DNA of 64,000 bases from positions 1 through 64,000 of the forward strand of contig NZ_QZMN01000006.1 of the NCBI RefSeq assembly GCF_003702705.1, given 5' to 3'. The stretch comes from Ornithinimicrobium cerasi. GTDB taxonomy: Bacteria > Actinomycetota > Actinomycetes > Actinomycetales > Dermatophilaceae. A model generated the notes under the pieces. That model made no database searches. It was given only the letters and a program-made list of their open reading frames with translations, and was not told the origin of the DNA. Made by a program: the position numbers and the translations under genes. This document shows, one piece after another, positions 1 to 64,000 of the stretch (its first letter is position 1; each line of letters begins with the position of its first letter).

Positions 1-107
1 TCTCATCGTGGACCTCAACCGTGTCGAGCGAGCAGGGCGATGGCCTGGTGGCACCTCGGGTGCATCAACGCTCTATCGGAGAACGCTGACACCAGGAAGG
101 TAGACCA

Positions 108-839
108 GTGAGCGAGCCCACGTCATACACCGACGAGCGGACCCGGCCCGCGACAGGGGTGACGGTGCTCGCGGCGCGCGACCTGCACCGGACCTTCGGC
201 ACGGGTGCGACAGAGGTGCACGCCCTGGCCGGGGTCTCGCTCGAGGTGCCGGCGGGGCGGCTCACGGTCGTCCGCGGCCCCTCGGGGTCGGGCAAGACCA
301 CCTTGCTCAACCTGCTCGGCGGACTGGACCGGCCGACCTCCGGCGAGGTGCTTCTCGACGACGGACGGGTGCTCTCCGCGCTGCCCGAGCGGGAGGTGCT
401 CGCCGTCCGCAGGGAGCGGATCGGCTACGTCTTCCAGAGCTTCGGCCTGGTGCCGGTGCTCTCCGCCGCGGAGAACGTGGAGGTGCCGCTGCGGCTGCAG
501 CGGGTCGCGCCCGGCGAGCGCGCCGCGCGGGTCGCGGAGGTGCTGGAGCTCGTCGGCCTGGCGCGGCACGTCGGGCAGCGTCCCTACGAGCTCTCCGGCG
601 GCCAGCAGCAGCGGGTCGGCATCGCCCGCGCGCTCGTGGCGAGGCCCGACATCCTCATCGCCGACGAGCCGACCGGGCAGCTCGACTCCGAGACGGCCGG
701 GACGATCATGGACCTGCTGGTCGACCTCACCCACAGCCGGGGCATCGCCTCGGTCGTCTCGACCCACGACCCGGTGCTCATCGGGCGGGCGGACCAGGTG
801 CTGGAGCTGCACGACGGGAGGCGACGCGGACCGGCCTGA
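108..839 (+). CDS. ABC transporter ATP-binding protein (LolD/MacB type)
   Basis: A 243-residue ATPase that would power an ABC exporter or lipoprotein-type extractor at the cytoplasmic membrane. Visible motifs are Walker A GPSGSGKTT near residue 63, the Q-loop region VFQSFGLVP, the signature LSGGQQQR, Walker B ILIADEPT and the H-loop STHD. The QSFGLVP and GGLDRPTSG stretches are typical of the MacB/LolD/FtsE branch, whose partners are FtsX-like permeases. Start is GTG at 108 with AGGAAGG about 8 bases upstream. No permease follows; the partner may lie upstream of the window. Substrate cannot be inferred. Confidence 0.9.
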   Translation: MSEPTSYTDERTRPATGVTVLAARDLHRTFGTGATEVHALAGVSLEVPAGRLTVVRGPSGSGKTTLLNLLGGLDRPTSGEVLLDDGRVLSALPEREVLAVRRERIGYVFQSFGLVPVLSAAENVEVPLRLQRVAPGERAARVAEVLELVGLARHVGQRPYELSGGQQQRVGIARALVARPDILIADEPTGQLDSETAGTIMDLLVDLTHSRGIASVVSTHDPVLIGRADQVLELHDGRRRGPA

Positions 840-888
840 CTTGCCGACCTGTGGCCGGACGGGCCCGGTCGGTGCCACCATGGACGTC

Positions 889-1188
889 ATGAGTACCGAC
901 GACACGCCCACCGTCCCGGTGCCGGACGGAGTGGGCGAGACCGACCTCCCCGAGCCGGAGGAGTTCCCGACCACCCGGGTGCGCCGCGGCTACGACCGCG
1001 AGCAGGTCGACGAGCTCATCGACGGCGTCTTCGAGGCGGTCCGCACCGGCCAGCCCGCGCCCGAGATCGCCCGGGCGACCTTCGCCGGCACCCGGCTGAG
1101 CAGGGGCTACGAGGAGGCCCCCGTCGACGCCTACCTCGACGAGCTCTCCGAGGCCGTCGGGCAGGAGCCGACCCCCGAGCCGGAGTGA
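889..1188 (+). CDS. small protein with two DivIVA-like segments
   Basis: A 99-residue acidic protein with two copies of the short DivIVA-domain signature: VRRGYDREQVDELID in the first half and LSRGYEEAPVDAYLDEL in the second. In larger proteins this motif lies at the membrane-binding N terminus of DivIVA/Wag31; short stand-alone versions are common in actinobacteria and have no assigned role. ATG 889 lies seven bases after CACCAT, an -10-like hexamer, suggesting a leaderless transcript; ATG 880 is the alternative. No coiled coil follows, so it is not a full DivIVA. Confidence 0.75.
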   Translation: MSTDDTPTVPVPDGVGETDLPEPEEFPTTRVRRGYDREQVDELIDGVFEAVRTGQPAPEIARATFAGTRLSRGYEEAPVDAYLDELSEAVGQEPTPEPE

Positions 1189-1206
1189 GGCACCTAGGCT
1201 GAGGAC

Positions 1207-2229
1207 ATGCGTGTCCTCGTCACCGGCGGCGCCGGCTACATCGGTTCCCACACGGTCCTGCAGCTGCTGTCTGCCGGCCACGACGTGATCGTCGTCGACG
1301 ACTTCAGCAACGCCCGCCCGGCGGTGGTCGACCGGCTCGAGGAGCTGGCCGGTCGGCCCGTGCCGGTGCACGCGTTCGACGTCGCCGACGGCGGGCGCCT
1401 CGACGCGCTGCTGGGCGACCCTGCCGCGCCGGTCGACGCCGTCGTCCACTTCGCCGCCTTCAAGGCCGTCGGGGAGTCCGTGGCCCGCCCGGTGGACTAC
1501 TACCGCAACAACGTCTTCTCCACCCTGCAGGTGGTCGACGCGATGCTGCGCCACGGCATACCGCACCTCGTCTTCTCCTCCTCGGCCACCGTGTATGGCG
1601 CGCACGCGCCGGTCCCGATGACCGAGGACCTGCCGACCTCCGCGACGAACCCCTACGGGTGGAGCAAGGTGATGAGCGAGCAGATCCTGCGCGACGTCGT
1701 CGCGGCCAACCCCCAGCTGCGGGTCGCTCTGCTGCGCTACTTCAACCCGGTCGGCGCGCACCCCAGCGGCCGGATCGGGGAGGATCCCTCGGACGTCCCG
1801 AACAACCTGATGCCCTACATCGCGCAGGTCGCCGTGGGGCGCCGGGAGCGGCTGGCGGTCTTCGGCGACGACTACGACACCCCGGACGGCACCGGGGTGC
1901 GCGACTACATCCACGTCGAGGACCTCGCCGCCGGTCACGTCGCGGCCCTGGAGTGGATCGGCTCGCACGACCGGCCGCTGTCGGTGTGGAACCTGGGGTC
2001 GGGCGAGGGGACGTCGGTGCTGGAGCTGGTGCGGGCCTTCGAGCGGGCCAGCGGGCGCGCCATACCCTTCGAGGTGGTGGCGCGGCGGCCCGGTGACGTG
2101 GCGGTCTCCTACGCCGACCCCACGCTCGCGGAGCAGGAGCTGGGATGGGGCACGACGCGCACCGTGGACGACATGTGCGCCGACACGTGGCGGTGGCAGC
2201 AGGCGAACCCCGACGGCTACCCGGCCTGA
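1207..2229 (+). CDS. galE: UDP-glucose 4-epimerase
   Basis: A 340-residue short-chain dehydrogenase that interconverts UDP-glucose and UDP-galactose with bound NAD, supplying galactose for cell-surface glycans. The N terminus carries the NAD-binding motif GGAGYIGSH; the catalytic pair is visible as SSSATVYG followed by YGWSK (YxxxK). GTGVRDYIHVEDLA and the C-terminal GSGEGTSVLEL are characteristic of GalE. Length is typical. TAGGCT at 1195-1200 ends six bases before ATG 1207, so the transcript is probably leaderless. It stands alone, not in a gal operon. Confidence 0.95.
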   Translation: MRVLVTGGAGYIGSHTVLQLLSAGHDVIVVDDFSNARPAVVDRLEELAGRPVPVHAFDVADGGRLDALLGDPAAPVDAVVHFAAFKAVGESVARPVDYYRNNVFSTLQVVDAMLRHGIPHLVFSSSATVYGAHAPVPMTEDLPTSATNPYGWSKVMSEQILRDVVAANPQLRVALLRYFNPVGAHPSGRIGEDPSDVPNNLMPYIAQVAVGRRERLAVFGDDYDTPDGTGVRDYIHVEDLAAGHVAALEWIGSHDRPLSVWNLGSGEGTSVLELVRAFERASGRAIPFEVVARRPGDVAVSYADPTLAEQELGWGTTRTVDDMCADTWRWQQANPDGYPA

Positions 2230-2270
2230 GCGAGGAGGGACCGGTCCACCAATCCCGTCAACTCGTCAAC

Positions 2271-2287
2271 TACGACACAGGGGCGTA
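2271..2287. promoter_or_regulatory. putative BlaI-type operator upstream of the repressor gene
   Basis: TACGACA and GGGCGTA flank a 3-bp centre in a 17-bp imperfect dyad that overlaps the presumed -10 hexamer TAGACT (2286-2291) of the repressor gene. It shares TACGAC and the terminal GTA, and the same 17-bp length, with the dyad before cydA. Autoregulation is an inference. Confidence 0.4.
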
Positions 2288-2299
2288 GACTCATTCGTT

Positions 2300-2686
2300 A
2301 TGAGACTCCGGACGAACTCCCTCGGTGACCTCGAGCGCGTCGTCATGGACACGCTCTGGTCGCACGGCCCTGACCTGTCGGTGCGCGACGTCATGGAGCA
2401 CATGCACGGCAGCGGGAAGAAGGAGCTGGCCTACACGACGGTGATGACCGTCCTGGACCGGCTGGCCAAGAAGAGCATCGCCCAGCGCACCCGGGACGGG
2501 CGCGCGTGGCGCTACACCGCCGCCGCCTCCCGCGAGGAGCTGGCCGCGACCGCTCTGCGCTCCACGCTCGACAACGTCCAGGCCGACCGGCGGCTGGCCA
2601 TGATGCACTTCCTCGACGACGCCTCCCCCGGTGAGATCGACGACCTGCGCGCCGCCCTGGTCGAGGTCGAGCGCCGCCACGGCTGA
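2300..2686 (+). CDS. BlaI/MecI/CopY-family winged-helix repressor
   Basis: A 128-residue penicillinase-repressor-type regulator. The N-terminal winged helix includes LGDLERVVMDTLW and LAYTTVMTVLDRLAKK (recognition helix region), followed by the helical dimer domain. Family members bind TAC/GTA-type dyads and are inactivated by cleavage or by a partner M56 protein. Six bases downstream is an M56 metallopeptidase gene, then cydAB-cydDC. The -10-like TAGACT ends eight bases before ATG 2300 and no ribosome-binding site is visible, indicating a leaderless mRNA. No beta-lactamase gene is nearby, so respiration rather than beta-lactam resistance is the likelier target. Confidence 0.85.
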   Translation: MRLRTNSLGDLERVVMDTLWSHGPDLSVRDVMEHMHGSGKKELAYTTVMTVLDRLAKKSIAQRTRDGRAWRYTAAASREELAATALRSTLDNVQADRRLAMMHFLDDASPGEIDDLRAALVEVERRHG

Positions 2687-2692
2687 CCCGGC

Positions 2693-3568
2693 GTGGCCGG
2701 GGCCCTGGTCACCGCGGCGCTGATCGTCGGGGCGCTGCTGCTCACTCTCGTCGCCCCGCACGCCCTCGCCCGGTGGGAGCGGCTGCGGACCGTGCCCGCC
2801 CAGGGGCTGTTCCTGTGGCAGTCCGTCAGCCTGGCCGGCGTCGCCTTCGCCCTGTCCGCCGCCCCCGTCGCGGCGGCCACCCTCGGCACCGACTACCCCC
2901 GCCTCCTGCTCGCGGCCCTCATCCTGTCGGGCCTCATGCTGGCCAGGCTGCTCTGGTCCGGTCACACGGTGGGCACCGAGCTGCGCCGGATGCGTGCCGA
3001 GCACCGCGCCCTCGTCGACCTGGTCGGCGAGCGCCTGCCCCTCGCCGAGGACGGTGACGCGCCCTCCCCGGCACCCGCGGCCCGGCACGGCAAGGTGAGC
3101 GTCCTCCCCCAGGCCGACCCCACGGCATACTGCCTCCCCGGACGCCGGGACCGGATCGTGCTGAGCCGGGCCGCGCTGGACCGGCTGGGCGACGAGGAGC
3201 TCGGGGCCGTGCTCGCGCACGAGCACGCCCACCTGCGGCAGCGTCACGACCTGGTCCTGGAGCTCTTCCAGGTGCTGCACGAGGCGGTGCCCGAGCCCGT
3301 CCGGGCCGGCTCGGCCCTGGCGGAGGTGCGTCTGCTGGGGGAGCTGCTCGCCGACCGCGGGGCGGCCCGTCGGGTCGGTGCCGCGACCGTCGGCCGGGCG
3401 CTGGTCGCGCTCGTCACACCGGGGAGCGCGCGCCAGGTGCGTCGCCGTCTGGCTGCCCTCGCCGCCGATCCCGCGCCGGCCTGGTTGCGCCACGGGCTCC
3501 CCGTCCTCAGCTCGGCCGTGCTCGCCCTGCCCGTGGTGCTGCTCGCCCTGGCTCTGTGGGGTTCCTGA
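2693..3568 (+). CDS. M56-family membrane metallopeptidase
   Basis: A 291-residue integral membrane zinc protease. Hydrophobic segments occur near residues 3-22, 42-65 and 69-85 and at the C terminus. The zinc site HEHAH (HExxH) begins near residue 176, and ELLADRGA downstream supplies the third ligand Glu. It lacks the extracellular penicillin-binding sensor domain of BlaR1, so the signal it senses is unknown. GTG start at 2693, six bases after the repressor stop, indicates co-transcription and probably a signalling partnership. Presumed role: inactivating the BlaI-type repressor. Confidence 0.85.
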   Translation: MAGALVTAALIVGALLLTLVAPHALARWERLRTVPAQGLFLWQSVSLAGVAFALSAAPVAAATLGTDYPRLLLAALILSGLMLARLLWSGHTVGTELRRMRAEHRALVDLVGERLPLAEDGDAPSPAPAARHGKVSVLPQADPTAYCLPGRRDRIVLSRAALDRLGDEELGAVLAHEHAHLRQRHDLVLELFQVLHEAVPEPVRAGSALAEVRLLGELLADRGAARRVGAATVGRALVALVTPGSARQVRRRLAALAADPAPAWLRHGLPVLSSAVLALPVVLLALALWGS

Positions 3569-3639
3569 CCCCGCCCGGTGTCGGGTCGGTCACACCACCG
3601 TCCCCGGCCTGGGGTTTTAGAGGAATCTCCCGCTATCGT

Positions 3640-3656
3640 TACGACGGCACGTAGTA
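3640..3656. promoter_or_regulatory. putative BlaI-type operator upstream of cydA
   Basis: A 17-bp dyad with half-sites TACGACG and CGTAGTA (pattern TACnACG-N3-CGTnGTA) lies just after a -10-like TATCGT (3634-3639) and 34 bases before the cydA start. Its half-sites resemble the TAC/GTA arms known for BlaI repressors. Control of cyd by the adjacent repressor is an inference. Confidence 0.5.
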
Positions 3657-3689
3657 CGCACCATCCCGTCGTCATTGGGGGAGGACCCG

Positions 3690-5156
3690 TTGGACGCCCT
3701 GGACCTGGCACGCTGGCAGTTCGGCATCACGACCGTCTACCACTTCTTCTTCGTCCCGATCACGATCGGCCTGAGCCTCCTCGTCGCGGTGATGCAGACG
3801 CGGTGGATGCGGACGCGCGACCCGCAGTGGCTGCGGCTGACCAAGTTCTTCGGCAAGCTCTTCATGATCAACTTCGCGCTCGGCCTGGTGACCGGCATCG
3901 TGCAGGAGTTCCAGTTCGGGATGAACTGGTCGGACTACTCCCGCTTCGTCGGTGACATCTTCGGCGCGCCCCTGGCCATCGAGGCTCTCCTGGCGTTCTT
4001 CCTCGAGTCCACCTTCCTCGGCCTGTGGCTCTTCGGCTGGGGACGCATCCCCGAGAAGCTTCACCTGTCCTTCATCTGGCTCGTGCACGTCGGCACGGTC
4101 CTGTCGGCGTACTTCATCCTGGCCGCGAACTCCTTCATGCAGAACCCCGTCGGCTACACGATCAACGAGACCAACGGCCGTGCGGAGCTGACCGACTTCC
4201 TCGCCGTCCTCACCAACCCCGTGCAGCTGGTCACGTTCCCGCACGTCGTCGCGGCGGCATACATGACGGGCGGTGCGTTCGTCCTCGCCTTCGCCATCTG
4301 GCACCTGTGGCGCACCGGGACCCCGGCGGTCGACAAGCCGATGTACCGCAAGGCCGCCAAGCTCGGCGCCTGGACCGTGCTCGTCGCCTCCCTGGTCGTC
4401 ATCGGCTCCGGCGACGTCCAGGGCAAGGTGATGACCGAGGTGCAGCCGATGAAGATGGCCGCCGCCGAGGGCCTCTACGAGGACGTGCCCGAGGGCGTCG
4501 GCGCGCCGTTCTCGATCATCACCGTCGGGACCCTGGACGGGCGCGAGGAGGTCTGGGCGCTGACGGTGCCCAAGCTGCTCTCCTACCTGGCCACCGGTTC
4601 GCTCGAGGGTGCGGTCGAGGGGATCGACCACGTCCAGGAGCGGTACGAGCTCACCTACGCCGGGTCCGAGCTCACCGCGGCGGAGGACTACCGGCCGGTC
4701 GTCCCGGTCACCTACTGGAGCTTCCGCCTCATGATGGGGCTGGGTTTCGCGGGGATGGCGATCGCCGCGGCCGTGCTCTGGGCCCTGCGGGGCACGGGGT
4801 CGAGGACCGGGGAGAGCCGCCTCGAGGGCCACCGGATGTGGGCCTGGGCCGGGGCGCTGGTCCTGTTCATGCCGCTGCTGGCCAACAGCTTCGGCTGGAT
4901 CTTCACCGAGATGGGTCGCCAGCCGTGGCTCGTCATGGGCCTCATGACGACCCAGACCGGCGTCTCCCCCGGCACGACGACCGGGGAGGTCCTCACCTCG
5001 ATGGTCGTCTTCACCCTGCTCTACGGCGCGCTCGCCGTCGTCGAGGTCGGGCTGACGCTGCGCTACGGCCGCGCGGGTGCGGAGCAGGTGCCGGAGGACC
5101 CCTCCTTCGACCCCGCGCACCGCTCCGACGACGACGCGTTCCTCTTCACCTACTGA
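3690..5156 (+). CDS. cydA: cytochrome bd ubiquinol/menaquinol oxidase subunit I
   Basis: The quinol-oxidising, haem-carrying subunit of cytochrome bd, a terminal oxidase with high oxygen affinity in the cytoplasmic membrane. The N-terminal LARWQFGITTVYHFFF contains the haem b595 ligand His (H18 here). EFQFGMNWSDYSRFVGDIFG and the later GRQPWLV near residue 415 are diagnostic. About nine membrane helices; 488 residues, as expected. TTG 3690 is chosen because GGGGGAGG (3676-3683) is well placed; an in-frame TTG at 3675 has no such site. First gene of cydA-cydB-cydDC. Confidence 0.96.
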   Translation: MDALDLARWQFGITTVYHFFFVPITIGLSLLVAVMQTRWMRTRDPQWLRLTKFFGKLFMINFALGLVTGIVQEFQFGMNWSDYSRFVGDIFGAPLAIEALLAFFLESTFLGLWLFGWGRIPEKLHLSFIWLVHVGTVLSAYFILAANSFMQNPVGYTINETNGRAELTDFLAVLTNPVQLVTFPHVVAAAYMTGGAFVLAFAIWHLWRTGTPAVDKPMYRKAAKLGAWTVLVASLVVIGSGDVQGKVMTEVQPMKMAAAEGLYEDVPEGVGAPFSIITVGTLDGREEVWALTVPKLLSYLATGSLEGAVEGIDHVQERYELTYAGSELTAAEDYRPVVPVTYWSFRLMMGLGFAGMAIAAAVLWALRGTGSRTGESRLEGHRMWAWAGALVLFMPLLANSFGWIFTEMGRQPWLVMGLMTTQTGVSPGTTTGEVLTSMVVFTLLYGALAVVEVGLTLRYGRAGAEQVPEDPSFDPAHRSDDDAFLFTY

Positions 5157-5201
5157 GCCCCCGCCGACAGCCGACAGGCCTACCCGCGAAGGAACTGTGC
5201 A

Positions 5202-6275
5202 ATGGAACTCACCACGATCTGGTTCGTCCTCATCGCCGTGCTGTGGATCGGCTACTTCGTCCTCGAGGGCTTCGACTACGGGGTCGGCGCGCTGCTGCCC
5301 GTGCTCGGCCGGGACACGGCCGACGGGAGCGTCACCGGGGAGACGCGGCGGCGGCAGATGCTCGGCGCCATCGGTCCGTTCTGGGACGGCAACGAGGTCT
5401 GGCTGCTGACCGCGGGCGGCGCGACGTTCGCCGCCTTCCCGCACTGGTACGCCACCCTGTTCTCCGGCTTCTACCTGCCGCTGCTGCTCATCCTCGTCGC
5501 GCTCATCGTGCGCGGGATCGGGCTGGAGTACCGCGGCAAGGTCGACTCCACACGCTGGCGCCGCCGGATGGACCTCATGGTCGTCGCCGGGTCGGCGGTG
5601 CCGGCGCTGCTGTGGGGCGTGGCCTTCACCAACATCGTCCGCGGCGTGCCGATCGACGCGGAGATGGAGTACGTCGGAGGGTTCTGGAACCTGCTCAACC
5701 CCGTCGCCCTGCTGGGCGGGCTCGTCACGCTCACCCTCTTCCTCACCCACGGCGCACTCTTCGTCGCCCTCAAGACCGACGGGCAGCTGCGGCACGACGC
5801 GCGGGCGCTCGGCCTGCGGCTCGGCGTGCTCGCCGCGGCGCTGGCCGTGGCGTGGCTGTGGATCGTCCACGCCTCGACCGGCACCGCGGTCTCGTGGGTG
5901 CTCGCCGGGCTGGCCGCCGTCGCGCTCCTGGCCGGCCTGGCCGCCGCCCGTGCGGGTCGGGAGGGCTGGGCGTTCACCGGCACGTTCGCCACGATCGGGC
6001 TGGCGACCGCGTCGCTGTTCGTCGCGCTCTTCCCGGACGTCATGCCCTCCTCGCTGGACCCGGCGTGGTCGCTCACCGTGGAGAACGCGGCGTCCTCGCA
6101 GAAGACGCTGGGCATCATGACGGTCGTCGCGGTCGTCTTCACCCCGATCGTGCTGCTCTACCAGTCGTGGACGTACTGGACGTTCCGTCGGCGCATCTCC
6201 GGCCACCACATCCCCACCGAGGTGCACCCTGCCGCGGTGACCGAGGAGACGCGGCGCCGGGTCGGCGCGAGCTGA
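5202..6275 (+). CDS. cydB: cytochrome bd oxidase subunit II
   Basis: A 357-residue polytopic partner of CydA. The opening MELTTIWFVLIAVLWIGYF and VLEGFDYGVGALLP match the family N terminus, and GPFWDGNEVWLLTAGGA is the conserved CydB loop. Eight to nine membrane helices are apparent. It starts 45 bases after cydA with a GAAGGA site and is clearly in the same operon. The stop lies 15 bases before the fused cydDC start. Confidence 0.96.
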   Translation: MELTTIWFVLIAVLWIGYFVLEGFDYGVGALLPVLGRDTADGSVTGETRRRQMLGAIGPFWDGNEVWLLTAGGATFAAFPHWYATLFSGFYLPLLLILVALIVRGIGLEYRGKVDSTRWRRRMDLMVVAGSAVPALLWGVAFTNIVRGVPIDAEMEYVGGFWNLLNPVALLGGLVTLTLFLTHGALFVALKTDGQLRHDARALGLRLGVLAAALAVAWLWIVHASTGTAVSWVLAGLAAVALLAGLAAARAGREGWAFTGTFATIGLATASLFVALFPDVMPSSLDPAWSLTVENAASSQKTLGIMTVVAVVFTPIVLLYQSWTYWTFRRRISGHHIPTEVHPAAVTEETRRRVGAS

Positions 6276-6290
6276 GCCACGGCATACCCG

Positions 6291-9200
6291 ATGAGACCGT
6301 TCGACCCCGCCCTCCTGCGCGCACTCCCGCAGACGCGGCTCCCGGTGGCGCTGCTGTCCGGCGTCGGCGTGCTCTCCGGCGTCGCCGCCATCGGCCAGGC
6401 GGTCGCGCTGGCGGTGGTGGTCGCCCGGGTGGTGTCCGGCGCCCCGCTCGCGCCGGCCCTGGTCTGGCTGGTCGGGCTGCTCGCCCTCCGCGGGGTGCTC
6501 GCGGCGCTGTCGGAGTATGCCGCGCGCCGGGCCGGTCTGCGCGTGGCCGCCGTCGTCCGGCTGGCGGTGCTGCGGCGGTGGCTCGGCCGTCCCGTCGAGG
6601 ACCGGCCGCCGGAGGAGGTGGCCGTCACCCGGGCCGGTGAGGGCGTGTCGGCGGTCGAGCCGTACGTCGCCCGCTACCTGCCGGCGCTCGTCACCGCCGC
6701 CGTCGTGCCGGCACTGGCGGTGCTGGCGCTGGTCGTGGTGGACCCGTGGAGCGCCCTCGTCGTCGTGCTCACCCTGCCGCTCCTGCCGGTCTTCGCGGCG
6801 CTCATCGGGCTGCACACCCAGGAGCAGACGGACCGCCGGTGGGGCGCGATGGCGCTGCTGTCCGGGCACTTCCTCGACGTGGTGCGCGGCCTCCCGACGC
6901 TGGTGGCCTACGGGCGGGCGCGGGCCCAGGTGCAGGTCGTGCGCGAGGTCGGCGAACGGCACCGGGAGGCGACGGTGCGCACCCTGCGGACGGCCTTCCT
7001 GTCGACCGCCGCCCTCGAGCTGCTCGCCACGATCTCGGTGGCGATGGTCGCGGTGGCGGTCGGCCTGCGGCTCGCCTACGGCGCGATGGACCTCACCGTC
7101 GCGCTGACCGCGATCCTGCTGGCGCCGGAGGCCTACTGGCCGGTGCGTCGGGTCGGGGCGGAGTTCCACAACGCGGCCGACGGGGCGGCGGTGCTGGAGG
7201 CGCTCGCCGCCGACGGCACCCTCCCGACCGACGGGTCGGCGCGGACGGACCGGGGGGTCCGCACGGACGCACCGACGGGCCCGGACGGACACCCCGGGCC
7301 GGTGGGCCTGCACGCGGTCGGCTACGCGCACCCCGGTCGCGAGCGCACGGTGGTCGACGTCAGCCTCAGCACCCCTGGCGGTCCCGGCCTCACCGTGCTC
7401 ACCGGCCCCTCGGGAGCGGGCAAGACGACGGTCCTGGAGCTGCTCGCCGGGCTGCGCCGGCCGACGACGGGGACGGTGACGGCACCTCCCGCCCACCTCG
7501 CCGCCCAGCGCCCCGTGCTGCTCCCCGGGACCGTCCGCGACAACCTCGCTCTCGTCGACGGCGGTGCCGACGACGCAGCGATGACGCGGGCGCTGGAGCG
7601 GGTAGGGCTCCGGGACGCGCTCGCCGCCCGCGAGGGCCCGGACACCCTCCTCGGCGACGACGGCTTCGGCCTCTCGGCGGGCCAGCGGGCGCGGCTGGCC
7701 CTCGCCCGTGCGACCCTGTCGCGAACCCCGCTGGTTCTCCTCGACGAGCCCACCGCCAACGTGGCGGCCGGTGCGGTCCCCGCCCTGCACGAGGTGATCC
7801 TCGAGCTCGCCCGCACGCGCCGCGTGGTCGTCGTCACCCACGACCCGGTGCTCGCGGCCCACGGCGACGACCGCTGGCAGCTCGAGCCCGCGCCCCTCCC
7901 TGCCGCTCCGGCCGCCGCCACCGATGCCTGTGCGGCGCTGTCGTGTCACGACGAACGCCTAGACGACCACCGTGACACGACAGCCGGGCACAGGCATCAG
8001 GTCGACGCCCCTGCGCACCCCACCCCCGGGCAGCCCACCCCCGGTGTCGTGGAGCCGATCATCCTCCCGGGCGGCCGGCGCGGCCTGGTCCTCGCGTGCC
8101 TCCTCGGCGGCGGCTCCGTCTCCTGCGGTGTCGCGCTCACGGCCACCTCGGGCTGGCTCATCGTCGAGGCCTCCACGATGCCGGTCGTCCTGATGCTCAT
8201 GGTCGCGATCGTCGGAGTGCGCGCCTTCGGCATCTTCCGTCCCGTCCTGCGCTACGCCGAGCGCGTCATCTCCCACGACGTCGCGCTGGAGGACCTCGCC
8301 ACCCGCCGCGCCGACGTCTTCGCCCGGCTCGTCCCGCTCACCCCGGCCCGCCTCGGCCGCCGCAGCCGCGGGGACGTGCTCACCGCGGTCGTCCGCGACC
8401 TCGACGACGTGGTCGACGCGCAGGTGCGGGTCACGGTCCCCGCCTGGTCCGCCCTGCTCGCCACCGCGGTGGGCGCCGCGCTCGCGGCCTGGCACCTCCC
8501 GGCGGCCGGTCTCGTCATCACGGTCGGCGCCCTCACCACCGCGCTCCTCGCCCTCACCGGGTATGCCGTGGAGCGCACCTCCCAGCGCGCCGCCGTCCTG
8601 GCCCGCAGCGAGGTGCAGCAGCGCACCACCGCGCTGACCGGCCGGTTGCTGGCCGTCCAGGCGGTGACCGGCACCACCGCCGACCCGGACGCCGTGCTGG
8701 CCGGCATCGACCGCGCCGAGCAGCGGCACCAGCGGGCCGAGGCCGGTCTGATCCGCGCGAGGGCGCTGGTCATCGCCGCGCTGTGGGCCGTCGTCGCCGG
8801 CACGGCGGCCGCGGTCGCCGTCCTCGCCTGGCAGGCCCGGTCCGCCGGCGAGCTGACCGGGCCGTACGCCGCCCTCGTCGCCCTCGTCCCGATGGCGCTG
8901 GCCGACACCTGGGTCGGCACGGCGGACATCGCCGGGGCCGCGGCCCGGGCCCGGGCGTCGGCCGACCGGCTCGCGGCGGTGCTCGGCCGCTCCCCCGCCG
9001 TGCACGGTCGCGGGACGGGCTCGCCGGCCGGGACGGCCGTGCCCCGGCTCGTGCTCGACGCGGTGGGCGCGGCGTGGGGCGAGGAGAGCCGGGCGGCACG
9101 GCATACCCTCGACCTCGCCCCGCTCGACCTGACGCTGCAACCGGGGTGCCGCCTGGCGCTCACCGGCCCCAACGGGGTCGGCAAGTCCACCGCGCTGGCC

Positions 9201-9746
9201 GTCCTCGCGCGACACCTCGACCCGCTGTGCGGCCGGTATGCCGTCGACGGTCAGGACGCCGTCGACCTCGACCTGGAGGCCACGCGGTCACGCATCGCCG
9301 TGGTGGACGACGAGCCGCACGCCTTCGCCGGGTCGGTGCGCGCCAACCTGCTCCTCGCGCGCCCCGACGCGGACGACGAGGACCTGCTCGCCGCGCTGCT
9401 GGCCGTGGACCTCGGGCACTGGCTCGCGACGTTGCCGGCCGGCCTCGGCACGACCCTCACCGGGTTGTCGGGCGGCGAGCGCGCCCGGTTGTCGATGGCC
9501 AGGGCCGTGCTCTCCGGTCGACCGGTCGTGCTCCTGGACGAGCCCGCCGCGCACCTGGACGACGCGACAGCCGGACGCGCCCTGGGCGGGCTCCTCGCCG
9601 CGGGCGCGAGGAGGACGCACCTCATGGTGAGCCACCGGCCCGACGACCTCGCCGGGTGGGACCCCGTCGAGCTGCGACCGGTGCCGGTCACCTCAGCCGA
9701 CGCACCGGGCGTCCTTCCGGTGGAGCTGGCGACGGCCCGGGCCTAG
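6291..9746 (+). CDS. cydDC: fused CydDC heterodimeric thiol ABC exporter
   Basis: A 1151-residue fusion of CydD and CydC, the ABC exporter of cysteine/glutathione-type thiols needed for cytochrome bd assembly. The CydD half has a six-helix membrane domain, Walker A GPSGAGKTT near residue 372, signature LSAGQRARLALARA and LLDEPTANV. The CydC half begins around residue 580, with ALTATSGWLIVEAST, Walker A GPNGVGKST near 959, signature LSGGERARLSMARA and LLDEPAAHLDD. The joining linker is encoded by a 76-bp inverted repeat (7923-7998). Fused CydDC is known in actinobacteria. ATG 6291 directly follows the octamer GGCATACC with no ribosome site, so translation is probably coupled to cydB. Confidence 0.93.
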   Translation: MRPFDPALLRALPQTRLPVALLSGVGVLSGVAAIGQAVALAVVVARVVSGAPLAPALVWLVGLLALRGVLAALSEYAARRAGLRVAAVVRLAVLRRWLGRPVEDRPPEEVAVTRAGEGVSAVEPYVARYLPALVTAAVVPALAVLALVVVDPWSALVVVLTLPLLPVFAALIGLHTQEQTDRRWGAMALLSGHFLDVVRGLPTLVAYGRARAQVQVVREVGERHREATVRTLRTAFLSTAALELLATISVAMVAVAVGLRLAYGAMDLTVALTAILLAPEAYWPVRRVGAEFHNAADGAAVLEALAADGTLPTDGSARTDRGVRTDAPTGPDGHPGPVGLHAVGYAHPGRERTVVDVSLSTPGGPGLTVLTGPSGAGKTTVLELLAGLRRPTTGTVTAPPAHLAAQRPVLLPGTVRDNLALVDGGADDAAMTRALERVGLRDALAAREGPDTLLGDDGFGLSAGQRARLALARATLSRTPLVLLDEPTANVAAGAVPALHEVILELARTRRVVVVTHDPVLAAHGDDRWQLEPAPLPAAPAAATDACAALSCHDERLDDHRDTTAGHRHQVDAPAHPTPGQPTPGVVEPIILPGGRRGLVLACLLGGGSVSCGVALTATSGWLIVEASTMPVVLMLMVAIVGVRAFGIFRPVLRYAERVISHDVALEDLATRRADVFARLVPLTPARLGRRSRGDVLTAVVRDLDDVVDAQVRVTVPAWSALLATAVGAALAAWHLPAAGLVITVGALTTALLALTGYAVERTSQRAAVLARSEVQQRTTALTGRLLAVQAVTGTTADPDAVLAGIDRAEQRHQRAEAGLIRARALVIAALWAVVAGTAAAVAVLAWQARSAGELTGPYAALVALVPMALADTWVGTADIAGAAARARASADRLAAVLGRSPAVHGRGTGSPAGTAVPRLVLDAVGAAWGEESRAARHTLDLAPLDLTLQPGCRLALTGPNGVGKSTALAVLARHLDPLCGRYAVDGQDAVDLDLEATRSRIAVVDDEPHAFAGSVRANLLLARPDADDEDLLAALLAVDLGHWLATLPAGLGTTLTGLSGGERARLSMARAVLSGRPVVLLDEPAAHLDDATAGRALGGLLAAGARRTHLMVSHRPDDLAGWDPVELRPVPVTSADAPGVLPVELATARA
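7923..7998. repeat. 76-bp long inverted repeat inside cydDC
   Basis: Left arm 7923-7950 consists of GATGCCTGTGC, a 4-base interruption, then CTGTCGTGTCACG. Right arm 7971-7998 is CGTGACACGACAG, 4 bases, then GCACAGGCATC. Both arm segments are perfectly complementary, around a 20-base loop. A related palindrome stands between genes at 53833-53886; both share the 17 bases GGCGCTGTCGTGTCACG. Here it is translated in frame and encodes the CydD-CydC linker. Confidence 0.85.
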
Positions 9747-9781
9747 GTTGGGGGCAGCAGTCTTCCGACCGAGGAGGTCAC

Positions 9782-10120
9782 ATGGGTGAGAACAACGACT
9801 GGATCTGGTGGGTCATCGCCGCCGTCGTCCTGATCGCGATCGTCGCCGCCGTCCTGATGGCGCAGCGCCGCAAGAAGCAGGAGGCCGCACGGGTCGAGGC
9901 CGCGTCGTTGCGCGAGCGTGCGCAGGGTGGCGAGGGGTACGTCTCCGGGGCCGAGGAACGCGCCCGCGAGCTGCAGGGCAAGGCCCGCGAGGCCGAGCAG
10001 CGCGCCGAGAGGCTGCGGCACGACGCCGACGAGGCGACCCAGGTGGCCCGCGACCACCGGGACCGGGTGACCGACGACTACCTCAAGGCCGACGACGTCG
10101 ACCCCGACGTGAAGAGGTAG
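9782..10120 (+). CDS. small membrane protein with charged coiled coil
   Basis: A 112-residue protein of unknown function. An N-terminal membrane helix (about residues 7-26, WIWWVIAAVVLIAIVAAVLM) is followed by a highly charged Glu/Arg/Ala-rich stretch (residues 35-100) with heptad character, so a cytoplasmic coiled coil is likely. ATG 9782 has GAGGAGG upstream. It follows cydDC by about 35 bases but need not be functionally linked. Related short proteins with one helix and an Ala/Arg/Glu-rich tail are frequent in actinobacteria. Confidence 0.75.
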   Translation: MGENNDWIWWVIAAVVLIAIVAAVLMAQRRKKQEAARVEAASLRERAQGGEGYVSGAEERARELQGKAREAEQRAERLRHDADEATQVARDHRDRVTDDYLKADDVDPDVKR

Positions 10121-10149
10121 CCCCGCCCGCGCCTGAGACAATGGCGCAC

Positions 10150-11583
10150 ATGCCGCTGCCCGCCGCCCGCACACCCCTCGCCGAGCTGACGCCGCCGATC
10201 GCCCTCGGCGCGCTCGACGGTCGCTACCGGGGGGCGGTGGCGCCGCTCGTCGACCACCTCTCCGAGGCCGCCCTCAACCGGGCCCGCCTGCACGTCGAGG
10301 TGGAGTGGCTGATCCACCTCACCACGACCGAGGTCGTCCCCGGCGCCGACCATCTCTCCGCCGACGAGCAGGCCGCGCTGCGGGCGCTCGTCCCCGACTT
10401 CGACGCCGCGGCGATCACCGAGCTGCGCGAGATCGAGGCCGAGACGGTGCACGACGTCAAGGCCGTCGAGTACTACCTGCGCCGCCGCCTCGCCGAGATC
10501 CTCGACGGCGAGAGCGACCGCACGGAGCGCCTCGCCGAGCTCGTCCACTTCGCCTGCACGAGCGAGGACGTCAACAACACCTCCTACGCGCTCATGGTCC
10601 AGGGGGCGGTCACCGAGGTCTGGCTGCCGCGGGCCCGCGCCCTCGTCGACCAGCTCTCGGGTATGGCGCGCGAGCTCGCCGAGGTGCCGCTGCTCGCCCA
10701 CACCCACGGCCAGCCCGCGACCCCCACGACGATGGGCAAGGAGCTGGCGGTCCTGGCCTGGCGGCTGACCCGGCAGCTCGACCGGGTGGGCGGCGCGGCA
10801 TACCTGGGCAAGCTCAACGGGGCGACCGGCACGTACGGCGCGCACGTCGTGGCGGTCCCGGAGGCCGACTGGCAGGAGGTCAGCCGCACCTTCGTCGAGC
10901 GCCTCGGGCTCACCTGGAACCCGCTCACCACCCAGATCGAGAGCCACGACTGGCAGGCCGAGCTCTACGCCGACGTCGCGAGGTTCAACCGGGTGCTGCA
11001 CAACCTCGCGACCGACGTCTGGACCTACATCTCGATGGGCTACTTCGCCCAGGTCCGCGGTCAGGGCACCGTCGGCTCCAGCACGATGCCGCACAAGGTC
11101 AACCCGATCCGGTTCGAGAACGCCGAGGCCAACCTCGAGGTCAGCAACGCCCTCCTCGACGTGCTTGCCTCGACCCTGGTGACGAGCCGGCTGCAGCGCG
11201 ACCTCACCGACTCCTCGATGCAGCGCAACATCGGCACCGCCCTGGGGCACAGCCTGCTGGCGCTCGACAACGTCTCACGCGGGCTCGCCGGTCTCGACGC
11301 CGTGCCGGAGGCCATGGCGCGCGACCTCGACGCCAACTGGGAGGTCCTGGCCGAGCCGGTGCAGTCGGTGATGCGGGCGCTCGCGGCGCGCGGTGTCCCG
11401 GGCATGACCAACCCCTACGAACGGCTCAAGGAGCTGACCCGCGGCCGCCGGATCGGGCAGGCGGAGCTGGTCGACTTCGTGCGCGGGCTCGGGCTGCCCG
11501 CCGAGGAGGAGGCGCGGCTCGTGGCCCTGACCCCGGCCTCCTACACCGGTCTGGCCGCCCGCCTCGTGGACCACGTGGGCTGA
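10150..11583 (+). CDS. purB: adenylosuccinate lyase
   Basis: Catalyses two steps of purine synthesis: cleavage of SAICAR to AICAR and of adenylosuccinate to AMP, releasing fumarate. The superfamily signature SSTMPHKVNPIRFENAEAN is present near residue 300, ACTSEDVNNTSYALM near 140 and AHTHGQPATPTTMGKE near 180. LSPLDGRY-like IALGALDGRY marks the N terminus of the longer proteobacterial/actinobacterial form. ATG 10150 follows GACAAT by seven bases; ATG 10141 is an in-frame alternative. The stop overlaps the next gene's ATG. Confidence 0.95.
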   Translation: MPLPAARTPLAELTPPIALGALDGRYRGAVAPLVDHLSEAALNRARLHVEVEWLIHLTTTEVVPGADHLSADEQAALRALVPDFDAAAITELREIEAETVHDVKAVEYYLRRRLAEILDGESDRTERLAELVHFACTSEDVNNTSYALMVQGAVTEVWLPRARALVDQLSGMARELAEVPLLAHTHGQPATPTTMGKELAVLAWRLTRQLDRVGGAAYLGKLNGATGTYGAHVVAVPEADWQEVSRTFVERLGLTWNPLTTQIESHDWQAELYADVARFNRVLHNLATDVWTYISMGYFAQVRGQGTVGSSTMPHKVNPIRFENAEANLEVSNALLDVLASTLVTSRLQRDLTDSSMQRNIGTALGHSLLALDNVSRGLAGLDAVPEAMARDLDANWEVLAEPVQSVMRALAARGVPGMTNPYERLKELTRGRRIGQAELVDFVRGLGLPAEEEARLVALTPASYTGLAARLVDHVG

Positions 11584-11975
11584 TGGCGACCTGGGCGGAC
11601 GTCGAGCGGATCGCCCTCGGGCTCCCCGAGACCGAGCCGACCACGGCCTGGGGCCGGCCGGCCTTCGGGGTGCGCGGCGCGTGGTTCGTCCTCGACCGCG
11701 CGCCCCGGCCGGACGCCGTGGACGAGGACGGGGAGCGGCTCACCGGGCTGGTGGTCCTCCACGTCGAGGACGAGGAGGCCAAGCTGCGGCTCGCGGCCGA
11801 CGACTCCGGCCACTTCCTCACCACCCCCCACTTCGCCCGCTCGCGGATGATCCTGGTGCGTCTGGCCCAGATCCCGGTCGACGAGCTCGCCGAGGTCATG
11901 GTCGAGTCCTGGCTGGTCCGCGCGCCGAAGACCCTGGCCCGGCAGTACCTGGCCTCGGTGGAGGGCGACCGGTGA
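11583..11975 (+). CDS. MmcQ/YjbR-family protein
   Basis: A 130-residue single-domain protein of the MmcQ/YjbR (DUF419) family, a fold related to a DNA-binding architecture but without an established role. Visible family features are LGLPETEPTTAWGRPAF-type N terminus, FLTTPHF in the middle and the Trp in ESWLVRAPKTL near the C terminus. The ATG overlaps the purB stop (TGATG), and its own stop overlaps the GTG of the barstar-like gene (GTGA), so it is translationally coupled on both sides. Confidence 0.85.
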   Translation: MATWADVERIALGLPETEPTTAWGRPAFGVRGAWFVLDRAPRPDAVDEDGERLTGLVVLHVEDEEAKLRLAADDSGHFLTTPHFARSRMILVRLAQIPVDELAEVMVESWLVRAPKTLARQYLASVEGDR

Positions 11976-12343
11976 TCCTCGTCCCCGCGGACCGGCTCGA
12001 CGCCGTCCGCACGCACCTCCAGGACGCAGGGTATGCCGTCGCGTCAGCGGTCACGCCCGCTGCGGCGGACCTGCGGCAGACCCAGGCGGAGCTCGCCCGG
12101 GCGCTCCGGCTCCCCGGCGTCGCCGGGTCCAACCTCGACGCGATGGCCGACACCCTGCGCGACCTGCCGCAGATCTGGGGCTCGGACCGGGTCGCCCTGC
12201 TGTGGGAGGACGCCGACCGCCTCGCGGCCCACGACGGCCGTGCCTGGTGGATCCTCGGCGAGATCCTGGACGACGCCGACGACCTCACGGTCGTGGCGCT
12301 GGGCGAGGCCCGCCTGGGGCGGCCGACGGAGGAGGACCGATGA
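11972..12343 (+). CDS. barstar-family ribonuclease inhibitor
   Basis: A 123-residue homologue of barstar, the intracellular inhibitor that plugs the active site of barnase-type ribonucleases. The key inhibitory helix is preserved: SNLDAMADTLRDL gives D56 and D60, matching D35 and D39 of barstar in its ENLDALWDCL segment. The N-terminal extension relative to barstar is modest. GTG 11972 overlaps the upstream stop; the stop in turn overlaps the ATG of an RNase Sa-type gene (ATGA). The order inhibitor first, nuclease second suits protection of the producing cell. Confidence 0.85.
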   Translation: MILVPADRLDAVRTHLQDAGYAVASAVTPAAADLRQTQAELARALRLPGVAGSNLDAMADTLRDLPQIWGSDRVALLWEDADRLAAHDGRAWWILGEILDDADDLTVVALGEARLGRPTEEDR

Positions 12344-12885
12344 GGGTGAGCCGGCCGGTGGCGATCGGGCTGATGGTGGTGTGCGTGCTGGTGGTGCTGT
12401 GGCTCGCCGCCTCGAACCTCGGCCTGCAGGACGGCACGACCGGTCCCGGGGCGGAGCCGACGACCGCTCCGACGTCGGCCACGCCGACGGCGTCGGACAC
12501 CGGGACGACCCCCGCGGAGCCGGGCCGCACGGCATACCCCGCGGACGAGGGCGACGGCGGACCGGCCGGCACGGACACCCGCGACTGGGACGACGTCGAC
12601 GCCTGCCGCGACGACGTGCTGCCCCCCGAGCTGGAGGAGGTCGCCGACGACGTGGAGGCGGGCGGCCCGTTCGAGTTCCCGGGAAAGGACGGGTCGACGT
12701 TCGGCAACTACGAGGGCTACCTGCCGGGCGAGTCGCGCGGCTACTACCGGGAGTTCACCGTGGAGACGCCGGGCCTGGACCACCGCGGGGCGCGCCGGAT
12801 CGTCACCGGCGGCGGGGCGGACGACCCCGAGGTCTGGTACTACACCGACGACCACTACGAGAGCTTCTGCGAGTTTGTCCCGTGA
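12340..12885 (+). CDS. membrane-anchored or secreted RNase Sa/barnase-type ribonuclease
   Basis: A 181-residue protein with a signal or anchor helix (residues 7-25), a Thr/Pro/Ala-rich linker (33-85) and a C-terminal domain (about 88-181) that aligns by eye with Streptomyces guanyl-specific RNase Sa. Catalytic residues are all there: E138 (YYREFTV), R149 and R153 (HRGARR) and H172 (DDHYESF). The E-R-R spacing of 11 and 4 equals that of RNase Sa (E54, R65, R69, H85). C89 and C177 correspond to its disulfide. The cognate barstar-like inhibitor is encoded immediately upstream with a 4-base overlap. Whether it is released or remains anchored is not resolved. Confidence 0.88.
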   Translation: MRVSRPVAIGLMVVCVLVVLWLAASNLGLQDGTTGPGAEPTTAPTSATPTASDTGTTPAEPGRTAYPADEGDGGPAGTDTRDWDDVDACRDDVLPPELEEVADDVEAGGPFEFPGKDGSTFGNYEGYLPGESRGYYREFTVETPGLDHRGARRIVTGGGADDPEVWYYTDDHYESFCEFVP

Positions 12886-13274
12886 CGGCGGACCTGTCGG
12901 AGGCGGGGGCCGCGTTCGTCGCCGAGCGGCACCTGGCGACGCTGTCGACGCTCGGGCCGGACGGGCTGGTCCACGTCGTGGCGGTCGGCTTCACGCTCGT
13001 GGACGGCGTCGTCCGGGTCATCACCAGCGACGGCAGCCAGAAGGTGCGCAACGTCGAGCGGGACCCTCGGGCGACGGTCGCGCAGGTGGACGGTCCGCGC
13101 TGGCTGAGCCTTGCCGGCCGGGCGGAGGTCGAGCGCGAGCCGGCGGCGGTGCGCCTCGCGGAGGAGCTCTACGCCGCTCGGTACCGCGTCCCCCGCGTCA
13201 ACCCCCGGCGGGTGGTGATCCGGCTGACGCCGGAGAGGGCGCTGGGGTCTCGGGGGCTCGTGTCGGGCGGCTGA
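12882..13274 (+). CDS. PPOX-class (F420/FMN-dependent) oxidoreductase-like protein
   Basis: A 130-residue split-barrel flavin- or F420-binding protein of the pyridoxamine-phosphate-oxidase-like class. HLATLSTLGPDGLVHVVAVGF is the first strand pair and SQKVRNVERDPRATVAQVDG the cofactor-binding segment characteristic of the family. Substrate unknown. GTG 12882 overlaps the stop of the ribonuclease gene (GTGA), making a coupled run of four genes from 11583. This could be operonic convenience rather than shared function. Confidence 0.8.
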   Translation: MTADLSEAGAAFVAERHLATLSTLGPDGLVHVVAVGFTLVDGVVRVITSDGSQKVRNVERDPRATVAQVDGPRWLSLAGRAEVEREPAAVRLAEELYAARYRVPRVNPRRVVIRLTPERALGSRGLVSGG

Positions 13275-13283
13275 GCCACCCGA

Positions 13284-13319
13284 CCGTCCCGTGGGAGAGC
13301 GTCCCCCGGGGAGGGACGG
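13284..13319. terminator. hairpin after the PPOX gene, part of a dispersed repeat
   Basis: CCGTCCC at 13284-13290 pairs with GGGACGG at 13313-13319, with an inner GTCCCCCGGGGA. It lies between the preceding stop and the csoR promoter, so it may end transcription. Bases 13284-13305 match 37570-37591 with one mismatch over 22. Confidence 0.5.
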
Positions 13320-13320
13320 A

Positions 13321-13340
13321 ATACCCCAGAGGGGTATCCT
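13321..13340 (+). promoter_or_regulatory. CsoR operator and csoR promoter
   Basis: A perfect inverted repeat ATACCCC-AGA-GGGGTAT spans 13321-13337, the form bound by copper-sensing CsoR repressors. The -10-like TATCCT (13335-13340) overlaps its right end and lies six bases before ATG 13347. Binding would therefore occlude RNA polymerase, and the mRNA is probably leaderless. Confidence 0.85.
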
Positions 13341-13346
13341 GTTGAC

Positions 13347-13634
13347 ATGGCTGTGAACGGCTACACCGGGTCCAAGGACACCTACCTCAAGCGGCTGAGC
13401 CGCATCGAGGGCCAGGTGCGCGGCATCGCGCGTATGGTCGAGGAGGACACCTACTGCATCGACGTGCTCACCCAGGTGAGCGCGGTCACCAAGGCGCTGC
13501 AGGCCGTGAGCCTCGGTCTGCTCGAGGACCACATCAGCCACTGCGTCGTCGAGGCGGCGGCCGAGTCGGAGGAGGCCAAGGACGCCAAGGTCCGTGAGGC
13601 CGCCGACGCGATCGCCCGGCTCGTGCGCAGCTGA
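13347..13634 (+). CDS. csoR: copper-sensing transcriptional repressor CsoR
   Basis: A 95-residue all-helical repressor that releases DNA on binding Cu(I). The Cys-His-Cys copper ligands are visible in TYCIDVLTQ (Cys) and DHISHCVVEAA (His, Cys). RLSRIEGQVRGIARMVEED is the family N terminus. It is preceded by a perfect operator and followed by a copper chaperone and a copper ATPase, the classic arrangement. No ribosome site precedes ATG 13347. Confidence 0.95.
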   Translation: MAVNGYTGSKDTYLKRLSRIEGQVRGIARMVEEDTYCIDVLTQVSAVTKALQAVSLGLLEDHISHCVVEAAAESEEAKDAKVREAADAIARLVRS

Positions 13635-13676
13635 CCACCCGCCCCCGTGCGGAACCACCCCACCGAAGGAGCACCG

Positions 13677-13928
13677 ATGACCGACAGCACCGCGGACACC
13701 CCCGTGCAGAACCAGACCGCCAAGATCGTCGTCTCCGGCATGACCTGCGGCCACTGCGTCGCCTCGGTCACCGAGGAGCTCAAGGGCGTCGACGGCGTGC
13801 TCGAGGTCCGGGTCGAGGACCTGGTCAAGGGCGGCGACACCGACGTCTTCGTCGAGTCCGACGGCCCGCTCGACCTCCCGGCGGCCCGCGCGGCCGTCGA
13901 GGAGGCGGGCTACGCCGCCGCCGTCTGA
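13677..13928 (+). CDS. copZ: copper chaperone CopZ
   Basis: An 83-residue heavy-metal-associated domain protein with the Cu(I)-binding motif MTCGHC near residue 23 and the ferredoxin-like fold pattern through GYAAAV. It carries copper to the P-type ATPase encoded next. GAAGGAG lies about six bases before ATG 13677. It has an unusually long polar N-terminal stretch before the first strand. Co-transcription with csoR is likely (42-base gap). Confidence 0.92.
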   Translation: MTDSTADTPVQNQTAKIVVSGMTCGHCVASVTEELKGVDGVLEVRVEDLVKGGDTDVFVESDGPLDLPAARAAVEEAGYAAAV

Positions 13929-13943
13929 CCACCCCGGGGCCGG

Positions 13944-13969
13944 CGGGTCGGTGCGGCAGCACCGACCCG
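13944..13969. terminator. perfect hairpin between copZ and copA
   Basis: CGGGTCGGTGC (13944-13954) and GCACCGACCCG (13959-13969) form an 11-bp perfect stem with a 4-base loop. There is no T-tract. It may attenuate read-through so that copZ is made in excess over copA, or it may protect the 3' end of the csoR-copZ message. Confidence 0.6.
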
Positions 13970-14021
13970 TCGGTCGGGCAGGACCGATCCAGAACGCCGA
14001 TGAGATGAGCAGCCAGGAGCC

Positions 14022-16250
14022 ATGAGCACCACCACCAGCAGCGCCGCCTCCCCCAGCGGGACCGCAGCGGGCAGCCAGCACGTCGACCTGGCCATCACCG
14101 GCATGACCTGCGCCTCCTGCTCCGCCCGGATCGAGCGCAAGCTCAACAAGCTGGACGGCGTGGAGGCGAGCGTCAACCTCGCCACCGAGAAGGCCAGCGT
14201 CCGCTTCCCCTCCGCGCTCTCGGTCGCCGACATCGTCGCCACCGTGGAGAAGACCGGGTATGGCGCCACCCCCGTCGAGCGGGACCGCGGCGGTCGCGCG
14301 CCGGCCATGACGCACGACGTCGTCGGCCAGGGCTCGCTGCGGCTGCGGATGATCGTCGCCAGCGTCCTCGCCCTCGTGGTCGCCGTGCTGCACATGGTCC
14401 CGCCGGTCGCCGACGCCCTCGGCATGACGGGGCACTGGCTCCAGCTCCTCCTGACGCTGCCCGTCTACCTGTGGGCCGCGTGGCCGTTCCACCGCGCGGC
14501 GGCGATCAACGCGCGCCACCTGGCGTCCACGATGGACACCCTCGTCTCGGTCGGCACCACCGCGGCCATGGGCTGGTCCGTCGTGGCGCTGCTCACCGGT
14601 TTCAGCCACGACATGTACTTCGAGGTCGTCGCGGTCGTGACCGCGTTCCTCCTGATCGGTCGCTACATCGAGGCCCGCGCCAAGGCCCAGGGCCGCTCGG
14701 CGCTCACCTCGCTCATGGAGCTGGGCGCCAAGGACGTCGCCGTGCTCCGGCACGTCGTCGGCAGCGGCGCCTGGACCGAGGAGCGCATCCCGGTCGAGGA
14801 GCTCGAGGCCGGCATGCGCTTCGTGGTCCGTCCCGGGGAGAAGGTCGCGACCGACGGCCGCGTCGTCGACGGCACGAGCACGATCGACGCCAGCATGGTC
14901 ACCGGCGAGTCGATGCCGGTCGAGGTCGGTCCCCGGGACGACGTGACCGGCGCCACCGTCAACGGCTCCGGCCGCCTCGTCGTCGAGGCCACCCGCGTCG
15001 GGCGGGAGACGGTCCTCGCCCGGATCACCGACCTGGTCGAGCAGGCCCAGACGGGCAAGGCCCCCGTGCAGCGCCTGGCGGACCGCATCTCCGCCGTCTT
15101 CGTGCCTGCGGTGCTCGTCCTCGCCCTCGTGACCTTCGTGCTCTGGCTGGCCACCGGCCACACCCTCGCGGAGGCGCTCGCCCCCGCCGTCGCGGTCCTC
15201 ATCATCGCCTGCCCCTGCGCGCTGGGCCTGGCCACGCCCACCGCGCTGCTCACCGGCACCGGCCGCGGCGCCGAGCTCGGCATCCTCATCAAGGGTCCGC
15301 AGATCCTCGAGTCCACCCGCCGTGTCGACACCGTCGTCCTCGACAAGACCGGCACGCTGACGACCGGCGAGCCGGTGCTCACCGACGTCGTGCCGGCCGG
15401 GGCGCTGCCCGCCGAGGCGGCGCTCAAGGCGGCGGCGAGCGTCGAGGCGGGCAGCGAGCACCCCGTCGCGCGGGCGATCGTGGTCGGGGCGCGCGAGCGC
15501 GGCGTCGAGGTGAGCCCGATCTCCGGCTTCACCAGCCTGCCCGGTCAGGGCGCCCGGGCCACCATCAAGGACACCGAGGTCACCGTCGGCAAGCCCGACC
15601 TGTTCACCGTCGTGCCGGACGTGCTCCGGGAGGCCCTCGACGCCGGCACCGGGACGACAGTCCTCGTCGGCTGGGGCGGGACCGCCCGGGCTGCGATCAC
15701 CGTCGCCGACACCCCGCGGCCGTCCAGCGCGGCCGCCGTGGCGCGGCTGCGCGAGCTGGGCCTCACGCCATACCTGCTCACCGGGGACAACGAGCACACC
15801 GCCCGCGCCGTCGCCCGCGAGGTGGGGATCGACGAGGCAAACGTCGACGCCGGTGTGCTGCCCCAGGACAAGTTCGCGCACGTCAGGGCGCTGCAGGAGC
15901 GCGGCCGGGTCGTCGCGATGGTCGGCGACGGGGTCAACGACGCGGCAGCGCTCGCGCAGGCCGACCTCGGGATGGCGATGGGGTCAGGCACCGACGTGGC
16001 CGCCGAGTCAGCGGACATCGTCCTGATGCGCTCGGACGTCGACACGGTCGCCGACGCGATCGGGCTGTCGCGCCGGACGCTGCGCATCATCAAGGAGAAC
16101 CTCGTGTGGGCCTTCGGCTACAACACGCTGGCGATCCCGCTCGCGGCGTTCGGCTACCTCACCCCCCTCATCGCCGGGGGCGCGATGGCCATGTCCAGCG
16201 TGCTGGTCGTGCTGAACAGCCTGCGGCTCAAGGGGTACGGCCGGCGCTGA
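14022..16250 (+). CDS. copA: copper-exporting P1B-type ATPase
   Basis: A 742-residue Cu(I) efflux pump of the cytoplasmic membrane. Domains in order: metal-binding domain with MTCASC (about residue 28), eight membrane helices, actuator motif TGESMP, the intramembrane CPC (IIACPCALGLATPTAL), phosphorylation site DKTGT, nucleotide-binding SEHP and hinge GDGVNDAAAL. YNTLAIPLAAFG and MSSVLVVLNSLRLK are the Cu(I)-type helix 7 and 8 signatures. GCCAGGAG precedes ATG 14022. Third gene of the copper operon. Confidence 0.97.
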   Translation: MSTTTSSAASPSGTAAGSQHVDLAITGMTCASCSARIERKLNKLDGVEASVNLATEKASVRFPSALSVADIVATVEKTGYGATPVERDRGGRAPAMTHDVVGQGSLRLRMIVASVLALVVAVLHMVPPVADALGMTGHWLQLLLTLPVYLWAAWPFHRAAAINARHLASTMDTLVSVGTTAAMGWSVVALLTGFSHDMYFEVVAVVTAFLLIGRYIEARAKAQGRSALTSLMELGAKDVAVLRHVVGSGAWTEERIPVEELEAGMRFVVRPGEKVATDGRVVDGTSTIDASMVTGESMPVEVGPRDDVTGATVNGSGRLVVEATRVGRETVLARITDLVEQAQTGKAPVQRLADRISAVFVPAVLVLALVTFVLWLATGHTLAEALAPAVAVLIIACPCALGLATPTALLTGTGRGAELGILIKGPQILESTRRVDTVVLDKTGTLTTGEPVLTDVVPAGALPAEAALKAAASVEAGSEHPVARAIVVGARERGVEVSPISGFTSLPGQGARATIKDTEVTVGKPDLFTVVPDVLREALDAGTGTTVLVGWGGTARAAITVADTPRPSSAAAVARLRELGLTPYLLTGDNEHTARAVAREVGIDEANVDAGVLPQDKFAHVRALQERGRVVAMVGDGVNDAAALAQADLGMAMGSGTDVAAESADIVLMRSDVDTVADAIGLSRRTLRIIKENLVWAFGYNTLAIPLAAFGYLTPLIAGGAMAMSSVLVVLNSLRLKGYGRR

Positions 16251-16284
16251 GCGCCGCCGCGGCCCGGGGGCAGACCGAGGGCCT

Positions 16285-16298
16285 CCCTCTTCAGAGGG
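16285..16298. terminator. short hairpin between convergent genes
   Basis: CCCTCT and AGAGGG form a 6-bp stem with a 2-base loop and overlap the stop codon of the minus-strand VOC gene. It is the only candidate terminator between copA and that gene. Weak evidence; no T-tract. Confidence 0.3.
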
Positions 16299-16935
16299 TG
16301 ACGGTGCCGTTGCTCGTCTCGAAGGTCACGTCGTGCAGGCGCGCGTCCTCGTCCTCGACGAAGCCGAACTCCACGTCGGACTCGAACGCCCCCTCCGGGG
16401 CCTCGCTGATCCCGAGCCACTCGCGTACGACCGGCACGTCGCCGCCCAGCGTGAGCCCGACCAGGCGGGTGCGGCACTGCGCCAGCCGCGAGGGGTGCTG
16501 CTCGGCGGGCGACTCCCACTTGACGAAGAACGGGAGGTTGGGGTGCCGGATAACGTCCAGGACACCGATCTGGCGCCAGCGCAGGTCGACCCCCTCGGGG
16601 GTGTGCCGGTTGCCCGGTGCCGCCTCACGGCCGAGCCGCTGCTCGACCGGCGCGAGGTCGTCCACGGCCACCACCCAGGCCATCCAGCCGCCGCCGCGCT
16701 CGGAGGCGGCCCTGACCGCCTTGCCGAACGGCGCCTTGTCCGAGGACGGGTGGTCCAGGCACTCGACGACCTCGACGTAGCGGCCCTCGGCGAGCGGCAG
16801 GATGACGTTGCGGGTCCCGAACCGCGGGTGGACCCCACCGCCCAGGGGGGTCACGTCCAGCTGCTCCCCCAGCCGCCCGGCCGTCGCGCGCAACCCCTCG
16901 GGACCGGCGGCGTAGCTCACGTGGTCGATGCGCAT
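16291..16935 (-). CDS. VOC/glyoxalase-like domain protein
   Basis: A 214-residue protein whose N terminus (MRIDHVSYAAGPEGL) matches the glyoxalase-like (VOC, Glyoxalase_3) fold, with VILPLAEGRYVEVVECLDHP as the second strand module. Members bind a divalent metal or act as small-molecule binding proteins; the reaction here is unknown. ATG 16935 is chosen because CACGAT ends seven bases upstream and the family usually starts at this Met; ATG 16944 is an alternative with a possible GAGGTG site. Confidence 0.75.
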   Translation of the reverse strand: MRIDHVSYAAGPEGLRATAGRLGEQLDVTPLGGGVHPRFGTRNVILPLAEGRYVEVVECLDHPSSDKAPFGKAVRAASERGGGWMAWVVAVDDLAPVEQRLGREAAPGNRHTPEGVDLRWRQIGVLDVIRHPNLPFFVKWESPAEQHPSRLAQCRTRLVGLTLGGDVPVVREWLGISEAPEGAFESDVEFGFVEDEDARLHDVTFETSNGTVTL

Positions 16936-16966
16936 AGCGGTCATCGTGGCACACCTCACGGGGTGC

Positions 16967-17791
16967 TCAGACACCGGCCTGCCTGCGCTGGCGCACGGCC
17001 TCGTAGACGATGATCGCGGCCGACGTCGCGACGTTGAGCGAGTTCGCGCGGCCGACCATCGGGATGCGCACCCGGTGGTCCGCCGCGGCCAGCACGTCCT
17101 CGGTCAGCCCGGTCTTCTCGGTGCCCACCGCGATCGCGACCGGGCCCCGGTAGTCGACCTCGGTGTGCTCGGTCGGGGTGTCCGGGGTCGCCGCGACGAG
17201 GGGTATGCCGCGGGCGCGCAGCCAGTCCTGCACCACCGCGGTCGGGTCGCTGGCCACCGGCACCGAGAAGACCGTGCCCTTGGAGGCCCGGACGGTGTTG
17301 GGGTTGCCCCAGTCGGTCACCGGGTCGGCCGCGACGACGGCGTCGACGCCGGCCGCGTCCGCGGTCCGCAGCATCGCGCCGAGGTTGCCCGGCTTCTCCA
17401 CCCCCTGGCAGACGAGCAGCAGCGGGGCCGGACCGGGCGACAGGTCGGCGCACCGCCGGTCCACGGTGCCGACGACGGCGAGGACGCCGTCCGGGCCCTC
17501 GCGGTAGGCCGTCCTCTCGAACGCGGACCGGGACACGCGCACCACCTCCGTGCCGAGGGCGGCGACGCGGCCGACGAGGTCGTCGGCCAGCGCCTGCGCC
17601 CCCATCAGCTCCGGGCAGTAGAAGAGGGAGTGCGGGACCACGCCCGCGTCCAGGGCGAGCCCCAGCTCGTCATACCCCTCCACGAGGGTGCGTCCCTCCT
17701 GCTCCCGCGTCCGGCGTCGACGCAGCCCGACGAGCGCCCTGAGCCTGGGGTTGGCGGGCGAGGTGAGGACGAGCGGGTCGGGCACGCGCAC
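16967..17791 (-). CDS. TrmH/SpoU-family rRNA 2'-O-methyltransferase
   Basis: A 274-residue SPOUT methyltransferase using SAM to methylate a ribose in RNA. An N-terminal substrate-binding domain (TSPANPRLRALVGLRRRR) is followed by the trefoil-knot motifs: motif 1 EKPGNLGAMLRTADAAG, motif 2 VAIAVGTEKTGLT and motif 3 IPMVGRANSLNVATSAAI. TsnR and RlmB-like proteins share these; the target nucleotide cannot be told. Start is GTG 17791. It ends just inside the upstream region of the VOC gene. Confidence 0.9.
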   Translation of the reverse strand: MRVPDPLVLTSPANPRLRALVGLRRRRTREQEGRTLVEGYDELGLALDAGVVPHSLFYCPELMGAQALADDLVGRVAALGTEVVRVSRSAFERTAYREGPDGVLAVVGTVDRRCADLSPGPAPLLLVCQGVEKPGNLGAMLRTADAAGVDAVVAADPVTDWGNPNTVRASKGTVFSVPVASDPTAVVQDWLRARGIPLVAATPDTPTEHTEVDYRGPVAIAVGTEKTGLTEDVLAAADHRVRIPMVGRANSLNVATSAAIIVYEAVRQRRQAGV

Positions 17792-17826
17792 CAGTGTGGC
17801 GCACCCCTGGGCTAGATTGACCCGCT

Positions 17827-18525
17827 GTGGAGGGGAACCCCGGGCCGGGCGAGGTCCGACCGAGCGCTCTGCGCCGACTTCTCGAGGCGTCCGTCACCTG
17901 GGTCCTGGCCCGCCCGCGCAACGCCGGGTATGCCGTCGTGGTCGCCGCCCTGCTGCTCACCGTGCCGTTCGGCGGGCTCGCGGCGGCGCCCGAGGACGAG
18001 CCGGAGGCCGTGACGGCGGGGACGACGGTCCGGGCCGCGCCGTGGGAGCTGACCCTGGAGCGGGCGGTGTGGGGTCCGGAGCTGGGGGGTGACTTCCTGG
18101 AGCAGGAGGGGGTCCAGCACGTGCTGGTCCTGGGGACGTTGCGGTCCACCGCCGGGACCACGCTGTCCGCCTCCGAGCTCGGCAGCAGCGTGCGCATCCG
18201 CGACCTCCCGGGCGCCGCCGACGCCTTCGGCACGCCCCTGGAGGACGGTCTGCTGCCGTGGGACTCCTTGTGGACGCTGGAGCCGGCGACCGTGTCCCTG
18301 CGGGCGGTGGCGCCAGGACTGACCTACGACGTGGGCCTGCACCTGACCACCACGGAGCAGACCGTGCCCGCTGAGATCCAGGTCGAGCTCTACAGCAAGA
18401 CCTACCGCGAGAGCAGCCTGGAGGACACCATGCTGTGGACCGACGAGCGGCGGACCGCGGTCGTGACCGTGCCGACGCGGCGCTCCGGACCGGTCTACCT
18501 GAGCAGCTGGGAGGTGCTGCCGTGA
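17827..18525 (+). CDS. unrecognised single-pass membrane protein, gene 1 of four
   Basis: A 232-residue protein: basic N-terminal 30 residues, one membrane helix (about 37-58, AVVVAALLLTVPFGGL), then a predicted extracellular beta-rich domain of about 170 residues beginning TTVRAAPWELTLERAVWG. No enzyme motif is visible. GTG 17827 lies eight bases after TAGATT, so this is the promoter-proximal, leaderless gene. Its stop overlaps the next start (GTGA). The ectodomain layout recalls the next two proteins. Function unknown. Confidence 0.8.
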   Translation: MEGNPGPGEVRPSALRRLLEASVTWVLARPRNAGYAVVVAALLLTVPFGGLAAAPEDEPEAVTAGTTVRAAPWELTLERAVWGPELGGDFLEQEGVQHVLVLGTLRSTAGTTLSASELGSSVRIRDLPGAADAFGTPLEDGLLPWDSLWTLEPATVSLRAVAPGLTYDVGLHLTTTEQTVPAEIQVELYSKTYRESSLEDTMLWTDERRTAVVTVPTRRSGPVYLSSWEVLP

Positions 18526-19121
18526 GCGTCGCCGCCGAGCTCGCGACCCGCTGGGCCGGACGCGCCGGGACGATCGCCTTCGTCCTCGTCGCGCTCGCGC
18601 TCGGGAGGGTCGTGGGCGACCAGGTGCCCTCGCCCATCGACAGCTACGCCCGCCCGCACGAGGTGGTGGCGAGCCAGGGTCGACCCGTGCAGCTGCGGGC
18701 CGCCACGATCACGGTCGACGGCGTGACCGTGAGCCGGTCCTTCCAGACCTCCTCCTCGCTGTACGAGTCGCCCGGGATCTTCGTCCTGGCCGACGTCACC
18801 TTCACGCCTACGCTCGAGGACTCCGCCCTCGGCCACGTGGAGATCGTCGACCGGCAGGGTCGCTCGTTCACGGTCACCCGCACCGGCGGCAACACCTGCC
18901 CCCTGACCGCGCCCGGGCTCCCCACCCGCTGCTCGGTGGTCCTGGAGCTGCCTCCCGACGCCCTTCCCGGCGCGACGCTGCGCCTCGGCACCGACGGGAC
19001 GGACACGGCATACCAGGACCTGGCCGTGGTCGACCTCGGGCTCGACGCGCAGGACGCCCAGCTGGCCGCCGACGCCGAGCCCCTCGAGCCGCGGGAACCG
19101 CTGCTCGAGGAGGGGGGCTGA
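18522..19121 (+). CDS. unrecognised single-pass membrane protein, gene 2 of four
   Basis: A 199-residue protein with one N-terminal membrane helix (about residues 15-31) and an extracellular domain opening GRPVQLRAATITVDGVTVS. Two Cys (NTCPLTAPGLPTRC) about 13 apart could form a disulfide loop. The C terminus is acidic (PLEPREPLLEEGG). GTG 18522 overlaps the upstream stop and one base separates its stop from the next ATG. Similar strand pattern to genes 1 and 3 suggests paralogous ectodomains. Function unknown. Confidence 0.8.
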   Translation: MSVAAELATRWAGRAGTIAFVLVALALGRVVGDQVPSPIDSYARPHEVVASQGRPVQLRAATITVDGVTVSRSFQTSSSLYESPGIFVLADVTFTPTLEDSALGHVEIVDRQGRSFTVTRTGGNTCPLTAPGLPTRCSVVLELPPDALPGATLRLGTDGTDTAYQDLAVVDLGLDAQDAQLAADAEPLEPREPLLEEGG

Positions 19122-19122
19122 G

Positions 19123-19782
19123 ATGACCGGCTGGTGGCGACGCAACAGGTGGGCTCTGCTCGCGCTGCCGTTCGTGCTGCTCCTCGCGGCCGGAGCCGGT
19201 AGCTATCGGGTGTGGAACTTCTGGAACCCCTACGAGCTGACCGACCCGGTGGCCGGCCGCAGCGGCGAACCCGTGCGGTTCACGCACACGCTGGAGGACG
19301 ACCGGGGCAGCTACACCGTCGACCTGACCGTCACCGCCGCCGACCCCGTCCCGGCGGATCACTTCACCGACCAGGAGGGGATGATGCACTACTTCCCCCG
19401 CAGCGAAGGCAGCCGCGTCTGGCGCACAGACCTGACCGTCCAGGCCGACCCGGCCTCGCCGCTGACCGGGTGCCAGGTCCGTCTGGTCGACGGTCTGGGC
19501 CGGGCGACGCTCTACCGGACCAGCCCGCTCGGCGGCGAGGCGAGCCTCGGTCTGCCCGGCTCCCCCTGCGTGCCCCCGGGTGCGCCGGGACCCTCGCCCG
19601 ACTTCGGCTTCGGCCTGGAGGAGCCGGCCGCGACCCGACCGGCGACCTACACCGTCCCCGTCTACGTCCGCACGGCCCAGGACTTCGTCCCCGAGTCGAT
19701 AGAGATCTGGTGGGAGACGCCCTGGCACCTCTCCATCGACGTCGACGCCGACGCCGAGGCCGACGCCGGGGAGGAGGGCTGA
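19123..19782 (+). CDS. unrecognised single-pass membrane protein, gene 3 of four
   Basis: A 219-residue protein: a short Trp/Arg-rich N terminus (TGWWRRNRW), one membrane helix (about 10-25), then an extracellular beta-rich domain starting GEPVRFTHTLEDDRGSYTV with aromatic-rich strands (WRTDLTV, IEIWWETPWHLSID). Two Cys, in LTGCQVRLV and GSPCVPPG. The acidic Asp/Ala/Glu tail resembles that of gene 2. Its stop overlaps the ATG of the polytopic gene 4 (TGATG). Function unknown. Confidence 0.8.
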   Translation: MTGWWRRNRWALLALPFVLLLAAGAGSYRVWNFWNPYELTDPVAGRSGEPVRFTHTLEDDRGSYTVDLTVTAADPVPADHFTDQEGMMHYFPRSEGSRVWRTDLTVQADPASPLTGCQVRLVDGLGRATLYRTSPLGGEASLGLPGSPCVPPGAPGPSPDFGFGLEEPAATRPATYTVPVYVRTAQDFVPESIEIWWETPWHLSIDVDADAEADAGEEG

Positions 19783-21122
19783 TGGGCGCCGCCCTGTCCC
19801 GCGTCGGGCGGTCGGTCCTCGGTGCGCTGGCGGTCGTCCTGGAGGGGCTCAGGCTCCTGGTTGCGCACTGGCCGGTGCTCGTCGTGGTCCTGCTCCTGGG
19901 AGCCGTGGCTCGCGAGCTGGTGCTCTGGGCCTCCTTCGAGCTGAGCAAGGTCAGCCCCGTGGCTGCCACGATCACGGCGGCGCTGGCGCCCCTGAGCGCC
20001 GTGGCCGCGCTCGTGGTCGCGCTCCGCGTCGTGATGCCGTCCCTGCGCAACGTGCCCGAGGCGACCGGACTGACGCGCTCGCGCCGACTCTCCGTGCTCG
20101 CCTCGGCGCTCGTCCCCTTCCTGGCGGTCTACGCCTCGCAGGGCTACCTGCGCGAGGACGTCCGCAGGTTCGTCAACGAGGTGACGGCGGACGAGTTCCG
20201 GTCCACCAACTGGTTCATCGAGACGGCCGGCGCCCGGACCCTGGCCGACGTCTCGCTGCCGGTCACGGCGGCCGTGGTGGTCGGGGCGCTCGTGCTGCGC
20301 TGGGGGCTGGACCGGTTCGACCTCGCGCAGCGCAACCTCGGCCTCGGCCTGCTCGCCGCCTGGGTGGAGGCCCTGTGGCTGGTGACCGTCGCGAAGACGA
20401 TCAGCACCGGGTGGGAGGGTGCTTGGGCCTGGGTCCTCGGTCGCCGCGGCGTGGCCTGGCTGATGGACGGGTGGGCCGCCGCCATGGGCGTCCTCGGCCC
20501 CGCGGGCACCTGGTTCGACTCCGCTGTCTCCTGGCTGTGGGACCTCCTGGGTGACTTCGACACCCTGGTGGTCGTCCCCCTCGCCTGGCTGGTGGTGGGC
20601 GCGGTGGTCTACGGACGAGAGCTGGCCGAGCCTCGCGACACCGACCTGAGCCGTGTCGGCGTGCGCGTGGTCGGGGCCATCAGGGACGAGCGGGCTCTCG
20701 CCCGCCTCGAGCGGGCGCGCCAGCGGTCGGCCCGGGTGCGAGCACGTGCGAGCCGGCTGCCGGTATGGCTGCGCGAGTGGGCGGCCGCGCCGGTCACCAG
20801 CGTCACGGAACGCTTCGCCGCGCTGGGTCGAGGTCTGCTCACCCTGCTGCGGGCCGGGCTGGTCCCCATGGTCACGCTTTGCCTGGTGCTGATCCTCGCC
20901 CGGCACGCGGGGGTGGCGGTCGCGATCCTGCTGCGTGCCGTGGTCGGCCCGATGGACGCCGAGTGGGGACGGGTCGTCGCCCCCTACGTGTCGATGGGAC
21001 TCAACCTCGTCACCACCCTACTCATGGTCGTGCTGATCGCCGCAGCGGTCGACCGTTTCCTGGCGCGTCCGGCCCAGGAGACGGCGGACGCCGCCGGGAC
21101 CCCGGTGGCCTCACGGACCTGA
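19782..21122 (+). CDS. unrecognised polytopic membrane protein, gene 4 of four
   Basis: A 446-residue protein with about eight membrane helices in two groups (residues 25-95 and 105-290, and again 365-430), separated by a strongly basic cytoplasmic stretch (about 300-345, LARLERARQRSARVRARASRL). No transporter or enzyme signature recognised. It is the only multi-helix member of this four-gene unit, so it probably assembles with the three single-pass proteins. It is followed at once by the 29-bp repeat array. Confidence 0.8.
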   Translation: MGAALSRVGRSVLGALAVVLEGLRLLVAHWPVLVVVLLLGAVARELVLWASFELSKVSPVAATITAALAPLSAVAALVVALRVVMPSLRNVPEATGLTRSRRLSVLASALVPFLAVYASQGYLREDVRRFVNEVTADEFRSTNWFIETAGARTLADVSLPVTAAVVVGALVLRWGLDRFDLAQRNLGLGLLAAWVEALWLVTVAKTISTGWEGAWAWVLGRRGVAWLMDGWAAAMGVLGPAGTWFDSAVSWLWDLLGDFDTLVVVPLAWLVVGAVVYGRELAEPRDTDLSRVGVRVVGAIRDERALARLERARQRSARVRARASRLPVWLREWAAAPVTSVTERFAALGRGLLTLLRAGLVPMVTLCLVLILARHAGVAVAILLRAVVGPMDAEWGRVVAPYVSMGLNLVTTLLMVVLIAAAVDRFLARPAQETADAAGTPVASRT

Positions 21123-21127
21123 CCGGA

Positions 21128-21415
21128 CCACGTGACACTGGTTCTCCGACCGATCCACCGGACACACTGGGTCCGAGGCTGAACCACCGGACACACTGGG
21201 TCCGAGGCTGAACCACCGGACACACTGGCTCCGAGGGTGGACCACCGGACACACTGGCTCCGAGGGTGGACCACCGGACACACTGGCTCCGAGGGTGGAC
21301 CACCGGACACACTGGCTCCGAGGGTGGACCACCGGACACACTGGCTCCGAGGGTGGACCACCGGACACACTGGCTCCGAGGGTGGACCACCGGACACACT
21401 GGGTCTGGGGGTGAA
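21128..21415. repeat. 29-bp tandem repeat array between convergent genes
   Basis: Nine regular units begin at 21155 and recur every 29 bases to 21387 (end 21415); a diverged unit with a 2-base deletion precedes them at 21128. The consensus is CCACCGGACACACTGGCTCC followed by GAGGGTGGA. Outer units carry a T or G variant (GGGTCCGAGGCTGAA). CCACC and GGTGG within a unit are complementary, and adjacent units join as GGTGGACCACC, so repeated hairpins can form on either strand. The array fills the space between the upstream stop (21122) and the convergent HAD gene stop (21429). Confidence 0.95.
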
Positions 21416-21428
21416 CCGGTGTCACGTC

Positions 21429-22286
21429 TCAGGCGAGCTCGTCGAGCACTTCCTGGAGGGCGTCGACCAGACCGTCCTCGGTGACGGCACCGGTGACGCG
21501 GTCGGCCATCGCGATGACCTCCGGCGGCGCCTGGCCCATCGCGTAGCTGCGCGCGGCCCAGTCGAGCATCTCGAGGTCGTTGCGCTGGTCACCGGCCGCC
21601 ACCGTGCGGTGCGGCTCGACGCCGAGGCGGCGGCGCACCTGCTCCAGGGCGGAGGCCTTGGACACCCCCTCGGGGGCGAGGTCGAGCCAGGCGCTGTACC
21701 CCACGGCGTACGAGACGCCGTGCAGACCGATCCGTTCCACCATCTCGCTGAACTCCTCGGAGGTGGAGTTGGGGTCGCGGAAGGTGACACGGGTGACCGG
21801 GTCGGCGACCAGCTCCTCGAACGGGACGATGATCTCCTCGCCCCAGAGCTCACCGGGCGGGAAGGGGGTGCTCACCTTGAACCCCACCCCGACCTCCTCC
21901 ACCGCGACCAGCACGTCGGGCAGCTCGCGCCGCACGACCGCGACGGCCGGCGCGGGGTCGAAGGTGACCACGTCGTCGAGGCGGTAGCCACCCGCGGCCC
22001 CCGGGTCGACCGACACCGTGACGGCCCCGTTGGAGCAGACCACCGGCCGACCTGCCGTCATCAGCCCGAGGTGCTCCATGACCGGCAGGGTGGACTGGAC
22101 GGACCGCCCGGTCGCGATGACGACGGTGACGTGCGGCAGGGCGTCCAGCGTCCGCACCGTCCGCGCCACGCGCGGAGACAGGTGCCCGTCGTGCCGCAGC
22201 AGCGTGCCGTCGACGTCCAACGACACCAGAAGTCTGGTGTCGCGCAACGGGTGCCTGCCGACGTCCGGACGCTCGGTTCTGCTCAC
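21429..22286 (-). CDS. HAD-superfamily phosphatase (Cof type)
   Basis: A 285-residue Cof-type (class IIB) haloacid-dehalogenase-like phosphatase acting on a small phosphorylated metabolite. Motif I is SLDVDGTLL (nucleophile and acid Asp), motif II IATGRS, and motif IV AAGDQRNDLEML near residue 235. The C2-type cap lies between motifs II and III. Start is GTG 22286; TAGGGT ends six bases upstream, so it is probably leaderless. Substrate unknown. Confidence 0.9.
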   Translation of the reverse strand: MSRTERPDVGRHPLRDTRLLVSLDVDGTLLRHDGHLSPRVARTVRTLDALPHVTVVIATGRSVQSTLPVMEHLGLMTAGRPVVCSNGAVTVSVDPGAAGGYRLDDVVTFDPAPAVAVVRRELPDVLVAVEEVGVGFKVSTPFPPGELWGEEIIVPFEELVADPVTRVTFRDPNSTSEEFSEMVERIGLHGVSYAVGYSAWLDLAPEGVSKASALEQVRRRLGVEPHRTVAAGDQRNDLEMLDWAARSYAMGQAPPEVIAMADRVTGAVTEDGLVDALQEVLDELA

Positions 22287-22332
22287 GGCACGACCCTAGT
22301 CGGCCGGGGCGCGGCACCCTGCGCGGTGGGAC

Positions 22333-23574
22333 TCAGTCCTGCAGCGTCATCGCCCGACGCCAGGTCAGGCTGCCCGAGGTGTGCAGGAGCGAACGCTGGT
22401 ACAGACGCGCGCCGAGCCGGATGGTCAGCAGGCAGAAACCCAGGACGAGCAGGAGCGCGACCACTGGCTCCCACCACTCCACCTTGCCCTCGAGGATGCG
22501 CATCGGCATCAGGATCGTCGACATGACCGGCACGAAGGAGGCGATGGTGCGCCAGATCCCCTGCAGGTTGATCCCCACGATGAAGACGGCGACCAGCAGC
22601 ATGGTCAGCGGCATGGTCGTGGACTGCAGGTCCTCGGCCCGGGAGGCCAGGGAGCCGGCAGCGGCCCACACGCAGGCGAGCGCCAGGAAGCCCAGGACGA
22701 AGAAGGGGATGTACCAGGCGATGCCCTCCGCCAGCCCGGGCAGGGCGACGTCGTAGTCGGTGAAGGCCAGCCCGACCAGCCCGACCGCGACGATCAGGAC
22801 CATCTGGCCCAGAGCCAGGGCGGTGCTGCCGAGCACCTTCCCCAGGAGCAGGCTGCGCACGGGGATGGCTGCGGAGAGGATCTCCACCAGGCGGGACTGC
22901 TTCTCCTCGACCGCGCTGCTGGCGATCTGCATGCCGAACATCAAGGACGACATGTAGAAGAGGATCGCGAAGACGAACCCGAGGACGAAGGCCATGAACC
23001 CGTCGGAGCCGTCGTCCTGGGCCGTGAGGTCCCTGGTGCTCAGGCTGGTGCCCGCCATCAGCGAACCCAGGTCGGTGCCGGCCTCCGCCGCGTTGCGCGT
23101 CATGGCATCGGTGCGCGCCGCGTCCGCCAGCACGAGCTCGAGGTCGCTGGCCGTCGGGCCCTCGTCGACCACCTCCCACCCGTCGGCGGTGGCGATCAGC
23201 CCGTAGTCCACGTCCCCCGAGCGGGTCGCCTCCTCCACCGCCGAGGCGTCACCCAGCTCGACGCTCACGAGCTCGGCGGCCGGGTCCTGTGCGGTCGCCG
23301 CCTGCTCCGCCATGGCTACGATGCGGGTGCCGTCCCCACCCTCGACACCGATGCGGTAGCTCATCGAGCCGCCGCCGAGGAAACCCTGCAGCAGGATCAG
23401 CGCGAGCAGGATGACCAGGGTGAGAGCCGTGGACATGAGGAAGTTGCGGTCGCGGAGCCGGACCTGGATCTCGCGGGAGGCCACGAGCTTCCAGGGATGG
23501 CGCAACCCCGGGGCGGCCGCATCTGCGGCCGGCCGCGCCTGCGTCGGCGGGGTCAGGGTCCGGGTCGTGCTCAT
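22333..23574 (-). CDS. ABC-2-type exporter permease (NatB-like)
   Basis: A 413-residue permease. One helix near residues 47-67 (STALTLVILLALILLQGFLG) is followed by a large extracellular domain (about 70-195) and then five to six helices from residue 200. MFGMQIASSAVEEKQSRLVEIL is the conserved NatB/ABC-2 segment, with the coupling-helix residues EEK. Its ATG overlaps the stop of the upstream ATPase gene (ATGA). Family members export sodium, antibiotics or peptides; substrate unknown here. Confidence 0.9.
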   Translation of the reverse strand: MSTTRTLTPPTQARPAADAAAPGLRHPWKLVASREIQVRLRDRNFLMSTALTLVILLALILLQGFLGGGSMSYRIGVEGGDGTRIVAMAEQAATAQDPAAELVSVELGDASAVEEATRSGDVDYGLIATADGWEVVDEGPTASDLELVLADAARTDAMTRNAAEAGTDLGSLMAGTSLSTRDLTAQDDGSDGFMAFVLGFVFAILFYMSSLMFGMQIASSAVEEKQSRLVEILSAAIPVRSLLLGKVLGSTALALGQMVLIVAVGLVGLAFTDYDVALPGLAEGIAWYIPFFVLGFLALACVWAAAGSLASRAEDLQSTTMPLTMLLVAVFIVGINLQGIWRTIASFVPVMSTILMPMRILEGKVEWWEPVVALLLVLGFCLLTIRLGARLYQRSLLHTSGSLTWRRAMTLQD

Positions 23575-24452
23575 GCCGCCACCTCTCGGTAGATCTCGGA
23601 CAGGGTCGGGCGGATGCGGCTGAACTCGCGCACGCCGCCACGGGCGACCGCGTCGGTGAGCAGCCGCTGGGCGACCCGCTCGTCCTGCGGCTCGACGAGG
23701 ACGGTGGGACCCTCGAGGTCGATGACCGTGACACCGGCCACCCCGCGGACCCACCCGGTGTCCCCGGTGGTGGTGAGCCGGTAGCGCAGCGGCGCGTCGG
23801 CGCGCAGCGCCTCGGACGTGCCCTCGGCCACGACCCGCCCCTGGTGCAGGACCACGATCGAGTCGCACAGCCGGTCGACGAGGTCGAGCTGGTGCGAGCT
23901 GAAGAGCACCGGCACCCCCTGGGAGGTGTGCTCCCTCAGCAGCTCGCTCATCTGGTCGACGGCGGTCGGGTCGAGACCGGAGAACGGCTCGTCGAGGATG
24001 AGCGCCACGGGGTCCCCCAGCACGGCGGCGATGATCTGCGCCCGTTGCTGGTTGCCGAGCGAGAGCTCCTCCACCTTGTCGTCGACGCGGTCCGCCAGTC
24101 CGAACCGGTCGAGCAGCTCGACGGCGCGCCGCCGCGCCGGCTGGGCCTGCATGCCGTGCAGCTGGGCCAGATAGACAAGCTGCCCGAGGACGGGCTGCTT
24201 GGGGTAGAGGCCACGCTCCTCCGGCATGTACCCGAACCGGGCCCGCACCGCGCGCGTCGCCGGCGTCCCGTCCCAGTGCACCTCGCCGGAGGTGGGTGCG
24301 AGCACCCCCATGACCATGCGCATCGTCGTCGTCTTGCCGGCACCGTTGCCGCCGACGAATCCGACCATCCGGCCGGCCGGCACCTCGAAGGTGACGTCGT
24401 CCGCGGCCAGCACGTCGCCGTACCGGCGGGTGAGGTTGTGCAGCTCGAGCAT
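23571..24452 (-). CDS. ABC exporter ATP-binding protein (NatA-like)
   Basis: A 293-residue ATPase pairing with the NatB-like permease. Walker A is GGNGAGKTTTM near residue 36; the signature is LSLGNQQRAQ (a Gln/Asn variant usual in this subgroup), Walker B ALILDEPFSGLD and the H-loop SSHQ. A C-terminal ferredoxin-like extension of about 70 residues is typical of NatA/drug-export ATPases. ATG 24452 has GGGAGG five bases upstream. It is the first gene of a two-gene operon. Confidence 0.92.
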   Translation of the reverse strand: MLELHNLTRRYGDVLAADDVTFEVPAGRMVGFVGGNGAGKTTTMRMVMGVLAPTSGEVHWDGTPATRAVRARFGYMPEERGLYPKQPVLGQLVYLAQLHGMQAQPARRRAVELLDRFGLADRVDDKVEELSLGNQQRAQIIAAVLGDPVALILDEPFSGLDPTAVDQMSELLREHTSQGVPVLFSSHQLDLVDRLCDSIVVLHQGRVVAEGTSEALRADAPLRYRLTTTGDTGWVRGVAGVTVIDLEGPTVLVEPQDERVAQRLLTDAVARGGVREFSRIRPTLSEIYREVAA

Positions 24453-24594
24453 GGTGCCTCCCAGGTCCGCCCGTTGATGTCCCCACGCTAGGCGCCCCCG
24501 GGCGGCACGCACATCGGTCCCCCGGCGGAGACCGCTCCTCCGTCGCGAGGCGGACACGGCGTGCGTGCCGGCGGGACCGGTGCCACCATGGGGC

Positions 24595-25122
24595 ATGTCC
24601 TGGCTCCCCGACGGCTGGCAGCACCCGACCCGGTTCGACCTGGCCTCCGGTCACCACCTCCGTCCGATCCGGGCGAGCGACATCGACGTCGACTACCCCG
24701 CCGTGATGGGTTCGCGGGAACGGCTCTGGGCGACCTTCGGAGAGGTCTGGGGCTGGCCACCGGCGGACATGACCGTGGAGCAGGATCGCGAGGACCTGGC
24801 CCGGCACGAGCGGGAGATCGAGGCGCACGAGTCGTTCAACTACGCGCTGTTCGCCGACGAGGAGGAGTCTGCGCTGCTGGGCTGCTTCTACATCGACCCC
24901 CCGGAGAAGCAGGGCGCCGACGCCGACGTGTCGTGGTGGGTCGTCGACGAGCTGGTCGGGTCCGAGGTCGACGCCCGCCTGCCGGAGGCGATCGCCGCGT
25001 GGCTGGCCCGCGACTGGCCGTTCCGCACCGTCCGCTACCCGGGTCGGGACCTGACCTGGGCGGAGTGGGAGCTCCTGCCCGCGGCGGACCCCGCCCCGGC
25101 CGCGCAGGACCCGCACACCTGA
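24595..25122 (+). CDS. GNAT-like acetyltransferase domain protein
   Basis: A 175-residue protein with an N terminus LRPIRASDIDVDYPAVMGS that resembles the first strand and helix of GNAT acetyltransferases, and a strand ESALLGCFYIDPP in the region that normally precedes the acetyl-CoA loop. The canonical Q/RxxGxG/A loop is not clear, so it may be a degenerate GNAT or a binding protein. CACCAT ends five bases before ATG 24595, within GGTGCCACCATGG, the same 13-mer found before the DivIVA-like gene. Confidence 0.6.
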   Translation: MSWLPDGWQHPTRFDLASGHHLRPIRASDIDVDYPAVMGSRERLWATFGEVWGWPPADMTVEQDREDLARHEREIEAHESFNYALFADEEESALLGCFYIDPPEKQGADADVSWWVVDELVGSEVDARLPEAIAAWLARDWPFRTVRYPGRDLTWAEWELLPAADPAPAAQDPHT

Positions 25123-25141
25123 GGGGATCCGGCGCAGGACG

Positions 25142-25834
25142 TCATACCCCGGGTGTGACCAGCCCCGCGTCGTAGGCCGCGATCACCGCCTGGACCCGGT
25201 CGCGCACGCCCAGCTTGGCGAGCACGTTGGAGACGTGGGTCTTGACCGTGGCCTCGGTGACGAAGGCCTGCGCCGCGATCTCGGCGTTGGACAGCCCCTG
25301 CGCGACGAGCACGAGGATCTCCCGCTCCCGGTCGGTCAGGCGCGGCAGGGGTATGGCGTGCCCCTCCGCCCCGCCCTGCTCGGCGGGCTCGGGCGGGCCG
25401 GCCTCGCTGCCCGTCATCCTGCTGATCACCCGGCGCGTGACCTCCGGGGCGAGGAGGGCGTGCCCGTGCGCGACCGCCCGGACCGCGTCGACGAGGTCGT
25501 CCGGGTCGGCGTTCTTGAGCAGGAACCCGCTGGCCCCCGCCTCGAGCGCGTCGAAGAGGTAGTCGTCGCGGTCGAAGGTGGTCAGGATGACGACCCTCAC
25601 CTCGGGGTGCGCGGCGATGATCCGCCGGGTGGCCTCGATGCCGTCGAGCACGGGCATCTGCACGTCCATGAGCACCACGTCGGGGCGCAGCTCGGCGACC
25701 GCCGCCACGGCCCGGGCGCCGTCCGGCGCCTGCCCCACCACCTCGAGGTCGTCCTCGACCGAGAGGATCATCGCGAACCCCTGCAGCAGGAGCGGCTGGT
25801 CGTCGACGAGCAGGATCCGCAGGGGGGCGCTCAC
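25142..25834 (-). CDS. NarL/LuxR-type response regulator
   Basis: A 230-residue two-component response regulator. The receiver domain shows the acidic pair DD (11-12), phospho-acceptor D57 in VVLMDVQMP, and the conserved Thr and Lys (ILTTF, LLKNAD). The C-terminal LuxR helix-turn-helix reads LTDREREILVLVAQGLSNAEI. GTG 25834 overlaps the stop of the kinase gene (GTGA), so the pair is translated together. Confidence 0.94.
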   Translation of the reverse strand: MSAPLRILLVDDQPLLLQGFAMILSVEDDLEVVGQAPDGARAVAAVAELRPDVVLMDVQMPVLDGIEATRRIIAAHPEVRVVILTTFDRDDYLFDALEAGASGFLLKNADPDDLVDAVRAVAHGHALLAPEVTRRVISRMTGSEAGPPEPAEQGGAEGHAIPLPRLTDREREILVLVAQGLSNAEIAAQAFVTEATVKTHVSNVLAKLGVRDRVQAVIAAYDAGLVTPGV

Positions 25835-27261
25835 CCGACCACCGCGGAGGCGGGGGCCGCCGCAGACCTGCTGCGCCCGTCGAGCGGGAACCAGACCCGC
25901 ACCCGCCACCCGCTCGAGCCGGTGCGCGGGCCCACCTCGACCCCGCCACCCAGGTGGTGGGCCCGCTCGCGCATCCCCCGCAGACCCAGCCCGGTGCCGG
26001 AGGTGCCGACGCGGGCGGTGCCGTCGTCGACGACCTCCACCTCGAGCCGGTCGGCGTCCTCGTCGACCCGCACCACCGCCGAGGCGGACCGGGCGGTGGA
26101 GTGCCGGTGGACGTTGGCGAAGGCCTCCTGGACGACCCGGTAGGCGGACAGCTGCACCGGCGGCGCGACCCTGGCCGCGGCACCGGGGGCCGACTCCACG
26201 ACGGTCACCGACGCGCGGCAGGTGGGGGTGCTGGCCCGCTCCGCCAGGGCGGGCAGCTCGGCCAGCGTCGGCTGGGGGCTGCGGCCCGAAGGTGACCACT
26301 CGACGGCCGACCGGCCCGCCCCGTCGCCCGGGGGCACCGGCGCTCCTGCGGGCGCGGGCGGCATACCCGGGTCGACGTCGTCGCTGCGCAGGGTGCCGAG
26401 CAGCTCGCGCATCTGCCCGACCGCGTCCCGCGAGGACTGCTCGACCGCGCTCAGCGCGGTCGCCGCCGCCGCCGGGTCCCGGTCCATGACGCGGCGCGCC
26501 GCCGCGGCCTGGACACCCATCACCGAGACGTGGTGGGCGACGACGTCGTGCAGCTCCCGGGCGATCCGCAGCCGCTCCGCGACGACGGCCTGGTCGCGCA
26601 GCCGGGCGGACTGGGCCTCGATCGTCGCCGCCTGGGCGACGACCTGCGCGGTCCGCCGCGCGCCGTTCCAGGCCAGCTGGCCGAGCAGGATCGACCCGCC
26701 GAAGAAGAGCACGTTGTTGAGCAGGGTGAAGCCGACCACCGCGACCGGCACCTCGAAGAGCCCGATCTGCTCGGGCACCTCGTCGGCGAAGTAGCTCATC
26801 ATCTGCTGCACCCCGCGACCGAGCGCGAAGGTCCACGCCAGCCACGCCACCATCAGGGTGAGGACCAGCCCGACGGCCGCCACGAGCGCGCGGCGGTCGC
26901 GCGCCCAGGAGACGCCGGAGAAGATGAGGAAGAAGTAGAGGACCTGCATCGGCAGCGTGCTCAGCGTCATCGGCAGGACCATCCCGGTGACGAGCATGTG
27001 CACCCCGACGAGGACCGTCACGAGCACCGGGCGGCTGCGGCGGAAGGCCACGAGAGCCGCCAGGGACGCCATCGCGAGGTACTGCCACGGGATGCCGTGA
27101 GGCTCCTCGTCGAAGGCGCCGAGGCTGCGCATGAGCTCGGCCCCGAGCGCGATGACGACCATCGCGCCGAGCGCCAGCCAGAGGTCCTGCCGGAGGTGGG
27201 CGCGGTCGGGCTGCGGGCGCTCCCAGGCCTCGTCCGCCCCGCTCCAGCTGTCGATCGACAT
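25831..27261 (-). CDS. sensor histidine kinase (HisKA_3 family)
   Basis: A 476-residue sensor kinase. About six membrane helices occupy residues 27-195 with little extracellular sequence, suggesting it senses the membrane itself. The HisKA_3 dimerisation box ARELHDVVAHHVSVM places the phospho-accepting His at 238; the HATPase domain includes GLGLRGMRERAHHLGGG. A long Pro/Ala/Gly insert separates the two. TACCCT ends six bases before an in-frame GTG at 27264 that adds one residue, so either GTG 27264 or ATG 27261 may be used. Partner regulator overlaps downstream. Confidence 0.9.
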   Translation of the reverse strand: MSIDSWSGADEAWERPQPDRAHLRQDLWLALGAMVVIALGAELMRSLGAFDEEPHGIPWQYLAMASLAALVAFRRSRPVLVTVLVGVHMLVTGMVLPMTLSTLPMQVLYFFLIFSGVSWARDRRALVAAVGLVLTLMVAWLAWTFALGRGVQQMMSYFADEVPEQIGLFEVPVAVVGFTLLNNVLFFGGSILLGQLAWNGARRTAQVVAQAATIEAQSARLRDQAVVAERLRIARELHDVVAHHVSVMGVQAAAARRVMDRDPAAAATALSAVEQSSRDAVGQMRELLGTLRSDDVDPGMPPAPAGAPVPPGDGAGRSAVEWSPSGRSPQPTLAELPALAERASTPTCRASVTVVESAPGAAARVAPPVQLSAYRVVQEAFANVHRHSTARSASAVVRVDEDADRLEVEVVDDGTARVGTSGTGLGLRGMRERAHHLGGGVEVGPRTGSSGWRVRVWFPLDGRSRSAAAPASAVVG

Positions 27262-27358
27262 CACCGTCCCAGGGTAGGCGCCCCTGCCGACGAGGCGCCT
27301 CGGCCGGAAGTCGGAGGACCGGGGGCGCCGGTCTCCGTCGCAAGTAGGCTTGGGCGCC

Positions 27359-28657
27359 ATGATCGACATCCGCGAGCTCCGCGCCGACCCCGACCGCGCC
27401 CGCACGAGCCAGCAGGCCCGTGGCGAGGACCCCGGACTCGTCGACGTCGTGCTGTCCGCGGACGAGCGGCACCGCGCCGCGCTCGCCCAGTTCGAGCAGG
27501 CCCGGGCCGAGCAGAAGGCGTTCGGCAAGAGCGTCGCCCGCGCCCAGGGCGAGGAGAAGCAGGCCCTCCTCGCGCAGGTCAAGGACCTGGCCGGCCGGGT
27601 CAAGCAGCTGGACGCGGAGGCCGGCAGCGCGGTGGAGGAGCGGGACGCCGCCCTCCGGCGCATCGGCAACGTCATCGTCGACGGGGTGCCGGTCGGTGGC
27701 GAGGACGACTACGTGGTGCTCGAGGAGGTCGGCGTCCCGCGCGACTTCGAGGCCGAGGGGTTCGCCCCGCGCGACCACCTCGAGCTCGGCGAGCTGCTGG
27801 GCGCGATCGACACCGTGCGCGGCGCCAAGGTGTCGGGCGCACGGTTCTACTACCTCCTCGGCGCCGGGGCCCGGCTGGAGCTCGCCCTCATGGCGCTCGC
27901 CCAGCAGATCACGCAGGAGGAGGGGTTCGTCCCCGTCGTGGTGCCCACCCTGGTGCGGCCCGAGACGATGGCCGGCGCCGGCTTCCTCGACGCCCACGCC
28001 GACGAGGTCTACCGGCTCGAGGCCGACGACCTCTACCTCACCGGCACCTCCGAGGTCGCGCTCGCAGGCCTGCACGCCGACGAGATCGTCGACCTGGCCG
28101 CGGGCCCGCTGCGGTATGCCGCCACCTCCACCTGCTACCGGCGCGAGGCCGGGTCCTACGGCAAGGACACCCGCGGCATCTTCCGGGTCCACCAGTTCAC
28201 CAAGACCGAGATGTTCGTCTACTGCCGTCCCGAGGACGCCCAGGCCGAGCACGCGAACCTGCTGCGGATCGAGCGGCGGGTGCTGGAGGCGCTCGAGCTG
28301 CCCTACCGGGTCATCGACGTGGCCGCCGGCGACCTCGGCGGCCCCGCCGCCCGCAAGTTCGACTGCGAGGCGTGGATCCCGACGCAGGGCAGGTACCGCG
28401 AGCTCACCTCGACCTCCAACTGCACGACCTACCAGGCCCGGCGGCTCGGCACGCGCGAGCGCGCCGAGGGTGGCGGGACCCGCACGGTCGCGACCCTCAA
28501 CGGGACGGCGCTGACCAGCACCCGCCCGATCATCGCGCTGCTGGAGAACCACCAGCAGGAGGACGGCTCGGTCCGTCTCCCCGAGGCGCTCCGGCCGTTC
28601 CTCGGGGGCGAGGACGTGCTGTTCCCGGTCGGGCCGCCGCCGGCCCGGACCGTCTGA
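27359..28657 (+). CDS. serS: seryl-tRNA synthetase
   Basis: A 432-residue class II aminoacyl-tRNA synthetase charging tRNA-Ser. The N-terminal antiparallel coiled-coil arm spans roughly residues 30-100. Motif 2 appears as [20 protein letters not shown] and motif 3 as [15 protein letters not shown]. Length is normal. ATG 27359 lies eight bases after TAGGCT, with no ribosome site, consistent with a leaderless transcript. It is followed by the lipid-kinase gene. Confidence 0.97.
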
Positions 28658-28760
28658 CCGTCCGGCCCCGCCGTCGCCGGGCCGTCGCCGGGCGGTCGCG
28701 GCCGGGTGCCGGTTGGTCGCCGGTTGGGTGGGGGCGCCGCGGACGGCTAGCGTGACGTCC

Positions 28761-29831
28761 ATGACCGATCACACGCAGCCCGGGGTGCGGCGGGCGGCGA
28801 TCATCGTCAACCCGACGAAGTTCGACGACGTCCCCCGTGTCCGCCGTCTCGTCACCGAGGCCTGCCGGCGGCACGGCTGGGCCGAGCCGCTCTGGCTGGA
28901 GACGACCGCCGAGGACACCGGGGCGGGTCAGACCCGTGAGGCCGTGGAGGCCGGGGTCGACCTGGTCTGCCCGCTCGGTGGCGACGGCACGGTGCGCACC
29001 GTGGGTGAGATCCTCGCCGGCAGCGACGTGCCGATGGGACTGCTCCCCGGTGGCACCGGCAACCTGCTGGCCCGCAACCTCGAGCTCCCGGTCGACTCGC
29101 TCGACGAGGCCCTCACCGTCGCCCTCACCGGGCAGACCATCCGCATCGACACCTGCCGCCTGGACCTGGTGCGGCCCACGACCGCCCAGCTCGCGGCGCG
29201 GTTCGACGACGAGACCGACCCAGCCGACACGGTCGACTTCTCCGACGCCGTCGACGACCGCTCGGACCCGGCGGTGCGGGAGACGCACACCTTCCTCGTC
29301 ATGGCCGGCCTCGGCTTCGACGCGGAGGTGATGGCCGGGGTGCCGGAGAAGCTCAAGTCGAAGGTGGGGTGGCTGGCCTACCTGGTCTCCGGGCTGCGCC
29401 ACCTCAAGGGACCGCAGTTCACCGTGGCGGTGAAGGTGGACGACGAGGATCCCTTCCGGCGTCGGGTCCGCAGCGTCATGGTGGGCAACGTCGGCCGGCT
29501 GCAGGGCGGCATGGAGCTGCTGCCCGCTGCGGTCGCCGACGACGGCAGCGTCGACGCCGTGCTGCTCTCCCCCGACGGGTTGGTCGGCTGGGCCGGGGTC
29601 CTCGGCCAGCTCGTCACCCGGCAGCGCATCGGTCACTCCCGGGTGGACCACGTCCAGGGCCGGGAGGTGCGGGTCGTCTCCGACAAGCCCGTCGAGCTGG
29701 AGATGGACGGTGACACGGTCGGCTCGGCGATCGCCATGCGCATCGTCATCGAGCCGGGCAACCTCACCGTGCGGGTCCCCGCGGGGTCGACGCGCCACAT
29801 CGACGCCCTCGCCGACACCGCGGCCGGCTGA
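28761..29831 (+). CDS. diacylglycerol/lipid kinase family protein
   Basis: A 356-residue soluble lipid kinase of the DagK/YegS superfamily. The ATP-binding motif GGDGTVRTV is near residue 75 and GLLPGGTGNLLARNL follows; the N terminus AAIIVNPTKF is the first strand of the PFK-like domain. The C-terminal beta-sandwich contains MGLGFDAEVM-like AGLGFDAEVM and VRVVSDKPVELEMDGD. ATG 28761 is seven bases after TAGCGT. Lipid substrate unknown; homologues act on diacylglycerol or related lipids. Confidence 0.9.
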   Translation: MTDHTQPGVRRAAIIVNPTKFDDVPRVRRLVTEACRRHGWAEPLWLETTAEDTGAGQTREAVEAGVDLVCPLGGDGTVRTVGEILAGSDVPMGLLPGGTGNLLARNLELPVDSLDEALTVALTGQTIRIDTCRLDLVRPTTAQLAARFDDETDPADTVDFSDAVDDRSDPAVRETHTFLVMAGLGFDAEVMAGVPEKLKSKVGWLAYLVSGLRHLKGPQFTVAVKVDDEDPFRRRVRSVMVGNVGRLQGGMELLPAAVADDGSVDAVLLSPDGLVGWAGVLGQLVTRQRIGHSRVDHVQGREVRVVSDKPVELEMDGDTVGSAIAMRIVIEPGNLTVRVPAGSTRHIDALADTAAG

Positions 29832-29870
29832 GCCGAGGCGGGCCCGCCGCACGGTGTCGTCCCGGCACCC

Positions 29871-30431
29871 TCAGGGCCGGACCTCGTAGGCCAGGTGCAC
29901 CACCCCGGAGCTGAACCGGTGGTGCTCGACGAGGCGGAGGTCGAGCCGGAGCCCGGGCGGCAACCAGGGTGTGCCGCCGCCGACGATCACCGGTGCGGCG
30001 TAGTACTCGACCCTGCGCACGAGACCGGCGTGCAGCGCGTGGGCAGCCAGGTCGGGGCCGCCCAGCCCCACGTCCCCGTCCACGCCGTCGACGAGCCGGG
30101 CCACCTCGGCCGGGTCGAAGCGCCGGACGAGCCTGGTGCGGGAGGTGTCCACCGAGGGCAGGGTCGTGGAGAACACCACCTTGTCCCGGGCGCGCCACTG
30201 CTCGCCGTACTGCCGCTCCACCGGGTCGGCGTCCGGCCCCGTGCCGTAGGTCTGCCAGACCCTCATCACCTCGTAGAGGCGCCGGCCGTAGAGCTCGGCC
30301 CCGACCGCCCGGTCGCGCTCGTTGAGGTAGGCGTGCACCTCCTCGTCGGGGGCGCACCAGGAGAAGTCCCCCTCCTCGTCGGCGACGAACCCGTCGAGGG
30401 AACCGATACCGACGTAGACGAGGCGTCCCAT
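29871..30431 (-). CDS. dihydrofolate reductase/RibD C-terminal family protein
   Basis: A 186-residue protein of the RibD C-terminal/DHFR-like fold (YyaP/YwjB type), usually NADPH-dependent. The N terminus LVYVGIGSLDGFVADEEGDF is the diagnostic first strand and loop; GRRLYEVM and DVGLGGPDLAAHALHAGLV follow. GGGAGGATCC lies upstream of ATG 30431. Not the folate enzyme itself; physiological substrate unknown. Convergent with the lipid-kinase gene across a 39-base gap. Confidence 0.82.
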   Translation of the reverse strand: MGRLVYVGIGSLDGFVADEEGDFSWCAPDEEVHAYLNERDRAVGAELYGRRLYEVMRVWQTYGTGPDADPVERQYGEQWRARDKVVFSTTLPSVDTSRTRLVRRFDPAEVARLVDGVDGDVGLGGPDLAAHALHAGLVRRVEYYAAPVIVGGGTPWLPPGLRLDLRLVEHHRFSSGVVHLAYEVRP

Positions 30432-30512
30432 CCGTGGATCCTCCCGCGTCCCTGCGCCGAGAGGCAACCGGGCGGCCGCCCCTGCGACGGCGGGTCCCGC
30501 CGGCCCGTCGCC

Positions 30513-30929
30513 TCAGCACCAGACGTCGGCCGTGGTCTCCTCGCGCGCCACCGCGCGGTCGCACGTCGGGCACCACGGACGGGTGCGCACCGGGGTCCCG
30601 CAGGCGCCGTGGGTGGCCCCGGCCGGACGCCCCTCGCGGACCGCGCCCCACTCGGCGAGCGCCGTCACCGCCCCGGCGAGGGTCGTCCCAGCCTCCGTCA
30701 GGGCGTAGCGCATCCGGACGGGTCGGCGCTGGTAGGGGACCGCGGTCACCAGGGCGTCAGCGCTGAGGGCCCGGAGGCGTGCGGTCAGGATGTTCGGGGC
30801 GATGCCCTCGACCTCCGCCTGCAGCTCGGAGAAGCTCCGGTCGCCCTCGAGCAGGGCCGCGACGACGCGCAGGCTCCACCGGTCGCCGATGCGGGTCACC
30901 GCGGCCTCCAGCGAACCGGCGTCGATCAT
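30513..30929 (-). CDS. HxlR-family regulator with a Cys-rich tail
   Basis: A 138-residue winged-helix regulator. IGDRWSLRVVAALLEGDRSFSEL and ALTEAGTTLAGAV identify the HxlR domain. Unusually, the C terminus extends about 35 residues with five Cys (CGTPVRTRPWCPTC, one more before and a C-terminal Cys), resembling a zinc ribbon or redox switch. TACGAT ends six bases before ATG 30929, and a 23-bp perfect palindrome overlaps the expected -35. It is divergent from an HtrA-like protease gene. Confidence 0.88.
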   Translation of the reverse strand: MIDAGSLEAAVTRIGDRWSLRVVAALLEGDRSFSELQAEVEGIAPNILTARLRALSADALVTAVPYQRRPVRMRYALTEAGTTLAGAVTALAEWGAVREGRPAGATHGACGTPVRTRPWCPTCDRAVAREETTADVWC

Positions 30930-30950
30930 CCTCGCATCGTAGAGGACCTA

Positions 30951-30973
30951 GTCACTTGCATAATGCAAGTGAC
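30951..30973. promoter_or_regulatory. perfect 23-bp palindrome, HxlR operator candidate
   Basis: GTCACTTGCAT and ATGCAAGTGAC are perfect 11-base arms around one A. The site lies 21 bases before the HxlR start, covering its -35 region, and 61 bases before the divergent protease gene. It is AT-richer than its surroundings. Autorepression and control of both genes are inferences. Confidence 0.75.
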
Positions 30974-31034
30974 CATGCTCAGATGGGGACCAACGGGTGC
31001 GTGAGCTCACCCGGTGACCCAGGAGAGGTGCGAC

Positions 31035-31922
31035 ATGACGGCGATCCAGGAGCTGGAGGAGCGGACGAGGAGCACGGCGGGAGCGGTGGGCCGCTCCGTC
31101 GTCTCGATCGGCCGGGACGGGCGCGGGACCGGGTACGTCGTGGGCGTGGGGCGGGTCCTCACCAACGCGCACAACCTGCGCGACCGGACGACGCAGGTGA
31201 GGTTCGTGGACGGCGAGCCGGCGCAGGCCTCCGTCGTGGGGAGCGACGTCGACGGTGACCTCGTCGTCCTCGAGGTCGACACCGGCGACGCCCCGGTGCT
31301 GGACTGGGCGAGCGACCCCGTCACGACGGGGGACACGGTCGTCGTGGCGTCGGCGGGGCAGCACGTCCTGCGGGTCACCTGGGGCCAGGTGACCGGTGTC
31401 GAACGGGGATTCCGGGGTCCGCGGGGCCGCCCCGTCCACGGGGCCCTCGAGCACACCGCCCCGGCCGCCCGAGGGTCGTCGGGGGCTCCCGTGCTCAACC
31501 GTGCGGGGCAGGTGGTCGGGGTCAACACCCACCGGCTGGAGCACGGCTTCTACCTCGCCCGCGCCGCCGACACCGAGCTCCGCGCGGCGGTGGCGGCCAT
31601 GCAGGAGGGCCGCTCGATCGAGCCGGTGCACCTCGGGGTCGCGCTCGCCCCCAGCGCCGTGGCGCGGCGGCTCCGGCGTGCCGTCGGCCTCGCCGACCGC
31701 GACGGCGTCCTGGTCCGCACGGTGGTGGAGGGGTCGCCCGCCGGGGCGGCCGGGATCGCGGTGGGTGACCTGCTCGTGACCGCGGGCGGACGGGCGCTGG
31801 CCACCCCCGACGACGTCATCGCCGCCCTCACCGGGCTGCGGCCCGGTGACGACCTGGTCGTGGACCTGGTCAGGGGTGAGACCGGGTCGACGGTGACCGT
31901 GCGCTTCCCCGGCCAGCCCTGA
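31035..31922 (+). CDS. HtrA-like (S1C) serine protease with PDZ domain
   Basis: A 295-residue trypsin-like protease plus one PDZ domain. Catalytic triad: H46 (TNAHNL), D75 (DVDGDLVVLEV) and S149 in GSSGAP, where the usual GNSGGP is altered at two places. The PDZ domain (about 200-290) includes GSPAGAAGIAVGDLLVTAGG. No signal peptide or membrane helix is present, so it should act in the cytoplasm, which is unusual for HtrA. GGAGAGG precedes ATG 31035. The 3' end overlaps the convergent membrane-protein gene by 53 bases. Confidence 0.87.
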   Translation: MTAIQELEERTRSTAGAVGRSVVSIGRDGRGTGYVVGVGRVLTNAHNLRDRTTQVRFVDGEPAQASVVGSDVDGDLVVLEVDTGDAPVLDWASDPVTTGDTVVVASAGQHVLRVTWGQVTGVERGFRGPRGRPVHGALEHTAPAARGSSGAPVLNRAGQVVGVNTHRLEHGFYLARAADTELRAAVAAMQEGRSIEPVHLGVALAPSAVARRLRRAVGLADRDGVLVRTVVEGSPAGAAGIAVGDLLVTAGGRALATPDDVIAALTGLRPGDDLVVDLVRGETGSTVTVRFPGQP

Positions 31923-34056
31923 CGACGGGCTCGTTCGCCACCACCACGATGGCGGTGGCGATGAGCAGGGCCAGGGTCAGCGCGACGGCGGCGATGCCCG
32001 AGTCGTTCAGCGCCCAGGTGAGGGCCATGGCCACGGCTCCCGCGAGCAGGGCCGGGCGGATCCCCGGCTCGCGCCACAGGGCGGCCGTCCACCCGGGCCG
32101 ACGCGTGGCCGCCACGACGGTGACCAGGACGAGCGCGAGCACGGCCAGCCAGGACAGCGGGTAGGACACGAGGATCCCCAGGCTCTGGCTGAGCTTGCGA
32201 CCCACGATCCCCGCCGCCTCACCGTCGAGGGTGCTCTGCACGAAGTCGCCCAGGTGGGTGCGGCTCTGCGGGCCCCGGGCCCAGTCGAGGACCATGACCG
32301 CGCCGGCCACCACCGCACCCGCGAGCGCGAGCAGCGCCATCGAGCGCGGCCGCCAGGGCAGGCCCAGGGCCGACAGCAGGAGCAACCCCGTCGCCAGCAC
32401 CGTCGCCGGCACCCCGCCGAAGTCGGCCCCCGCCTGGGGCGCGGCGTTCACGACGGTGGTGCCCACCCCGAGGACCAGCACGGCGGCCGCCGCCTCCCGC
32501 CGCGGGAGCCTGCTGAGCAGCACCGCGGCGGCCACCAGGAGGGCGCCGAGCATGGTCCCGAAGCCGACGTTGCCCTGCCCGTAGAAGCGCCCGGCAGTGA
32601 CCGGCTGCAGACCCAGGACGGAGACCAGCCCGAGGCGGGAGGACGCGAGCACGTCGACACCCAGGACCGCGAGCGTGACGCCGGCGACGACCGCCACCGG
32701 CCCCAGGGGGTCGCGGCGCCACGGGCCAGCCCACGCCAGGACGGTCACCAGCGCCGCCGCCGCCAGGACCGCGCCCACCAGCGCGACGACCGGCTGACCC
32801 GCGCGCCACCACGGGAGGATCCCGGCGAGGAAGGTCGCCACCGGGACCGCCATGGCCAGCGTCGCGACGACCGCCACCACCCGCCGGCGGCGCAGCCCCA
32901 CCCCGAGCGCCAGCACCGGGAGGACGAGGACCGCCAGGGCGCCCAGCGCCCACGGCGCCAGGCGCTTGCCGTCGCTCACGCCGGCCGCGAGCTCCCGGGC
33001 GTGGGCCGCCGGGTCCTCGCGGGCCCCGTCCTCCACCGCCACCACCACGGGCGGCCCGCCGGCCAGCGCACCGTCGTCCGACGCCCCCGTCCGCACGCCG
33101 ACCGCCTGCAGGAGCCCCACGGTGAGGTCGGTCAGCTGCACGAGGCCCACCTGCCGGGTGGAGACCGAAGCCAGGCTGCGCGGCCCGCTGTCCTCGGCGA
33201 CGAGCGTGCTGAGCAGGACCGTCGCCTCCGCCCGCCCGGCGGTGTGCCCGGTCCCCGCGACGACCAGCCGTGACCCCGCCGGCAGCTGGTCCACCAGGTC
33301 GCCGACCGCCGCGTCGACACCGGCCAGCACCCCACCCCGGTCCCCGTCGAGGACCTCCGGCGCGGCGACGAGGTGCAGGTCGCAGGACGGCACCAGCTCC
33401 GGCGCTCCCTGCGCGGTGACCCCCTGCTCCTGCAGGTGGGCGACCTCCCCGTCCGGGTCCGCCGCCCCGAGCGCCGCCCCGGCCCCGTACGCCGCCACGC
33501 AGCCCCCCGCCTCCTCCACGAGCCGGGCCAGGGTGCCGAGCTGCGGCCCCAGCGCCCGCCGCTCGGCCGACTCCTGCCACCGGTGCCACGCGCGCGGGTC
33601 GACGCCCGCCGCCCCGACGACCTCACCGACGACGGGGTATGCCGCGCCCGCCGACCCGTCCGCGGCGCCTTCCGAGCCGTCCTCCCCGCCGCGCCCCCGC
33701 TCCTCCCTCGCGTCGACGCACCCGGCCACGTCCGTCGCCGCGCGCTGCCCCGCCCCGAGCGTCAGCCAGGCGTCGGCGGCGCAGGTCACCTCGTGGGTGC
33801 CGCGGACCACGAGGGCGGCCGACGCCCCCTCGCGGGACATCCGCTCGAGCACCGGTGTGGTCGTGGGGCCGACGAGGTCCCACGTCAGGCCGGGGACCCC
33901 CACGAGCACCACCGGCGCATCCTCGACCGGGGCGAGCGCGGGCGGCGCCGCCGTCCCCGCCGCGGACAGCGGCCGGTCCCCCAGCACCGCCCCGAGCAGC
34001 CAGGACGCCAGCACCGCGGCCACCAGCGCCCACGCGCCGTACCGGTGCCTCGGCAT
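31870..34056 (-). CDS. large membrane protein with phosphatase-like ectodomain
   Basis: A 728-residue protein: an N-terminal helix (about 8-28), an extracellular domain of about 340 residues, then about ten membrane helices from residue 375 onward. The ectodomain begins APVVLVGVPGLTWDLVGP and has TTPVLERM and a later RLVVAGTGHT, a pattern reminiscent of the alkaline-phosphatase superfamily, though metal ligands are not complete. GRFYGQGNVGFGTMLGAL is a conserved-looking membrane motif. ATG 34056 lies inside the octamer GGTATGCC, with GGAAGAGGA upstream. A role in envelope polymer handling fits the neighbouring GT2 gene, but is speculative. Confidence 0.7.
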   Translation of the reverse strand: MPRHRYGAWALVAAVLASWLLGAVLGDRPLSAAGTAAPPALAPVEDAPVVLVGVPGLTWDLVGPTTTPVLERMSREGASAALVVRGTHEVTCAADAWLTLGAGQRAATDVAGCVDAREERGRGGEDGSEGAADGSAGAAYPVVGEVVGAAGVDPRAWHRWQESAERRALGPQLGTLARLVEEAGGCVAAYGAGAALGAADPDGEVAHLQEQGVTAQGAPELVPSCDLHLVAAPEVLDGDRGGVLAGVDAAVGDLVDQLPAGSRLVVAGTGHTAGRAEATVLLSTLVAEDSGPRSLASVSTRQVGLVQLTDLTVGLLQAVGVRTGASDDGALAGGPPVVVAVEDGAREDPAAHARELAAGVSDGKRLAPWALGALAVLVLPVLALGVGLRRRRVVAVVATLAMAVPVATFLAGILPWWRAGQPVVALVGAVLAAAALVTVLAWAGPWRRDPLGPVAVVAGVTLAVLGVDVLASSRLGLVSVLGLQPVTAGRFYGQGNVGFGTMLGALLVAAAVLLSRLPRREAAAAVLVLGVGTTVVNAAPQAGADFGGVPATVLATGLLLLSALGLPWRPRSMALLALAGAVVAGAVMVLDWARGPQSRTHLGDFVQSTLDGEAAGIVGRKLSQSLGILVSYPLSWLAVLALVLVTVVAATRRPGWTAALWREPGIRPALLAGAVAMALTWALNDSGIAAVALTLALLIATAIVVVANEPVVRAGRGSARSPSTRSHP

Positions 34057-34155
34057 ACCCGTGTCCTCTTCCGTCGGCCCTTGGCTGGTCGTCCCCGGCA
34101 TCGTGCCACGGCGCGGTGGGCGCGGGCTGGACGCGGCACGGCATACCCTCGCCTC

Positions 34156-34602
34156 GTGGATCCCGCCCTCCCCACCCTCGCCTGGGTCGCCGTCGGTGTC
34201 GCCGTGCTGGCGCTCGCCGTCGCGGCCTTCACGGTGCGGCGGCTGCGCGTGGTGGACCGCCAGCTCACCCGGCTGGTCGAGGCGGGGGCGCCGACGGACC
34301 CGCCGCTCGACCGCATCGGCGCGCTGGAGACCCAGCTGGCGCAGGTGCGGGGCGACCTGACGCAGGCGCTGCGGCACGTGGCGGTGGTGCGCTACGACGC
34401 GTTCGGGGACATGGGGGGAAGGATGAGCTTCAGCGCGGCGGTCGTGGACGACGACGGCGACGGGTTCGTCCTCAGCTCGATCCACGCGCGGGGGGAGAGC
34501 CGGACCTACGCCAAGGGGATCGTCGGCGGGGACTCCGAGGTGGTGCTCACGCCCGAGGAGCGGCAGGCTCTCGACGCCGCCAGGACCGGGTCGGCCGACT
34601 GA
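34156..34602 (+). CDS. DUF4446 family protein
   Basis: A 148-residue protein with one N-terminal membrane helix (about 7-27), a short helical linker with coiled-coil character, and the DUF4446 core VVRYDAFGDMGGRMSFSAAV, DGDGFVLSSIHARGESRTYA and the acidic end LTPEERQAL. The family is widespread in Gram-positive bacteria and often near chromosome partition genes; its function is unknown. GTG 34156 lies six bases after TACCCT, which is itself part of a GGCATACC octamer. Confidence 0.85.
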   Translation: MDPALPTLAWVAVGVAVLALAVAAFTVRRLRVVDRQLTRLVEAGAPTDPPLDRIGALETQLAQVRGDLTQALRHVAVVRYDAFGDMGGRMSFSAAVVDDDGDGFVLSSIHARGESRTYAKGIVGGDSEVVLTPEERQALDAARTGSAD

Positions 34603-34644
34603 ACGCGGGTGCTCCGGGACGCCGTCGCTGACCGGAGGACGCCC

Positions 34645-35499
34645 TCAGAGCTCGTGCCAGCCCCCGCGGAGCCGCCGGCGCACCTGGTCGAGCGTCGGGC
34701 CGCCCCGCTCGCGAGCCTGCCCCGCGAGCCGGGAGGTCTGCTCGCGCACGACCCGCGCCCCTGCGAGCCCGCCCTCGCGCACCCGGTCGGGGACGCCGGA
34801 CCGGTCGGCGACGGCCCGGGCGACGTCCGCGAGCTGCCGGGCGCGGTGCACCTGGGCACCGAGGTCACGGCCGGTCACGCGGTGGTGCAGCTCGCAGGGC
34901 ACCTCCATCACCCGGCCCCCGCCGCGCAGCACGTCGATCGTCAGCCCCACCTCGACGCCCCACCCGGCAGCGAGCGGCAGGGCCCCGTCGAAGGCCTCCC
35001 GGGTCAGGCAGCGCTGGCCCGAGAGCGGCTGCTGCGGCGCCCAGCCGGTGAGCCTGGAGATCCCCTCGCGGGCGGTGCGGACCACGATGCCGAACCCGCC
35101 CCCGGGCCGGTCCTGGGGCGGCAGCACCGCGATCGTCATGTCCGCCATGCCGGCCAGCACCGGCTCCACGACGGCGGAGAGGTTGGCCGCGGATGCCTGC
35201 AGGTCGGCGTCGGCGAAGAGCAGGGGGGCTCCCGGTGCCAGCTCGGCGGCACGCGCGGCACCGGTCTCCAGGGCGGCCGACTTGCCCCGGTTGTGCCCGT
35301 GCCGGACCACGTCGACCCCGCCGGCCCACTCCGCGACGGTGGCCGTCTGGTCGCTGGACCCGTCGTCGACGACGACGACGTGCGTGACTGCGGGGATGCG
35401 CCGCAGGGCGGCGATCGTCGCGCCGACGCGCTCCTCCTCGTCCTTGGCGGGGACGACCGCCACGACCCCTGCTGCGACCCGCCCGGCCGGCACGCTCAC
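34645..35499 (-). CDS. GT2-family glycosyltransferase
   Basis: A 284-residue glycosyltransferase with GT-A fold, likely transferring a nucleotide sugar to a lipid or other acceptor. VVAVVPAKDEEERVGATIA is the N-terminal strand, VVVVDDGSSDQT the DD motif and LLFADADLQ the DxD-type metal site. No C-terminal membrane helices, unlike polyprenyl-phosphate hexose transferases, so it may be peripheral. GTG 35499 lies just after a GGTATGCC octamer (35500-35507). Confidence 0.87.
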   Translation of the reverse strand: MSVPAGRVAAGVVAVVPAKDEEERVGATIAALRRIPAVTHVVVVDDGSSDQTATVAEWAGGVDVVRHGHNRGKSAALETGAARAAELAPGAPLLFADADLQASAANLSAVVEPVLAGMADMTIAVLPPQDRPGGGFGIVVRTAREGISRLTGWAPQQPLSGQRCLTREAFDGALPLAAGWGVEVGLTIDVLRGGGRVMEVPCELHHRVTGRDLGAQVHRARQLADVARAVADRSGVPDRVREGGLAGARVVREQTSRLAGQARERGGPTLDQVRRRLRGGWHEL

Positions 35500-35515
35500 G
35501 GCATACCTCGTCGGG

Positions 35516-36415
35516 TCAGCGCAGGGTGACCTGGCGGGAGACCAGGCCGTCGCGCGCGCGACGCTCGTCGGTGGACAGGGGCTCCTCGACGGTGAGCGCC
35601 TGCTCGTAGCGGGCCTGGAGCGCGGCCAGCGGCTCGGCGAAGGTGGCCGCCTCGGCCTGCGGGTCGACCTCGATCACGGGGACGAGCAGACCGTTGGCGC
35701 GGAAGGCTCCGAGCAGCTCCGTGCCCTCGCCGAGGGTGTGCTCGCCGGCGGCCTGCAGGCGCGCCATCGCGCGGGTGGCGGCGTCCTCGTCCTCGCCCAG
35801 GATCCACCGGACGTAGGAGCGACCGGTCATCCGGCACCAGTACGCCGACGGGGCGCCGTCGACGCGCTCCATCGGGACGGCGCTGTCGTTCATCTGCTCC
35901 AGCGCCGCGCGCTGCTCGTCGGTCGCGTCGTCGGCGAGCCAGAACCCGAAGTCCTGGTGCACCGTGACGTCGAGCTCCTGGCCGTCGGCCAGCAGGTCCT
36001 GCAGGCGCGGGGTGTCGGCGGTGGCGGGACGGATCGAGTTGACCGACGTGCCGGGGTCGGCGGCGAGCGCGGTCAGGACCGCCTGCGCGATGTCGCGGGA
36101 GGCGTCGCCGCTGGAGGTGCGGGACTGCAGCGCGACGAGGACCTCGCCGTTGTCACGGTGCAGGGCGGGGATGGCGCCCGGCAGGACGGAGACGAGGGTG
36201 ACCTCGTGCTCGCCGGCGGGGACGGGGTGGCCCTCCACCTCGGTGCCCTCGGGGACGACGACCGTCACCGGCGCGGTCGCGGCCGGCAGGATCTCGCTCA
36301 TCGCGACCCAGTCGGTCTCGTCGTGCAGCCCCTCGAAAGGCCGGGCGACGTACGGTGCGCGCCGCGGCTTGGGGGTGGCGCCCTCGGCGCGCTTCTTGCG
36401 TGATGCCTTGCCCAT
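35516..36415 (-). CDS. DUF5926 family protein
   Basis: A 299-residue soluble protein matching the actinobacterial DUF5926 family, which is often misannotated as related to SecA because of a basic MGKASRKKR start. Recognisable parts are FEGLHDETDWVAMSEILPA and the later APSAYWCRMTGRSYVRWILGE. Function unknown; present in most actinobacteria. TAGACT ends seven bases before ATG 36415, so the start is probably leaderless, back-to-back with the leaderless hydrolase gene on the other strand. Confidence 0.8.
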   Translation of the reverse strand: MGKASRKKRAEGATPKPRRAPYVARPFEGLHDETDWVAMSEILPAATAPVTVVVPEGTEVEGHPVPAGEHEVTLVSVLPGAIPALHRDNGEVLVALQSRTSSGDASRDIAQAVLTALAADPGTSVNSIRPATADTPRLQDLLADGQELDVTVHQDFGFWLADDATDEQRAALEQMNDSAVPMERVDGAPSAYWCRMTGRSYVRWILGEDEDAATRAMARLQAAGEHTLGEGTELLGAFRANGLLVPVIEVDPQAEAATFAEPLAALQARYEQALTVEEPLSTDERRARDGLVSRQVTLR

Positions 36416-36452
36416 GCCGGGGAGTCTACGTGCGTGGTTAGAGTCCCTGAGC

Positions 36453-37523
36453 ATGAGGAACAGCGACGAGCAGCTCGTGTGGGAGCCCGCGCCCGGCCAC
36501 GGCGACGAGGTCCTGTATGCCGTGGACGGCCGCCTCGGGCGGGCGCGGCTCAACCGGCCGCGGGCCATCAACGCGTTGGACCGGGCGTCGGTGGACTCGT
36601 TGCTGGCTCAGCTGACCGCGTGGGCCCACGACGACGCGGTGGGGGCGGTCCTCCTCGACGGGGCCGGGGAGCGGGGGCTGTGCGCCGGGGGCGACGTGCG
36701 GGCGCTGCGGGAGGCGGTGCTGGCGGGGCGCCACGACGAGGCGGTGGCCTACTGGGAGGCGGAGTACGCCGTGGACGCGCTCATCGCCGACTACCCCAAG
36801 CCGTTCGTGGCCTGGATGGACGGGATCGTCATGGGGGGCGGGGTCGGGGTGTCCGCGCACGGGTCGGTGCGGCTGGCGACCGAGCGGACGCGGCTGGCGA
36901 TGCCGGAGACGATCATCGGGTTCTTCCCCGACGTGGGCGGGCTCTGGCTGCTGTCGCGGGCGCCGGGCGAGCTGGGCACCCACGTCGCCCTGACCGGTGC
37001 GCCCGTCGGTGGTGCGGACGCGGTGCTGCTCGGGACGGCGGACGTGGTGGTGGCCTCCTCGGGCAAGGAGGCGGTGATCTCGGCGCTGCGCGCGGACCCG
37101 ACGCTGGGCGCGTCGGCGCTGGTCGACGCGGCGGGTGGGGACGGCGGGGCGGAGGCGTCCTGGCTCGCGGCCAACCGGTCCTGGATCGACGAGTGCTACG
37201 CCGGGGAGGACGCGGGAGTCATCGTGGACCGTCTGCTGGGGCACCCGGAGGCGCCGGCTCGCGAGGCCGGGGCACTCGTGGCGGCGCGCTCGCCGCACTC
37301 GGTCGCCGTGACGCTCGAGGCGCTGCGCCGGGCAGCCTCCCTGGACGTGCACGGGGTGCTCGCGCAGGACCTGGTGCTGGGGTCGGTCTTCGCCCGCCAC
37401 CCCGACTTCGCCGAGGGCATCCGCGCCCAGGTCGTGGACAAGGACCGCGCGCCGCGGTGGGCCGCGGCATCGGTGCGCGACATCTCGCGCGCGGAGGTGC
37501 TGGCGGCGTTCGGGGAGTCCTGA
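36453..37523 (+). CDS. 3-hydroxyisobutyryl-CoA hydrolase-like enoyl-CoA hydratase family protein
   Basis: A 356-residue crotonase-fold enzyme. GLCAGGDVRALREA and MDGIVMGGGVGVSAHGS form the CoA-binding oxyanion hole; MPETIIGFFPDVGG holds the catalytic Glu and Asp seen in 3-hydroxyisobutyryl-CoA hydrolases of valine breakdown. The C-terminal extension (SVFARHPDFAEGIRAQVVDK) separates this group from simple hydratases. ATG 36453 is eight bases after TAGAGT. A single gene, not in a valine operon. Confidence 0.87.
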   Translation: MRNSDEQLVWEPAPGHGDEVLYAVDGRLGRARLNRPRAINALDRASVDSLLAQLTAWAHDDAVGAVLLDGAGERGLCAGGDVRALREAVLAGRHDEAVAYWEAEYAVDALIADYPKPFVAWMDGIVMGGGVGVSAHGSVRLATERTRLAMPETIIGFFPDVGGLWLLSRAPGELGTHVALTGAPVGGADAVLLGTADVVVASSGKEAVISALRADPTLGASALVDAAGGDGGAEASWLAANRSWIDECYAGEDAGVIVDRLLGHPEAPAREAGALVAARSPHSVAVTLEALRRAASLDVHGVLAQDLVLGSVFARHPDFAEGIRAQVVDKDRAPRWAAASVRDISRAEVLAAFGES

Positions 37524-37569
37524 TCGAGCGCCCGCCTGGGTGCGCCCCCGGCCGGCGGTGCTGCCGACG

Positions 37570-37644
37570 CCGTCCCGTGAGAGAGCGTCCCGTGGGAGTG
37601 CGGCGATCTGGCACATTTCCACGGGACGCTGTTCCACGGGACGC
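37570..37644. repeat. palindromic repeat cluster between convergent genes
   Basis: Left part: two copies of a CGTCCCGTG unit (from 37570 and 37585). Right part: two copies of TCCACGGGACGC at 37618-37629 and 37633-37644. GCGTCCCGTGGGA (37585-37597) pairs with the first right copy, giving a stem with a 20-base loop. Bases 37570-37591 match 13284-13305 (one mismatch in 22). Probably a bidirectional terminator and a dispersed element. The remaining 37524-37569 and 37645-37671 hold nothing recognised. Confidence 0.75.
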
Positions 37645-37671
37645 CACATCCCCACCGCATCCCCAGGGACC

Positions 37672-40600
37672 TCACCCGAGCAGGCGGCGGTCGCGTGCGA
37701 CGGCGGCGGCCTCGGTACGGCTGGAGACGCCCAGCTTGGCCAGGATGTTGGACACGTGGACGCTCACCGTCTTCGTGGAGATGAACAGCTGCCGGCCGAT
37801 CTCGCCGTTGCTCCGGCCCGCGGCCACCAGCCCGAGCACCTCCCGCTCACGCGGCGTCAGCACCACCTGGCCCACCTCCTCCGCGCCCGCCCCGCCGGCG
37901 ACCGCTGTCCCGCCGTCGAGCACCGCGAGCTCGGCCAGCAGCGGGAGGGCGCCCAGCTCCTCGGCGACGGCGCGCGCCCCGGCGACCAGGGCAGCCACCC
38001 GCTCCTTCGCGCCGACGGCCCCTCCATCGGCCTCTCCATCGACCCGTCCATCGCCCCCTCCCCGGCCGACTGACCCGCCCCGGCTGACGGGCACGCCCCC
38101 GCCGCCGGCCGCTGCCCCCGCCCGCGACACCACGGCGGCGAGGCGGGCGACGGAGCGAGCCCACTCGTACCGGTGGCCCATCCGCTCGAAGCCCTCCACC
38201 GCCGCCTCCCACGCTCCGACCAGCTCCGCGGGCTCCGGCGGCTCGACCCCCGCCAGCCACCGCAGCCGCAGGTGCTCCGCGCGGTGCCGCGCCTCCCACG
38301 CCCGGCCCTCCGGACCGCTCACCCGACCGAGCTTCTCGGCGCGTCGCGCCACCGCCTCGGCGTCCGCGACCAACCGGGCACCCACCTCCACGAGCCCGTG
38401 CCGCTCCTGCCCGGCGGCCGCGCCCGCACGCTCGGCCAGCCGCCCCAGCAGCAGGGCCCCGAAGCGGACCTGAGCGGGGAAGGAGCTCACCTGCCACAGG
38501 TCCCTCACCACCTCGCACGCCCGGTCGTAGGCACGCAGCGCACCGTCCAGGTCGCCCGCGTCGCCCAGGATGTCGATCGCCGCACCGGTGACGAGGAGCG
38601 TCGCCCAGCCGTCCGTGTAGATCTCCGCCGGCACCGCCCGCAGCGCCTCCGGTCCGCCGGGGTCACCCCGGCCGGCCATGGTCATCAGCCCGACGCCGGC
38701 CAGCAACCCCTCCTGCAGAGCGGGCGGCGACTCCCCCGACAGGTCCACCGCCCGGTCGACAGCCTCCCAGTCCCCCGTCAGGTACGAGGCGAGCGCCCCC
38801 AGCACCCGCGCGTCGAAGCCGTACGGCGCCCACCGCCGTCCGTGCTCGACGGCCAGCTGGGCGGCCTCGGTGTAGAAGGGCCGGGCCTCGGCATACCGGC
38901 CCTCCTCGAAGAGCACCCCGCCCATCTGGTGCAGGGCGCGGACCAACCCGGTCGGGTTGCCCGACCCCCGCAACCGGGTGATGACCTCGGCGATGGCGGC
39001 CCTCGCGGACTCCGGCTCCCCGGCGAAGGACGCGAGGCGGCCCAGGGTCGTGGCGGTCTCCGTCTGCAGGCTCTCCAGACCCAGCTCGACCGCGAGGTCG
39101 TGCGCGGTCTGCGCCGCCCGGCTGGCGACGTCGAACCGGCCGCGGTCCACGTTCGTCAGCGCATGGACGGCCAGCGCCCAGGCCCGTCGCTTGGTGTGCT
39201 CGTCACCGAGAAGCCGCAGCGCCTCCTCCGTCGCCGCCAGCGCGCTGACGGGGGTGCCGTCGACGGCGAGGGTCACGTGACCCAGCGCCACGAGCAGCTC
39301 GGCCCGTCGGCCGGGGTCGGGGTATGGCGTGTCCCCCGCCGCGTCCTCCGGCGTCACCACCTCGCCCCCCAGCTCGTCGAGCAGCAGCTTGAGCGCGCGG
39401 GAGGCCCGGCCGGCGATGAAGAGCGCCTCGCTGGCCTGCAGGACGACGGTGGTCCGGTCGAGGTCGAGCGCCTCGGCGACGGCCGGTGCGGCGAGAAGGT
39501 CGAGCGCGGTGAGGAAGTGGCCGGCGGCCTCGTCCGGACCACCGAGGGACATCGCGTCCTCGCCGGCCTCGACCGAGGCGGTGACGGCCGTGACCGGGTC
39601 GTGCCCGGCCCGGGCGTGGCGCGCCAGCTCGGCCGCGGTCCCCGGCACCCTGCCCTCCGCCAGCGCCCTGGCGCAGGAGGCGTGCAGGCGGGCGCGCTCG
39701 CCGGGCAGCAGGTCGTCGTAGACCGCCTCGGCGAGGAGCGCGTGCCGGAAGGCGTAGCCGGCGTCGGAACCGGAGACGAGGACGTTGGCCTCGACGGCCG
39801 CGCGGAGGGCGTCGTCGAGCTGGTCCGCGGGCAGGTCCACGACCTCGGCCAGCAGCGCGTGCGGCACCCGGCGCCCCACGCACGCCGCCGCGCGAAGGAC
39901 GTCACGCGCGTCCTCCGCCAACCCGTCGAGCCGCAGGAGCAGCAGGTCGGCGAGGTCGGTCGGGAGCGCCTCCCCGAGGTCGCTGGCCACCACGAGCTCC
40001 TCGGCGAAGAAGGCGTTCCCCTCCGCCCGTCGCACGATCTCCTCGACGTCGCCCGCGTCGGTCAGCTGCGGCCGGACCGCCCGCACCAGCGCGCGCACGT
40101 CGGCGTCCTCGAGAGGAGAGAGGTGCACCCGGGTGAGGGAGGGCGTACGGCCCCACTCGGCCAGCGTCGAGCGCAGCGGGTGACGACGGTGCAGGTCGTC
40201 CTGCCGGTAGGAGGCGACGACGGAGACCGGGGCGCTGAAACCCCGGCGGAAGAGGAAGGTGAGCAGGTCGCGCGTCGACGGGTCGGCCCAGTGGACGTCC
40301 TCCACGACGAGCAGGACAGGACGGTCCTGACCGAGGCGCTCCAGCACCGCGTGCAGCCCCTCGAACAGCTCCCCCCGGACCGCCCCCTCGTCGCCTCCGA
40401 CCCCGTGCGGCCCGCCCCCGGCCCCCTCTGGCGAGGTTGCCGACGGGATCAGCACCCGGCCGGCCGGGAGCAGCCGTGCGAGCGGGGCGTGGTGCCGCAC
40501 GAGCGGCTCCACCAGCTCACGGGCCTCCCCGTCGAGCCGACCGACCACCTCGGTGAACGGCAGCAGCGGCAGCGCGCTGTCGCCGAAGTCCAGACAGTGC

Positions 40601-40902
40601 CCCACCAGCACGCGCCACCCCGCGTCGCGCGCGCGTGCCCCCAGCTCCCCCAGCAGGCGGGTCTTGCCCACGCCCGCGTCCCCTCCGAGCACGACGAGGG
40701 CCGACCTCGGATCCTCTCCGAGGCCGACCCTGTCGGCCAGCTCCGCCAGCTCTCGCTCACGGCCCAGCAGCGGCGTCGCCGCTCTCTCCTCCGGTGCCAC
40801 GTCCCCCATTCTGACGGCGAGCGGTGACAGAGGTGGGCGTTCTGGCCCACCGACCCGCTCCCCGTCCTGTTCCGGCGTCCGGCCGAGGGAGGAGGTGGTC
40901 AC
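37672..40902 (-). CDS. LuxR-family ATP-binding regulator (LAL/MalT type)
   Basis: A 1076-residue large ATP-binding LuxR regulator. An N-terminal AAA_16 domain has Walker [11 protein letters not shown] (73-82) and Walker [15 protein letters not shown]; a long helical TPR-like sensor region follows; a GSG-rich low-complexity linker precedes the C-terminal LuxR helix-turn-helix ([21 protein letters not shown]). Such proteins sense sugars or intermediates and activate nearby operons. GTG 40902 overlaps the stop of a 63-residue ORF (GTGA), which supports this start over ATG 40809. Target operon unknown. Confidence 0.9.
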
Positions 40903-41090
40903 CGTGCCGCGGCGACGGCGCGACCTGCGCCGGCGGGGAGGGACCGGGCCCGGCTCGCGCGGGACGAGGCCGTCCCGGTCGACCGGCGACCGGCGAACCA
41001 GAGGCTGCGGCCCCAGTCGGCGACGAGCCGCTGCCGGCGCAGAGCCGTCTCGGCGCCCAGGAAGGCCGGGTCGAGGGTGATGGTGCTCAT
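40899..41090 (-). CDS. 63-residue basic protein coupled to the LuxR gene
   Basis: A small ORF starting [19 protein letters not shown] at 41090, with AGAGGAC about eight bases upstream, and ending in TGA that overlaps the GTG of the LuxR regulator. The protein has a short hydrophobic centre (WGRSLWFAG) and a basic Arg/Ala/Ser-rich tail; no family recognised. The ribosome site and stop-start overlap argue that it is translated, either as a leader controlling the regulator or as a partner protein. Confidence 0.55.
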
Positions 41091-41148
41091 GGTGCTGTCC
41101 TCTCGGTGGGGACCCGTGGTCCGGGTCCGACCCTTCGAGAGTGGGCCT

Positions 41149-41230
41149 CTGAGGTAGCTCCCCACATCGGACGGTCTCCCTATCCTCGGCGGTCCGCCTA
41201 CCTCAGATCGGCGCCGAGCAGCTACCTCAG
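41149..41230. promoter_or_regulatory. three CTACCTCAG nonamers upstream of the small ORF
   Basis: CTACCTCAG occurs at 41198-41206 and 41222-41230, and inverted (CTGAGGTAG) at 41149-41157, in the 136-base gap between murE and the 63-residue ORF. The last copy overlaps the murE stop. Direct plus inverted spacing resembles multiple activator sites, as used by MalT-type regulators. Function inferred from position only. Confidence 0.5.
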
Positions 41231-42729
41231 GCGCCCTCGCGCCGCAGCCGCAGCGCCTCCCGGGCCACCTCGATCTCGGCCCACGGGACCAGCTGGGTGC
41301 CCCTCTCCATCGTCTCCTCCGGCCCCTTGCCGGCGAGCACGACGGTGTCCTGCGGGGCGGCGGCGCGCACGGCATACCGGATGGCGTCGGTGCGGTCCCC
41401 GATGGACACGAAGTTGTCGCGACCCGCCTCGCGGGCGCCCCGCTCCATCTCCTCGAGGATGTCCTGCAACGGGGTGGTGCGGTGGTCCTCCTCGGTGAAC
41501 ACCGCGTGGTCGGCGAGCCGCGTCGCGACCTCCCCGAGGGGGGCGCGCTTGGACGGGTCGCGGGGGCCGCCGGCGGAGCCGAGGACGACCCAGAGGTTCC
41601 CGTCGGTGGTGACGCGCACCGTGGTGAGCGCCTTCTCCAGGCTGGGCGCCGTGTGCGCGAAGTCGACGATGACGCGAGGCTCCCCCGGCTCGCGCTCCAC
41701 CATCTCCATCCGCCCCGGGACGCCGGGGAAGGTCGCGAGCCCCTCGACGAGCTCCTCCAGCCCGACGCCGGTGGCGGCGACCCCTGCCATCGCGGCCAGC
41801 GCGTTGGCGACGTTGAACCGGCCCACCATCGGCAGGTGCGCGCGGGCCTGCCCGGTCGGGGTGTGCACGGTGAACGCCAGCCCGTCGGCGCCCTCCTCGA
41901 TCCCCTCCGCGCGCCAGTCGGCGCCGGCACCCTCGGCGGAGTATGACGTGCACGCGCGCCCGTCCGCGGTGGCCAGCGGGACCAGCCGCTCGAACCAGGG
42001 CAGGTCGTCGGCGTTGAGGACGCTGTGCCGGGCGCGGCGGACGAGCTTGGCCTTGTCCGCGAAGTACTGCTCCATCGTGCCGTGGAAGTCGAGGTGCTCG
42101 CCGGTGAGGTTGGTCCAGAGCGCCACGTCGTAGTCGACGCCCCGGACGCGGTCCATGGCCAGGGCGTGGCTGGAGCTCTCGACGACCGCGTGGGTGGCCT
42201 CGTGGGCGACCATGTCCCGCAGGATCTGCTGGACCTGCGGCGCCTCCGGCGTGGTGAAGTGCGAGGGCGGCTGGCGCAGCTCCCCGTCGGGCAGCTCGTA
42301 GCCGATCGTGGAGAGCAGCCCGGTCCGGTGGCCGGTGGCCCGGAGGAGGTGGAGCGCGAGGCAGCTGGTCGTGGTCTTGCCGTCGGTGCCGGTGACGCCG
42401 AGCACGGTCATCCGGTCGCTCGGGCGGCCGAGGACCTCGGTGGCGGCGTCCGCGAGGGCGGCGCGCGCGTTCTTGACCGTGAGGTAGGGGACGTTGCAGC
42501 GGGCGCGGGGCGGCAGGCCCTCGCCGACGACCGCGACGGCACCCCGCTCGATCGCCTCGTCGATGAAGCCGTGGCCGTCGAAGCGGGCACCGCGGATCGC
42601 GACGAACAGGTCTCCAGGCCGGATCCAGGCGGCCTGGTGGCTCACGCCGGTCACCACGACGCCGCTGGGATGGGTGGCGGTGTCGGCGAGCTCGGCGCCC
42701 AGGGCCTGGGCCAGGTCGGCGAGGTTCAT
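41227..42729 (-). CDS. murE: MurE-like Mur ligase
   Basis: A 500-residue ATP-dependent amino-acid ligase resembling MurE, which adds the third residue of the peptidoglycan stem peptide. ATP loop GVTGTDGKTTTS (about 113), ESSSHAL, LTGEHLDFHGTMEQYF with the carbamylated-Lys segment ADKAKL are present. The usual substrate motif DNPR reads EDHR (FTEEDHRTTP) and GKGHE reads GKGPE, so amino-acid choice may differ. It is not in a division/cell-wall cluster, so it could be a paralogue. TAGGCT ends seven bases before ATG 42729. Confidence 0.82.
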   Translation of the reverse strand: MNLADLAQALGAELADTATHPSGVVVTGVSHQAAWIRPGDLFVAIRGARFDGHGFIDEAIERGAVAVVGEGLPPRARCNVPYLTVKNARAALADAATEVLGRPSDRMTVLGVTGTDGKTTTSCLALHLLRATGHRTGLLSTIGYELPDGELRQPPSHFTTPEAPQVQQILRDMVAHEATHAVVESSSHALAMDRVRGVDYDVALWTNLTGEHLDFHGTMEQYFADKAKLVRRARHSVLNADDLPWFERLVPLATADGRACTSYSAEGAGADWRAEGIEEGADGLAFTVHTPTGQARAHLPMVGRFNVANALAAMAGVAATGVGLEELVEGLATFPGVPGRMEMVEREPGEPRVIVDFAHTAPSLEKALTTVRVTTDGNLWVVLGSAGGPRDPSKRAPLGEVATRLADHAVFTEEDHRTTPLQDILEEMERGAREAGRDNFVSIGDRTDAIRYAVRAAAPQDTVVLAGKGPEETMERGTQLVPWAEIEVAREALRLRREGA

Positions 42730-42848
42730 GGTCCGCAGCCTAGCGAGGCGGTCCGTCGCTGCCCTCGGGACGACCCGGTGGTATGTTTCGCGCGCAGACG
42801 CCCGCGATCGTGACGCTGGGCGCGCATACCTGGAAGAGGGAAGTTCCT

Positions 42849-43520
42849 ATGACGACGTTCCGTCGAGGTGCCGCCGCGGTCGCGGCCGGTCTCATGGTTC
42901 TCGGTGGCGCCGGCACCGCAGCTGCGCAGCCGGAGGAGAACACCAACAACGCGGCTTACTGGGTCGACTTCCTCGAGGCCGAGGGCTTCGTCGACGTCAC
43001 CTGTGAGAAGGCCGAGGGGGACTACTCCGCGTACGGCGAGCACGAGGCGGGTGTCGACCTGTTCGAGGACGGCACGCTGTATGACGTCGTCTGGTCGGAC
43101 TACGCGTGGCTGCTGGCGGTCGTCAAGGCCGGCTCGACCGGCACCTCCGTGGAGGACGAGAACACCCTCTTCCCCTACGTCGAGGTCGACGACGCGCTCT
43201 TCCACGAGTCCGGCAAGGAGATCTCGCACATCATCTTCTGCGACGGCAGCGTCCCCGACGAGGAGCCCGAGCAGCCCACCGAGGAGCCCGAGCAGCCGAC
43301 CGAGGAGCCCGAGCAGCCCACCGAGGAGCCCGAGCAGCCGACCGAGGAGCCCGGCACCCCCGGTGGTGGCGGCGACGACGCCGGCAAGCCGATCGGCCCG
43401 GTCGTGCAGACCGACGTCCCGGTCCAGGGCGCCGACCCGGCCCTCCCGCTGGCCGCGCTCGCTGCTGCGGGCCTGGGACTCGCCGCGCTCGGCCTGCGCC
43501 GGCGCGGTCAGGAGAGCTGA
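42849..43520 (+). CDS. surface protein with Pro/Glu repeats
   Basis: A 223-residue exported protein. Signal peptide residues 1-26 with cleavage after TAAA; mature domain of about 110 residues with two Cys (VTCEKAEG, IIFCDGS); four EPEQPTE repeats; a Gly-rich hinge; and a C-terminal helix followed by RRRGQES. That ending resembles a cell-wall sorting signal, but a clear LPxTG is absent (PVVQTDVPVQG precedes the helix). GAAGAGGGAAG precedes ATG 42849. The next gene encodes a sortase-like protein nine bases later, so it is the presumed substrate. Confidence 0.8.
   Translation: MTTFRRGAAAVAAGLMVLGGAGTAAAQPEENTNNAAYWVDFLEAEGFVDVTCEKAEGDYSAYGEHEAGVDLFEDGTLYDVVWSDYAWLLAVVKAGSTGTSVEDENTLFPYVEVDDALFHESGKEISHIIFCDGSVPDEEPEQPTEEPEQPTEEPEQPTEEPEQPTEEPGTPGGGGDDAGKPIGPVVQTDVPVQGADPALPLAALAAAGLGLAALGLRRRGQES
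43260..43352 (+). repeat. 21-bp coding repeats in the surface protein
   Basis: Four 21-base units starting at 43260, 43281, 43302 and 43323 (GAGGAGCCCGAGCAGCC plus ACC variant), and a partial fifth at 43344. They encode EEPEQPT repeats, alternating at one third-position base. Copy number is likely variable. Confidence 0.9.
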
Positions 43521-43528
43521 ACGGGCAG

Positions 43529-44293
43529 ATGACGGACACCCGTCCGCGGGGGGACCGCACCGGGACCGGTGCGGTCCCCCCGCTCCTGCTCGTCGCCGCC
43601 GGGCTCGTCCTGGCGGTCGTCGCCGGCCTCGCCCTCCTCCTGCAGCTCCGGGGGGACGAGGACGTCGCCGTCGCCGACCCGGCGACGACCTCGCCGGCCG
43701 CCACGTCGGTCCCCGCCGCGACCACGGCCCCGGTGGACCAGACCGCGCCCACGACGGGCGAGGCAGACCCCACGACCGAGGAGCCCACCCAGGCGGCGCC
43801 GCCGTCGACGACCCCGGTGCCCACGCCGTCGGCCCAGGCGCAGGAGCAGGTCGCCCCGTCGTGGATCACGATCGCCGCAGGTGGGGTCGACGGTGCTCTC
43901 CAGCCGCAGGGCCTCGCCGCCGACGGCACGATCAACCCGGGGCGCCAGGAGATCATCTGGTTCACCGGCGGCGACCGCGTGCAGCCCGGCCAGGTCGGGA
44001 CCTCCGTGATCGCCGCCCACGTCACGTGGGAGGGACAGGCGGACGCCTTCGTCAACCTGCCCTCGGTCTCGGTGGGGGACGTCGTGAACGTGGGCTACAC
44101 CGACGGCTCAAGCTCCTCCTTCACCGTGACGAGCACGGCAGCCGTCGACAAGGACCAGCTGGCCCGGTCGCTGTCCGTGTGGGGGCCGCACCCCGACCGC
44201 CCGCGGCTGGCGATCATCACCTGCGACCCGGCCCTGGGCTACCAGTCGGACGGCCACACCGAGGCCAACTTCGTCGTCATCGCCGAGGCCTGA
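43529..44293 (+). CDS. class F-like sortase lacking the catalytic arginine
   Basis: A 254-residue protein with an N-terminal membrane helix (17-40), a Thr/Pro linker (50-105) and a C-terminal sortase-type domain. ITIAAGGVDGALQPQGL opens the domain as in class E/F sortases. Catalytic His is H164 (AAHVTW) and Cys is C232 (AIITCDPA). The Arg normally found in YRDNVVV is replaced: the aligned segment reads HTEANFVVIAEA, with Glu245. It may be inactive, use another base, or bind a substrate. ATG 43529, nine bases after the surface-protein gene. Confidence 0.78.
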   Translation: MTDTRPRGDRTGTGAVPPLLLVAAGLVLAVVAGLALLLQLRGDEDVAVADPATTSPAATSVPAATTAPVDQTAPTTGEADPTTEEPTQAAPPSTTPVPTPSAQAQEQVAPSWITIAAGGVDGALQPQGLAADGTINPGRQEIIWFTGGDRVQPGQVGTSVIAAHVTWEGQADAFVNLPSVSVGDVVNVGYTDGSSSSFTVTSTAAVDKDQLARSLSVWGPHPDRPRLAIITCDPALGYQSDGHTEANFVVIAEA

Positions 44294-44302
44294 TCTCCCC
44301 AG

Positions 44303-44730
44303 CCGACCAAGCCCACGGTAAGACGCGGTTCCCGCCTTCCGAGCCCACCGTATGCACGCCCCACCTCCGACCGAGCCCACCGGGTGTGCGCTCCCCGGCC
44401 GACCGAGCCCAGCCCGCGTGCGACACACCGCGTCCCCGGTCGGCGGGGACGACGACACGCCGCGTCCCCGGTGGGCGGGGACGACGACACACCGCGTCCC
44501 CGGTCGGCGGGGACGACGACACACCGCGTCCCCGGTCGGCGGGGACGACGACACACCGCGTCCCCGGTCGGCGGGGACGACGACACACCGCGTCCCCGGT
44601 CGGCGGGGACGACGACACACCGCGTCCCCGGTCGGCGGGGACGACGACACACCGCGTCCCCGGTCGGCGGGAACGACGACACACCGCGTCCCCGGTCGGC
44701 GGGGACGACGACACACCGCGTCCCCAGTCG
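44303..44730. repeat. 32-bp tandem repeat array of hairpins between convergent genes
   Basis: Nine near-identical 32-base units begin at 44429 and every 32 bases to 44685; a truncated tenth starts at 44717. Each holds CGTCCCC-GGTCGGC-GGGGACG, a strong stem, then ACGACACAC. Four older units with the same 32-base phase precede it, marked by (G/A)AGCCCA at 44309, 44341, 44373 and 44405. The array fills the gap between the sortase stop (44293) and the amylosucrase stop (44731). No spacers, so not CRISPR. Confidence 0.95.
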
Positions 44731-46737
44731 TCAGGGCCGGACCAGCCACACGGGCTGGTAGGTGGACAGGTAGACCGACCCGTCCGCGGACAGGTTCGGC
44801 GGGTAGCCGTTGAGCGCGTCGATCGCCTGGTCCAGCGGCAGTCCGATCTCGCTGGCCCACCAGCCGGGCACCTGCCGCGGCTGCTCGGTGACGTTGTACA
44901 GAGCGAGCATCGGCCCCACGGGGTGCCGCCGGACGACGGCGAACACGCCGGGGTCGGGGCTGGCGACCACCTCGGCAGGCACGCTGGCGTGCAGGTGCGG
45001 AAGCCGTGAGCGGACCTGCGCGAGGTGACGGAGACCGGCATACACCCGTCCCGTCGGCGAGGTGGGATCCTCGCGAGCCTCGACCACGCAGTCCCAGTCG
45101 AGTCGCGGCCGGTGCACCCACCGGTTGTCGTCGGCGTGCTCAGGGATCGCGTCCCAGCCCTCGTCGTTGAGCGCGGCCACCTCGTCACCCGACCAGAGCA
45201 CCGGGATGCCGCCCCAGCCGTAGACGATCGCGTAGCCGAGCAGCACCCGCGCCACCGCCTGGTCGACGGCGGTCGCCGCCTCCGCCGCGCTCTGCTCGTC
45301 GAACGCGACGTCGAGGGCGTCGAGGGCCCGGCCGAGCCCGGCCAGACTGGCTGCGCTGCCGGAGATGCGGGCGTCGTTGGTCGCCCGGTTCTGCTGGAAC
45401 ACGACACCCTCGGCGAAGGACCCCTCGAAGTCGCCGGAGTAGAACTGCGACAGGAACTCCCGGTGCCGCCAGCCCTCGATCATCACGGCCGAGGCGTCGG
45501 CGTCGTCGATGGCCCAGCCGATGTCGTCGTGGCAGCGCAGGTAGGTGATCCACGCGGTCGTGGACGGGACGGCGGGGAAGCGCCCCAGCGCCCTCGTGGC
45601 CAGCCGCGTCTCCCGGCTGGCCAGCATCGACCAGATCTGCACCATGAGGCTGTTGTGGTAGGCGAGGTCGGACACCTTGCCGTGGTGCCGCCCCTGCCCG
45701 AGGTAGTGCACCACCTCGTTCGGGCCGACGATCGCCTCCGCCTTGAAGACCAGCGCGGGCGCGAGGATGCGCGCGGCGGCCCGCAGCGCCTGGGTGAGCT
45801 GGTGCACCTCCGGCTCGTTCTGGCACTGGGTGCCCATCCGCTTCCACAGGAACGCGATGGCGTCGAGACGGAGCACCTCGACACCCTGGTTGGCGAGGAA
45901 GAGGATGACGTCGACGAGCTCGCAGAAGACGTCGGGGTTGTCCCAGGCGAGGTCCCACTGGTAGCTGTTGAACGTCGTCCACACCCAGCCCCCCAGCTCC
46001 TCGTCCCAGGTGAAGCTGCCCGGGGCGAAGTCGGGGAACACCTCGAGCAGGGTCCGCTCGTACTGGTCCGGCACGGTCCGGTCGGGGAAGACGTGGAAGT
46101 AGCGCCGGTAGCGCTCGTCGCCGGCGCGGGCGGCCGCCGCCCACGGGTGCTCGCGCGCGACGTGGTTCAGCACGAGGTCCAGGCACAGGCTGACCCCCTG
46201 CTCCCGCAGCACGCCGGCGACCTCGCGCAGGTCCTCCATCGTGCCGAGGTCCTCGCGCACCTGCCGGTAGTCGGCCACCGCGTAGCCGCCGTCGTTGGGC
46301 GCGGGCCGCGGGCGCAGCAGCGGCATGAGGTGGAGGTAGCCCACACCCAGGTCCTTGAGGTGGTCCACGCGCCGGGCGACGCCGGCCAGGCCGCTGCCGG
46401 CGGGCGCGAACCGCTCGGCGTACGCGGCATACCCGATCATCCCCGGGCGCTGGAACCAGTCCGGCTCGAGGGAGCGGCGCTCGTCCAGCAGGTGCAGGTC
46501 CTCGGACCGGGACAGGTATGCCGTGCCCGCCAGCTCGACCACGCGCGAGGCGACCTCGGGCGGGTCGGGGTAGGGGGCCAGCCCCTCGACGAGGTCGTCC
46601 CACCACCGGGCCACCCGCAGGGCGAAGGTCGTGCGCCGGTGCTCCGGGAGGGCGGCGAGGACGGTCTCCAGACGGGACCGGGCGGACGCTGGCAGGGCCC
46701 CCGGCCACGGCAGAGGGTGCGGGGTCGTCGGGGTCAC
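44731..46737 (-). CDS. amylosucrase-family (GH13_4) glucosidase
   Basis: A 668-residue GH13 enzyme acting on sucrose, either hydrolysing it or transferring glucose to alpha-glucan. The four GH13 regions are present: DLVLNHVAREH, EVLRLDAIAF (nucleophile Asp), VFKAEAIVG (acid Glu) and LRCHDDIGW. WVWTTFNSYQWDL and the HDDIGW form are specific to the amylosucrase/sucrose-hydrolase subfamily. No signal peptide, so it acts in the cytoplasm on sugar imported by the adjacent ABC system. GTG 46737 is preceded by GGTGGGA; an upstream extension to 46821 lacks family similarity. Confidence 0.92.
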   Translation of the reverse strand: MTPTTPHPLPWPGALPASARSRLETVLAALPEHRRTTFALRVARWWDDLVEGLAPYPDPPEVASRVVELAGTAYLSRSEDLHLLDERRSLEPDWFQRPGMIGYAAYAERFAPAGSGLAGVARRVDHLKDLGVGYLHLMPLLRPRPAPNDGGYAVADYRQVREDLGTMEDLREVAGVLREQGVSLCLDLVLNHVAREHPWAAAARAGDERYRRYFHVFPDRTVPDQYERTLLEVFPDFAPGSFTWDEELGGWVWTTFNSYQWDLAWDNPDVFCELVDVILFLANQGVEVLRLDAIAFLWKRMGTQCQNEPEVHQLTQALRAAARILAPALVFKAEAIVGPNEVVHYLGQGRHHGKVSDLAYHNSLMVQIWSMLASRETRLATRALGRFPAVPSTTAWITYLRCHDDIGWAIDDADASAVMIEGWRHREFLSQFYSGDFEGSFAEGVVFQQNRATNDARISGSAASLAGLGRALDALDVAFDEQSAAEAATAVDQAVARVLLGYAIVYGWGGIPVLWSGDEVAALNDEGWDAIPEHADDNRWVHRPRLDWDCVVEAREDPTSPTGRVYAGLRHLAQVRSRLPHLHASVPAEVVASPDPGVFAVVRRHPVGPMLALYNVTEQPRQVPGWWASEIGLPLDQAIDALNGYPPNLSADGSVYLSTYQPVWLVRP

Positions 46738-46804
46738 GGAGTCATCCCACCACACGCGCCGGGACGGGCGTCGGAAGCTCCCGACGCCCGCCCCGGTCGG
46801 TGGA

Positions 46805-47713
46805 TCAGCCCTTGACCGCACCCGACGTCATGCCGCGCACCAGGAAGTTCTGGAGCACGAAGAACACGATCATCGGGAGCACGATCGAGATGAACGCCCC
46901 GGCCGTCAGGAGCTCGGCGCCCTGACCCTGCGTGCCGAGCAGCTGCTGGAGCTTGACGATCACCGTGGTGTTGTCGTTGGTGAGGAAGAGCTTGGCGATG
47001 AGCAGGTCGTTCCACACCCACAGGAACTGCAGCGTCGCGAACGCCGCGATGGCCGGCATGGACATCGGGGCGATGAGCTTCCAGAAGATCTGGAAGTTGC
47101 TGCACCCGTCGATCCGGGCGGACTCGACGATGCTGAACGGCAGCGAGGACATGTAGTTGCGCAGGATGTAGATGCACAGCGGCATACCGAAGCCGGTGTG
47201 CAGCAACCAGACCGCGAGGTACTGGCCGCTGATGCCCAGGCCGCGGGGCCCGAGGACGTCCAGCAGCGGCTGGAACGCGGCCTGGATCGGGACGACCATG
47301 ACAGCGACGATGACGATGAACAGCACGTCCTTGCCCTTGAAGTCCATGAACGTGAACGCGTAGGCCGCGAACGCCGCGAACATGATGGGGATGATCGTCG
47401 CCGGGACGGCGACGAGGATCCCGTTGAGGAACGCGGTGCCCAGGTCGGCCTGCTCGATCACGCGGGAGTAGTTGGTCGTCGTCCAGCCTCCGGCCCACAG
47501 CGCCTCCCACCACCCGGAGGTCGCGGCGGCGTCGCGCGTCCGGAAGCTGGTGACGAGCAGTCCCAGCGTGGGCGTGATCCACAGCAGCACCAGGAGGAGC
47601 ATGACCACCATGGCGACCGGGCTGCGCTGGCGCCCGTCCTTCAGGCGTCCGGCCCCGCGGGTCTTCGGTGGGGTCACCGTGGTGGACCGGTCGTCGACCG
47701 TCGTGGAGCTCAT
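46805..47713 (-). CDS. sugar ABC transporter permease (MalG type)
   Basis: A 302-residue inner-membrane permease with six helices. The EAA loop that docks with the ATPase reads ESARIDGCSNFQIFWKLIAP near residue 205. The C-terminal ending LVRGMTSGAVKG is typical of MalG-like proteins. ATG 47713 overlaps the stop of the MalF-type gene (ATGA). No ATPase gene is present in the operon; a shared MsiK-type ATPase elsewhere is the normal actinobacterial solution. Confidence 0.93.
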   Translation of the reverse strand: MSSTTVDDRSTTVTPPKTRGAGRLKDGRQRSPVAMVVMLLLVLLWITPTLGLLVTSFRTRDAAATSGWWEALWAGGWTTTNYSRVIEQADLGTAFLNGILVAVPATIIPIMFAAFAAYAFTFMDFKGKDVLFIVIVAVMVVPIQAAFQPLLDVLGPRGLGISGQYLAVWLLHTGFGMPLCIYILRNYMSSLPFSIVESARIDGCSNFQIFWKLIAPMSMPAIAAFATLQFLWVWNDLLIAKLFLTNDNTTVIVKLQQLLGTQGQGAELLTAGAFISIVLPMIVFFVLQNFLVRGMTSGAVKG

Positions 47714-48909
47714 CGGGTGGCCTCCTGCTCGCGGAACTGCTTGACCTGGAAGATGAGGATCGGGATGACGGCGATGAGCAGGATCACCACGATGGCGGTC
47801 GCCCGGCCCGCCTGGCCCCGCGCGAACATCTCGTTGAAGAACATGTTGGCGATGACGTTGGTGTTGTCGCGGCCGTTGGTCAGGACGTAGACGATGTCGA
47901 AGACCTTGAGCACGAGGATCACCACGGTGATGAAGACGGTGATGATCGTCCCCAGGATCTGCGGGATGATGACCTGCCAGAAGATCTGCCACTCGCTCGC
48001 ACCGTCGATGCGCGCGGCCTCGATGGTGTCCTCCGGCACGCCCTTGATGGCCGACGACAGGAGCACCATCGCGAAACCGGTCTGCAGCCAGACCAGGATG
48101 ACCATGAGGAGCAGGCTGTTCAGCCGCGCGGTGTCGATGGACAGCCAGCTCTGCGGGGTCCCGCCGAACTGCTGCACGATGGCGTTGAGGGCACCGGTCT
48201 GAGCGGCGCCGGGAGGCTGGTAGGCGTAGATGGTGGTCAGCCAGATGGCCGAGGCGGCGACGAAGCTGATCGCCATCGGCATGAAGATGAAGCTCTTGGC
48301 CCACTTCTCGCTCGAGGCGGACAGCTTGTCGGCGAGCACCGCGACGACGACGCCGAGCGCGACCGTGACCGCCGGCACGATGGCGATCCACAGCACGTTG
48401 TTGAGGACGGCGGACCAGAACGCACCCTCGCTGAAGAGCTCGCGGTAGTTCTGCAGGCCGACGTACTCGGTGCTGTCGCGGTTCGCGAACGAGTAGTGGA
48501 TCGACTGGATCGTCGGGTAGAACAGGGTCAGCGCCATCAGCGAGAAGCCGGGGATGAGGAAGGCGTACGGGACCAGCCCGTGCTCCAGCTTGCGGGGCAG
48601 CGCCTCGATCGCGACGTTGATGAACCAGAACAGGACCGCGGCACCTCCGACCCCCACGACGAGGCCGAGGGTCCCCATGAGGATCTTGCTGTCGAAGAAC
48701 CACTCCGGGTGGTAGGCGAACGCCAGGAAGAGGTTCATCATCACCCAGAGCGTCGCGGCCACGCCGAGGACGCCGATGAGCAGCTTGACCGGTTGCAGGC
48801 CGTAGTCGCTCGGGACCGTCGCCTCAGGAGAGGCGTCGTCGACCCGCGGGTCGCTCTCGTCGACCGCGGTCTCGCCGCCGACTGGTGGGGTCGAGTGCGA
48901 GTAGGTCAT
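47710..48909 (-). CDS. sugar ABC transporter permease (MalF type)
   Basis: A 399-residue permease with about eight helices and a longer N-terminal cytoplasmic region than usual (about 40 residues). The EAA loop is IEAARIDGASEWQIFWQVIIP. VNVAIEALPRKLEHGLVPYAF lies before the core domain, as in alpha-glucoside AglF-type permeases. ATG 48909 overlaps the binding-protein stop (ATGA). Works with the downstream MalG-type protein. Confidence 0.93.
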   Translation of the reverse strand: MTYSHSTPPVGGETAVDESDPRVDDASPEATVPSDYGLQPVKLLIGVLGVAATLWVMMNLFLAFAYHPEWFFDSKILMGTLGLVVGVGGAAVLFWFINVAIEALPRKLEHGLVPYAFLIPGFSLMALTLFYPTIQSIHYSFANRDSTEYVGLQNYRELFSEGAFWSAVLNNVLWIAIVPAVTVALGVVVAVLADKLSASSEKWAKSFIFMPMAISFVAASAIWLTTIYAYQPPGAAQTGALNAIVQQFGGTPQSWLSIDTARLNSLLLMVILVWLQTGFAMVLLSSAIKGVPEDTIEAARIDGASEWQIFWQVIIPQILGTIITVFITVVILVLKVFDIVYVLTNGRDNTNVIANMFFNEMFARGQAGRATAIVVILLIAVIPILIFQVKQFREQEATR

Positions 48910-50276
48910 CGACCCGACCCTGTCTCGGCGGCCGCATCACCCTCGTCCGGCCAGCCAGCCTCGATCGCGTCCGTCACAGCCTGGGCGCTCGCGCCGTTCT
49001 GGAAGTCGACCATCGCCTTCCAGAAGGAGTCGGAGCCGACCTCCTTGGGCATGACGTCGGAGCCGTCGTAGCGGAACACGTCAGCCTCGATCGCCATCTG
49101 CGCCATCTGACGGTGGATGTCGTCGGGGTAGTTGGTCTCGTCGAAGGTGCTGTGCGGGCTGAGCCACCCACCGGCCTGCGCCCACTCGGCGCCGAACTGG
49201 TCGGAGGTGAGGAACTCCATGAACGCGACCGTGTCGGCGTCGTAGCGGAACGCCGCCGCGAGGTCACCGCCACCGAGGATGGGCTGACCGTCGTAGCCGT
49301 CCTCCGCGGGCGGGAAGACGAAGATGCCGACCTCCTCGTCGAGGTTGTCCTGGACGTCGGCCGGGAAGAACCCGGTGGCGAAGTTGCCCTGGCGCATCAG
49401 GTAGCAGTCGGGGTCGTCCTGGAACGCCGGCGTCATGGCCTCCGCGAACGGGGTGTTGAGGATCCCGGTCGACCCGCCCAGCACGTTGTCGTCGGTGGCC
49501 AGCTCCGCGTAGGCCTCGAACGCCTGGACCACGCGCTCGTCGTTGAAGGGGATGCGGTGGTAGATCCAGTCGTCGTACACGTCCGGCCCGTGCAGGCGGA
49601 GCATGTACTCCTCGATCCAGTCGGTGCCGACCCAGCCGGTGGCCTGAGCCGACTCCCACCCGATGCACCACGGGGTCTTGCCGGTGTCCGCCTTGATCTG
49701 CTCACCGATCTCGTCCAGCTCGGCGAGCGAGGCCGGCTCGGTGCTCCAGCCGCCCTCCTCGTAGGCGGCCTTGGGGTACCAGACGACCGACTTGACGGCC
49801 ATGCGCATCGGCGCCGCGTAGACGCGGCCCTGGTAGCGGGCCGAGTCGAGGAAGCCGTTGACCAGCGTGGAGTCGAGGGACTCGTAGTCGAGGAACTGGT
49901 CGATCGGCACGATCTGACCCTGCGCCGCCATCTGCAGCACACCGCCCGGCTGCGGGAAGAGCCCGATGTCCGGCGCGTCGCCGGAGTTGACACGCAGCAG
50001 GATGGTCGTGGTGAAGTCCTGGTCGGAGACGTACTGGACGTCGATGCCCGACTCCTCCTCCCAGGCTGCGAGAGAAGCCTCGAAGGCCTCCATCTCCTGC
50101 CCGCCGAACGCACCCAGCACGGTGACGACACCGTCACCCTCGTCCGGCTCCGTGTCGGCGCCGAAGCCGCCCGCCCCGCCGCTCTGGTCCGGGTTCTGCA
50201 GACAGCCCGTCAGGGTCAGTGCTCCGGCCGCAACGATCGCCGACGCCGTCACCCGGCGCCACCGTGAGTTCGCCAT
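48906..50276 (-). CDS. sugar ABC transporter substrate-binding lipoprotein (AglE type)
   Basis: A 456-residue extracytoplasmic solute-binding protein. Signal peptide with lipobox LTGC (lipidated Cys near residue 25), then a two-lobe binding domain; RVNSGDAPDIGLFPQPG and WYPKAAYEEGGW are typical of alpha-glucoside-binding AglE-like proteins. ATG 50276 has AAGGGAG nine bases upstream; the in-frame ATG at 50294 does not. First gene of the operon ending in the amylosucrase-family gene, so sucrose or a related alpha-glucoside is the expected ligand. Confidence 0.92.
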   Translation of the reverse strand: MANSRWRRVTASAIVAAGALTLTGCLQNPDQSGGAGGFGADTEPDEGDGVVTVLGAFGGQEMEAFEASLAAWEEESGIDVQYVSDQDFTTTILLRVNSGDAPDIGLFPQPGGVLQMAAQGQIVPIDQFLDYESLDSTLVNGFLDSARYQGRVYAAPMRMAVKSVVWYPKAAYEEGGWSTEPASLAELDEIGEQIKADTGKTPWCIGWESAQATGWVGTDWIEEYMLRLHGPDVYDDWIYHRIPFNDERVVQAFEAYAELATDDNVLGGSTGILNTPFAEAMTPAFQDDPDCYLMRQGNFATGFFPADVQDNLDEEVGIFVFPPAEDGYDGQPILGGGDLAAAFRYDADTVAFMEFLTSDQFGAEWAQAGGWLSPHSTFDETNYPDDIHRQMAQMAIEADVFRYDGSDVMPKEVGSDSFWKAMVDFQNGASAQAVTDAIEAGWPDEGDAAAETGSGR

Positions 50277-50353
50277 CCTTGGCTCCCTTCTCACACCGTG
50301 CCGGCGTCACGGCCGCAGGAGCCCGCGCATCGTCCGGCACGACGTAACCGAAC

Positions 50354-50380
50354 CTAATACACATTGTGGGCCAGGTCACA
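50354..50380 (-). promoter_or_regulatory. putative promoter of the sugar-uptake operon
   Basis: On the minus strand TGTGAC (50380-50375) and TATTAG (50359-50354) are separated by 15 bases, in an AT-rich patch 78 bases before the binding-protein start. No clear LacI-type operator is recognised. The rest of 50277-50389 shows nothing else. Confidence 0.4.
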
Positions 50381-50389
50381 GATGGCAGG

Positions 50390-50938
50390 TCACGCTTTGG
50401 TCACGACCCCCGTCCGTCCGGACGCGGAGGCGCGCAGCCGGGCCATCACCCCCGCGACCCGCGGACCCAGCTCGCGCTCGGGCACCGGTCGCCCGTCGTG
50501 CGTCCAGTCGATCACCCGGTCCAGGGTCGCAGCCCCCCGACAGCGCGCACAGAGCAGCACGACGGTGGGGCGTCGGTGCCGGTGCACGACGTGCCCCGCG
50601 GGGCACCGCCCCTGCCACCGCCCCGCGACCGCGGGCTGGTCGCCGCCGGCGTAGCAGCGGTCCCCGGTGGCGCCGATCGCGAGGGCGCGGGCACGCCATA
50701 CCCGGTCGTGGCCGTGGCGCGGACCGACGAGCGCGTGCGCGACCTCGTGCAGGACCGTCTCGCGCACCTGGTCGGGGTCGTGGGCGAGCGTGAGGTGGCG
50801 GCTCAGGGTGATGCGGCGGTCGGTGAAGTGGCACGCACCGGCGCGCACCTTGGCCCGGTCGAACTCGAACCGCCAGTCGCGCAGCCCGTGCGCGTCCATC
50901 AACGTGCGCGCCAGCCGCGCCGCGGCATCCAGGTCCAC
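50390..50938 (-). CDS. SprT-like zinc metalloprotease domain protein
   Basis: A 182-residue SprT-like protein. The zinc site HEVAH is in ETVLHEVAHALVGPRHGHD (near residue 65); a zinc-ribbon-like C-terminal part has Cys pairs (CPAGH, CARC). In eukaryotes the fold cleaves DNA-protein crosslinks; bacterial function is unsettled. TACAAT ends seven bases before GTG 50938, a strong leaderless -10. Divergent from the small membrane-protein gene at 50993. Confidence 0.85.
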   Translation of the reverse strand: MDLDAAARLARTLMDAHGLRDWRFEFDRAKVRAGACHFTDRRITLSRHLTLAHDPDQVRETVLHEVAHALVGPRHGHDRVWRARALAIGATGDRCYAGGDQPAVAGRWQGRCPAGHVVHRHRRPTVVLLCARCRGAATLDRVIDWTHDGRPVPERELGPRVAGVMARLRASASGRTGVVTKA

Positions 50939-50992
50939 GCCGGTGATTGTAGGAAGGCGCGCTGACAGCCCTGCGGCGTTATCGTCGTGCGT

Positions 50993-51379
50993 GTGAACCT
51001 AGAGAAGGTCGTCTTCGGCTTCTTCGTGCTGCTGGCCGCGACCCTGAACTTCGGCTACGTCATCGGGGACATCAGCAACCCGGCCCTGCACAACGTCTAC
51101 GAGCTGTACGCCGCCGTCGCCGTCAACATCATCGCGACGATCCTCAAGTTCGGGGACCGCACCCAGATCGGCGCCGTGCAGCTGGCCACGAGCCTGGTGG
51201 CCAGCATCCAGCTGATCATCGCGACGCTCGTCTGGATCTGGGCCTCCTACGTCGACGTCGGGGGGCTGACCCCGCAGCACATGGCCAGCGTCGTCTCGAT
51301 CGCCGCCGGCGCGCTGCTGGCCAACGTCGTCTCGGTGGTCCTCCTGGTCGTCGAGACCGTCTCCTACCGGCGCCGCTGA
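50993..51379 (+). CDS. four-helix membrane protein (DUF6394-like) next to a K+ channel
   Basis: A 128-residue protein with four membrane helices, opening MNLEKVVFGFFVLLAATLNF and containing HNVYELYAAVAVNIIATILK and LKFGDRTQIGAVQLATSLVA. I recognise it as DUF6394-like with moderate confidence. GTG 50993 lies seven bases after TATCGT, whereas GTG 50987 is only one base away, so the former is chosen. The channel gene follows after 34 bases, suggesting an accessory or regulatory subunit. Confidence 0.72.
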   Translation: MNLEKVVFGFFVLLAATLNFGYVIGDISNPALHNVYELYAAVAVNIIATILKFGDRTQIGAVQLATSLVASIQLIIATLVWIWASYVDVGGLTPQHMASVVSIAAGALLANVVSVVLLVVETVSYRRR

Positions 51380-51413
51380 GCGCCCCCCCGGACCGGGACA
51401 CGCGGCATACCCG

Positions 51414-53165
51414 ATGGTCAACCTCCTCCAGCTGCTGCACAAGGGCAGGCCCGCCCTGGCCAGGCCCGACAGCCTGCGACGGGTCCGGGTGGACGTTCCC
51501 GACGAGCCCATGACGACGGACGCGGTCTTCCTCGTCCTGCGGCGCATCCGGACCCCGCTGGTCGTCCTGGTCGGGACGTTCGCGCTGATGACCTTCGGGC
51601 TCTCGGTCATGCCCGGCACCGTGGAGAACCCGGAGCCGCTCGGCGTCTTCGACGCCTTCTACGTCATCAGCTACACCGGGCTGACGATCGGCTACGGCGA
51701 GGTCCCGCACCCCTACTCCTACGCCCAGCGGATGTGGGTCACCCTGACGATCTACGTCAGCGTGCTGGCCTGGAGCTACTCCCTCGCCGTCCTCCTCGCG
51801 ATCGCCCAGGAGCGCACCTTCCGCGACTCGATCGCGCTGCAGCGGTTCAGCCGGCGGGTCCGGCGCCTGCAGTCCCCGTTCGTGCTCGTCGTCGGCTACG
51901 GCCAGGCCGGAGAGGCCGTCTGCCGGGCGCTGGAGGACCAGGGCAGGGAGTTCGTCGTCCTCGACAGCGACGCGGGGCGCGTGGAGCAGCTGGCCCTCGA
52001 CGGCTACACCAGTGACGTGCCGGCGTTCGCGGCCAGCGGCCGCGACCCCCGGATGCTGGGGATGGCCGGGCTCGGGCACGACCAGTGCGAGGCGGTCCTG
52101 GCGCTGACCGACAGCGACGAGACCAACCTCTCGATCGTCATGTCGGTCAACCTGCTGCGGCCAGAGCTCATGGTCATCGCGCGGTCCAGCGACCGGGAGC
52201 ACGCGCAGCAGATGCACGACTTCGCGGCGGACGTCATCATCAACCCGTTCGACCGCTACGGGGCCTACCTCGTCATGGCGCTGCGGCGGCCCGCCGGCTT
52301 CCGGCTCGCGTCGTGGCTGATGAGCCCGCGCGGGACCGGGCTCCCGCACAAGCTCGAGCACCTCACCGACGGGCACTGGGTGGTGTGCGCCGACGGCGAC
52401 TTCGGGGTGGAGGTGACGCGCGACCTGGAGAGCGCCGGCCTCGACGTGGTCCTCGTCGACCCGGTGGACGGGCGCCCCGACGTGACCGACGCCGTCGGCT
52501 TCATCGCGGGGGCCGAGTCGGACATCGTCAACATGGCGATGGCTGCGCACGCGCGCATCGAGAACGACCAGCTCTTCATCGCGGTGCGGCAGAACTCCTC
52601 GATCAACCAGGCGCCGCTGCGGGCCTTCGACGCCGACTCCGTCTTCGTGCCGACCGAGCTGCTCGCCCGTGAGGCGGTGGCCCGGATCACCTCGCCGAAC
52701 TACTGGTCCTTCATCGACCACGTGCTCCACGAGGACGACGACTGGGACGAGCGGATCATGGACGAGATCGTGGAGGTGGTCGGCCACGAGACGCCGGCCA
52801 GCAGCCGGGTCGACATGGAGTTCCACTCGGCGCCGGCTGCTGTGCGCTGGATGCGCAGCCGCGAGCTGACGGTCGGCGACATCCTGCGCGACCCGGACGA
52901 CCGGGGGACGCGGCTCGCGGCATACCCGGCGGTGCTGGTGCGCGACGGCCGCCGCATCTTCACCCCCGCGCTCGACCTGCCGCTGCGGGAGGGCGACGGG
53001 CTGCTCCTGCTCGGGCGCGAGGCCGACCTGCTCGTCGTGCGGTCGACGTTGTTCCACGACTCGGCGGTGGAGTACGTCGCCACCGGGCGCGAGGTCGCGA
53101 CGGCGTGGATCTTCCGGCAGGTGCAGCGGTGGCGGTGGGCGGCGCAGGAGCGCCGGGGCGCCTAG
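51414..53165 (+). CDS. potassium channel with RCK (TrkA-N/TrkA-C) domains
   Basis: A 583-residue K+ channel. Two helices flank the pore; the selectivity filter reads TIGYGEV (91-97), with Ile and Glu where TVGYGD is usual. The cytoplasmic part has a first TrkA-N Rossmann domain (VVGYGQAGEAV near 160), a second nucleotide-binding-like domain (WVVCADGDFGVEVTRDL near 320) and a C-terminal TrkA-C-like region. ATG 51414 follows directly after a GGCATACC octamer (51404-51411) with no ribosome site; coupling to the upstream gene is likely. Confidence 0.9.
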   Translation: MVNLLQLLHKGRPALARPDSLRRVRVDVPDEPMTTDAVFLVLRRIRTPLVVLVGTFALMTFGLSVMPGTVENPEPLGVFDAFYVISYTGLTIGYGEVPHPYSYAQRMWVTLTIYVSVLAWSYSLAVLLAIAQERTFRDSIALQRFSRRVRRLQSPFVLVVGYGQAGEAVCRALEDQGREFVVLDSDAGRVEQLALDGYTSDVPAFAASGRDPRMLGMAGLGHDQCEAVLALTDSDETNLSIVMSVNLLRPELMVIARSSDREHAQQMHDFAADVIINPFDRYGAYLVMALRRPAGFRLASWLMSPRGTGLPHKLEHLTDGHWVVCADGDFGVEVTRDLESAGLDVVLVDPVDGRPDVTDAVGFIAGAESDIVNMAMAAHARIENDQLFIAVRQNSSINQAPLRAFDADSVFVPTELLAREAVARITSPNYWSFIDHVLHEDDDWDERIMDEIVEVVGHETPASSRVDMEFHSAPAAVRWMRSRELTVGDILRDPDDRGTRLAAYPAVLVRDGRRIFTPALDLPLREGDGLLLLGREADLLVVRSTLFHDSAVEYVATGREVATAWIFRQVQRWRWAAQERRGA

Positions 53166-53237
53166 GCCCACCGGGTATGCCGTGGGCGATCAGTCCCGCC
53201 GGTGCTCGGGTGCCTCGCGGCCGGCGTGGGCCTCGGG

Positions 53238-53756
53238 TCAGCGGGTCCGGAGGGTGACCAGGTGGCCGACGACGGAGGGGATCCACCCGGTCTCCCGGCG
53301 CATCCACCGCACCGCGACGAGGTTGGAGGGGACGACGACGAAGTCGCCCGCCGCCACGCCGAGGTCGGTCCCGAAGACGTCGGTGACGACCTCCCAAGCC
53401 AGGTCGGTGCGCCGGCTCAGGTGCTCCCCGACGGCGACCGCGTAGCGCTCGACGATGGCCTCGTGGTCGCTGGAGCGCTCGCTCATCCAGGCGGTGAGGG
53501 CCCGGTCGAAGCCGGCGCCGATCGAGGCGAGGTCGTCGACGTCGACGCCCTCCTGATCGAGGGCGGACAGCCCGGCGGCGATGCGCGCCCGCTCCTCGTC
53601 CCCGGGGCGCCGGGACTCCGGCTTGAGCGGCAGGTCCTGGGGCGCCGCGTCGCCGGGGTCGGGAAGGGTGCGGACCCTTGGCTCGTCGACGTCCTTGTCA
53701 CGCGCGGCGTCGCCGATCTTGTCGCCCAGCTGACGGAAGCGGTCCTTGAGACCCAT
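53238..53756 (-). CDS. DUF3806-like protein
   Basis: A 172-residue soluble protein. The N-terminal 60 residues are charged and low-complexity; the C-terminal domain has the pattern LAWEVVTDVFGTDLGVAA and VVVPSNLVAVRWMRRETGWI, which resembles DUF3806. No catalytic motif. TACGCT ends six bases before ATG 53756, implying a leaderless message. Function unknown. Confidence 0.65.
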   Translation of the reverse strand: MGLKDRFRQLGDKIGDAARDKDVDEPRVRTLPDPGDAAPQDLPLKPESRRPGDEERARIAAGLSALDQEGVDVDDLASIGAGFDRALTAWMSERSSDHEAIVERYAVAVGEHLSRRTDLAWEVVTDVFGTDLGVAAGDFVVVPSNLVAVRWMRRETGWIPSVVGHLVTLRTR

Positions 53757-53832
53757 CCCGCCAGCGTAGCGCCCGCGGTCCCGTCCGGGTGGCGTCCTGC
53801 CCCGCCGGGCCGAGGCACGGTCCTGGCCCGGG

Positions 53833-53886
53833 GGCGCTGTCGTGTCACGGTGATCGCCGGGGCGACGCCTGGGACACGACAGCGCC
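53833..53886. repeat. palindromic element, second copy of the cydDC repeat
   Basis: GGCGCTGTCGTGTC (53833-53846) and GACACGACAGCGCC (53873-53886) are perfect 14-base arms; the loop contains an inner TCGCC-GG-GGCGA stem. It lies between two minus-strand genes. Seventeen bases GGCGCTGTCGTGTCACG and the following CGCC are shared with the palindrome inside cydDC. Confidence 0.85.
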
Positions 53887-53910
53887 GCACATCGATTCCG
53901 CCGGAGGGGG

Positions 53911-55473
53911 TCAGCCGGCGTCGAGCCAGATGTAGCGGGCCAGCAGCAGCGCGGCGACGATGTAGAGCGCCCAGTGCACGTCCTTGCCGCGGCCCGTGAA
54001 GACCTTGATGGCGCAGTAGCTGATGATGCCCATCGAGACGCCGTTGGCGATCGAGAAGGTCAGCGGCATGACGATGATCGTCAGGAACGCCGGGACGCCC
54101 TCGGCGACCTCGTCCCACTCGATGTGCCGGATGCCGTCCATCATCAGCGCCCCGATGAGGATGAGCGCGGGCGCGGTCGCCGCGCCGGGGATGGCGCCCG
54201 CGAGCGGCCAGATGAACAGGGCGAGGCCGAAGAGCAGCCCGGTCACCGTCGCGGTGAGGCCGGTCCGGCCCCCCTCCTCGATGCCCGAGGCGCTCTCGAC
54301 GTAGGCCGTGGTCGTGGACGTGCCCATGAACGCGCCGAACATCGCAGCGAGCCCGTCCATCGAGAACACGGTCTTGGCTCGCGGCATGTCCCCCTTCTCG
54401 TCGAGGTAGCCGGCCCGCTGGGAGAGCCCGGTCAGCGTGCCGGTCGCGTCGAAGAAGTCGACGAAGAAGAAGGTGAAGACGACGCTGAGCAGCCCCAGGC
54501 CGAGCGCGCCCATGATGTCCATCTGGCCGACGAGGTCGGAGGGCCACACCGGCGCGCCGACGATCCCGTCGGTGAAGCCGGGGAAGGCCTGCAGCGCGCC
54601 GTCCGCCCCGCCCGCGTAGACCTCGACCCGGGCGACGATCGCCAGCAGCGAGACGGCGAGGATCCCCCAGAGGATGGCGCCCTTGACCTTGAGCTGCAGC
54701 AGCACGGCGGTGACGATCAGCCCGATGATCGCCAGCCACGCCGTCGGTGCACCGAGGTCGCCCAGCCCGACGAGCGTCGCCTCGTTGGCGACCACGATGC
54801 CGGCGCTGCGCAGGCCCAGGAGCGCGAGGAACGACCCGATCCCCGCCGTGATCGCCAGCTTGAGCCCCATCGGGATGGCCTGGACGATGGCCCGCCGCGC
54901 CCCGATGACGCTCAGGACCACGAAGAGGATGCCGGAGACGAAGACGGCGCCGAGCGCCGTCTGCCAGGCCACGCCCATCCCGAGCACGACGGTGTAGGCG
55001 AAGAAGGCGTTCAGCCCCATCCCGGGCGCCTGTGCGAAGGGGTAGCGGGCGATGAGCCCCATGAACAGGGTGCCCACCATCGCGGCGATGCAGGTCACCG
55101 AGAGCAGCTGCACGAAGGTGGTGGGACCCACGTCGATGGCGGCGCCGAGCACCTGGGGGTTGACGAAGATGATGTAGCTCATCGTCAGGAACGTGGTCAG
55201 CCCGGCCCGGACCTCGACCGGCACGGTCGAGCCGGAGGAGCTGATCCCGAAGAACCGGTCCAGCGCGTTCCTCGGTGCGCCGCCCGTCGCAGGGTGCGCG
55301 CGCTCGCCGGTGCGCAGCAGCCCGGCGCGGTGCGCCGCCTGCTGCGCCGAGAGCTCGGCCCGGGCGGTGTCGTGGGTCCCCGTGTCCAGCTGGGCGGGGG
55401 TGGCGCTGTGCGGGTCGGCCACCGGCTCGTGGTCCGGGCGGTCGCGGCCTGCGGATGGGTCGTGCGTCGTCAT
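53911..55473 (-). CDS. NCS2-family purine permease (AzgA type)
   Basis: A 520-residue nucleobase transporter of the hypoxanthine/guanine/adenine group. VEVRAGLTTFLTMSYIIFVNP is the AzgA signature at the start of helix 1; FFVDFFDATGTLTGLSQRAG and TSTTTAYVESASGIEEGGRTG mark the substrate region. About twelve helices. An unusually long, Thr/His/Asp-rich N-terminal extension of about 60 residues precedes the core. GAGGAG lies upstream of ATG 55473. No purine riboswitch seen. Confidence 0.92.
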   Translation of the reverse strand: MTTHDPSAGRDRPDHEPVADPHSATPAQLDTGTHDTARAELSAQQAAHRAGLLRTGERAHPATGGAPRNALDRFFGISSSGSTVPVEVRAGLTTFLTMSYIIFVNPQVLGAAIDVGPTTFVQLLSVTCIAAMVGTLFMGLIARYPFAQAPGMGLNAFFAYTVVLGMGVAWQTALGAVFVSGILFVVLSVIGARRAIVQAIPMGLKLAITAGIGSFLALLGLRSAGIVVANEATLVGLGDLGAPTAWLAIIGLIVTAVLLQLKVKGAILWGILAVSLLAIVARVEVYAGGADGALQAFPGFTDGIVGAPVWPSDLVGQMDIMGALGLGLLSVVFTFFFVDFFDATGTLTGLSQRAGYLDEKGDMPRAKTVFSMDGLAAMFGAFMGTSTTTAYVESASGIEEGGRTGLTATVTGLLFGLALFIWPLAGAIPGAATAPALILIGALMMDGIRHIEWDEVAEGVPAFLTIIVMPLTFSIANGVSMGIISYCAIKVFTGRGKDVHWALYIVAALLLARYIWLDAG

Positions 55474-55523
55474 GCTGCTCCTCGGCTGGATGCTGATGGG
55501 AGCAGAGTGTCAGAGCGACGGGG

Positions 55524-56459
55524 TCAGGGCGAGCAGGCCCGACGGACGAAGTCGTAGAGCCACGCGGTCACCTCCGGCGGGGAGACGAGCCGCACCCGTC
55601 CCTGCTCGCCGTCGAGCGTGACGGTCACGGGCAGGAGCGTGCCCTGCTTGTCCTCGGCCACGGCGTGGGCGTCGCAGCGGTTCGGGACGAGGGAGACGAC
55701 GAACCTGGTCATCGCGGTACCTGTCACGGTGAGGCCGACGTCATACCCGTCGGGGAGGCGGTCCCCCGTCGCCGGGTCCACCGGCTGCAGCAACGTGGTG
55801 CTGCCGACCCGACCGATGTCGAGCCGTCCGGCGCCGGCCGGCGTGATGACGACCGCCAGGTCGGCGACCCGGACGCCGTCGACCTCGCGCTCGTTCGGCG
55901 GCCCGCTGATCTCCAGGCCGGCGACCTCCTCGACGCGTTCGGCGAAGCACTCGGCCGCGAGCAGGGCCTCGACCTGGCTGCGGTCGTCCATCGCGGGGAT
56001 CTCGACCGAGCCTGCGGAGCCGTCGGCCAGCCGGTAGTCGAGGCTCACGGTGTGGACGGCCGGCCGGTCCTGGCAGACGGGGGGGCCCAGCGCGACCGGG
56101 AGGTCGACGACCCGCCCCGCGCCGAGGACGGTGCTGTCCCTGGCGTAGGGCATCGGGTCCTGGAAGCCGGAGGAGCGCAGTCGCACGTCGCTGAGAGTCA
56201 CCTCGGACCCGGTGCCGTTGTTCATCCGGATCTCGACCTGCCGGACGGCGACGTCCATGCGGGTCTGGTAGAGGGTCGCGGTGAGTCCGGGCGGTGGCGA
56301 CGCCTCGGTCGGCGTGGCGGTCGCGCCGTCCCCCCCGCCTGCCGAGCACCCTCCGAGCGCCGCGACCATCGTGCCCGCGGCCACGGCGGACACCGCGCGT
56401 GCACGCGAGGCCCTCCTCCCCGGCCCTGTGCCGAGGTCCGGCGGCACGCGCACCTGCAT
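55524..56459 (-). CDS. unrecognised lipoprotein
   Basis: A 311-residue predicted lipoprotein: signal region with lipobox AALGGC (Cys near 38), then a beta-rich extracellular domain with four further Cys (CQDRP, ECFAE, NRCDA, RRACSP) that could form two disulfides. No enzyme motif; family not recognised. TACCGT ends six bases before ATG 56459. It sits between a purine permease and the ohr pair with no evident functional link. Confidence 0.8.
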   Translation of the reverse strand: MQVRVPPDLGTGPGRRASRARAVSAVAAGTMVAALGGCSAGGGDGATATPTEASPPPGLTATLYQTRMDVAVRQVEIRMNNGTGSEVTLSDVRLRSSGFQDPMPYARDSTVLGAGRVVDLPVALGPPVCQDRPAVHTVSLDYRLADGSAGSVEIPAMDDRSQVEALLAAECFAERVEEVAGLEISGPPNEREVDGVRVADLAVVITPAGAGRLDIGRVGSTTLLQPVDPATGDRLPDGYDVGLTVTGTAMTRFVVSLVPNRCDAHAVAEDKQGTLLPVTVTLDGEQGRVRLVSPPEVTAWLYDFVRRACSP

Positions 56460-56492
56460 GACGTCACGGTAACGCCGGACCCCCGGTGCCGG

Positions 56493-56909
56493 TCAGGCGA
56501 CGCTGAGGGTGACCTCGACGTTGCCCCGGGTCGCGTTGGAGTAGGGGCAGACCTGGTGCGCCTGCTGGACCAGCTGCTCGGCAGCCTCGGGCTGGACGCG
56601 CGGCAGCGTGACCTCGAGACCGACCGCCAGGCCGAACCCGCCGTCGGCGTGGTGCCCGAGGGACACGTCGGCGACCACCTCGGAGTCGCTGACGTCTGCG
56701 CCGGTCCTCTGGGCGACCAGCCGCAGCGCGGAGTGGAAGCAGGCGGCGTAGCCGGCGGCGAACAGCTGCTCAGGGTTGGTGGCCCCTCCCGGCCCACCCA
56801 GCTCCTCGGGGGTCCGGACGTCCATGGCCAGGAGGCCGTCGGTCGACTCGACGCGACCGTCGCGGCCGTTCCCGGTCGCGACGGCAGAGGCTGTGTAGAG
56901 AGGCGTCAT
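56493..56909 (-). CDS. ohr: organic hydroperoxide resistance protein
   Basis: A 138-residue Ohr/OsmC peroxidase that reduces organic hydroperoxides. Peroxidatic C57 lies in NPEQLFAAGYAACFHSAL and resolving C121 in VCPYSNATRGN; the conserved Arg sits in the first strand (NGRDGRV). Divergent from ohrR, as is usual. TATAGT ends seven bases before ATG 56909, so the message is probably leaderless; an in-frame ATG at 56945 would start inside the promoter. Confidence 0.95.
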   Translation of the reverse strand: MTPLYTASAVATGNGRDGRVESTDGLLAMDVRTPEELGGPGGATNPEQLFAAGYAACFHSALRLVAQRTGADVSDSEVVADVSLGHHADGGFGLAVGLEVTLPRVQPEAAEQLVQQAHQVCPYSNATRGNVEVTLSVA

Positions 56910-56916
56910 GCGTGCA

Positions 56917-56955
56917 ACTATATTGTTCACAATGGGTTTAGGCAAACGGTATTCT
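56917..56955. promoter_or_regulatory. ohr/ohrR divergent promoters and OhrR operator
   Basis: ATTGT-TC-ACAAT (56922-56933) is an inverted repeat suitable for OhrR. For ohr on the minus strand, TTGCCT (56944-56939) and TATAGT (56922-56917) are 16 bases apart. For ohrR, TTCACA (56926-56931) and TATTCT (56950-56955) are 18 apart. The dyad overlaps both promoters, so one bound repressor would shut off both genes. Confidence 0.75.
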
Positions 56956-56961
56956 GGAGGG

Positions 56962-57438
56962 GTGGACGACTTCCCCCAGCTCGCGCTCGACCAGCAGATC
57001 TGCCTGCCGCTGTATGCCGCGTCCCGCGCGGTGACCCGTCGCTACGCCCAGCTGCTGGACGAGGTCGGCCTGACCTATCCCCAGTACCTCTCGCTGCTGG
57101 CGCTGTGGGAGGCCGACGGCCCGCTGAGCGTCGGCGACCTGGGGGTGCGGCTGCACCTCGACTCCGGCACGCTGACGCCCCTGCTCAAGCGGATGGAGGC
57201 GGCGGGCCTGGTCACCCGGGCCCGGGACCGCCTCGACGAGCGTCGCGTCCTCGTGTCGGTGACCGACCAGGGCAAGGACCTGCGCGCCCGGGTGGCCGAC
57301 GTCCCGGCCCGGCTCGTCCAGGGCATGGGGATGACGGAGGCGGACGGCCGCGCCCTCCGCAGTCTTCTTCAGCGGCTCCTCACCCAGCTGGAGCCGGACC
57401 GGTCCGCCGGGCCACCACCAGGTAGCGCTCGTCCGTGA
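56962..57438 (+). CDS. ohrR: MarR-family peroxide sensor OhrR
   Basis: A 158-residue winged-helix repressor. The reactive Cys is C14 in QQICLPLYAASRA, matching the OhrR sensor Cys; LTYPQYLSLLALWE and HLDSGTLTPLLKRMEAAGLV are the family DNA-binding segments. GTG 56962 is six bases after TATTCT (leaderless); an in-frame ATG at 56932 would lie inside the operator. Oxidation of C14 is expected to release repression of ohr. The 3' end overlaps the convergent methyltransferase gene by 59 bases. Confidence 0.92.
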   Translation: MDDFPQLALDQQICLPLYAASRAVTRRYAQLLDEVGLTYPQYLSLLALWEADGPLSVGDLGVRLHLDSGTLTPLLKRMEAAGLVTRARDRLDERRVLVSVTDQGKDLRARVADVPARLVQGMGMTEADGRALRSLLQRLLTQLEPDRSAGPPPGSARP

Positions 57439-57973
57439 TGGGGCCGCCCCAGTAGACGGGCTGGGGGAGGCGCGTCAGCTGCACGTCCTGGAAGATGCCC
57501 CGCACGATCAGCTCGGTCTGCGTCGCGGTCAGGCCCGCACCCGTGGACCACCGCCCCTCGACGAGCACCATCGTCCCGCCCGGCCGCAGCAGGCCGACCC
57601 ACCGCGCGAACGCCGCCCTGGGGTCCGGGAGAGCCCACAGCACGTGCCGGCTCAGCACCACGTCATACCCCCCGGCTGCCAGGGCAGGTGTGCTGGCATC
57701 GCCGACGACGAACCTCGCCCCGGGCACCTTGAGGCGGGCGCGCTCGATCATCCGTGGCGAGAGGTCGAGACCGTGGACGTCGTAGCCCTGATCGGTCAGC
57801 AACCTCGTGAGCGTGCCCGTCCCGCAGCCGAGGTCCGCCACCTGCGCCGGCGCAGGCGGCAGGACCGAGATGAGCAGCCGTCGCCAGGACTCCCGGACCG
57901 TCGGCGAGGCCAACCCGTGGTCGGGATCGTCGTCGAAGGTGGCGGCTGCCCGGTCCCACTCGGCCTGGGTCAC
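57380..57973 (-). CDS. SAM-dependent class I methyltransferase
   Basis: A 197-residue methyltransferase with motif I VADLGCGTGTLTRLL near residue 45, acidic motif II DVHGLDLSPRMI and LLRPGGTMVLVEG as the post-motif strand. TFDDDPDHGL before the core is typical of ubiquinone/menaquinone-like or small-molecule methyltransferases. GTG 57973 follows TACCCT (inside a GGTATGCC octamer) by six bases. Substrate unknown. Its last 59 bases lie antisense to ohrR. Confidence 0.85.
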   Translation of the reverse strand: MTQAEWDRAAATFDDDPDHGLASPTVRESWRRLLISVLPPAPAQVADLGCGTGTLTRLLTDQGYDVHGLDLSPRMIERARLKVPGARFVVGDASTPALAAGGYDVVLSRHVLWALPDPRAAFARWVGLLRPGGTMVLVEGRWSTGAGLTATQTELIVRGIFQDVQLTRLPQPVYWGGPITDERYLVVARRTGPAPAG

Positions 57974-58024
57974 GGGGCCAGGGTATGCCGCAGTCAGGGA
58001 CTCCGGTCCAGGCCCGCAAGGTTG

Positions 58025-58070
58025 AGTTGCATCAAATGACTTGCACATTACGCAACTGATTGTCTACTGT
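58025..58070 (+). promoter_or_regulatory. promoter and dyad of the membrane-protein/regulator pair
   Basis: TTGCAC (58041-58046) and TACTGT (58065-58070) are 18 bases apart and end six bases before ATG 58077. Arms AGTTGC (58025-58030) and GCAACT (58052-58057) flank the -35, a plausible operator for the regulator encoded by the second gene. Confidence 0.5.
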
Positions 58071-58076
58071 GCAGTC

Positions 58077-58511
58077 ATGAGCCACATCTCCCCCGACAGC
58101 GCCACATCCACGCTGCAGCAGATGCGTGATGACCGATCCCGCGTGGCGGCACTGACATCTACGCCGTGGTGGGCCCCGACACTCTTGGCACTGGTCGCGG
58201 GGCTTTGGGTGGCATCAGCCTCCATGAGTGACCGCACCACTGGTTATGTCCTCGCTCTCGCCGGCGCAGCCCTCGTGGTCTACCTGGTCCGAGCTCAGAC
58301 CGGGATCAAGGTCCGAAGGTCCGGTCCGCGGCAGTGGTCGCTGGGGGTCCTCTGGCTGTTGTTCACGCTCGCGATGTACTCCGTCTCGCTCGCACTAGGG
58401 TCGGTCGACAAGGCTGGCTGGACAGTGGTGCCCGCGCTGGCCGCCGGAACGGTCACCTACTTCGTCGTCACGGTGTCGGACCGGTGGGCGCGAGACGGAT
58501 TGCGGGCGTGA
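58077..58511 (+). CDS. small membrane protein co-transcribed with a regulator
   Basis: A 144-residue protein with four probable membrane helices (about 30-48, 54-70, 84-103 and 110-130) and no recognised family. ATG 58077 directly follows a promoter with a six-base gap. Base composition is visibly lower in GC than the neighbours, and codons such as GCA, CTT and ACA are frequent, hinting at later acquisition. The stop overlaps the GTG of a winged-helix regulator, a common pairing of unknown purpose. Confidence 0.75.
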   Translation: MSHISPDSATSTLQQMRDDRSRVAALTSTPWWAPTLLALVAGLWVASASMSDRTTGYVLALAGAALVVYLVRAQTGIKVRRSGPRQWSLGVLWLLFTLAMYSVSLALGSVDKAGWTVVPALAAGTVTYFVVTVSDRWARDGLRA

Positions 58512-58846
58512 GACCACCGGAGCCGAAATTCGATGAGCTGATTCACTTCCCCGCACGCTTACGGATCTGCGGTCTTCTGCGGAACGTGGACGCTCTGGCT
58601 TTCAGGACACTGGAAGCCGCCCTCGAACTACCGGCCTCACAAGTCTCCCGCCACCTGAAGGCGCTGACGGAGGCGGGATATGTCTCGATCAGCAAGACCA
58701 CCTCCGCCGAACGCGCGGATGCTCGACGAGTCGCCTGGGTACGACTCACTCCCGTCGGTCAGCAAGCGCTCGAACGACACATGGCCGCTCTGGCACGCAT
58801 CGCCCAGGGGCAGGAAGAGCGAGAGGGATTCAAGAGAATCCACTGA
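58508..58846 (+). CDS. winged-helix transcriptional regulator (HTH_34 type)
   Basis: A 112-residue regulator. FDELIHFPARLRICGLL and LPASQVSRHLKALTEAGYVSI match the small HTH_34/MarR-like group; it lacks metal-binding motifs. GTG 58508 overlaps the upstream stop (GTGA), so it is coupled to the membrane protein and probably represses their shared promoter. GC content is lower than the surroundings. Confidence 0.82.
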   Translation: MRPPEPKFDELIHFPARLRICGLLRNVDALAFRTLEAALELPASQVSRHLKALTEAGYVSISKTTSAERADARRVAWVRLTPVGQQALERHMAALARIAQGQEEREGFKRIH

Positions 58847-58947
58847 ACGCATTGGCGCGACAAGGTCGACGCGTTCGTGCGGGTTCTTCCTTCGCTCCAC
58901 CTCACAACTTTCCACCCCGGGTGGCCCGTCGGGTCTACGCTCACGGC

Positions 58948-59271
58948 ATGGGATCGAGTACGCGGTCGGCACCGGGCACCTCCGAGGGGACCCTCACGAC
59001 CTTCGGATTCATCTGGGGGTTCCTCCTGGGCCTCCCGGGTGGTCTGGTCCTGCAGATGGCCCTCGGGCTGGCGCTCGACCCGCTGAGCGGGCGCTGGGGC
59101 TGGGTCGATCAGATCGCCTCCTTCTCCCCGCTGCCGGCGGTGGCCATCGCCGGAGTTGTCGTCCTGGTGCCCCGCCTGCGTGAGTGGGGAGCCGGCTTCG
59201 TCCTCGGCCTGGCACTCGGCATGGCGACGGAGGGCCTCCTGCTGTGGTGGTGGCTCAGCAGCACCTTCTGA
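58948..59271 (+). CDS. small membrane protein of unknown function
   Basis: A 107-residue protein with three hydrophobic segments (about 19-40, 58-75 and 81-102) and a short polar N terminus. No family recognised. ATG 58948 lies six bases after TACGCT, a leaderless pattern, which supports it being a real gene. The following 59272-59349 interval holds nothing recognised. Confidence 0.65.
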   Translation: MGSSTRSAPGTSEGTLTTFGFIWGFLLGLPGGLVLQMALGLALDPLSGRWGWVDQIASFSPLPAVAIAGVVVLVPRLREWGAGFVLGLALGMATEGLLLWWWLSSTF

Positions 59272-59349
59272 GCCCGTCCGGTGCTGTATGGCGTGGTCAA
59301 TGGCATGCGGGTTGGCTCGGCAGCCCGGCCCGTCGGGCGGTGATACGCG

Positions 59350-60558
59350 TCAGGACTGGGAGAGCAGGTACCTGCCGAAGTGCGGCACCGTGAACGCGAT
59401 CCGGCCACGTTCGCCGGAGTAGATGAGGCCCTTCTTCAGCAGGGCGTCGCGCGCCGGGGAGAGGGACTGCGGCTTCCGGCCCAGGTGCGCGGCCAGGTCC
59501 GCCGTGGCGACCGACCCGACCTCGTCGACGTCCTCACCCTCGGCCAGTCGCTCGGCCGCCACCTCGGCCATGGCCCGGAGGTACTCCCGCTCCCCCGGCG
59601 TCGCGCGCTCGTAGCGGGACCCGAAGAAGCCGACCGCCAGCTCGGCCTCCGCCTCGGGCGAGCCGACGCGCACGTCCTCGGCGGTGATCGGTGACGCCGG
59701 GGCGAGGTCCCAGACCTCCTTGCCGTAGGCCTGGATGAAGTAGGGGTAGCCGCCGGTCGCGGCATACATCTCCCCCAGAGCGTCCGTGGACCAGGTGGCG
59801 CCCTCGTCCTCGGCGGGGGACTGGAGCGCGCGGGCCGCTGCCTCGCGCGAGAGCCGGTCGATGCGGTTGTAGCGGAAGAGCCGCTCGGAGTAGGACTTCG
59901 ACGCCGAGAGCACCGCGGGGAGGTGCGGCAGCCCGGCGCCCACGACGATGACCGGGAGCGCGTTCTGCGACAGCTCGTGGCACGCCGCGCAGAGCGCGGA
60001 GACGTCGTCCGACGCCAGGTCCTGCATCTCGTCGATGAAGATCGCCACCCCCTTGCCGACGTCCGCGGCGAGCCCGCCCACGTCGGTGAAGAGCTCGACG
60101 AGGTCGATCTCGATGTCGCCCGAGTCAGCGCGGCCGGTGACCGCCGGGACGTCGATGCCGGGGTTCCACCGCTCGCGCAGCTTGGCCCCCGGCTGGTCCT
60201 TCTGCGCGAACGCCTTGATGACCCCGAGGACGTGGTCCACCTCCTCGCCGCGCGGGTGTCCGAGCTCGCGCACGGCGACGTGCAGCGCCGCGGCCATCGG
60301 GCGGCGCATCCCCTGCTCCGGCCGTGCCTCGTACTTCCCGGTCCCCCACCGGGCACGGACCGCTGCGGACCGCAGGGCGTTGAGCAGGACGGTCTTGCCG
60401 ACCCCGCGCAGCCCGGTGAGGATCATCGAGCGCTCCGGCCGCCCGCGTCGGATGCGCTCCAGGACGACGGTGAACCGGTCGAGCTGCTCGTCCCGGCCGG
60501 CGAGCTCGGGCGGACGCTGCCCGGCACCGGGGGCGTAGGGGTTTCGGATGGGATCCAC
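59350..60558 (-). CDS. AAA-family ATPase with C-terminal winged helix
   Basis: A 402-residue ATPase. Walker A is LTGLRGVGKTVLL near residue 50 and Walker B VAIFIDEMQDLA near 175; a C-terminal winged helix covers about 330-395 (GRKPQSLSPARDALLKKGLI). The layout resembles Orc1/Cdc6-like or STAND-related ATPases that recur across actinobacterial genomes without known role. TACAGT ends six bases before GTG 60558. It lies next to type VII secretion genes, but a functional link is unproven. Confidence 0.82.
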   Translation of the reverse strand: MDPIRNPYAPGAGQRPPELAGRDEQLDRFTVVLERIRRGRPERSMILTGLRGVGKTVLLNALRSAAVRARWGTGKYEARPEQGMRRPMAAALHVAVRELGHPRGEEVDHVLGVIKAFAQKDQPGAKLRERWNPGIDVPAVTGRADSGDIEIDLVELFTDVGGLAADVGKGVAIFIDEMQDLASDDVSALCAACHELSQNALPVIVVGAGLPHLPAVLSASKSYSERLFRYNRIDRLSREAAARALQSPAEDEGATWSTDALGEMYAATGGYPYFIQAYGKEVWDLAPASPITAEDVRVGSPEAEAELAVGFFGSRYERATPGEREYLRAMAEVAAERLAEGEDVDEVGSVATADLAAHLGRKPQSLSPARDALLKKGLIYSGERGRIAFTVPHFGRYLLSQS

Positions 60559-60666
60559 GATCGGACTGTATGCGCTCGTCTAGCGAGATCGCGAGAGACA
60601 CGCAGAGAGGACGATCGACCCTCAAGTCCTCCCCCCGAGGACGCGAGCACGGGCCGGGGACCAGAG

Positions 60667-60694
60667 CAGGGCCGGGACGAGCGTCCCGGCCCTG
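60667..60694. terminator. intrinsic-type terminator hairpin after the WXG100 gene
   Basis: CAGGGCCGGGAC (60667-60678) and GTCCCGGCCCTG (60683-60694) form a perfect 12-bp stem with a 4-base loop, 16 bases after the minus-strand WXG100 stop. No T-tract follows, as often in actinobacteria. The rest of 60571-60710 shows nothing else. Confidence 0.75.
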
Positions 60695-60710
60695 CGTCGT
60701 CCACCTGGTC

Positions 60711-60986
60711 TCAGATGCGGTCGGCCTCGCCGGTCGCCGCCGCCAGGTTGTTGTGCTGGGTCCGGATGTCCTCCTTGGCCTCGTTCAGCGCCTCGACCAG
60801 CTTGGGGGTCAGGGTGGGCTTGAACGTGGACCAGGCGTCACGGAACTTCTCCGAGTTCGTGCCGGTCCAGACCGCGCTCCCGAGCGAACGGTCGACGTCG
60901 CCGGCGATCCGGGTGATGTCCTGGGCCGACGTGTCCAGGGTCCTGTGCAGGTCCCGCAGGGTTGCGAGCTCGCCACCAACAGCCAT
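60711..60986 (-). CDS. WXG100-family type VII secretion substrate
   Basis: A 91-residue ESAT-6-like protein: two helices joined by the WxG turn in SAVWTGTNSEKFRDAW (WTG). Length and start (AVGGELATLRDL) are typical. GGAAAGGAC precedes ATG 60986. It is encoded just downstream of EccC on the same strand; no second WXG100 gene is adjacent, so it may form a homodimer. Likely secreted by the EccC-powered system. Confidence 0.9.
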   Translation of the reverse strand: MAVGGELATLRDLHRTLDTSAQDITRIAGDVDRSLGSAVWTGTNSEKFRDAWSTFKPTLTPKLVEALNEAKEDIRTQHNNLAAATGEADRI

Positions 60987-61166
60987 GATGATGTCCTTTC
61001 CGAGGGTGTTTCAGGTCAGGACCGCACCCCCCACAGTTACCCTCGGCGGTGCGATCGGTCCTCACCATAGGCAGACCTGTCGGACCCTGTCCACCGCGTC
61101 CCTGGCCGATGTCTGCCACGACCCACGAGTGGCAGGGAACTGCCACGGGCGGCTGGGCGCCGTCGG

Positions 61167-64000
61167 TCAGCCCGGCCAGATCACCTGCACCCGGGCCGCC
61201 TGCCCGGACAGCACCAGGTAGCCACCGCCGGGGGCCATCGGCTGACCGTAGGCCGACCGGTTCAGACGTGCACCGAACAGGTCCGCGTCAGCGCTCGACT
61301 GGGGCGCCAGCATGACCCCGCTGCCCGACTTCTTCAGCACGGCTGCGGGGCCCCGGTAGTGCGCCTGCAGGTCGGCGGGGTTGCCGGCCCCGACGAGGAG
61401 GTTGTCGGTGTCCCGCATCGACTCCAGGGTGCGCACCAGGGCGTCCGCGAGCCAGCCGTCCGCCCCGACCAGCTCCGCGTCGTCGACGACCACGAGGAGC
61501 GGCGTCGGGTCGGCCACGAGCCGCGCGAGCTCGGCGGGCACCTGCGTCTGGTCGCTGGACAGGTCCCACGGCCCCCACACCCCCGGCCCCGTCAGCTCGC
61601 GCAACGGGCTGGCGCGCGGGGTGACGACCGCGACGTGCCAGCCACGACCCAGGGCCGCCGTCGCCAGCTGCCGCAGGACGGTGGACCTCCCGGTGCGTCT
61701 CGCGCCGGTGACGAGGAGGCCCGGCCCGTGGTCGACGGCGTCGAGGTGGCGCAGCCCCAGCGTGTCTCCCCCGACCGCGACGGGAAGGGAGGTGGCGGCG
61801 ACCACGAGCCCCTCCGCCGCCTCCTGGGCCGCGAGCCGGTCCGCCTCGGCCGCGTCGACCCGCACCGGCAGCACGTCGACGTGGAAGGGCCGGCGGGAGC
61901 GCGGCAGGTCGGCATACCGTGCGGTGCTGGCGCGGGCGAGGGACTGCAGCGCCCGGACCTGGGCGGTGCCGGAGGGGTCGACGTCCAGGAGGGCCACCTG
62001 CGTCTCGCGCAGCCCGTCGGCCCGGAAGCCCCGCCCCTCCACCATGCTGTCCGGCACCTTCTTGGTCGGCATGCCGATCGTGCTGAAGTCGCCGGGGTCG
62101 GTCATCCGCAGCATGAGCTTGTCGTCGAGCAGGGTCGCCATCCGGCCCAGGCTCAGCGACCGGTCCCCCGTCATCACCACCCGCACACCCACCGCGGCAC
62201 CCTCCTGGAGGATCTGCTGGAAGGCCACCACGAGCCGGCCACCGTCGAGCCCGTCGTAGGCCTGGAAGAACCCCTCCCACCGGTCGAAGAGGATGAGCAC
62301 GTAGGGCAGGCGCTCCTCCTCGGGGACGGCGGCCCGCTGCTCGGTCACGTCGGCGAAGCCGGCCTCGGCGAGCTGCTGCTGACGGGCGCTGATCAGGTCC
62401 CTCAGGCGGCCGATCAGACGCTCCATCCGGTCGGTCTGGTCCCGTGCGACGACCGCGCCCACGTGCGGCATCGCCTGCAGGGGCAGCAGCGCGTTGTTGC
62501 CGTTGTCGATGCCGTAGACGTGCACGTCGGCCGGGGACAGATCGCGCGCGACGGCGCCGACGAGGGCCCGCAGTGCGGTCGAGCGCCCGCTGCGCGACGC
62601 CCCGACGATCGCCAGGTGGGCCCCGCGCTCGAGGTCGTAGGTCGCCACGTCACGACGCTGCTCGGCGGGCAGGTCCACCACCCCCAGCGGGAGCACGAGG
62701 CGCTCCGCGGAGGGTATGCCGTGCGGGTGCGCCGCGAGCACGTCCGCCATGGTCACCCCGTCCTCGAGGGCCGGCAGCCAGGGGCTCGGCGGGGCCTGCA
62801 CCCCCGAGCTCTCGCTGGCCTCCTGGCAGGCGAGCACGAGGGCGGCGAGGTCGGTCGGCACGCTCGCGTCCTCCTCGGCGACGGCCGCGGCGGGCGGTGC
62901 CACGCCCAGCTCGCGGAACGGCATACCCCTCAAGCGCACCTGCGCGGTGCGGCCCCGGCCCCGCGCCCGACCGCCGACCCGGGACGACTGGAAGGGGATG
63001 AGGCTGGAGTGGCCGAGGCGGGCGTAGGCGCGGCCCGGGGTCGCCTTGGAGATCTCGGCGGCGTCGCGGGACTCGATGACGTCCTGCGAGTCGTTCGCGT
63101 CGGTGACGCGCAGCGCGATCCGCAGGTTGGTGTTGGACTTGATCTCGGCGCTCACCACGCCGGCGGGGCGCTGCGTCGCCAGGATGAGGTGCACCCCCAG
63201 CGAGCGGCCCCTGCGGGCGATGTCGACGAGGCCGGTGACGAAGTCCGGCAGCTCGGCGACGAGCGCCGCGAACTCGTCGATGACGATGAGCAGGCGCGGC
63301 ATCGGGGCGTCGCCCGGTCCGCGCGCGGCGAGGTAGTCCTCGATGTCCTTGGCGTCGGCCGCGGCCAGCTGGTGCTCGCGCCGTCGCAGCTCGGCCCCGA
63401 GCGACTCCAGCGCGCGTCCGGTGAGGTGGCCGTCGAGGTCGGTCACCATGCCGACCGTGTGCGGCAGCCGGTTGCAGTCCTTGAAGGCCGCGCCACCCTT
63501 GTAGTCGATGAGCACGAACGTCATCTCGTCGGGGCGGTTGCGCACCGCGAGCGAGGCGATGACCGTCTGGAGGAGCTCGGACTTGCCGGACCCGGTGGTG
63601 CCGGCCACCAGGCCGTGCGGCCCGTCGCGGACCAGGTCGACGGCGAACGGCCCCTCGACCCCCTCGCCGATCACCGCCGTCGTGGTCCTCCCGACCTGGC
63701 GCCACAGGTCCTCGACCGCGGCACCGGTCGGCGGGTCGAGGCGCAGCACGTCGAGGAGGCGGCTCGCGGTCGGGATCGACGCGGCGGCGTCCTGCGCCGA
63801 GACGTCCCGGACCGGGGAGACCGCCCGGGCGACCCGCTCCGCCCACGCGGTGCTGACCAGGTCGGGACGCACCCCCTCGACCACCCAGCGCTCGGTGACC
63901 CGCACCGTCATGAGGGGCTCGTCCGCCTGGACCACCGCGGAGCACTCCTCCGGGAGGAGGCGCTCGTCCTCGTCGAGGCAGAGGAAGGTCATCTGCACGG
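61167..64000 (-). CDS. eccC: type VII secretion ATPase EccC (N terminus beyond window)
   Basis: The C-terminal 940 or so residues of an FtsK/SpoIIIE-type secretion ATPase. The first ATPase domain is intact: Walker A GTTGSGKSE, Walker B LLIVIDEFAAL. Domains two and three have Arg in place of the Walker Lys (GASRSGRST and GARRTGRST), as in EccC, where these sites are regulatory. AYDGLDGGRLV and LVVVDDAELV are their Walker B regions. The membrane helices and any FHA part lie past position 64000. The 180 bases to the WXG100 gene contain its ribosome site only. Confidence 0.93.
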   Translation of the reverse strand, partial: VQMTFLCLDEDERLLPEECSAVVQADEPLMTVRVTERWVVEGVRPDLVSTAWAERVARAVSPVRDVSAQDAAASIPTASRLLDVLRLDPPTGAAVEDLWRQVGRTTTAVIGEGVEGPFAVDLVRDGPHGLVAGTTGSGKSELLQTVIASLAVRNRPDEMTFVLIDYKGGAAFKDCNRLPHTVGMVTDLDGHLTGRALESLGAELRRREHQLAAADAKDIEDYLAARGPGDAPMPRLLIVIDEFAALVAELPDFVTGLVDIARRGRSLGVHLILATQRPAGVVSAEIKSNTNLRIALRVTDANDSQDVIESRDAAEISKATPGRAYARLGHSSLIPFQSSRVGGRARGRGRTAQVRLRGMPFRELGVAPPAAAVAEEDASVPTDLAALVLACQEASESSGVQAPPSPWLPALEDGVTMADVLAAHPHGIPSAERLVLPLGVVDLPAEQRRDVATYDLERGAHLAIVGASRSGRSTALRALVGAVARDLSPADVHVYGIDNGNNALLPLQAMPHVGAVVARDQTDRMERLIGRLRDLISARQQQLAEAGFADVTEQRAAVPEEERLPYVLILFDRWEGFFQAYDGLDGGRLVVAFQQILQEGAAVGVRVVMTGDRSLSLGRMATLLDDKLMLRMTDPGDFSTIGMPTKKVPDSMVEGRGFRADGLRETQVALLDVDPSGTAQVRALQSLARASTARYADLPRSRRPFHVDVLPVRVDAAEADRLAAQEAAEGLVVAATSLPVAVGGDTLGLRHLDAVDHGPGLLVTGARRTGRSTVLRQLATAALGRGWHVAVVTPRASPLRELTGPGVWGPWDLSSDQTQVPAELARLVADPTPLLVVVDDAELVGADGWLADALVRTLESMRDTDNLLVGAGNPADLQAHYRGPAAVLKKSGSGVMLAPQSSADADLFGARLNRSAYGQPMAPGGGYLVLSGQAARVQVIWPG

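What the first reader, a model, noticed from the sequence alone, without database searches (positions are those of the whole stretch)
1555..62927. Octamer GGCATACC/GGTATGCC heavily over-represented, overriding codon choice
Counting by hand gives 29 exact copies (18 GGCATACC, 11 GGTATGCC), for example at 1555, 6281, 9100, 9235, 12030, 17202, 26360, 34052, 34140, 41371, 46426, 51404, 57982, 62713 and 62920; seven more match seven bases. At about 72% GC, base composition predicts roughly two. Copies occur in all reading frames, both strands and gaps between genes, and force rare codons (TAT, GCA). This looks like a genome-wide protein recognition word, such as a recombination, segregation, methylation or phage-defence signal. 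Two copies abut start codons (cydDC, K+ channel) and two contribute a -10 hexamer.
Basis: partly seen in the sequence, partly recalled or inferred. Interest (0 to 1): 0.78.

Follow-up and report, generated by a model that had tools for sequence, protein, structure and literature searches.

The report
Family-wide DNA word read strand-by-strand
One short DNA word, CGGCATAC, is scattered hundreds to thousands of times through most sampled genomes of one family of actinobacteria but not through their sampled neighbours or a resident prophage, and copies in the same orientation avoid each other, so some unknown protein probably reads it in one direction, much as Chi or DNA-uptake words are read.

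Summary
Confirmed: 29 GGCATACC in the window, each preceded by C; the core CGGCATAC occurs 36 times. It is genome-wide (1127 GGCATACC) and family-wide: 111 of 187 family genomes hold 322-4724 cores, 62 hold 7-95, 14 lie between. None of 229 sampled genomes of other families in the order exceeds 177. The host is probably Ornithinimicrobium. A prophage in comEC and two like inserts carry background levels. Two sampled genomes show no replication polarity. New here: same-orientation copies avoid each other within about 1 kb (45 against 113.5 expected; 57 against 98.5), while opposite-orientation pairs are not depleted; genus g5 does not show this. So the word is probably read on one strand. Segregation (KOPS) is contradicted; RecBCD-Chi cannot be the family-wide reader. 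I favour a Chi-like word read by AdnAB; a DNA-uptake word is a close rival. No reader is proven. Two searches of the open-access library found only two papers holding one of the strings, unrelated by title.

The parts
1554..1562 (+). word CGGCATACC
3123..3130 (+). core CGGCATAC, ninth base T
4255..4262 (+). core CGGCATAC, ninth base A
6280..6288 (+). word CGGCATACC, just before the ATG at 6291 of an ABC-transporter (CydDC-like) ORF
6515..6522 (-). core CGGCATAC, ninth base T
8560..8568 (-). word CGGCATACC
9099..9107 (+). word CGGCATACC
9235..9243 (-). word CGGCATACC
10796..10804 (+). word CGGCATACC (inside an adenylosuccinate lyase ORF, 9808-11583)
12030..12038 (-). word CGGCATACC; its reverse strand holds the ATG at 12033 of a mechanical ORF with a PNPOx match
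12530..12538 (+). word CGGCATACC
17202..17210 (-). word CGGCATACC
17927..17935 (-). word CGGCATACC
19006..19014 (+). word CGGCATACC
26359..26367 (+). word CGGCATACC
28113..28121 (-). word CGGCATACC
33636..33644 (-). word CGGCATACC; its reverse strand holds the ATG at 33639 of a mechanical ORF without a Pfam match
34051..34059 (+). word CGGCATACC
34139..34147 (+). word CGGCATACC
35499..35507 (+). word CGGCATACC (outside called genes)
36515..36522 (-). core CGGCATAC, ninth base A
38889..38897 (+). word CGGCATACC
41370..41378 (+). word CGGCATACC
45036..45043 (+). core CGGCATAC, ninth base A
46425..46433 (+). word CGGCATACC
46515..46523 (-). word CGGCATACC
47180..47188 (+). word CGGCATACC
51403..51411 (+). 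word CGGCATACC, just before the ATG at 51414 of a TrkA-N ORF with a weak ion-channel match
52918..52926 (+). word CGGCATACC
53174..53182 (-). word CGGCATACC (outside called genes)
57012..57019 (-). core CGGCATAC, ninth base A
57982..57990 (-). word CGGCATACC (outside called genes)
59760..59767 (+). core CGGCATAC, ninth base A
61910..61918 (+). word CGGCATACC
62713..62721 (-). word CGGCATACC
62919..62927 (+). word CGGCATACC

Best explanation
Shown: CGGCATAC (mostly followed by C or G) is an over-represented word of one actinobacterial family. It lies on both strands, inside and between genes, without replication polarity in two sampled genomes, is kept between species more often than chance, stands at background level in three inserts in comEC, and shows a short-range exclusion between copies of the same orientation in most samples. 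Inferred: it is read as one strand by a machine that moves along DNA. I commit to a Chi-like role: a helicase-nuclease, most likely AdnAB, resecting a broken or incoming end meets a correctly oriented word, changes from degrading to recombining, and so spares and repairs self DNA. A second word in the same orientation within about 1 kb adds little; a word in the other orientation serves the other end of the break.
For: Family-wide excess, 111 of 187 genomes high, and 0 of 229 sampled other-family genomes above 177 copies. Same-orientation pairs closer than 1 kb: G134 45 against 113.5 expected, G007 57 against 98.5, eighteen further stretches 68 against about 110; opposite-orientation pairs 126 against 113.5, 128 against 98.5 and 122 against about 110. 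Orientation shuffles: 0 of 2000 reach the observed value in either genome, and control 8-mers have same/expected means of 1.14-1.28. Three inserts in comEC hold 3 copies in 120.9 kb, their flanks 20 in 59.1 kb, P about 1e-7. AdnA and AdnB orthologues are present in the window's genome, and the PDDEXK_1 nuclease family, to which such subunits belong, in 187 of 187 genomes. Genera rich in the word mostly lack RecC (5 of 30 have it, against 10 of 18 poor genera; Fisher P 0.009, uncorrected for kinship; by genome 49 of 111 against 36 of 62, P 0.08). Words are kept between species more often than control 8-mers (9 of 23 and 9 of 14 against about 0.2).
Against: PDDEXK_1 matches, many in frames of AdnA/AdnB length, are also found in genomes without the word, so presence alone does not explain the distribution. 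Known Chi words are, from recall, enriched on the leading strand; here 142 of 284 and 149 of 307. Genus g5 (G035) does not show the exclusion: 23 same-orientation pairs against 25.9 expected. In G007 opposite-orientation pairs are somewhat in excess (128 against 98.5), which a pure one-strand lattice does not require. [quoted passage not shown] I did not test whether known Chi or uptake words show the same exclusion.
Confidence: 0.38

Rival explanations
1. A DNA-uptake word (DUS/USS type): competent cells preferentially import DNA carrying it through a Tad/ComEC-type machine, and uptake-driven recombination spreads it through the family.
For: Size, density, lack of chromosomal polarity, mild intergenic excess in two genomes (57 of 284 with 11.3% non-coding; 79 of 307 with 14.5%; none in G000, 6 of 43 with 14%), dialects within one family (ninth base C or G, third base tolerant in G035 and G088) and background level in the comEC inserts resemble Neisseriaceae and Pasteurellaceae words. 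ComEC is found in 56 of 59 genomes and T2SSF genes, taken by me to be largely Tad-type, in 184 of 187 family genomes.
Against: Uptake in Haemophilus is reported independent of orientation (PMC1939737, passages), whereas here only same-orientation copies exclude each other. One-mismatch forms are hardly in excess (G134 259, against 199 by masked Markov and 396 by composition), while a table seen as a passage gives about elevenfold over composition for an uptake word. ComEC and T2SSF genes are also present in word-poor genomes. The host's own comEC is split by a prophage.
Confidence: 0.27
2. A methylation-linked word, as HIP1 is suspected to be: an orphan methyltransferase marks it and marking or repair keeps it abundant.
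For: Exact word in coding and non-coding DNA, clade-limited, with poor genomes inside rich genera (G023, G066, G141).
Against: The word is not a palindrome. HIP1 shows a strong one-mismatch halo (table passage), this word hardly any. Orientation-specific exclusion is not expected for a methylation mark. No methyltransferase was profiled here.
Confidence: 0.1
3. A binding site of an unknown DNA-organising or translocating protein that needs spaced, oriented sites.
For: Orientation-specific spacing; positions kept between species.
Against: No palindrome and no strand polarity along two sampled chromosomes. Regional clustering was not formally tested (counts per 20-kb stretch 4-24 and 2-24).
Confidence: 0.15
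4. A site of active breakage or recombination at which direct repeats cause deletions, so close same-orientation pairs are lost.
For: Only direct pairs are depleted, most strongly within the same gene (13 same against 55 inverted in G134; 17 against 59 in G007).
Against: Does not explain why the word is abundant; ordinary 8-bp direct repeats are not depleted; the depletion ends at about 1 kb.
Confidence: 0.05
5. RecBCD-Chi or KOPS in the ordinary sense.
For: RecC is present in 31 of 32 genomes of the host genus.
Against: RecC is found in 0 of 9 word-rich g55 genomes and in 15 of 16 word-poor g52 genomes; no strand bias.
Confidence: 0.05

Closest known systems
Chi (RecBCD/AddAB recombination hotspot words)
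   Same: Short non-palindromic exact word, about 1000 copies, scarce in foreign DNA, read directionally (reading direction inferred here)
   Different: No leading-strand bias; no RecC in most word-rich genera; candidate reader would be AdnAB, for which Chi regulation is stated to be unknown (PMC4824097, passages)
DNA uptake sequences of Neisseriaceae and Pasteurellaceae (DUS/USS)
   Same: 8-10 bp, hundreds to thousands of copies, no chromosomal polarity, family dialects, a few inverted pairs in hairpins
   Different: Exclusion depends on orientation; little mismatch halo; a single literature search for competence in the host genus found no paper
HIP1 of cyanobacteria
   Same: Clade-wide over-represented octamer in genes and gaps, function unsettled
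   Different: HIP1 is palindromic and tied to orphan methyltransferases; this word is not palindromic and no methyltransferase was profiled
KOPS/architecture-imparting sequences
   Same: Short GC-rich words spread along the chromosome
   Different: KOPS are strongly polar toward the terminus (recalled); this word is not

Membership tests
Chi | Recognised by RecBCD, AddAB or a like enzyme | not testable with these tools
   AdnA/AdnB orthologues present in G000; recognition needs biochemistry
   62 of 111 word-rich genomes have no RecC match
Chi | Leading-strand bias (recalled) | tested here: not met
   142 of 284 (G007), 149 of 307 (G134; skew split poorly defined there)
Chi | Orientation-dependent action | tested here: inconclusive
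   Same-orientation exclusion is consistent with it; action itself not shown; absent in G035
DUS/USS | Hundreds to thousands of exact copies without chromosomal polarity | tested here: met
   copies; polarity, two sampled genomes
DUS/USS | Strong excess of one-mismatch forms | tested here: not met
   Observed / masked Markov / composition: G134 259/199/396, pool 229/156/262, G000 87/53/110, G007 GGCATACC 383/157/376; only G007 reaches 2.4-fold, over the Markov value
DUS/USS | Orientation does not matter | tested here: inconclusive
   Spacing depends on orientation; uptake not tested
DUS/USS | Enhances DNA uptake in a competent host | not testable with these tools
   needs transformation assays
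HIP1 | Palindromic word | tested here: not met
   sequence itself
HIP1 | Orphan methyltransferase for internal sequence | not tested
   no methyltransferase family was profiled
KOPS | Polarity toward the terminus in each replichore (recalled) | tested here: not met
Terminator hairpins | Copies mostly in close inverted pairs after genes | tested here: not met
   10 inverted neighbours within 60 bp among 307 copies in G134; most copies lie inside called genes (228 of 307)

The most novel reading that the evidence does not exclude
CGGCATAC is the first Chi for an AdnAB-type helicase-nuclease: a word used by a whole actinobacterial family to tell self DNA from foreign DNA at broken ends, with two independent strand-specific lattices instead of a replication-polarised one.
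Probability: 0.3. Interest if true: 0.92.

Novelty: new variant of a known kind. Interest (0 to 1): 0.8.

Why it matters
Clade-wide recognition words are few, and known ones opened fields (Chi for recombination, DUS for bacterial sex). This one sits in actinobacteria. [quoted passage not shown] It is easy to test: the word, the hosts and the candidate enzyme are known. Orientation-specific exclusion within about 1 kb is a kind of distribution evidence that could be applied to other words of unknown function. The word also tags native DNA, so its absence may flag recent imports.

Tried and rejected
KOPS/segregation: rejected, no polarity. An apparent strand run in the listing was an artefact of that capped listing; a direct count of L048 found an unlisted reverse copy.

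RecBCD-Chi: rejected family-wide. Type IV pili: PilM in 7 of 187 genomes, one of them strong, so no match to the distribution. T2SSF genes in 184 of 187 and PDDEXK_1 nucleases in 187 of 187, so no discrimination. ComEC in 56 of 59 genomes, word-poor ones included.

A supposed dialect CGGCATCC in genus g2 was dropped: 32 of its 49 genic copies lie in one frame on the coding strand, that is codon use. Hairpin/terminator role: few pairs. G023, which is poor in the word, shows no comparably enriched word in 100 kb (top 8-mers 14 against 1.7 and 32 against 7.2).

Not done: methyltransferase and ComEA profiles, a reader search by whole gene content, and calibration of the exclusion statistic on known Chi, DUS or USS genomes (E. 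coli records were within reach of the tools; I did not run it).

Literature: PMC3497702, PMC4390886, PMC1939737, PMC4824097 and PMC4322843 were seen as passages; PMC2346458 and PMC3630211 as abstract and outline; the others only in search listings. One search listed two papers that hold one of the strings, a polymerase crystallography paper and a Ralstonia typing paper; I read neither. KOPS polarity, Chi leading-strand bias, the comK prophage and the family name are recalled.
Full report
Check. The window holds 29 GGCATACC (18 forward, 11 reverse) against a shuffle mean of 0.61. All 29 are preceded by C, and the core CGGCATAC occurs 36 times. An order-3 Markov model gives 34 observed against 1.86 in 84 kb of this genome. 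Maximal-order models are uninformative because the shorter subwords are themselves made abundant by the word. Genome-wide there are 1127 copies in 3.83 Mb, against 18 for the reversed word.

Who. The window is contig 63 of an 87-contig assembly. FtsK from this genome is closest to three Ornithinimicrobium records (85-91% identity), and Knoellia, Phycicoccus, Pedococcus and Metallococcus records also match. I therefore take genus g1 to be Ornithinimicrobium and the family to be Dermatophilaceae in the GTDB sense; the family name is recalled and the unnamed handles do not state either. In the named loci of about 21 kb, CGGCATAC stands at 13 against 0.41 expected (O. tianjinense), 4 against 0.2 (O. 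sp. CNJ-824), 5 against 0.27 (O. cavernae), 18 against 0.53 (Knoellia remsis), 24 against 0.70 (Metallococcus carri), 6 against 0.5 (a Phycicoccus MAG), 15 against 0.7 (an Actinomycetales MAG, L174) and 3 against 0.54 (a Microbacterium, L179); Pedococcus has 1 against 0.4. Ten Arthrobacter-type loci have 0-1, and loci not printed have fewer than 3.

Spread. Of 187 family genomes in 53 genera, 111 are rich (322-4724 copies and at least twice the reversed control), 62 poor (7-95) and 14 intermediate; 26 genera are rich throughout and 16 poor throughout. Three poor genomes sit inside otherwise rich genera: G023 (50), G066 (37) and G141 (19, beside genus mates with 3681 and 1062). Forward and reverse totals in rich genomes are 102,558 and 102,255. 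In the order, none of 229 sampled genomes of other families exceeds 177 copies. In the rich genera sampled the core is the same and the ninth base varies: mainly C in G000, G106 and G177, mainly G in G156, G102 and G130. Position 3 is tolerant in G035 and G088. In G007 the base before GGCATACC is C, G or A.

Foreign DNA. comEC is split by a roughly 40-kb insert in G000, G018 and G002. In G000 the ORFs of the middle 20 kb of the insert read by eye as phage genes; the other two inserts are taken to be of the same kind from place and size only. The three inserts hold 3 GGCATACC in 120.9 kb (5 CGGCATAC, of which 3 in G002); the flanks hold 20 GGCATACC in 59.1 kb at similar GC (binomial P 1.2e-7). 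The word is therefore a mark of resident DNA, not of base composition.

Codons and position. By a simple gene caller of my own, copies fall in all frames on both strands. TAT codons lie inside the word in 14 of 38 (G000), 88 of 392 (G134) and 77 of 238 (G007) cases; ATA in 4 of 11, 26 of 38 and 36 of 56. Copies outside genes: 6 of 43 (14% non-coding, no excess), 79 of 307 (14.5%) and 57 of 284 (11.3%). In pairwise comparisons among four genus mates at about 75% identity, words were identical in the aligned species in 9 of 23, 9 of 14, 3 of 9, 4 of 12, 3 of 4 and 4 of 7 cases, against 11-21% for control 8-mers; of the other six ordered comparisons one (62% identity) gave 0 of 2, one aligned without a site, and four did not align. 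So words are kept beyond chance but turn over.

Polarity. In 21 stretches of G007 there are 146 forward and 138 reverse; in 21 stretches of G134, 150 and 157. On the G-rich strand inferred from skew: 142 of 284 and 149 of 307, the G134 split being poorly defined. This contradicts a KOPS-like design and does not resemble leading-strand Chi.

Orientation-specific exclusion. Among pairs closer than 1 kb, same-orientation pairs number 45 (113.5 expected) in G134, 57 (98.5) in G007, 68 (about 110) in eighteen stretches of other genera (three of them without words), 6 (about 11) in G000, 11 (about 19.5) in five genus mates and 5 (about 10) in G028. Opposite-orientation pairs number 126, 128, 122, 15, 20 and 8, against 113.5, 98.5, about 110, about 11, about 19.5 and about 10; the G007 value is a mild excess. 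Against the trend, G035 has 23 same (25.9 expected) and 33 opposite (25.9). Beyond 1-1.5 kb the numbers return to expectation. Shuffling orientations never reached the observed deficit in 2000 trials in either large sample. Other 8-mers of similar frequency show no such deficit (13 and 49 words): one word in each set is at or below the target, evidently the target itself, since the set minimum equals the target value. Of 3-A/T words 3 of 67 and 4 of 71 reach it; they probably include the target and words overlapping it, which I did not check. The deficit holds within genes (13 same, 55 inverted; 17, 59) and outside shared genes (32, 71; 40, 69). In the window itself there are 5 same and 11 inverted pairs. 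The simplest reading is that the word acts in one direction over about 1 kb, so each orientation forms its own spaced lattice.

Sharpness. In G134 the exact word is 307 against 2.7 (Markov with the word masked) while its one-mismatch forms are 259 against 199; by composition 259 against 396. In G007, GGCATACC is 284 against 5.0 with one-mismatch forms 383 against 157 (Markov) or 376 (composition). A published table, seen as a passage, gives one-mismatch counts about elevenfold above composition for an uptake word and for HIP1, and about 2.5-fold for Chi (PMC1939737). The present word is sharper.

Reader. RecC is found in 31 of 32 g1 genomes but in 0 of 9 g55 (rich), and in 15 of 16 g52 (poor). 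By genus majority, RecC goes with 5 of 30 rich, 10 of 18 poor and 2 of 5 intermediate genera (Fisher P 0.009 for rich against poor, not corrected for kinship); by genome with 49 of 111 rich and 36 of 62 poor (P 0.08). AdnA and AdnB orthologues (best matches 7sjr chain A and 6ppu chain B; the label AdnAB for these entries is recalled) are encoded in G000, and the PDDEXK_1 family is in all 187 genomes. [quoted passage not shown] T2SSF and ComEC genes are near-universal and PilM is nearly absent. No gene tested matches the distribution.

Conclusion. A real, family-wide word, maintained beyond chance, with strand-specific spacing in most samples. I rank a Chi-like role with AdnAB first (0.38) and an uptake word second (0.27). 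It is not filed as a member of Chi, DUS, HIP1 or KOPS, since each has at least one feature tested and not met.

Noticed in passing
G000 C66:47819-88165 (L111-L113); G018 C46:68541-108976; G002 C1:1161212-1201313: About 40-kb inserts split comEC at about the same place in three species; in G000 its ORFs read by eye as terminase, portal, capsid and tape measure. This resembles the comK prophage of Listeria (recalled) and suggests a prophage that switches competence off.
   Followed up: partly
G015 C1:1055794, G023 C11:7924: comEC match covers only the first part of the profile; in G023 the contig ends there, in G015 (one contig) the gene may be broken.
   Followed up: no
G012 C1:3090579-3091492; G124 C7:1056040-1057131: recC match in two pieces; in G012 the pieces lie in open frames of different length (possibly a broken gene), in G124 both lie in frames of 1236 aa (probably intact).
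   Followed up: no
G028 samples (one or more of L047, L070-L088): GTTTCTATTCGCCTT-like words 38-42 times in 400 kb, possibly a CRISPR array.
   Followed up: no
window or L048: ACACACTGG occurs 9 times in 84 kb against 0.07 expected, possibly a local repeat.
   Followed up: no
family-wide: Within genus g30, the only word-poor species (G066) is also the only one of five with RecC; rich genera mostly lack RecC.
   Followed up: partly
L248:8025, L248:12602, L248:15240, L256:13106 (G134): Inverted word pairs in long hairpins, possibly terminators, as recalled for some uptake words.
   Followed up: no
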